A stretch of 23,913 nucleotides of DNA from positions 1 to 23,913 of the IMG/VR virus record IMGVR_UViG_3300049596_001326. One strand, written 5' to 3'. Below, one piece after another: positions 1 to 23,913 of this stretch. Position 1 is the first letter of the stretch, and each line of letters opens with the position of its first letter. The notes beneath the pieces were generated by a model. The model made no database searches and was not told the DNA's origin. It was given only the letters and a program-made list of their open reading frames with translations. This stretch comes from a virus. The position numbers and the translations under genes were made by a program.

Positions 1-445
1 ATACACCCATCCAAGTTCCAATTTTAGCATTCAATCCATACATCTTTGATTTATCATATACAGTTGAATCTACAATCCAACTCTCTACTAATGATACACC
101 ATCTACTGGTCTTTCGTGCTCTACCGTAATGTTGTTTGCATTGTTATCAGCAAGATACTTTTGAGCTGCTTGCTTTACTGTATCCTTTGAGAAGAATACC
201 TCATATGGTTTTTCGTTTGATGAATCCTGACGAAGTATCTTCATATCAGGTATTAGGATAGGTCCAACAATCAAACGTTTCTCTTCATCTATGGAAGCAA
301 ACTTTACTTCTAATTGTTTACCATTCTTATTTAGGTATATAAAGTTAGATTGTATAGCTGGTTCACTAACTAACGATAGGGCAAATACTTCATCATCTGT
401 TGTTTCGTCAATGACTAGTTCGTAAAGGTCAAGTTTCTCATTCAT
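1..445 (-). CDS. XkdF-like prohead protease (Peptidase_S78_2 type), C-terminus cut by window edge
   Basis: The ATG is at 445-443 and the frame stays open to base 1, giving 148 residues. Residues 21-38 (FALSLVSEPAIQSNFIYL) match the N-terminal signature of XkdF-type proteins (hydrophobic, V-x-x-PA, then an aromatic). Residues 108-127 carry the family hallmark VEHERPVDGVSLVESWIVDS, with His110 and Ser122 as the likely catalytic pair. GTWMGV at 143-148 begins the usual next conserved block, so the missing part lies outside the window. Family knowledge: these putative serine proteases mature phage proheads by cleaving scaffold and capsid. It is the last structural gene of the minus-strand module here, far from the capsid gene, and is separated from the tape-measure gene by a nuclease gene on the other strand. 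No Shine-Dalgarno sequence precedes it. Confidence 0.82.
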   Translation of the reverse strand, partial: MNEKLDLYELVIDETTDDEVFALSLVSEPAIQSNFIYLNKNGKQLEVKFASIDEEKRLIVGPILIPDMKILRQDSSNEKPYEVFFSKDTVKQAAQKYLADNNANNITVEHERPVDGVSLVESWIVDSTVYDKSKMYGLNAKIGTWMGV

Positions 446-516
446 AAAAAGTGTAAATCTTTTGGTAATATAACAAATTATTCGTATATTGTAGTTATAG
501 ATAAACTTAAAGCACA

Positions 517-966
517 ATGTATTACTTATATCACATCAAAGGAGTTAAATGGGGATGTACTATAAATCTTAAAAAAAGATTAAAAGTACAAGGATATACA
601 TTAGATGATGTATGTGAAATTGTTAAAGAAACTGATATTGATAAAGCTGCTGATATGGAAAAGCAATTAAATATTAGTTGTGGATACGATTGGAATGATG
701 GACAAGATTATAGGGTAATGATTAAAGCTATAAACAATGCATATAAAAACAAAGAGCGAGTTTGGAACGGAAAATTATTCACAAAAGAAGAATGTTCGTT
801 AGGTGGATATATTGTTGGTAAATATCCTACTGAAAAATCTATTATTGCTCGTAAAAAAAATATGAGCAAGTTAAATGAATATAAAACTTGCCCATATTGT
901 GGTATCAATTCCAGAGGATTAGGATATAATCGTTATCATGGAGAAAAATGCAAACAAAAAGTTTAG
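517..966 (+). CDS. GIY-YIG-type homing nuclease-like protein (small, zinc-finger tail)
   Basis: This 149-aa protein is the only plus-strand gene in the window. Residues 2-27 (YYLYHIKGVKWGCT, then LKKRL and QGY) resemble a diverged GIY-YIG core: the Tyr-rich strand, the K-W-G-C-T strand and a conserved Arg in the following helix. The tail CPYCG...H...C (from about residue 124) looks like a small zinc-binding DNA-recognition finger. It is preceded by a Lys-rich stretch with NUMOD3-like spacing (T-x-x-S-x-x-A-R-K-K-N). Such free-standing nucleases are common mobile genes in phage structural modules. Its stop codon overlaps the stop of the tape-measure gene by 3 nt, so the insertion is very compact. 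It is divergent from the protease gene across a 71-nt A/T-rich gap in which no canonical promoter was seen. Other possibility: a cryptic DNA-binding protein that no longer cuts. Confidence 0.62.
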   Translation: MYYLYHIKGVKWGCTINLKKRLKVQGYTLDDVCEIVKETDIDKAADMEKQLNISCGYDWNDGQDYRVMIKAINNAYKNKERVWNGKLFTKEECSLGGYIVGKYPTEKSIIARKKNMSKLNEYKTCPYCGINSRGLGYNRYHGEKCKQKV

Positions 967-2816
967 AAAACCGCAGCTGCGTTGACCTTACGGTCAAGTT
1001 GTTGTTGTGTAGTTATGTCTTGTGAAACCACGTATGCACGAACAACTTGGTTTTGTGATTGTCCAATCGTTTGTGCAATCTGTGATGATGGATTTTGGCC
1101 CACACCTTCAGCCATTTGTGGTTCAGCTGCAGTACCAACGCGTGGTGCTTGTATAGATGGTGCAGACATTCCTCCACCTCCACCGCCACTACCACCTGGC
1201 ACTTGAACTGCGTTGATTTGTTGAATACCCTTTGCAGTTGCCATTACAGCCGATGCTACTGATAATGCTCCTGATACTAATGTTGCTATACCTATTGGTG
1301 TAAAGTATCCTGCTTTAGCTGCTGCTACTTGTGTGTTAATAACAATTTTTGCTATACCTGCTGCTTGCTCTATAACTAAACCAGCAATTGCTAATCCTTT
1401 GTTATCACCTGCTGCTTGCCTCAATACTGAACCTAATTGACCTACAACATCTGCATACCTTAACTGCAAATCAGTTCTAGCCTGCATCTCTGCCTTTTTA
1501 GATTCGGTTATAGATTTATCAATGGCTCTTTCCTTATCGGCAGCATCTTGAATAATCTTTAATCGTTCTGCTTCTGTAAGTTTTGTATTTGTTAATGCTA
1601 ACTCACGTTCTTCTGCTATTAAAACTTTCTTTTGTTCTAATCTATCTCTATCAGCTGCAAAATCATTATCGTATTTATCATTTAATCTATCTAATTCACC
1701 TATTTGGCCTTCAATAGTTTGATATGTTAATGCTCTTTTTTCTGATTCATCCTTTTCTTGAGCTGCTTTACCTTTTTCTAAAAACTCTTCAAACTTCTTA
1801 TAGTTTTCATCTAAATCCTTTTTCTCTTTCTCTTTTCTTTCGTCTTCGTATTTTTTATCAATAGCAACTTTATCTAAATGATATTCTTTATTTAGATTAG
1901 TTAAATCTTTATTATTACTTGCTAATATAGTTTTCTTTTCTTCCGCGTATCTTAACTCTCTTTCTTTTATTTCTCTAGCTCTTGCATCTAATAAAGATAA
2001 AGCCGCTTCTGTTTGTATTTTTGCAGCTTCATCATCTATTGCTTTTTGTTTTGCTCTTGCTGCTTCTCTTGCTGCTTCTTGTTTAGCTTTTAAAGCATCT
2101 GCATCTGCCTTTGCTTTATCAGCCCTTTCCTTTTCTGCTTTTGCTAAATCTTCTGCTTGTTTTTTGAAATCTTTAACACCTGAACTAGCTTCTTTGATTT
2201 TAGATGATGATATACCAATGAACTCTGCTGCTTTGGAAAATCCCCTTGCAACTGCTTCTAATCCAGATGCAAGTGTTTCAAAGACTGGAACTGCTACCTT
2301 TTCAACAATAGCAAGTAATGGTCCTAATACTTTTTGGAATGCTGATGATACTCTTGTAAGTAGTGCTTGTCCTTCTGCAGTAGATTCTAACGATTGTTTC
2401 ATCGCTACAAATGCAGTAATAATGATACCTACTATACCCAATGAGTATGTAAGAGTTTTACCAAATTGGTTTACTGAATCGTTAAATGTTTTTAATGCTC
2501 CACCAGCTTGTCCTAAAACACCTGGCATTGCTGATAACTTATCATCAAATTGACCTGCCTTAAATGCTGCTCTTTCTTGTGCATCATTCAAATCATCCAA
2601 TTTAGCTCTTAATTTCTCAAACTCCGCTCCAGTTGCTTTACCTTCACGCTCAAGTTTTTGTAAATCCTGTGTTGTTTGTCTAATTTCAGCTTTTAACGAT
2701 TTTGCTGCTCCACTCGTTTTATCAAGCGCATCACCTAACCCCTCAACATTCTTTTCAGCTTGTTGAGAATCAACGGTTATCTTTGCCGTCATTTCGGTAT
2801 AATCACCACTTGCCAT
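963..2816 (-). CDS. Tape-measure-like tail protein
   Basis: This 617-aa protein is largely alpha-helical. Residues 15-95 form a charged heptad-like coiled coil. A hydrophobic segment, YSLGIVGIIITAFVAM, lies at 124-139, and a second hydrophobic helix follows at about 157-185. A long Lys/Glu/Ala-rich coiled coil runs from about 205 to 460. A second hydrophobic block (AIAGLVIEQAAGIAKIVI and the Gly/Ala-rich stretch after it) lies at about 475-530, followed by a Gly-rich hinge near 545-555 and a Gln/Asn-rich tail. This pattern of coiled coil plus Ala/Gly-rich membrane-like segments is typical of tape measures, which set tail length and help DNA passage. The protein is short for the family. The start overlaps the end of the 49-aa gene by 14 nt. 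It is not next to a recognisable tail chaperone, which is odd; another large helical virion protein remains possible. Confidence 0.68.
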   Translation of the reverse strand: MASGDYTEMTAKITVDSQQAEKNVEGLGDALDKTSGAAKSLKAEIRQTTQDLQKLEREGKATGAEFEKLRAKLDDLNDAQERAAFKAGQFDDKLSAMPGVLGQAGGALKTFNDSVNQFGKTLTYSLGIVGIIITAFVAMKQSLESTAEGQALLTRVSSAFQKVLGPLLAIVEKVAVPVFETLASGLEAVARGFSKAAEFIGISSSKIKEASSGVKDFKKQAEDLAKAEKERADKAKADADALKAKQEAAREAARAKQKAIDDEAAKIQTEAALSLLDARAREIKERELRYAEEKKTILASNNKDLTNLNKEYHLDKVAIDKKYEDERKEKEKKDLDENYKKFEEFLEKGKAAQEKDESEKRALTYQTIEGQIGELDRLNDKYDNDFAADRDRLEQKKVLIAEERELALTNTKLTEAERLKIIQDAADKERAIDKSITESKKAEMQARTDLQLRYADVVGQLGSVLRQAAGDNKGLAIAGLVIEQAAGIAKIVINTQVAAAKAGYFTPIGIATLVSGALSVASAVMATAKGIQQINAVQVPGGSGGGGGGMSAPSIQAPRVGTAAEPQMAEGVGQNPSSQIAQTIGQSQNQVVRAYVVSQDITTQQQLDRKVNAAAVF

Positions 2817-2952
2817 GCCAAATACGTTTTAATCTTTTCTTAAAATCTTTGAATGAGGTTGGGTAAGCATACAGACCTTTGGCTATATCCACTTCTTTGG
2901 ATAAACCATAGTATTCTTTGTGTTGTAGGATTGTAATGAGTTTGCTTATCAT
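2803..2952 (-). CDS. Small hypothetical protein (49 aa) overlapping the tape-measure start
   Basis: ATG at 2952-2950 and TGA at 2805-2803 give 49 residues beginning MISKLITILQHKEYYG and ending in a basic Arg/Lys/Trp-rich tail (FKKRLKRIWHGKW). It has no family that I recognise. Support for being real is contextual: it fills nearly all of the gap between the glycosyltransferase and tape-measure genes, its stop lies 14 nt inside the next gene (the usual translational coupling in this operon), and a 32-bp element also found before another tail gene sits directly upstream. It is short and lacks homology evidence, so it could be a fortuitous frame. Confidence 0.5.
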   Translation of the reverse strand: MISKLITILQHKEYYGLSKEVDIAKGLYAYPTSFKDFKKRLKRIWHGKW

Positions 2953-2956
2953 ATAC

Positions 2957-2988
2957 AATATAACCCACTTACTCTAAAATATAGTGGA
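2957..2988 (-). repeat. Interspersed 32-bp element, copy 1 of 2
   Basis: The 32-bp stretch matches 15038-15069 with identical 12-bp and 13-bp arms (on the minus strand TCCACTATATTTT and GTGGGTTATATT) around a 7-bp variable centre. The arms can form a short CCAC/GTGG stem. This copy overlaps the last codons and stop of the glycosyltransferase gene and lies just upstream of the 49-aa gene start. Function unknown; it could be a leader or processing element. Confidence 0.5.
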
Positions 2989-3775
2989 GGGCATATCGTT
3001 TGTAGTATTCTTCATTTATCTGTGATAGATTGGATTTAAGCCACTCAAAATACTTTTGGTAGGTAAGTGTTAGTTCCTCATTAGATATTGCCTCAAACGG
3101 AAGATTTGCCACATCTCCTGATGCTTCTTTGTGGTCTTCAAAGTTAGTTGGTGAGTTGATGTTACCCGATTGTTTATGTCCAGCTATTTCATGTGGGTCA
3201 CTCCAATTAAAGCAATAAGATGGAACGTAGTTTTTGTTGTGTTCATCTAATTGTTTTTCATCTCTTAATTTAGTGTACCAACTTAATCCTTCGTATCCTG
3301 TAATATCAGAACGGAAACCAATCTGTCTAATACGAGGCATCTTTACAATTACAGATGCTTCCATTGTATTCATAGTTAGTTCTACTCTATCACCTGTTGC
3401 AAAGAATGATTGTTCAGGCTTCCAAGCATCTGTACCTAATTCTTCAATTCCTTCCACAGCCTGTTGTAAATGCCAAGGGAGATAAATATCATCATCATCG
3501 GCAAGCATAAAGTAATCACCCGTAGCGTGGGTAACAGCATCTCTACAAATAAATCCTCTATTTGTGTAAGGTTCACCGGTTTGGTAATCAATTCCATTGT
3601 TTACAATTGTAACATTATCAGGTTTGTTCTCCATTACATATGGAAACTCTTCATCTGTATTAAAAATAATTAACTCTTTGTTTGGATATGTTTGAGCGTT
3701 AAATTGTGCCAATATCCTTTTTACGCAATAAAATCTTCTGTATGATGTACATACGAATGAAACCTTCTTTACCAT
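2969..3775 (-). CDS. Family 2-like (GT-A) glycosyltransferase
   Basis: This 268-aa protein starts VSFVCTSYRRFYCVKRIL (residues 5-22), the classic first strand and nucleotide-binding loop of GT2 enzymes. YPNKELIIFNTDE follows as the second strand. An aspartate cluster at 93-96 (LADDDDIYLPWH) is the expected metal and nucleotide-sugar DxD site. FICRDAVTHATGDYFML just before it is the usual N-R/D-x-G-x-x-A-G-like segment. It should transfer a sugar from an NDP-sugar. The acceptor is unknown. It is soluble, with no membrane segment. Its start overlaps the stop of the preceding glycosyltransferase gene by 7 nt, so the two are probably made together. The location within the virion gene operon suggests it acts on phage proteins or on surface glycans, but this is inference. 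Confidence 0.8.
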   Translation of the reverse strand: MVKKVSFVCTSYRRFYCVKRILAQFNAQTYPNKELIIFNTDEEFPYVMENKPDNVTIVNNGIDYQTGEPYTNRGFICRDAVTHATGDYFMLADDDDIYLPWHLQQAVEGIEELGTDAWKPEQSFFATGDRVELTMNTMEASVIVKMPRIRQIGFRSDITGYEGLSWYTKLRDEKQLDEHNKNYVPSYCFNWSDPHEIAGHKQSGNINSPTNFEDHKEASGDVANLPFEAISNEELTLTYQKYFEWLKSNLSQINEEYYKRYALHYILE

Positions 3776-4761
3776 ATATTTCCGTTTACAAAAGATTGGA
3801 TGTATCTATCATCACAATCTAATAAGTTGTGTTTAATTAAGTTTTGTGTTATTATTTCTCTATGGTCATTTCTACCAATACCTTCATCTACTATAATATC
3901 TCTTTCATCTAAATCAAAGTGTTTGATTTTATCAGTAGGTAAGTTTTTGTTTATTATCTTTTCTAATTTTCTTTCTATAAAATCATAGGTATAAACCCAT
4001 TCAGACCATCCTTGTTGTGATAGTAGAGCACCGAACTCATCTGGTCTAAACATAACTACTCTCGTACTCTTATGTCCGTATCCAGTTCGTTTCCAAGTAT
4101 ATACTGATTCTTCACCTAACTTATCATCAAATGGATTTCGTTTAAGATTACAAACACCTGTAAGTTTAATACCATATTTACATCCTAACATACTCGCAGC
4201 AGTTATACCTAAACTCATTAGTTCAGCTTCACCAACTTGCTTCTCTTGACGAGGGGATTGGTGTATAACTCTATAATTTTTTATATTAGGTAGAGTTTTA
4301 ATATGTTCTTCTATCTGTTCCCAATTTGGATTATAGTTTTTATCGTTGATTAGATTGTATGGGTCATCACCCTGATGCATCATTATTGCACCATTAGAAT
4401 CTAAATGTGGAGTAGAACCATCAGCAACTATAAGTGTGAATGGTTGATTTATAATTCTACTATTTACAGATAAAGCTAAATTGATTTGGTCTACTCTATT
4501 GCAAGATGTTAGAATAAGTGCATTATCAGTTTGATACTTTGGGAATGGGAAGTGGAAGTTAGCATTCTCATTTACTATTTCTTCTATAACTTTTCCATCA
4601 TACTCTATAACTAAACGTAGTTCTTTTGAGTGACCAGGATTTGGGTCTGTAAAGTAATCGTTTGTTGCACATAAATGTATCTCATTATTATGTATGTATC
4701 GGTTTTGTATTACCGATGCAACATCTAATTCACCCCATTTTGCTTCTATTATTTTTATCAT
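3769..4761 (-). CDS. Fusion of a DUF3395-like beta domain and a GT-A-like glycosyltransferase domain
   Basis: I start this gene at the ATG at 4761-4759, which forms an ATGA overlap with the upstream stop, rather than at the TTG at 4770. This gives 330 aa. Residues 1-70 (MIKIIEAKWGELDV, then NDYFTDPNPGHSKELRLVIEY) resemble DUF3395-type domains: A-x-Y/W-G, D-V, N-D-x-F-x-D-P-x-P-G, K-x-L-x-V-x-Y. From residue 80, ALILTSCNRVDQINLALSV and FTLIVADGST look like the opening strands of a GT-A fold. GCKYGIKLTGVCNL (about 185-200) resembles the K-x-T/S-G-R segment of some glycan-modifying glycosyltransferases. No clear DxD is visible in the expected position, so catalysis is uncertain. The gene is sandwiched between two other glycosyltransferases with overlapping ends. 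Confidence 0.62.
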   Translation of the reverse strand: MIKIIEAKWGELDVASVIQNRYIHNNEIHLCATNDYFTDPNPGHSKELRLVIEYDGKVIEEIVNENANFHFPFPKYQTDNALILTSCNRVDQINLALSVNSRIINQPFTLIVADGSTPHLDSNGAIMMHQGDDPYNLINDKNYNPNWEQIEEHIKTLPNIKNYRVIHQSPRQEKQVGEAELMSLGITAASMLGCKYGIKLTGVCNLKRNPFDDKLGEESVYTWKRTGYGHKSTRVVMFRPDEFGALLSQQGWSEWVYTYDFIERKLEKIINKNLPTDKIKHFDLDERDIIVDEGIGRNDHREIITQNLIKHNLLDCDDRYIQSFVNGNIW

Positions 4762-5705
4762 AATAAACAAGAGTGTTTAGCAACTTCGTTTATTTCATTC
4801 CAATAATGCCAACTTGCAGTTTCTTTATTTGGTTCAGGTGCTACAAAGTATGGTAGTTGTTCCATATATTCAGCTTTATAGAACCTACCTGAATTGGAAT
4901 CAGTTACACCAGCGTTGTGAAATATGTTAAAGTTCACCCAATCTTGCGGACCTGATGAAGCCCAACCGAATTGTAGTTCTTCTTCACAATTAGTTTTGAA
5001 ACCTCTTTTCCATCCTTCCCACAATACAGCCCACATATCAGCACACCATATTTGTAACTCGTGATGTGTTGGGTCTGCTTGTTTCTTTCTGTTATTTAGT
5101 TGAGTAATATCTACGAATAACTTCTCACATAATACCTCTACATCAGCCCAATATTGAGCATCTATATTTTTCATTAGGTATTGAGCACCAATTGAGTTTA
5201 GTTCATTATCCTTTATGAGTTGTTTATCTACGTTAGCTATCTCACACATTGCTTCTAACACATCATCTCCTTTGGACTGGATATAATCATGTCCTATGTA
5301 CCAACGAGTATCACTACCATACCATTCATCACCATTTACATATTTGTAAATCCAATCAATAGGTTTAGTAAATACAATATCACAGTCGTGGTATAGTATA
5401 GCCGAATCCTTTAGATAAGGGTGATTAGTAAAGTGTTGTTTAAGAATGTTTGGACGAATTGAAGAGATGTAACCTTTAGTTTCTCTTAAATCATCATAAA
5501 AGAAGAAGCGAGCAGCATATCTTTCTGCTAACTTTGTGTATTCTTCTGGTACAATACCATCAGGTTTAGAGCAGACAACATCTACATTATTTAGATTGAT
5601 ACCATTTTTACGAAAGTTATTTAGCATAACTTCCAATTGCCACGAGTAATATTTAATCGCAGGCTGTGCGCAGATGAAGCGCAGTTCTTTATCTATTAGT
5701 TGCAT
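4758..5705 (-). CDS. Glycosyltransferase-like protein with a DxD motif (plant HPAT-like pattern)
   Basis: In this 315-aa protein, residues 7-25 form a strand-helix opening (ELRFICAQPAIKYYSWQLEV). GYISSIRPNILKQHF (78-92) is followed by SAILYHDCDIVFTKPIDW (101-118), in which Asp107-Cys-Asp109 is the likely metal-binding DxD. WYGSDTRWYIGHDYI and NSIGAQYLMKNIDAQYW then match the order of conserved elements that I associate with the eukaryotic peptidyl hydroxyproline/serine glycosyltransferase-like group. That resemblance is by eye only. It heads a three-gene glycosyltransferase cluster, and its stop overlaps the next start by 4 nt (ATGA). No signal peptide or membrane segment is present. Donor and acceptor are unknown. 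The glycosyltransferase call is fairly safe; the exact family is not. Confidence 0.65.
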   Translation of the reverse strand: MQLIDKELRFICAQPAIKYYSWQLEVMLNNFRKNGINLNNVDVVCSKPDGIVPEEYTKLAERYAARFFFYDDLRETKGYISSIRPNILKQHFTNHPYLKDSAILYHDCDIVFTKPIDWIYKYVNGDEWYGSDTRWYIGHDYIQSKGDDVLEAMCEIANVDKQLIKDNELNSIGAQYLMKNIDAQYWADVEVLCEKLFVDITQLNNRKKQADPTHHELQIWCADMWAVLWEGWKRGFKTNCEEELQFGWASSGPQDWVNFNIFHNAGVTDSNSGRFYKAEYMEQLPYFVAPEPNKETASWHYWNEINEVAKHSCLL

Positions 5706-5709
5706 ATAA

Positions 5710-5749
5710 GTTGGGTTGTATATGTGTATATACTTATAACAACCTCAAC
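5710..5749 (-). repeat. Imperfect inverted repeat between genes
   Basis: On the minus strand GTTGAGGTTGT and ACAACCCAAC flank about 18 A/T-rich bases, giving a stem of about 10 bp with one mismatch. It lies just before the first glycosyltransferase gene and after the 57-aa gene. There is no U-run after it, so it is not an ordinary intrinsic terminator. It may be an RNA processing or stability hairpin. Confidence 0.45.
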
Positions 5750-5759
5750 TCATTTTGTA

Positions 5760-5933
5760 TTAAACAGAGCCAGTTACCTCTACAACAATGGTTGTTAAAG
5801 AAAGGTCTTGCTTATCTGTATCATCACCATATTGTACATATATCTCTAATGCTCTTGCTTCGTTTGTAAATGTTTGAGTGCATTCAAACTCACCATCTTG
5901 CATAAACGAAATTATATAATTATTTGCTTCCAT
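5760..5933 (-). CDS. Small hypothetical protein (57 aa) coupled to the LamG fibre-type gene
   Basis: ATG at 5933-5931 and TAA at 5762-5760 give 57 residues beginning MEANNYIISFMQDGEFECTQ and ending VVEVTGSV. The start shares one base with the stop of the preceding 408-aa gene (TAATG), a classic termination-reinitiation arrangement, which is the main support for the gene. Composition is that of a normal acidic soluble protein. I do not recognise the family. It could be a small chaperone or accessory of the fibre-like protein, by position only. Confidence 0.6.
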   Translation of the reverse strand: MEANNYIISFMQDGEFECTQTFTNEARALEIYVQYGDDTDKQDLSLTTIVVEVTGSV

Positions 5934-7159
5934 TATGAATTAGCTTTAACGTAAGTATTTAAGTAAGATTGTAAATCACTCATTTCTGTATCTGATAATC
6001 TTCTATCCCAAAAATATGCTGCGAATAACTTACCTTTCCACCATCTTCCACTATATGGTGTATTTAGAGTTGTTCCAAATCTAGTACCAAATGTCCAAGG
6101 TGCATTTCTTGCTACCAATCCACCATCATCACTATTTAATGTAGTACCTGTTGGTGTAAAGTTTGAAACATTTGCAGTTCCTCTCCAATAACTTTCCCCA
6201 TTTGTAGTAAATGCTAAACGAGTACCATACATTTTCAGAACATCATTTGTATAGTATGAACCAATTGTATGTCCGTTGTAAGAGTTATTACTTCTTAAAC
6301 TAGTACTATTAGTTCCACCACCAGAAGTTTTTTCAACCAATGAAATATATTTAGATTGTCCAGTATCAGCAAAGTAATCATTCCAAGCTGATAAACCAAC
6401 TTGAGTATTTCCACCTGTTGAATCTGATTCAGCTAAATAAACAACTGTAAATTCATTAGATGCAGTCATTGCAGAGTTCATTACAAACGAACCTGAATTG
6501 TATGTAGAAACAATACCAAAATCAACACGCGTAGATGTTCCGTTTAATTGAATACCATTCGTTGTATCAACTGCACTTGCACTCCAAATAGTTGCCGTAG
6601 ATGATGTTGCATATAACGAAGCGGTTGATAAGTTATACATAATACTACCACTACCTGGCCAACTTAAATTATTAGTTACCTCAAATCTACCAAGCAATCC
6701 ACTATTTAATCCTGATGGGAATGGATTAGCAGCCGTTGTTGTACTTGTAGATGTACTTGTTGTTGAAGTAGAGGTAGTTGTAGTAGTTGGTGCTTCTGTT
6801 GTTGTACTGGTAGAAGTAGATGTTGATGTACTAGTACTAGTAGTTGATGTACTCGTAGATGTACTCGTTGTAGATGTAGATGTAGAAGTTGAAGTTGATG
6901 TAGATGTTGTTGTTGTTATCTGTATGCTAATAGTTGCACTTGCATCACCACAAATACCATCAGCATTTACTAACTTTATAAAATTAGATGTATCAGGAAC
7001 ATATATAGTAGCTGAAGAACCAATACCAGGTAAATATAAATTACTACCACTTATAGCAATTGTAAAATTAACATTATCCGTAGAATAATAAGCATTGTAT
7101 AGTGGACCGGAACTTCCACTCCAGCTACTTATCGTTATTAGTTTTTCTATATTAGCCAT
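5933..7159 (-). CDS. Fibre-like protein: N-terminal beta domain, Thr/Ser linker, LamG-type C-terminal domain
   Basis: The protein has 408 aa. Residues 1-80 form a small beta-rich domain with a single Cys. Residues about 81-142 are almost pure Thr/Ser dipeptides interrupted by EAPTTTT, a mucin-like linker. Residues about 145-408 resemble a LamG or concanavalin A-like sandwich. They end in the same motif seen in the larger relatives (FAAYFWDRRLSDTEMSDLQSYL, compared with x-LLY-x-K-x-L-x-x-x-E-I-x-x-NY elsewhere), although more diverged. Such domains usually bind glycans, and the position after the tail genes suggests a receptor-binding or surface-exposed virion protein. No signal peptide is present. 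The start is 13 nt after the stop of the 1508-aa gene. Thr/Ser linkers are candidate O-glycosylation sites for the glycosyltransferases just downstream; this is inference. Confidence 0.7.
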   Translation of the reverse strand: MANIEKLITISSWSGSSGPLYNAYYSTDNVNFTIAISGSNLYLPGIGSSATIYVPDTSNFIKLVNADGICGDASATISIQITTTTSTSTSTSTSTSTTSTSTSTSTTSTSTSTSTSTSTTTEAPTTTTTSTSTTSTSTSTTTAANPFPSGLNSGLLGRFEVTNNLSWPGSGSIMYNLSTASLYATSSTATIWSASAVDTTNGIQLNGTSTRVDFGIVSTYNSGSFVMNSAMTASNEFTVVYLAESDSTGGNTQVGLSAWNDYFADTGQSKYISLVEKTSGGGTNSTSLRSNNSYNGHTIGSYYTNDVLKMYGTRLAFTTNGESYWRGTANVSNFTPTGTTLNSDDGGLVARNAPWTFGTRFGTTLNTPYSGRWWKGKLFAAYFWDRRLSDTEMSDLQSYLNTYVKANS

Positions 7160-7172
7160 ATCTTATTTTTTA

Positions 7173-10100
7173 TTATGCAGGTGTTCCATTACAATTTATA
7201 GGGAAATCATAAGTACCAATTTGGTCTGATGGTGTTGAACTTACTCCGGCGCAGTTTGAGCCAGTCACTTGCCAAAAGTGTACTAATCCACCATTATCAA
7301 CAACATTATTCCAAGTTACAGATGCAGTAAATACTGGTTGTAATGAACTACTATAAATCCAAGTTTGATTTGTCAATAAGTTTGTAGAACCAGGTGCTAC
7401 ATAACTATATGTTTGTGGTAATGATGCTCCATTTCTTTGTGGGAATATATAGTAATTATGTGTTGAACCAGTTACTACTGCTTGGCAACCATCAATACTC
7501 CAATTATTACTTCCACTTGTGAAATCAAACTCCATCGCATTACATAATGTAGTTGTAGAAGTAGTAGAAACTGCAGTAGTAGATACTCCTAAATAATATT
7601 GGTTTTGATATATACCACAATTCTCACCATATAATCCAACTTGATTTTGATTGGATACTCCACCTTGCCATGTCACAGATATAGGGAATGTTTTAGGTTG
7701 TAATGATGAACTAACAATCCAAGTAATTGGTGTAAATGGTGCTAATGAACCAGTTACAGTTATTATATATGTTTGTGGTAAAGTTGCTGAACCAAGATTT
7801 GCTGCAGCTCCAGCCGCGTAAAGTATATAGTTTTGTGTACTACCTACTGGTACTGATTGAGGACCTGAAGCACTAATCTCATTTATAGTTAATGGGTCAG
7901 CACAAGCTAATGTAGTAGTAGAAGTAGATGTTGGTACAGGACAAGCAGTTTTATCAGTAACAATACCTGTATTTACCTCATATCTAAATCCACCATCTGA
8001 ATAATATCCAGTTACTAATTCATCATTAAGGTTTTGCGATGCGTATAAAACATCACCTGTTACTATACTTCCACCACTTTGATATTTGTATGCAGTAATA
8101 TCATCACCAGCTCTATCACAAGTTCCACCAAAGACTGGGAATAAATTATATCCATACCATTCAGCTGCCGTTGTAGTTGAAGTAGATGTAGGTGCAATAG
8201 TTGTTGTACTCGTAGTTGATGTACTAGTCGTAGATGTAGAAGTACTAGTCGTTGTACTAAACGGAGGTGCAGTAGTTGTACTAGTCGTAGATGTACTCGT
8301 ACTCGTACTCGTAGAAGTAGAAGTAGTTGATGTACTAGTCGGTGCAGCTGTCGTTGTTGTTGATGTACTCGTAGAAGTAGTAGTACTAAACGGAGGTGCA
8401 GCAGTTGTAGTAGATGTAGATGTACTAGTACTCGTTGAAGTAGAAGTAGTAGAAGTTGATGTACTCGTTGGTGGAAGAGTAGTAGTAGATGTAGTACTTG
8501 TACTTGTAGTAGAAGTACTGGTACTGGTAGATGTAGTAGTAGTTATTAAACAACTTGGACCATAACTTACAGTAATATCACCATCTAATATCTCAACAGT
8601 TAAGTACTTAACACAGAATGTAATTACATCGTATGATTCTAATACCCAAATCTCCTCTTCTCCCAAACAATTTTGGAATACAATTGTTCCTTCTAAATTA
8701 CTATTATTAGTAAATGTAGTATCGTAACAAGCAAACGGAGCCAACGTAGTTGTTGATGTAGGTGGAGCCGTAGTTGTACTCGTTGGTGCAGCTGTTGTTG
8801 TAGATGTACTCGTTGAAGTACTTGTACTTGTACTCGTAGATGTTGAAGTAGAAGTAGAAGTTGTGCTTCCAACTGGTGGATTACAAGCTCTATCTCTTAA
8901 TGCGTTATAATTCTGTGCTATCTCACTTGCTGAAAGTATTTTACCATATAATAAAATATCAGTTACAGTACCCTTAAAGAAGGTAGCATCTGTGTTACTA
9001 TTAAAACCAAACTTCAATGCGGTTGCTACTGCATTAAATGTATTTACACCACCTGCACTAAAATTAGTTACAAATGTTCCATTTACATATAACTGCATTA
9101 AATCAGTAGTTGAGTTTGCAGTCATTGTAATCAATTGATTATTAGCAGGTACATTAGTAAATGTAGCTCTTTTATCTGTTGGAGCATCATCTCTAAATAC
9201 AAATCTACTAAAAGCTGCATCATAGATACTATCCCAACCAGTCGTATAATCATTCTTACAGAATAAATCTCTATTTACACCATCATTATACAATGAACCA
9301 AAGAATTGCATTGTCCATTGTGTTGTAGGTTGTGAGTTCAATGGTTCTGGATATTGTAAATAATTGTTAGTACCATTGAATGCTATACCCAATGAACCAG
9401 AAGCACTCATAGGAGTACCAATAACCGAAGCAGAGTTTCCGTTTCCTGAACTATCTACCCAAGTAGGTGAGTTTACTACATAAGTAGCGCAAGTGTTCCA
9501 CAGAACCAAACTATCACCAACTACCGGTGGTCTTGTGGTAGTAGAAGTTGTACTTGTACTCGTAGATGTACTTGTACTAGTCGGTGCAGCTGTCGTTGTA
9601 CTCGTTGAAGTAGATGTTGAACTAGTTGATGTACTCGTTGAAGTAGATGTACTACTCGTAGATGTAGAAGTAGAAGTAGATGTACTACTGGTAGATGTAC
9701 TTGTAGATGTAGATGTACTTGTACTAGTCGAAGTAGAAGAAGTAGATGTACTCGTTGAAGTAGATGTAGAAGTAGAAGTGCTTGTTGGAGCAGCTGTTGT
9801 TGTACTTGTCGTTGTAGAAGTAGATGTTGTACTTGTACTCGTAGAAGTAGATGTTGTACTTGTACTCGTAGAAGTAGATGTAGAAGTACTTGTACTTGTA
9901 CTAGTCGTAGATGTAGATGTAGATGTACTAGTAGTAGATGTTGTAAATCCAGAAGGACAACTTTGCGCTAATAATACATTATAATTAGAAGTTATTTCAG
10001 TTCCATTTAGAGCTTTGTTATATAATAATACTGAACTTAATGTTCCATCATAATAATTTCCATCATCTGCACTTTTACCAAAACGGAATAACATAGATGA

Positions 10101-11699
10101 TTGGAAATAAAATACAGTTCCACCAGCACCTGCTCCAAAATTACCCATATAAGTTCCATTTACATAGAAACCTATTTGTTGTGTTGATTGTGCTACTATA
10201 AATGTATATAATTGTTTAGTAGCACCTGGTACTGCATAGTTAAATGTTTTAGCACCTACACCAACGGCACGATATACAAATCTTTGATTTATACTATCAT
10301 ACGATATTTTCCTACTTGTATCAGAATAGTTAGTACCATAATCCCAACTGAATAGGGTTTTGTCAGTAGTAGGATTTATAGCTCCAAACATTTGTAATGT
10401 ATATACACCTGTTCCAATACCAGTGATAGTTGGATACCAATTTAATTGATTATTTGTTGCATTAAAACCTAATCCTAATGAACCAGAAGGTAAAATTGTA
10501 CTACCACTTACATACGCAGTATTTGAATTACCACTACTATCTACCCAAGTTGAAGAACCAGGTACAAACGTAGGACACTGATTAAATATAACCAATTGGT
10601 CAGTTACAATTTGAGATTGAGTTGTAGTACTAGTAGTTGAAGCAGCAGTTGTGGTGCTGGTTGGAGAAGCAGTTGTTGTGGTAGTACTACTTGGAGCAGA
10701 AGTTGTAGTAGATGTTGTACTTGTACTTGTAGTTGTTGATGTTATAGTACATGCACCTTGTAATGTTACAGTAACACTTCCAGAATATATTTCAGGTGTA
10801 CCAAGTGCACATATTATTGCTGTTGCAAAATCTTGTACGATTACAAATTTAGCAAATCCATTACAATCGATATAATTTACTAAAGCACTACCTCCACCAG
10901 TAGACTGAACTAACCATTGATTACATGCTTGCGTTGTAGTAGTCGTTGTTGGTGCAGCAGTAGTTGTACTAGTCGTAGTCGATGTAGGAGCAGCAGTAGT
11001 AGTTGTTGTTGTAGTTGGTGCAGCCGTTGTTGTACTAGTCGTAGTAGTAGTTTGACCTGGTCCTAACGTAGTAGTAGAAGTAGTTGATGTACTAGTCGTA
11101 GATGTTGTAGTAGTTGTTGGGCCAGGTGTAACCGCAGTAAAGTTGAATGAACAATCTACTGGTGGGATAAATGGTATAGTTAAAGTATCATCTAATATTG
11201 GTCCTAATAACTGTAAATTACACTCACCATTGGAAGTGTTGTAATCGTTGATTGCACGAAGATAATAATAATTACCTCTCCACTCTACAACATCATTTAA
11301 GTTCATTGTAAAATAATCTGCTAATGGTATAATACCAGAACAGGTTACTAAACGAGTATGTGGGTCATATAATAAACTTACATAAGTTTCCCAATACTCA
11401 CTATAAAGAGATTGAGATGGAAACGTACCATATGGTGTAAACTCATTATTAAACAACAAAGAAAGGGATGAACCAGTTACTTGTTGTTCAGAATAATAAT
11501 CTAATTGAGGAAATGTATCTACTGATTGAGTTACAATTGTAGCAGATGATGTTGTTGCCGAACCTGAATAACCTTCTATGTACCAAGGTTCACACTCACG
11601 CTGTCCATTATAAAAATATATATGTGGCAAAACACGAGCAGGAGCAGATGTTACACTACTGATGTATTTTGGTATAAATATTTTAGTATTAGCAGCCAT
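7173..11699 (-). CDS. Giant modular tail or fibre protein with mucin-like Thr/Ser linkers, two LamG domains and duplicated small domains
   Basis: This is the largest gene (1508 aa). The N-terminal 188 residues form a structured domain, with DVVEWRGNYYYLRAINDYN late in it, probably attaching to the tail. Thr/Ser linkers with AAPT breaks lie at about 190-257, 318-358, 584-721, 945-985 and 1050-1180. Two Cys-containing domains of about 60 aa (258-317 and 990-1049) share C...DC/NC-x-G...I-x-x/F-C...G-x-I/V-TV...G/S-C. LamG-type domains lie at about 360-582 and 722-943; both contain WVDSSGN and end in LLY-x-K-x-L...E-I...NYN. After 1180 there is a unique Cys domain, then a tandem pair (about 1264-1375 and 1383-1500) sharing LPQTY...W-I-x-SSSLQP...SVTW. 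The likely role is a host-contacting virion appendage. Start 4 nt after the preceding stop. Confidence 0.75.
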   Translation of the reverse strand: MAANTKIFIPKYISSVTSAPARVLPHIYFYNGQRECEPWYIEGYSGSATTSSATIVTQSVDTFPQLDYYSEQQVTGSSLSLLFNNEFTPYGTFPSQSLYSEYWETYVSLLYDPHTRLVTCSGIIPLADYFTMNLNDVVEWRGNYYYLRAINDYNTSNGECNLQLLGPILDDTLTIPFIPPVDCSFNFTAVTPGPTTTTTSTTSTSTTSTTTLGPGQTTTTTSTTTAAPTTTTTTTAAPTSTTTSTTTAAPTTTTTTQACNQWLVQSTGGGSALVNYIDCNGFAKFVIVQDFATAIICALGTPEIYSGSVTVTLQGACTITSTTTSTSTTSTTTSAPSSTTTTTASPTSTTTAASTTSTTTQSQIVTDQLVIFNQCPTFVPGSSTWVDSSGNSNTAYVSGSTILPSGSLGLGFNATNNQLNWYPTITGIGTGVYTLQMFGAINPTTDKTLFSWDYGTNYSDTSRKISYDSINQRFVYRAVGVGAKTFNYAVPGATKQLYTFIVAQSTQQIGFYVNGTYMGNFGAGAGGTVFYFQSSMLFRFGKSADDGNYYDGTLSSVLLYNKALNGTEITSNYNVLLAQSCPSGFTTSTTSTSTSTSTTSTSTSTSTSTSTSTSTTSTSTSTSTTSTSTTTSTTTAAPTSTSTSTSTSTSTSTSSTSTSTSTSTSTSTSTSSTSTSTSTSTSSTSTSTSTSTSSTSTSTSTTTAAPTSTSTSTSTSTTSTTTRPPVVGDSLVLWNTCATYVVNSPTWVDSSGNGNSASVIGTPMSASGSLGIAFNGTNNYLQYPEPLNSQPTTQWTMQFFGSLYNDGVNRDLFCKNDYTTGWDSIYDAAFSRFVFRDDAPTDKRATFTNVPANNQLITMTANSTTDLMQLYVNGTFVTNFSAGGVNTFNAVATALKFGFNSNTDATFFKGTVTDILLYGKILSASEIAQNYNALRDRACNPPVGSTTSTSTSTSTSTSTSTSTSTSTTTAAPTSTTTAPPTSTTTLAPFACYDTTFTNNSNLEGTIVFQNCLGEEEIWVLESYDVITFCVKYLTVEILDGDITVSYGPSCLITTTTSTSTSTSTTSTSTTSTTTLPPTSTSTSTTSTSTSTSTSTSTTTAAPPFSTTTSTSTSTTTTAAPTSTSTTSTSTSTSTSTSTTSTTTAPPFSTTTSTSTSTTSTSTTSTTTIAPTSTSTTTAAEWYGYNLFPVFGGTCDRAGDDITAYKYQSGGSIVTGDVLYASQNLNDELVTGYYSDGGFRYEVNTGIVTDKTACPVPTSTSTTTLACADPLTINEISASGPQSVPVGSTQNYILYAAGAAANLGSATLPQTYIITVTGSLAPFTPITWIVSSSLQPKTFPISVTWQGGVSNQNQVGLYGENCGIYQNQYYLGVSTTAVSTTSTTTLCNAMEFDFTSGSNNWSIDGCQAVVTGSTHNYYIFPQRNGASLPQTYSYVAPGSTNLLTNQTWIYSSSLQPVFTASVTWNNVVDNGGLVHFWQVTGSNCAGVSSTPSDQIGTYDFPINCNGTPA
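9814..9881 (-). repeat. 27-bp tandem repeat, about 2.5 copies, within a Thr/Ser linker
   Basis: A 27-bp unit is repeated exactly at 9814-9840 and 9841-9867, followed by a 14-bp partial copy. The unit is a multiple of three, so gain or loss of copies would change linker length without breaking the frame. Confidence 0.8.
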
Positions 11700-11702
11700 A
11701 TC

Positions 11703-13847
11703 TTAACAAGCAGTTATTGGTGAGCTTCCGTTTAATGTTATTCCACTTTGTCCACTTACAGATACAACACATTGTATAGTTTGAGTTTCAGCTACACAAT
11801 TACTTTGTCCACAATCTACAATAGTAGAAGAAGCGTAGTTATAAGTTCCAGTTGATGCACCAAATGGTATAGTTACATCTACATCAACATCGTATGAAAC
11901 ACCAAAGCAAGGTTGATAAGTATATCTTACCGATGCACGAAGTGTAGGTCCTATGTTTACAATTGGATTTCCAAACGAATCTAATAGAGTAGCAGTAGTA
12001 GTTCTATTTTGTTGTGTATAATCAGTACCTAAACAACTTACAATAGTATTACCAGCATCAGCATCACTTACAGATATACTATTTATAGTAATAAATGTTG
12101 CTGAACCTGATTGACCAGTACCTGCAATGTATCCCAATGGTGTAGAAGCAAATCCACTTTCCACCTTAAACTCTCCTTGTGAGAAGTAGTTTGTAGTATC
12201 TACATAGAATGCATCACCATAATTACGTGAGTTTTCTTTACTAAATTGTTGTGATATATAATCACCATCTAGTGTATCACCAAATGTAAGTTTATTTACT
12301 GCTAGATTGTTAGCAGGTATAACCTCAATCTTTTCATTAAGGTTTATGTACTTATTAAAATCTTTAACACTACCTCTCTTATACCAATCATCAAATGTTT
12401 CACAAATGAATTGTCCGTTCTTTGTATTGTTTGGATAGAATACTAAATTAAACTTCTTTTGTACTGCTTTGATAAAATCAACTAAACGAATACCAACTTG
12501 TCCAAAAGGCATATTAGATGGTATATCTATAATCTTATAATCACCAGCTTGCTTTACTTTATTTATTTCTAAATAAGAAACTGGATTTTGAGCAGTAGAA
12601 TATCTTACATCAAAATTATCTACACCAAATACAGTTTGTTTAATTGCTGGATAGTAAGAACCAGATGGTAAAGATAATGTAGTAAATGTTTGTGCTGCTT
12701 CGTATGATTGACTTGTAGGTGTTACAGTTAATGTAAAATATACATCAACCATATAATCGTTAATAACATCTAAAGGTGTTTCGTATTTAGATGCAGTATT
12801 ATTAGCATCAACGAATTGTAAAGTAAATTGTGGTACACCAATAGCACTACCTGCTTTATCTTTTGTAGATAACCATTGTAGATTTATTGTACCATTCAAT
12901 TTAGTAGGTCTTTCAACAGAGTATAAAGGAGCAACTGAACCAGTAGTTAATAATGGTGTACTCTTTTGAAAGTTATTCCAATCTAAAGGAACAGATACAT
13001 TATGACTAGCTGAAACATTTGTTGCAGTACTACCACTAATAGGTCCAATCTTAAATTGTCCGTAATCTTGCAAATCAACAGATGCTGAACCAAAGAATGA
13101 ACCTGATGTTTGTATAAAACTCAAATCATTATTTAGAACCATATATACATTATCTAAAAATGGTTGATTCCAAAATGAAGATGTATATGTATATCCATAT
13201 GTATCAAAGATTGCATCCCATACTTTCTTTATACGAATAGCTGGTTTGAAGTCTTGCACCGTCAATGAGCCAGATGATACTGACATTGGTAGTCTGTCTT
13301 GTGAATTAAAAGATAAACCTTGTCCGTAATCAGCTAATGGGTATATAATATCACCATTAAAAAGGCTACCACTCCAACTTAAATTGATATTTGCTAATGA
13401 AGCAGTATGGTTATAAGAACGAAGTGAAGTTAAATCAGTTAAAAATGCTTTGTTAGTATCTCTTGAGAATGCTGATGTAGCACCATATAGTGTTACCTCA
13501 TAAGAATCTATGTATTTGTTTTGATATACATTTACCTTATTTAATTGTAAGTAACCATTAGCTACATATATACCATCGAAATCCATATAAGCTGGTACTT
13601 TATTATTAGAACCAAACGTTAAAGGAGAATATACAGATATATCGTAGTAATGCTCAAAGAAAGCATTGTTTGTTTTAGTACCAGGTAGTGTAATTGTGCG
13701 TGTAAAATCAGCAGGTATAGCACCTAAATCAAATAATTGCGTAATGTTATTGGAGATTTTGATTTCTTCATCTTGGAAAATATCTAAATCAACCCCATTA
13801 GCAATTAACTTAAAAGTAAAACCTTGTGTACTGGTTAAGAACGCCAT
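11703..13847 (-). CDS. Large structural protein, probable tail tip or baseplate component
   Basis: The protein has 714 aa. The N-terminal region has an ordered beta-rich layout: FTFKLIANGVDLDIFQDEEI, then NITQLFDLGAIPADFTRTITLPGTK (about 33-57), then LNKVNVYQNKYIDSYEVTLYG. I remember similar N-termini from Bacteroidota phage minor tail proteins, but no function is assigned to them with certainty. The middle (about 440-520) contains LVDFIKAVQKKFNLVFYPNN and TFDDWYKRGSVKDFNKYI, which resembles assembly regions of tail hub proteins. The final 130 residues are a Cys-containing Ig-like or beta module (ISVSDADAGNTIVSCLG, CVAETQTIQCVVSVSG), probably an exposed decoration. It lies between two other tail genes with 1-4 nt spacing. 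Confidence 0.55.
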   Translation of the reverse strand: MAFLTSTQGFTFKLIANGVDLDIFQDEEIKISNNITQLFDLGAIPADFTRTITLPGTKTNNAFFEHYYDISVYSPLTFGSNNKVPAYMDFDGIYVANGYLQLNKVNVYQNKYIDSYEVTLYGATSAFSRDTNKAFLTDLTSLRSYNHTASLANINLSWSGSLFNGDIIYPLADYGQGLSFNSQDRLPMSVSSGSLTVQDFKPAIRIKKVWDAIFDTYGYTYTSSFWNQPFLDNVYMVLNNDLSFIQTSGSFFGSASVDLQDYGQFKIGPISGSTATNVSASHNVSVPLDWNNFQKSTPLLTTGSVAPLYSVERPTKLNGTINLQWLSTKDKAGSAIGVPQFTLQFVDANNTASKYETPLDVINDYMVDVYFTLTVTPTSQSYEAAQTFTTLSLPSGSYYPAIKQTVFGVDNFDVRYSTAQNPVSYLEINKVKQAGDYKIIDIPSNMPFGQVGIRLVDFIKAVQKKFNLVFYPNNTKNGQFICETFDDWYKRGSVKDFNKYINLNEKIEVIPANNLAVNKLTFGDTLDGDYISQQFSKENSRNYGDAFYVDTTNYFSQGEFKVESGFASTPLGYIAGTGQSGSATFITINSISVSDADAGNTIVSCLGTDYTQQNRTTTATLLDSFGNPIVNIGPTLRASVRYTYQPCFGVSYDVDVDVTIPFGASTGTYNYASSTIVDCGQSNCVAETQTIQCVVSVSGQSGITLNGSSPITAC

Positions 13848-13848
13848 A

Positions 13849-15018
13849 TTAAATTATCAGTTTATACGGTTGTCCTAAATCAAATGTGAATGTGTACTGA
13901 ATAAGTTTATCAACTACACCAGTCTTAAACCTTAAATTATTATTTACAATACTCAAAGGTCTAACTAAATCAGCAGTTTCATCATATACCCAATATATCT
14001 CATCACTAACTAACATTTGTTTGATTATATCATTGTAGTCTTGAGGAATGAATTGAGTATTTACCACTAGTGTTTGTATATCACTAACAGTATAGTTACT
14101 AATACCAGTCTCATACTTTTGATATGTTAAAGACTGTGCTGTCCAACTACCAATTGTTGGTTGATATACTTTTTGTGATGTACCAAATGATTGATTGGAA
14201 CTACCATAGAAATTAAAGTAATCAAATTGTCCATATTTGTTTTTCCATTTGATACGAACATTTGGATACTTTTGTACACAAGTTATATCATATCTAATAG
14301 GAGAACCTAATGGAGTAGCACCATTATATGCTTGAGTAGTGTACCATTCTAAACCAATTGTTGATATTGGAAATCCAGTCTGTTCTGGTCCTATTGGATA
14401 TTGTGCAATAAGAAATTGTGTTGCTGAACCTGTTGGTTGTACTGCAAAATCAGCTATACTACCATTAGAACCTACATACTTTACTCTATCTGGCCTAGTA
14501 CCTGCACCTGCTCCTGTATATACTCCACTCTTACCATAATTATCTATAAAAGCAGATTGTGTTACGGGTCCATCTGTCATCAAAGGCCAGTATGGTGTTT
14601 TATCTTCTATTGGTTGTGATATTGCTTCCTGAAAAGTAGAATATCCATCCAATGCAGTATAGATAGATGATGATACATTTGAACCTGTAATCCAAGTACT
14701 ACCACTCTTATATTGCCAATTAGCATTTATCTTAAAGTATCTTGCTGATGATGGTGTTGCTTGTAAGTAATCTGTTAAAGTTGAATTAACAATTCTACTA
14801 ACATCAAAGATACCAACATTAGATGGATTAGGAAACTTTACTAATACATAATTAGATGCAGTTGGTGCTGCACTTATACTACCACTCCATATAAACAAAT
14901 CAGCCGTATATTGAAACGAACTAGATGTGATGACTTGTGTGTTCTCTGCTAATGTAAAGATTAGTGGAGATTGTGCAAGTGATACAGATGTAGGTGTTTG
15001 TGTAATTAGTAAAGACAT
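13849..15018 (-). CDS. Structural protein, probable minor tail protein
   Basis: This 389-aa protein is beta-rich, with many Ser/Thr/Asn residues and no membrane segment. A recognisable block is YPNVRIKWKNKYGQFDYFNF (about 250-270), found in my memory in minor tail proteins of Bacteroidota phages. The C-terminal half (NTQFIPQDYNDIIKQMLVSDEIYW, VRPLSIVNNNLRFKT) looks like a small alpha/beta domain typical of tail tip assembly. It directly precedes the 714-aa tail protein, their spacing is 1 nt, and a 55-nt gap with a repeated 32-bp element lies upstream. Exact role not identifiable. Confidence 0.55.
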   Translation of the reverse strand: MSLLITQTPTSVSLAQSPLIFTLAENTQVITSSSFQYTADLFIWSGSISAAPTASNYVLVKFPNPSNVGIFDVSRIVNSTLTDYLQATPSSARYFKINANWQYKSGSTWITGSNVSSSIYTALDGYSTFQEAISQPIEDKTPYWPLMTDGPVTQSAFIDNYGKSGVYTGAGAGTRPDRVKYVGSNGSIADFAVQPTGSATQFLIAQYPIGPEQTGFPISTIGLEWYTTQAYNGATPLGSPIRYDITCVQKYPNVRIKWKNKYGQFDYFNFYGSSNQSFGTSQKVYQPTIGSWTAQSLTYQKYETGISNYTVSDIQTLVVNTQFIPQDYNDIIKQMLVSDEIYWVYDETADLVRPLSIVNNNLRFKTGVVDKLIQYTFTFDLGQPYKLII

Positions 15019-15037
15019 CGGTTCTTAAATGTTTACT

Positions 15038-15069
15038 AATATAACCCACATCTAAAAAAATATAGTGGA
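15038..15069 (-). repeat. Interspersed 32-bp element, copy 2 of 2
   Basis: Same arms as the copy at 2957-2988, with a different 7-bp centre. Here it is entirely intergenic, between the gp10-like gene and the 389-aa tail gene. The distance from the element to the downstream ATG is about 20 nt, compared with about 5 nt in copy 1. Confidence 0.5.
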
Positions 15070-15073
15070 TGGT

Positions 15074-15442
15074 TTACTTTACCTTATTAAACTCTCTTTG
15101 TGATTTCTTAAATGCTTTCATTATTTTAGCATCTATACTAGCCTTTAGATATTGTTGTACAGATTGTTTGAACTCTGTACTACCCATTGCTGCTTGTGGA
15201 AATGGACGAGGACCTGCTTTGTATTTTGCTCTACTATTACCACCATCTATAATGTATTTACCATAGAATAGATAGGATATTGTTAAGGTAGCAGATATAG
15301 CTTGAGTGCTAGATTTAATCCTTACCTTTACTGAATTGAATAAGTTACCAGTAATGTAAGCCTTTCTCCAATTCCTACCCGGTCTCAATCCTACTTGAGT
15401 TTGAGTTTTAAGAACTGCTGCTACATCTTTTAACTGATACAT
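15074..15442 (-). CDS. Probable tail-completion or neck protein (HK97 gp10-like)
   Basis: This 122-aa protein is basic. It has an N-terminal helix with paired basic and hydrophobic residues (LKDVAAVLKTQTQVGLRPGRNW), a beta section (SVKVRIKSSTQAISATLTISYLFYGKYIIDGG) and a G-P-R-P-F-like segment (KAGPRPFPQAAM) before a C-terminal amphipathic helix. That order (helix, Y-G-x-x-x-x-G-T-like strand, R-P-F/W, helix) is typical of HK97 gp10-like proteins, which join head and tail. Its position between the adaptor-type and tail genes fits. Family assignment is by pattern only. Confidence 0.5.
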   Translation of the reverse strand: MYQLKDVAAVLKTQTQVGLRPGRNWRKAYITGNLFNSVKVRIKSSTQAISATLTISYLFYGKYIIDGGNSRAKYKAGPRPFPQAAMGSTEFKQSVQQYLKASIDAKIMKAFKKSQREFNKVK

Positions 15443-15443
15443 A

Positions 15444-15959
15444 CTATGGGTTTAATTCATACAAACAACGAGGTCTGTCGTTGTGAACTAATAAATCAAA
15501 TGTTGCAACCCACCCAGCTAATCCATTATCAAATTGGTCTCTAAAAGGTTCACAGTTCGTTTCTCCTGATACTTCAAAGGCTTGTTGGGAGTATTGTGTG
15601 TATGAAGTTAAATCGTTCAGTATAGCAAGAGTATTGGCGTGTATATCAACTACATCATCTACATCGTAGAATGGAATTGTTTGTGCGTTAGTTGGACCTG
15701 TGGATTGGTTAGCTAAAACTTTAACTTTATCAGCAACAGTAAGCTGACAAGTGTAGATAGTAGAGTTATCAGTAAATACTGCATTTGTAATGAGTATGTT
15801 AGATAACGGATATGCTGGAAACTCTCTTTCATCCACCGAAAAAACGTCTCCTTGCGTTGAGAAACGGATTTGTGGGTGATTAGCCGATATAGTCTTAAAA
15901 TAATTAAGTACGTTATAATAGAGTGTAAAGTTTTGTCCAGTATTGTTAGTTATAGCCAT
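15444..15959 (-). CDS. Hypothetical neck or tail-terminator-type protein
   Basis: The protein has 171 aa. The N-terminal part alternates helix and strand (LYYNVLNYFKTISANHPQIRFST, then FPAYPLSNILITNAVF). The C-terminus is FDNGLAGWVATFDLLVHNDRPRC, a Trp/Cys-containing block I recall from small phage head-tail junction proteins. The order portal, adaptor, this gene, gp10-like gene suggests a connector or tail-terminator role. No catalytic motif is visible. Spacing to both neighbours is 1-6 nt, so it is part of the same transcript. Confidence 0.45.
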   Translation of the reverse strand: MAITNNTGQNFTLYYNVLNYFKTISANHPQIRFSTQGDVFSVDEREFPAYPLSNILITNAVFTDNSTIYTCQLTVADKVKVLANQSTGPTNAQTIPFYDVDDVVDIHANTLAILNDLTSYTQYSQQAFEVSGETNCEPFRDQFDNGLAGWVATFDLLVHNDRPRCLYELNP

Positions 15960-15965
15960 AGGTTA

Positions 15966-16493
15966 TTATAGTTGGATACCTCCAAAGTAGGCATTACCCA
16001 TATTAGGGAATATCATTGTAGAGTTACCTACTGTCTGTAAGTATTGTGGTATTTCTGTACTATATGCAATTAGGTAGTTTTGCATTCTAGTTGCAAAGTA
16101 ATCTGCATTAGATTGACACTTACCTGTAAGGAAATCAATATCTGTTTTAGATGGTGCTACTGATTGGTCACTTAAATGTTTAACTGCACCATTACTCTTA
16201 AACGATACAGAACTAAATGGTATATACTCTACACAAGTGTACCATATCAAAGTATTCTTTATGTGTTCGTTGATTAGGTCTTGGTAGTATATAGATAAAG
16301 TATCAGTAGTACCAGCTAATATGTTAGCACCGATAAACTCATATAAGACAGTTCCTAACAAATCTTTAATGTATTTTATTTGAGCTGTATTTACAAATGG
16401 TAATAAAGCATCAGCATCAATCGCTCCCTGCAAAGGTGAGTTTTTGATTATATCATTACGGCTGATAAATAATGGAGTTGCTATTTGTGTCAT
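15966..16493 (-). CDS. Head-tail adaptor-like protein (DUF6712/gp6-like)
   Basis: This 175-aa protein is mostly helical: PLFISRNDIIKNSPLQGAID, DADALLPFVNTAQIKYIKDLLG, IYYQDLINEHIKNTLIWYTC. It lies immediately after the portal, the usual place for the dodecameric adaptor that seals the neck. The N-terminal I-x-R-N-D-I...I-x-x-A-Q-x-x-Y-I-K-x-L-L-G pattern fits small adaptors of Bacteroidota phages. The C-terminal Tyr/Asn/Gly-rich tail resembles the flexible ends of neck proteins. Assignment is mainly by position and fold impression. Confidence 0.55.
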   Translation of the reverse strand: MTQIATPLFISRNDIIKNSPLQGAIDADALLPFVNTAQIKYIKDLLGTVLYEFIGANILAGTTDTLSIYYQDLINEHIKNTLIWYTCVEYIPFSSVSFKSNGAVKHLSDQSVAPSKTDIDFLTGKCQSNADYFATRMQNYLIAYSTEIPQYLQTVGNSTMIFPNMGNAYFGGIQL

Positions 16494-16504
16494 AATATTT
16501 TATG

Positions 16505-17776
16505 TTATTCGTATCTTTCGTATTCCTTTTCAAAGAATGCTTGTGATGGTCTTACTACTTCTTGCTCTATAACTTTGTTCTCATCATTAGAATCAGTTAC
16601 ATCTGGATTATCTAATTGGTCATTAGTATCTTCTTGTACCTCATCTATTGTTTGTCCTGTTTCTTCAGCAGTTTGTGCTAATATAGCTAATGGTGTTAAT
16701 TGGTCTATATACAATTGTGAATCTAAATAACCACCTTCGTTCAATGCTGCATCTAATGTTTGTAACAATAGATTTTGGAAACCATTGATTGTCATCGTCT
16801 GTAAGATAGAGTAAGCAGTTTTCATTTCTTCACTCTGTGATGAGAAACCATTGTTAGCAGTACGGATACCAAACAACAAAGGCGATGTTACTCTATGTGC
16901 TACAAGTATTCTATCTTGTGCATACTCTGCAACATACTGATACTTTTCGTGTAGGTTATCTGTTTGTATTACATCTACTGTTGGTTTCAATAATGGGTCA
17001 TCACTAAATGATAACATAAATCTACCAGCGTTTCTACTACCTGTAAACTTATCTTCAATCATATTTTCAATTACCTGTCTTTCTTCCGGAGCAGGAATAC
17101 CATTATTAAAATTAACCATAACAACTGGCATAAACCCATTATGGATATTGTTTAAGTGTAGGTTAGATAAATCAGCTTCTACATAAGAGAATTGCAATGA
17201 TGATACCCAATCAGGTAAAGAGTAATAGTAATGACCAGGTGAGTAATTCTTTATGTAAAGTATTTCTACATCTTCGTTTGAAGTACCAAACGCTGGGATT
17301 TTCTTTTTATGTTTCTGTGCTCTCTGGTCTTTCCAATCAGAACAATAGAAATAGTTTTCAATTCTGGGATTAGAGTATATCTTTTCAGCTCGTAGATTTT
17401 GGACTGGGACATGGTAAAATTTAATTACTTTAGTGTGTTCTTTATTCCAATAGACCTGATAAGCACCATTACCATATAGTTTCAAATCAAATGCTACTTT
17501 TCTTGTTTCTTCCTGTGGGATAAGTTTAGGTAATGCTTGAGTAAAGGTTTGGTTATTTGTATAAAGACCTTTACCATATATTAAATCAGCTATACCTTCA
17601 ACGCAAGCTGAAGTAGTAGTAGATGTATTAAAAGCAGTAGTAATTAGTTCAAAGAAATCATCTTGTCCTAATATACCAACAGGTACCCACTCATGTCTAG
17701 TCTTTATATCTTCAAAGACTGCAGTTACATCTTGTTGCTGTAATTGTACTACTGAAAAGTTTTGATTTTTATTCAT
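16505..17776 (-). CDS. Phage portal protein
   Basis: This 423-aa protein fits the PBSX/HK97-type portal family. The N-terminal segment AFNTSTTTSACVEGIADLIYGKGL (about 48-71) is the typical opening helix and wing. LKLYGNGAYQVYWN (about 97-110) is the usual L-x-x-x-G-N-x-Y strand. PDWVSSLQFSYVEADLSNLHLNNIHNG (about 185-215) and IENMIEDKFTGSRNAGRFML follow, then VAHRVTSPLLFGI and LLLQTLDAAL. The last 70 residues are acidic and disordered, a common portal tail. It forms the ring through which DNA enters the head. It lies near the start of a new transcript, after the promoter at 18233-18264, and 2 nt after the 122-aa gene. Unusually, the capsid and scaffold genes precede it. Confidence 0.85.
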   Translation of the reverse strand: MNKNQNFSVVQLQQQDVTAVFEDIKTRHEWVPVGILGQDDFFELITTAFNTSTTTSACVEGIADLIYGKGLYTNNQTFTQALPKLIPQEETRKVAFDLKLYGNGAYQVYWNKEHTKVIKFYHVPVQNLRAEKIYSNPRIENYFYCSDWKDQRAQKHKKKIPAFGTSNEDVEILYIKNYSPGHYYYSLPDWVSSLQFSYVEADLSNLHLNNIHNGFMPVVMVNFNNGIPAPEERQVIENMIEDKFTGSRNAGRFMLSFSDDPLLKPTVDVIQTDNLHEKYQYVAEYAQDRILVAHRVTSPLLFGIRTANNGFSSQSEEMKTAYSILQTMTINGFQNLLLQTLDAALNEGGYLDSQLYIDQLTPLAILAQTAEETGQTIDEVQEDTNDQLDNPDVTDSNDENKVIEQEVVRPSQAFFEKEYERYE

Positions 17777-17778
17777 TG

Positions 17779-18147
17779 TTATTGAATTATGATAAACTCA
17801 TTACCAGAGAGTCTAGATTTATATTGAGTATTTTGATTTACATAATCTGTTTTATTAACAGACTGTGAAGCATATACTTGCATAGTACCATTGTATATTG
17901 TAGAACCTGTATTTTTAAGTTCTAATCTATACTCATAAGCTACACTTGTTGTAGGTAATTGTAAAGAGAATGATAAAATACTTTCATAATTGTCATAAGA
18001 TATGAAAGCTGAACCTGATATACTAAAAGATTGTGTACTTAAAGTGTACATATCTTCAATGTTTAATACTAAATTAGAACTTGAAGACACAAATGGTTGT
18101 GTATGAATACTGAAATTATTTGAACCTGTACCGAAATAAGAAAGCAT
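17779..18147 (-). CDS. Small hypothetical structural-type protein (122 aa)
   Basis: This 122-aa protein is rich in Ser, Thr, Tyr and Asn, with strand-like repeats (NFSIHTQPFVSSSSNLVLNI, FSISGSAFISYDNYESILSF) and no membrane segment or Cys. I recall such short beta proteins next to portal genes in uncultured phages, where they have no named function. It is the first gene after the promoter, with a leader of about 80 nt, and is followed 2 nt later by the portal. It may be a head or neck protein. No function assigned. Confidence 0.55.
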   Translation of the reverse strand: MLSYFGTGSNNFSIHTQPFVSSSSNLVLNIEDMYTLSTQSFSISGSAFISYDNYESILSFSLQLPTTSVAYEYRLELKNTGSTIYNGTMQVYASQSVNKTDYVNQNTQYKSRLSGNEFIIIQ

Positions 18148-18232
18148 TATCTGTTATTTATCTATACTTTATAACAAATTAACTAATCATTATCAGTAAT
18201 ATATAATATTAGCAGTAAAACTTAACTGAACT

Positions 18233-18264
18233 CAAAGTTACGAAAAAAAACTGATATAATCAAA
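18233..18264 (-). promoter_or_regulatory. Bacteroidota-type promoter for the portal and tail transcript
   Basis: On the minus strand TTTG (18264-18261) is followed by 20 nt and TAACTTTG (18240-18233). This exactly fits the Bacteroidota sigma consensus TTTG, about 19-21 nt, TAnnTTTG. It begins right after the terminator U-run and stands about 80 nt before the ATG of the 122-aa gene, so it should start a new transcript. Confidence 0.7.
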
Positions 18265-18291
18265 TAAAAAAGGGGAAACTTTCGCTCCCCC
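18265..18291 (-). terminator. Intrinsic terminator after the capsid gene group
   Basis: Minus-strand hairpin of 8 bp (GGGG/CCCC core plus G-U, A-U, G-U and C-G pairs) closed by a C(GAAA)G tetraloop at 18272-18291, followed directly by six U (18271-18266). It lies about 30 nt after the stop of the 178-aa gene. Confidence 0.85.
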
Positions 18292-18319
18292 AATTTTCCC
18301 TACTCTACCCAACTATTTT

Positions 18320-18856
18320 TTAGTTATATACTATTGTCGGTTGTGTTGATAATCCAGCGAATGGATTAGATGTTGTGCTTCCAGATAAGAAAGCTGCCGG
18401 AAGTTGTTCCATACCTGTTAAGGTTACAGAGTATCCGTATAAGTCACCCAAAGCTCCACCAGTCTGAATTGTACCAGCAGTTACATCAGCACCAAGCTTT
18501 TCGCCTACTAATAATGCATCTCCTGCGTTTGTCCAAACTACTACTTGAGGGCGGCCGTAAGCCATCAACTTTAATTGTGTTGTCATTTCGTTCGTCAGTT
18601 TCTTTAAGTTAAGAGTTGCTTCTTGGTTAAAGAATGTTGTTCCGTTTTCGCGAGATGAGTTTACAGTTTCAGTATAGGCTGATGTTCCTTTCAATTGGTA
18701 ATAATAGACTGTTGAACCTGAAGGAAGTGCGGTAACTTCACCAGCACCATTTTTAGTGAATGAGCCTGTTGTATAGTTAATAAAATATACACCTTGCAAA
18801 CCACCAATACTTTCCTTACAAACTTCTTGTCTACCTTGTGTTAGATTACAAGCCAT
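18320..18856 (-). CDS. Abundant-type structural protein after capsid (tail tube or decoration candidate)
   Basis: This 178-aa protein begins MACNLTQGRQEVCKESIGGL, with two Cys near the N-terminus. ETVNSSRENGTTFFNQEATL and KLTNEMTTQLKLMAYGRPQV (about 62-100) look like the conserved core, followed by GDLYGYSVTLTGMEQLPAAF. I recall similar proteins in Bacteroidota phages but without a firm function. The size, single-domain beta fold and dedicated terminator suggest high expression, so a tail tube or capsid decoration protein is plausible. The gene is separated from the capsid gene by a strong hairpin. Confidence 0.5.
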   Translation of the reverse strand: MACNLTQGRQEVCKESIGGLQGVYFINYTTGSFTKNGAGEVTALPSGSTVYYYQLKGTSAYTETVNSSRENGTTFFNQEATLNLKKLTNEMTTQLKLMAYGRPQVVVWTNAGDALLVGEKLGADVTAGTIQTGGALGDLYGYSVTLTGMEQLPAAFLSGSTTSNPFAGLSTQPTIVYN

Positions 18857-18901
18857 AATGTTATTGTATTTTAATCGTTATTGTTTTTTTGATTTATGAT
18901 A

Positions 18902-18928
18902 GGAGTGGAGGAACGCTGTCCCCCACCC
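18902..18928 (-). other. Strong intergenic hairpin without a U-run
   Basis: On the minus strand a 10-bp stem (GGGTGGGGGA paired with TCCTCCACTC, two G-U pairs) with a 6-nt loop occupies most of the gap between the capsid gene and the 178-aa gene. The bases after it are A-rich, not U-rich, so it is not a standard terminator. It could be a partial attenuator or an mRNA end-protecting element that sets the ratio of the two products. Confidence 0.6.
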
Positions 18929-18963
18929 GAATCAAAGGATAGATTTACCTACCCCATTGTGTT

Positions 18964-19938
18964 TTAAGCGTATGCGCCGTAGTAAACAATATCAGATAAG
19001 ATACCTGCAGTTGTAGCAGCTGTATATCTCATTATGATACGGAAGTTCTGCGAGCCATCCAAGTCAGCCATGTCTAATACTTTAACCTGGTTGTAATCAG
19101 ATAATAAACCTGTTCCAAAGTGTAAGTTAGATTTCTGTGCTGCTACGATAGTTGAAGAAGCCATACCAGGACACAATACGATTTCAACACCATTGAAGTT
19201 CATTGGTTTCTCACCAACGTTCAATTGATTGTTGTATCCGTTTGCACCTTGTGCTCCACCACCTAATGCTTGTTGGTAAGCCTTTGCTACGTTTGTTGGA
19301 ACGTATAACAATAAATCTTCTTTACCATATACAGTATCAGGAATAGTATCAACTGTTGAGTTTAAGATTGATAATACGTTAGCTGAAGTGATTGAACCAG
19401 AGATGATTGCTGATGAGCCACCGCTTGTTCTTACTGGCAATACACCAGTTCCTGCTGCTACTGAAGCAGATAATGCTGGACCAAATCCACCAAATTGTCC
19501 GTTAGTTGCAGTGTTACCTTGCCAAATAGAGATTTCAGTTGCTTGTGCTACTTGTCCACCTACATAAGAGATAAGGTAATCGTTGAATGAAGCTGGGATA
19601 GTATCGAATGCACTATAACCCAATTGTAGTGCTTCCCAGCTATCTACGAATTGTTGCTTACATAATTCAAGGTTAACTTGAAGTTCTTTCGGCTCAAGGA
19701 TTCTTTCGCTTAATGCTACTGAACCAGATGTTACGAAATCACAAGATGCGTTAGTGATGATGTTAGTTACATCAATCTTTTGGATAATCTCTCTGTACTT
19801 CACGTTAGGGTGAATAGTTACATACTTGTTATCCAATGTTTTAGCCGATAATAACGCTGCTGCGATATATTGACCTGCGAACTCACCTGCGTATGTTGAG
19901 GTAATAGTTGGCTGTACAAAGTTTTGTTGTTTTCTCAT
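18964..19938 (-). CDS. Major capsid protein
   Basis: The protein has 324 aa. Support comes from the overall layout and the flanking genes (scaffold-like before, structural after). After a short N-arm there is a long helix-like segment (LLSAKTLDNKYVTIHPNVKY). Next come the helix LNLELCKQQFVDSWEALQLG, the loop SFNDYLISYVGGQVAQATEISIWQG (about 118-142) and a Gly/Ser/Ala-rich stretch. VLSILNSTVDTIPDTVYGKEDLLLYVPTNV (about 197-226) and FNGVEIVLCPGMASSTIVAAQKSNLHFGTGL follow. FRIIMRYTAATTAGI at the end resembles the P-domain strand of HK97-fold capsids. The leader has no Shine-Dalgarno sequence but has the A/T-rich start context typical of highly expressed Bacteroidota genes. Confidence 0.75.
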   Translation of the reverse strand: MRKQQNFVQPTITSTYAGEFAGQYIAAALLSAKTLDNKYVTIHPNVKYREIIQKIDVTNIITNASCDFVTSGSVALSERILEPKELQVNLELCKQQFVDSWEALQLGYSAFDTIPASFNDYLISYVGGQVAQATEISIWQGNTATNGQFGGFGPALSASVAAGTGVLPVRTSGGSSAIISGSITSANVLSILNSTVDTIPDTVYGKEDLLLYVPTNVAKAYQQALGGGAQGANGYNNQLNVGEKPMNFNGVEIVLCPGMASSTIVAAQKSNLHFGTGLLSDYNQVKVLDMADLDGSQNFRIIMRYTAATTAGILSDIVYYGAYA

Positions 19939-19961
19939 TTTTAATTAAATGTTGTTGTTGT

Positions 19962-20600
19962 TTATTTATATAATTTAGATAAGAATGTGTTTTGCGGGTC
20001 TGCAATTTTATTCTTACTTCCATATGCTTTTACTTTAGAGAACTTCTTCATGTCCTCTTCGATTGGAGCACCATCTAATTTAGGTAAATCTTCTTCAGGC
20101 ATTTCTTCAGCCATCTTATAAGATTCTAATTCTAATTCTAATGCTTTAATCTTTGCTTTCAATTCACTAATTACAGGTGAATCTGATTCTGGTGATGGAA
20201 CTTCGTTAGCAGGATTCTCATCAGTTGTGTTAGGTAATGCCTTTGCTGGAACCATATCCTCTGCAAATGCTACTGGCATCTCTTCGTTTACACCTGTATC
20301 TTCTAAATCTGCTGGTTGTGCTTCTTCTACATTTTCTCTTTCTGTGATTTTACCACCTTCAGTTTCAATGCGGATAACAACTTTGTTTCCTTCTGAATCT
20401 CTCAATTCAATTTCATGCTCACCATCTGGTGCTGGAGTTAGATTACCATCTTCTCCCACTACACTTACATCTTCTCCCAAATCAAATGTTGGTGATTGTA
20501 AGATGTTACCTTGTGCATCTCTTGCGTCTGTAAGGTTCATATCCTTATTATCATAAGACAATAAGGTCATAATCTTATTTAATACTTCTTTTGCATTCAT
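19962..20600 (-). CDS. Scaffold-like acidic coiled-coil protein
   Basis: The protein has 212 aa and is very rich in Glu, Asp and Pro, with a low-complexity acidic middle (about 85-135). ISELKAKIKALELELESYK (about 144-162) is a regular heptad coiled coil. The C-terminal basic stretch KKFSKVKAYGSKNKIADPQN resembles scaffold capsid-binding tails. It is located 23 nt before the major capsid gene, where scaffolds normally sit. The protease at 1-445 could cleave it. No protease motif was seen in this protein, so a separate protease is needed. The coiled coil and position support the call; no specific family was recognised. Confidence 0.6.
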   Translation of the reverse strand: MNAKEVLNKIMTLLSYDNKDMNLTDARDAQGNILQSPTFDLGEDVSVVGEDGNLTPAPDGEHEIELRDSEGNKVVIRIETEGGKITERENVEEAQPADLEDTGVNEEMPVAFAEDMVPAKALPNTTDENPANEVPSPESDSPVISELKAKIKALELELESYKMAEEMPEEDLPKLDGAPIEEDMKKFSKVKAYGSKNKIADPQNTFLSKLYK

Positions 20601-20647
20601 ATTTCAATATAGTTTTAATTATTTAACAATGTATTTGTTGGTTGTAG

Positions 20648-21196
20648 TTATTTTTCTTTAATTATTTGGATTATTATATCATCGTATCTACCCTTATTAG
20701 GACGTAAATCATATACAGTTGTTGAGCCAGATGGTGGGTTCATAGCACGGAGAACTAATAAATCATTATCTGATTGTATATCTTCTATAATCATTTTACC
20801 ACCTACTGCTAATTTAGGCCACCATTTAGTTATACAATCTATTTGTGATTGTAGTGTGTGTGGACCATCATCTATAATAATATCAAAGTATTCATCCTTA
20901 AACTCTGCAATCGTTTCATCTGCGTAAGCATCTTTGAATTGAAAATTAATATTAGGTTGAGCAATAAACTCATCTACTATATGGTCTTCAACATCAAATC
21001 CGTATATATTACTATCTGGTCCAAAGTGTTGAGACCATAGTTGTAGGCTTCCACCTTTATATACACCAATCTCTAATAAGTTAATTGGTTTTGTATTATC
21101 AGCAAATGCTTCATTGTAGTATCCATTGATGTAATCATGTATTGCTCCCTTATCTGTATGAGGGTTTAATTCATTGTAGGTTTCTAATAGGGTCAT
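20648..21196 (-). CDS. Class I SAM-dependent methyltransferase
   Basis: The protein has 182 aa. TDKGAIHDYINGYYNEAF near the N-terminus is typical of Methyltransf_24 or sugar O-methyltransferase-like proteins. Motif I is LLEIGVYKGGSLQLW (about 40-54). Motif II is IYGFDVED. Motif IV is YFDIIIDDGPHTLQSQI, with a double Asp. Motif V or VI is GGKMIIEDI. It should transfer a methyl group from S-adenosylmethionine to a small molecule or a sugar hydroxyl. It lies between the mucin-like LamG gene and the scaffold gene, not beside the glycosyltransferases. O-methylation of a virion glycan is a reasonable guess but is not shown. Confidence 0.75.
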   Translation of the reverse strand: MTLLETYNELNPHTDKGAIHDYINGYYNEAFADNTKPINLLEIGVYKGGSLQLWSQHFGPDSNIYGFDVEDHIVDEFIAQPNINFQFKDAYADETIAEFKDEYFDIIIDDGPHTLQSQIDCITKWWPKLAVGGKMIIEDIQSDNDLLVLRAMNPPSGSTTVYDLRPNKGRYDDIIIQIIKEK

Positions 21197-21236
21197 AGGG
21201 CTGTTAATGCGTTATAGTTGGTTGTTGTTTTTTTTG

Positions 21237-23306
21237 TTAAATGCTACCTGATACAAATAAATAATTATAGTTTTGTGCTATTTCAGCAGTAGATAGTATT
21301 CTGTTATATACTAATATATTACTTATTGTTCCATTGTAAAATCCATATGCAGGTGTTGTTCCAGTACTCTTATCAAGTCCAAATGTGAATGGTTCAGCTG
21401 AAGCAGTATTAAATCCAACAAATTGACCTGATGTAAAATTAGTTACTGTTCCTTCATCGTTTAAGTAAAATCCACCATTAGTTCCAGTACCTTGAGTAAT
21501 GGTAAATGTATATAGTGATTGAGTAGCAGGTGGTACTGCAGTTGGTGTTACAACTTCTTCATTAAAATTATTATAGTAGTAAAATCTTCTAGAACTATTA
21601 CTTAAACCATTCCAAGCATTGTACCAACCATTAGAAAAAGTAGAAGAAGATACTTCTGTTTTACCAAATAAAGTTTGTCCATTACCATCTGCATTTGGTG
21701 AACCAAAGAATTGTAATGTAAATGAACTAGATGGTGTGGCTACTAATGAAGCAGGATATGTTAAATAGTTTTCATTACTAGCAGATGGTACAAAGTTCCA
21801 TCCTAATGAACCAGATAATGCTAATGAAGAACCAGATATTAAAGCGTGGTTTCCATTGCCTGAATTATCATACCAAACACTACCAGTAACCCCATTAAAC
21901 TTATTCCATATAGTTAAACCATTTGTAACTAATCCAGGACCAGCAGTTGTGGTGGTTGTTGTACCTATTGATGGTGATAAAGCTGTGTAATTATATATAA
22001 CTTCAGCTTCTGTCAATATTCTATTATATAAAATTATATCCTTAAATGTTCCTTTGAAGTAATTTCCATCACTTTGTGGATTATATCCAAATGTAAATGG
22101 TATAGCACTTCCACTATTGAATGGTTCAATCAATGAACTTTTACTTACTATAAGTGTATCATCTATATATAGTTCGCATGTACCATCTATATTATATGTT
22201 GTTGTAATTAGTTTAACAACTGCTCCATCTATTGGACCATCTAATGATATATCAGAACCAGCTACTGGTCTATATACAATTTCAGGATATGGTGTAGCTA
22301 CTGTATCCCATCCATCTTCAAATGAGTTTTTACAGAAGTAATCTCTATTTTCAGAATCAAAGTTTATTGTACCATAGTATTGTAAAGTAAACGAACCAGT
22401 TGGTGTTGCGTTTACAGGCTCTGGATAAGTAAAGAAATTATTAGTTCCATTAAACTCTAATCCTAATGAAGCAGATGCTACTAATGTACTACCACTTACT
22501 ATTGCAGTATTATTATTACCACTCCTGTCTGCAACAGTCCCACTTCCACTATTGTAATCTTCGTAATTATTCCATATAATCAATCCACTTTCAACAATTG
22601 GTAATGGCGCAACAGTAGTTGTACTTGTTGAAGTAGATGTAGAAGTTGGTGCAGCAGTAGTTGTACTTGTTGAAGTAGATGTAGAAGTTGGTGCAGCAGT
22701 AGTTGTACTTGTTGAAGTACTAGTACTAGTTGATGTAGTAGATGTACTCGTACTTGTTGAAGTAGAAGTAGATGTTGTACTCGTTGATGTTGAAGTAGAA
22801 GTAGAAGTTGTAGTGCTAGTTGGAGCAGCAGTGGTTGTACTTGTACTGGTAGAAGTAGAAGTTGTGGTAGTTGGTGCAAGTGTACTTGTACTTGTAGAAG
22901 TAGAAGTAGATGTTGTGGTGCTGGTTGGAGCAGCTGTTGTTGTACTAGTACTTGTAGAAGTAGAAGTTGATGTAGATGTACTACTTGTACTTGTTGATGT
23001 ACTCGTTGAAGTAGATGTTGAAGTAGATGTAGTAGAAGTACTTGTAGTAGTTGGTCCAGCCGTTGTAGTTGTGGTACTAGTGGGTTGTATTGTGGTTGTA
23101 GTAGTACTTGGTGGTGCGGTAGTTGTACCCTGAATATTACCAATACCTTGCGCAATCAAATCCCCATTACAACACTCACGTGAGTATGTATCTGTTTTAG
23201 TACAAAGACAAGCTCTACGATTGTTTTTGGGTGAAGATAAACCTTGCGTAGGTCCTAGATAGATACCACTATTTATTCTTCTATTGATTTTTCTTGCATA
23301 CAACAT
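21237..23306 (-). CDS. Mucin-like virion protein: Cys-rich head, long Thr/Ser linker, two LamG domains
   Basis: The protein has 689 aa. The N-terminal 60 residues form a basic Cys-rich motif: KNNRRACLCTKTDTYSRECC, then GDLIAQGIGNIQG. Residues about 64-231 are Thr/Ser dipeptides with AAPTS or TTAGP breaks. LamG-type domains lie at about 238-440 and 460-689. Each has WNN/WNK, D-x-SGN-x-N near its start and (I/V)-L-(Y)-N-R-I-L-x-x-A-E-(V/I)-x-x-NY at its end. The Cys-rich head may anchor the chain to the virion (inference), and the linker holds the lectin-like domains outward. There is no signal peptide. It sits between the chaperone-like gene and the methyltransferase gene, away from the other two LamG genes but sharing their modules. 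Confidence 0.72.
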   Translation of the reverse strand: MLYARKINRRINSGIYLGPTQGLSSPKNNRRACLCTKTDTYSRECCNGDLIAQGIGNIQGTTTAPPSTTTTTIQPTSTTTTTAGPTTTSTSTTSTSTSTSTSTSTSTSSTSTSTSTSTSTSTTTAAPTSTTTSTSTSTSTSTLAPTTTTSTSTSTSTTTAAPTSTTTSTSTSTSTSTTSTSTSTSTSTSTTSTSTSTSTSTTTAAPTSTSTSTSTTTAAPTSTSTSTSTTTVAPLPIVESGLIIWNNYEDYNSGSGTVADRSGNNNTAIVSGSTLVASASLGLEFNGTNNFFTYPEPVNATPTGSFTLQYYGTINFDSENRDYFCKNSFEDGWDTVATPYPEIVYRPVAGSDISLDGPIDGAVVKLITTTYNIDGTCELYIDDTLIVSKSSLIEPFNSGSAIPFTFGYNPQSDGNYFKGTFKDIILYNRILTEAEVIYNYTALSPSIGTTTTTTAGPGLVTNGLTIWNKFNGVTGSVWYDNSGNGNHALISGSSLALSGSLGWNFVPSASNENYLTYPASLVATPSSSFTLQFFGSPNADGNGQTLFGKTEVSSSTFSNGWYNAWNGLSNSSRRFYYYNNFNEEVVTPTAVPPATQSLYTFTITQGTGTNGGFYLNDEGTVTNFTSGQFVGFNTASAEPFTFGLDKSTGTTPAYGFYNGTISNILVYNRILSTAEIAQNYNYLFVSGSI
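22613..22719 (-). repeat. 42-bp tandem repeat, about 2.5 copies, within the Thr/Ser linker
   Basis: Exact 42-bp units lie at 22613-22654 and 22655-22696, with a 23-bp partial third copy to 22719. Each unit encodes 14 residues containing TTTAAPTSTSTS. It keeps the frame, so slippage would only change linker length. Confidence 0.85.
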
Positions 23307-23336
23307 ATAGATATAACAATTAGTTAGTGATTTATA

Positions 23337-23609
23337 CTATGTTCGTTTAGATGCAGCTGCAATCTCTGCATTCTCCAATATCGCTTTATCGTTTAGATAA
23401 GATAGATATAACAAACACTTCTCTAATGGTTGTTGTACTACTGCATCTATTTGTAGTATATCTTCTTTACATAGAGCCATTACTGTTGAATAGGCATTCC
23501 ACTTTTTAGCAAATCCTGCTCTATATCCTGAACTACTACCTGTTTCTCCACTTCCTTCAAATAGTTCATTGTATCTTTCAGTAAGTGAGTGGAGATACGA
23601 AAAAAAAAA
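23337..23609 (-). CDS. -1 frame extension of the chaperone-like gene (C-terminal domain)
   Basis: This frame is open from just below a stop near 23655 down to the TAG at 23339-23337. It runs FFFSYLHSLTERYNELFEG, a Gly/Ser linker, then FAKKWNAYSTVMALCKEDI and PLEKCLLYLSYLNDKAILE. The latter pattern (F-x-x-K/R-W...A-x-x-x-D-I...PL...L-x-Y-L...K-A-x-x-E) is what I associate with the frameshifted C-terminal half of tail assembly chaperones. No ATG occurs between the T-run and 23480, so the upstream part can only be translated by entering from the other frame. Third codon positions here are more A/T-rich (7 of 40 G/C) than in the overlapping frame (17 of 39), like the neighbouring genes. If no shift occurs, only a 47-aa protein from the ATG at 23480 would remain. 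Confidence 0.6.
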   Translation of the reverse strand, partial: FFFSYLHSLTERYNELFEGSGETGSSSGYRAGFAKKWNAYSTVMALCKEDILQIDAVVQQPLEKCLLYLSYLNDKAILENAEIAAASKRT

Positions 23610-23913
23610 CTCTGTACTCCAAAATGTACATCCATAGTTACGTTTAAGAATAAACTATCATCACCATTAGCATTGTACTTTTGGATACTATATACACTAC
23701 CACTCTTTCTTTCTATGGGTCTGTATAGTATAGACATTACTTTTGCCCAATCTTTGTTGATGGTTAAATCACCAAACTTTGTTATATCTAAATATGCACC
23801 ATACTCCATCTCTGATAAGTTAGGTTCAAATCCATACTCCTTATCACCAATCTTTATGATAGGTTGTAGTTCATGCTCTAATGAGCTAGTGAGTTTAAGT
23901 AAATGTTCTTTAA
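23480..23913 (-). CDS. Tail assembly chaperone-like protein, N-terminus cut by window edge
   Basis: The frame is open to the right edge, so the visible 144 residues lack the true start; the ATG at 23809 is internal. The conserved-looking block YGFEPNLSEMEYGAYLDITKF is split by that internal Met. AKVMSILYRPIERKSG and NVTMDVHFGVQSFFFR follow. I recall this set (E-Y/F-G-x-Y-L-D...A-M/V-x-V/I-LYRPI...M-x-V...G...FF) from proteins near tail genes in Bacteroidota phages. Ten T at 23609-23600 encode Phe-Phe-Phe and form a slippery site. The frame ends at 23480, and the next frame continues with a different C-terminal domain. A sequencing length error in the T-run is the main alternative. Confidence 0.6.
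   Translation of the reverse strand, partial: KEHLLKLTSSLEHELQPIIKIGDKEYGFEPNLSEMEYGAYLDITKFGDLTINKDWAKVMSILYRPIERKSGSVYSIQKYNANGDDSLFLNVTMDVHFGVQSFFFRISTHLLKDTMNYLKEVEKQVVVQDIEQDLLKSGMPIQQ

Follow-up and report, generated by a model that had tools for sequence, protein, structure and literature searches.

The window analysed here, 23,913 nucleotides of the IMG/VR record IMGVR_UViG_3300049596_001326, carries three genes for linker proteins (A, B, and C), three enzyme genes (GT_A, GT_B, and GT_C), and a methyltransferase gene. All seven open reading frames lie on the minus strand, with the enzyme genes downstream of the linkers (Table 1). A first-pass annotation had placed the system at 3769-23306, a range that omits the third enzyme gene (2969-3775), and had described the enzyme genes as following directly with overlaps of 4-7 nt. 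The overlaps are 4 and 7 nt, but "directly" holds only loosely, as 227 nt separate the stop of linker A (5933) from the start of GT_C (5705). The GT_B gene (3769-4761) starts at an ATG; the automatic ORF start lies 9 nt earlier at a TTG. Promoter and terminator signals in the cassette did not exceed those of shuffled sequences.

Table 1. Genes and domains of the linker proteins and of the putative glycosylation cassette
Feature	Position	Strand	Basis or details
GT_A, 268 aa, family-2 glycosyltransferase	2969..3775	-	PF00535 (Glycos_transf_2)
GT_B, 330 aa, probable second glycosyltransferase, lectin-like N-terminal stretch	3769..4761	-	Context and inspection by eye
GT_C, 315 aa, proposed initiating O-glycosyltransferase	4758..5705	-	phrog_4417, predicted GT-A fold, DxD D107/D109
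Linker protein A	5933..7159	-	Thr/Ser tract 67 aa, residues 80-146
Linker protein B	7173..11699	-	Six Thr/Ser tracts, 426 aa in all; conserved N-terminal domain, residues 1-189
Protein B LamG domains, two	8880-9521 and 9957-10610	-	Laminin_G_3
Methyltransferase, 182 aa, possible glycan-capping enzyme	20648..21196	-	Methyltransf_24, phrog_21658
Linker protein C	21237..23306	-	Thr/Ser tract 170 aa, residues 66-235
Protein C LamG domains, two	21240-21941 and 21942-22601	-	Laminin_G_3

The three linker genes were confirmed to encode the long Thr/Ser stretches attributed to them. Ser and Thr account for 58/67, 355/426, and 144/170 residues of the tracts in A, B, and C (83-87%), and the tracts are interrupted by AAPT-like units, so that they are mucin-like in being long, Thr/Ser-rich, broken by Pro, and disordered. 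Codon use is mixed (ACA, ACT, ACG, and ACC for Thr; TCT, AGT, and TCA for Ser). The tracts are therefore maintained at the protein level, and an origin as a DNA microsatellite was ruled out. Among 1088 other virion or cassette proteins of related phages, just 8 contain a Ser/Thr run of at least 8 residues. All three products had also been called LamG proteins, which applies to B and C with two Laminin_G_3 domains each (32-34 bits, cut-off 27.6) but not to A, whose C-terminal domain gave no Laminin_G_3 match in Pfam. The N-terminal domain of protein B could be aligned with 49 relatives. Because its structure model is poor (pLDDT 60.6) and a fold search with this model returned no match, the placement of the linker proteins rests on synteny, from which we infer that A, B, and C are located in the virion.

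GT_C is a full-length member of phrog_4417 (E=2.9e-62, residues 9-308 against positions 2-291 of the 293-position profile), which the PHROG library annotates as "unknown function". Pfam, PDB-sequence, and profile searches yielded no family for GT_C, and the fold alone was informative. The structure model (pLDDT 96.7) has a Rossmann-like GT-A glycosyltransferase fold, and its top PDB matches (E 4e-7 to 4e-5), among them WbbM, UGGT, and glycogenin, are without exception GT-A enzymes. The DxD residues D107 and D109 are invariant in 47 sequences as well as in 14 cross-phylum GT_C sequences, and H263 is also invariant across phyla. The best reading is that GT_C is a glycosyltransferase, as its predicted fold indicates, which would start O-glycosylation on the Thr/Ser tracts.

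The call of three glycosyltransferases is thus backed by fold prediction for GT_C and by Pfam for GT_A, and for GT_B by context and eye only. GT_A matches PF00535 partially (E=3.1e-7, 30.9 bits, cut-off 23.3, profile positions 73-110 of 168). GT_B gave no convincing Pfam match and as a query retrieved just 2 relatives. Its N-terminus scored against a SUEL/rhamnose-binding-lectin profile with a whole-sequence E=1.2e-10, a value summed from three repeats whose single stretches reach only 0.1-0.6. The enzyme previously described as a sugar-type methyltransferase is a methyltransferase by Methyltransf_24 (46.8 bits, cut-off 26.3) and phrog_21658 (E=1.3e-19); a sugar as its substrate is inferred.

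The distribution of the two components was compared in 52 related phages, most of the viral contigs being fragments. Linker and GT_C were both present in 30 and both missing in 21, with the linker only in 1 and GT_C only in 0 (Fisher 1e-13); these counts follow a tract definition broadened once after inspection, which changed them from 27/3/1/21 to 30/0/1/21 (both/GT_C only/linker only/neither). Linker and GT_C changed jointly in 6/6 phylogenetically independent pairs (p=0.03). Equal frequency of the glycosyltransferase genes in linker-less relatives had been named at the outset as the finding that would speak against a coupling; GT_C occurs in 0/21 linker-less and 30/31 linker-bearing relatives.

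Such a pattern could also arise if tract and glycosyltransferase genes formed one mobile block that is swapped by recombination and is functionally uncoupled. The genes are adjacent in the clade of the window, and the glycosyltransferase trio is shared between otherwise unrelated phages at 79/81/83% identity, where a GT_B copy 81% identical adjoins GT_C. However, in a second clade with whole contigs of ~60 kb the tract gene and GT_C lie about 8-45 kb apart and are still present or missing jointly. One relative (G093) lacks both GT_C and tracts while retaining a homologue, 55% identical, of the tract-bearing protein. Mere physical hitch-hiking was rejected on the concordance of unlinked genes and this joint absence, and we regard it as very improbable. 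Against it stands also the retention of GT_C while neighbour genes change. The genes after GT_C vary among relatives, where glycosyltransferases and methyltransferases are the commonest partners and GT2, GT25, Caps_synth, and epimerase enzymes are included. These genes are thus swappable, and the variable partners would extend and cap the glycan.

Phages of other hosts were examined through isolates carrying phrog_4417, whose hosts include Enterococcus, Lactococcus, Lactobacillus, Staphylococcus, and Chryseobacterium. In 13/13 sampled isolates a capsid, tail, or neighbouring protein bears a Thr-rich tail or tract, compared with 0/10 relatives without phrog_4417, controls that were hand-picked from tail-protein relatives. 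Cultured phages with the enzyme include Coetzeevirus R3.3, Lactococcus 1706, and bIL285, whereas the relatives phiJL-1 and ATCC8014 lack it. In the Firmicutes phages the tract has no gene of its own but forms a short tail within the MCP or MTP, which again argues against a swapped block. The same tails bear on the proposal that the glycosyltransferases act on the host surface, changing a polysaccharide or receptor there (superinfection exclusion or serotype conversion), and spread together with LamG adhesins as a cassette for host range, the tracts being no more than flexible spacers. Alteration of host surfaces by phage glycosyltransferases is established, the partner enzymes listed above resemble polysaccharide enzymes, and poly-Thr proteins without phrog_4417 exist. 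Yet this proposal leaves unexplained the bare Thr tails on Firmicutes capsid and tail proteins, present exactly when phrog_4417 is, and the joint loss in relatives whose protein is otherwise retained; we consider it improbable. Least probable of all is modification of phage DNA with the tracts unrelated: glycosyltransferases acting on hypermodified bases are known in phages (Pyle et al. 2024, as cited in PMC12619734), but here the genes lie within the virion module beside the tract genes and track the tracts, as far as the partial contigs extend.

Glycosylation of the linkers is well supported by genome comparison, because GT_C is absent from linker-less relatives and because the association holds when the genes are unlinked and in other phyla. 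A cellular homologue, located within a gene cluster resembling peptide modification, also speaks for it. It is likely that the phage encodes its own O-glycosylation cassette targeting the Thr/Ser tracts of its virion proteins, a function deduced from gene content. GT_C would transfer the first sugar from a host nucleotide-sugar onto Thr/Ser hydroxyls of the tracts in A, B, and C, and GT_B, with its lectin-like N-terminal stretch, and GT_A would extend the glycan; the tracts as acceptor, the sugar, the linkage, and the order of steps are all part of this proposal. The methyltransferase may cap the glycan. The earlier suggestion that the phage also methylates its own proteins is the weaker part, since the gene lies outside the cassette in the window, although methyltransferases are among the commonest cassette partners in relatives. 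The resulting particle would bear glycosylated spacers, stiff and mucin-like, that separate anchoring domains from the lectin-type LamG domains, and might gain resistance to proteases, adhesins that reach further, shielding, or a change in adhesion.

In mycobacteriophages Che8, Corndog, and Myrna, phage-encoded glycosyltransferases are reported to glycosylate the phages' own capsid and tail proteins at C-termini (Freeman et al. 2023, as cited in PMC12619734 and PMC12363180). The likeness lies in phage-encoded enzymes for the phage's own virion proteins, a role that is proposed for the present cassette. The acceptor proposed here is a Thr/Ser tract, whereas the capsid and tail proteins of Che8 lack Thr-rich tails. 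Che8 gp108, gp109, and gp110 matched no cassette enzyme profile, and homology with these enzymes was rejected. Eukaryotic mucin-type O-glycosylation, including PF11397-type GlcNAc transferases, likewise uses Thr/Ser/Pro-rich disordered acceptors and a GT-A polypeptide transferase, as proposed here, but relies on a secretory pathway that is absent in the putative phage system; GT_C has no sequence match to known mucin transferase families. Glycogenin and UGGT have proteins or glycoproteins as their substrates. GT_C shares a predicted fold and the DxD motif with such GT8/GT24-like enzymes, but about 8-12% identity and a TM of about 0.45-0.5 indicate fold kinship, not family membership.

More broadly, phrog_4417 is probably, if less assuredly than for the window, a widespread initiator of mucin-type O-glycosylation on Thr-rich virion tails and linkers, at least in phages of Bacteroidota and Firmicutes, with swappable downstream enzymes setting the glycan in a serotype-like manner and PF11397 transferases as its counterparts in other poly-Thr phages. 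Only 12/43 poly-Thr contigs of at least 30 kb carry phrog_4417, and many tracts therefore either have no need of it or rely on other enzymes. Some other poly-Thr phages do have PF11397 genes; the lack of overlap with phrog_4417 in poly-Thr contigs falls short of significance (p=0.08), and a search for PF11397 in 34 further contigs gave zero matches, with no signal from a positive control either. A poly-Gly control scan yielded just 11 loci, a number too small to give a base rate. A literature search on Thr-tail glycosylation and on phrog_4417 found nothing.

To our knowledge, virion glycosylation has been demonstrated in very few phages. With the role proposed here, phrog_4417, a family previously without an assigned function, acquires a testable candidate function. 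The rule linking phrog_4417 to Thr-rich virion tracts predicts phages with glycosylated particles, including well-studied Lactococcus, Lactobacillus, Enterococcus, and Staphylococcus phages. Such glycans would bear on surface sticking, on particle stability, and on the reading of virion proteomes, because modified tail peptides would escape standard mass-spectrometry searches.

Nearly the entire window (a virus record of 23.9 kb) was filled by virion-module genes of an uncultured phage, encoded on the minus strand; the capsid and portal proteins had distant relatives in the Nonlabens (Bacteroidota) phages P12024S/L. In transcription order, linker protein C is followed by a methyltransferase, then by the scaffold/capsid/portal and connector genes and a 714-aa protein of the virion module; linker proteins B and A come next, ahead of the enzymes GT_C, GT_B and GT_A and a tape-measure-like gene. 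The first-pass annotation had described long Thr/Ser linkers in three LamG proteins. It held with corrections: the linkers are real, with lengths of 67, 426 and 170 residues, a Ser/Thr content of 83-87% and AAPT-type interruptions, and LamG domains were confirmed for only two of the proteins, B and C. The tracts are encoded by a mixture of several Thr and Ser codons; therefore, selection acts on the protein. On the basis of synteny, the linker proteins of this clade are probably located in the virion. The sole clear plus-strand gene of the window lies between the tape-like gene and an S78-type protease, and a Pfam search of its product gave zero matches at E 0.1.

Features of the window and of compared loci (L-numbers)
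Feature	Position	Strand	Properties
Linker protein A	5933-7159	minus	67-residue linker
Linker protein B	7173-11699	minus	426-residue linker
Linker protein C	21237-23306	minus	170-residue linker
GT_C	4758-5705	minus	phrog_4417
GT_B	3769-4761	minus	example member of GT_B family alignment
GT_A	2969-3775	minus	family-2 glycosyltransferase
Methyltransferase	20648-21196	minus	Methyltransf_24/TylF-like
Plus-strand gene	517-966	plus	by eye, GIY-YIG homing endonuclease-like with zinc-finger-like tail
GT_B homologue	L130:11447-12319		example member of GT_B family alignment
Cassette protein, ~207 aa	L113:10951-11574		by eye, 2-oxoglutarate/Fe oxygenase-like
Chitinophaga filiformis DSM 527 chromosome	L286:5119-12187		GT_C-like domain in one frame with GT7C domain

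Co-occurrence of linkers and GT_C was analyzed in 52 non-redundant contigs of the same clade spanning the 714-aa protein (anchor) to the tape gene. Both were present in 30 contigs and neither in 21; the only linker-only contig (L217) was incomplete, and none carried GT_C only (Fisher p = 1e-13). An initial narrower tract definition, requiring 8 or more consecutive Ser/Thr, had given 27 with both, 3 with GT_C only, 1 with linker only and 21 with neither (p = 2e-10); it was widened after inspection because tracts in the three missed contigs were interrupted every 6-7 residues. Because related phages are non-independent, a maximum-likelihood tree was applied, in which six independent pairs on well-supported branches differed in both traits, concordantly in 6/6 (sign test p = 0.03). 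Eleven of the 21 relatives without GT_C had a B protein consisting only of its N-terminal domain (172-190 aa), with the tape gene directly next; this looks like a joint gain or loss of the tract, the LamG domains and the enzymes. L004 and L174, likewise without GT_C, had a long B protein with no tract, and the remaining 8 formed a divergent lineage with another gene arrangement. The possibility raised in the first-pass annotation that glycosyltransferase genes are equally common in linker-less relatives was contradicted, as GT_C occurred in 0/21 of them.

In a second phage group (~60 kb), GT_C was frequently distant from Thr-rich genes. Both were found together in 9 of 10 contigs read fully or nearly so, ~8-45 kb apart in seven of the nine (G024, G026-G031); the tenth was a 24-kb fragment. 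Among 13 further relatives, phrog_4417 was present in 8, seven of which showed the strict poly-Thr pattern, and tracts were present on direct reading in the eighth, G095. One relative, the viral contig G093 (67.7 kb; terminase 87% identical), had neither GT_C nor GT_B; the long tract protein was represented there by a 1197-aa homologue (55% identity over 1176 residues) minus the Thr tracts. Simple hitch-hiking of tract and glycosyltransferase genes is opposed by this concordance of unlinked genes and by their joint absence in G093. Tracts without GT_C were found in G097-G099, two of them below full length and one palindromic. In G097 (L445/L446, IMGVR_UViG_3300032323_002596; 59.9 kb), poly-Thr matches and terminase copies mirrored each other, marking the record as a palindromic assembly.

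By tblastn, phrog_4417 was detected in 74 of 50,697 phage records, with mainly lactobacilli, enterococci, staphylococci and lactococci as hosts. All 13 representatives examined carried a Thr-rich C-terminal tail or tract on the major capsid, major tail or an adjacent protein: phiFL1A (a tail protein with ..TTTTTSTTTTTTSSTTTTTTTQASSK and the capsid-like gp45), Planchet, VPE25, bIL285, 1706, PLE3, Semele, SA2, TPWB06, R3.3, Chryseobacterium MA9V-3 and, with variant tails, LP65 (TETQTQTQ) and 521B (TTVKPTTVAP). Such tails occurred in 0/10 relatives with homologous tail proteins and no phrog_4417 in the stretch compared (Fisher 9e-7, kinship uncorrected). The cleanest contrast was Coetzeevirus, where R3.3 combined the enzyme with a tail on each of the two proteins, whereas Silenus, phiJL-1 and ATCC8014 had neither. 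The virion location of the tracts is firmer in these isolates, with tails borne by the capsid and tail proteins themselves. Arcanobacterium phage TPWB06 (L270) was much like Staphylococcus phage SA2 (L269) in the order of its genes, in the C-terminus of its tail protein and in its Thr-rich proteins, and its host label may be wrong.

From the tract side, phrog_4417 was present in only 12 of the 43 poly-Thr contigs with a length of 30 kb or more. PF11397 GlcNAc-transferases, the top-ranked Pfam family adjoining poly-Thr genes, were found above the curated cut-off in seven poly-Thr contigs without phrog_4417 (G045, G046, G047, G051, G054, G066 and G084) and are a possible second, unrelated initiating enzyme. 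Thus, the presence of phrog_4417 is predictive of Thr tracts, but the converse does not hold.

The co-occurrence test supports the earlier interpretation that the phage glycosylates its own virion proteins, an interpretation now extended far past the window. Judged from sequence comparison, the cassette likely O-glycosylates the phage's own Thr/Ser-tract virion proteins. Such a system would work like mucin-type O-glycosylation and like the virion glycosylation established in mycobacteriophages (work cited in PMC12619734 and PMC12363180); by the tests run it is a member of neither. Homology of the enzymes of mycobacteriophage Che8 to those of the window cassette was undetectable, and Che8 capsid and tail proteins lack a Thr tail. 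No published description of such a system was found in the literature searched; subscription or preprint work may exist.

GT_C belongs to a phage family without assigned function. Its structure model (pLDDT 96.7, built from 47 related sequences) resembled GT-A glycosyltransferases in a fold search, namely WbbM, UGGT/GT24, glycogenin/GT8 and blood-group transferases (E 4e-7 to 4e-5, TM ~0.45-0.5). D107 and D109 (DxD) and H263 (HNAGV-type motif) were invariant from Bacteroidota through Firmicutes phages. The GT8/GT24 likeness suggests retaining (alpha) chemistry.

GT_C is constant and the genes behind it are exchangeable. The 41 distinct accessory proteins included matches to GT2 (8), a GT32-like DXD family (6), GT25 (2), a capsule-type family (2), Methyltransf_24 (4), Methyltransf_25 (3), FkbM (1) and an NDP-sugar epimerase (1). 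The window's exact enzyme trio recurred (79/81/83% identity) directly behind a Thr-rich protein in another phage, in whose searched stretch no homologues of other window proteins were detectable. A tract-bearing gene lay no more than 1.5 kb upstream of GT_C in 49 of 74 informative loci, compared with 106 of the 637 comparable genes across that set of loci. Outside phages, the Chitinophaga GT_C-GT7C gene adjoins GT11, LanC-like and C39-ABC-transporter genes and looks to be part of a glycosylated-peptide biosynthesis cluster; this neighborhood hints at a peptide acceptor. The ~207-aa cassette protein had homologues in L114, L115, L125, L126 and L129 and no match in a Pfam search, and may be an additional partner that modifies the glycan or a residue. 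L022 and L036 lie on one 62.6-kb contig (IMGVR_UViG_3300043395_001957) with two capsid modules that share one orientation and are separated by ~34 kb, representing either two joined phages or a chimera.

The N-terminal stretch of GT_B contained a motif characteristic of rhamnose-binding (SUEL) lectins, ND..GDP..G..K.L; because single-domain scores were weak, this lectin likeness is a lead and not proof. The GT_B family comprised two subtypes (~330 and 288 aa) with a mutual identity of just 20-25% in the alignment, which diverge outside the N-terminus and apparently share the lectin-like motif. The methyltransferase of the window may methylate the glycan.
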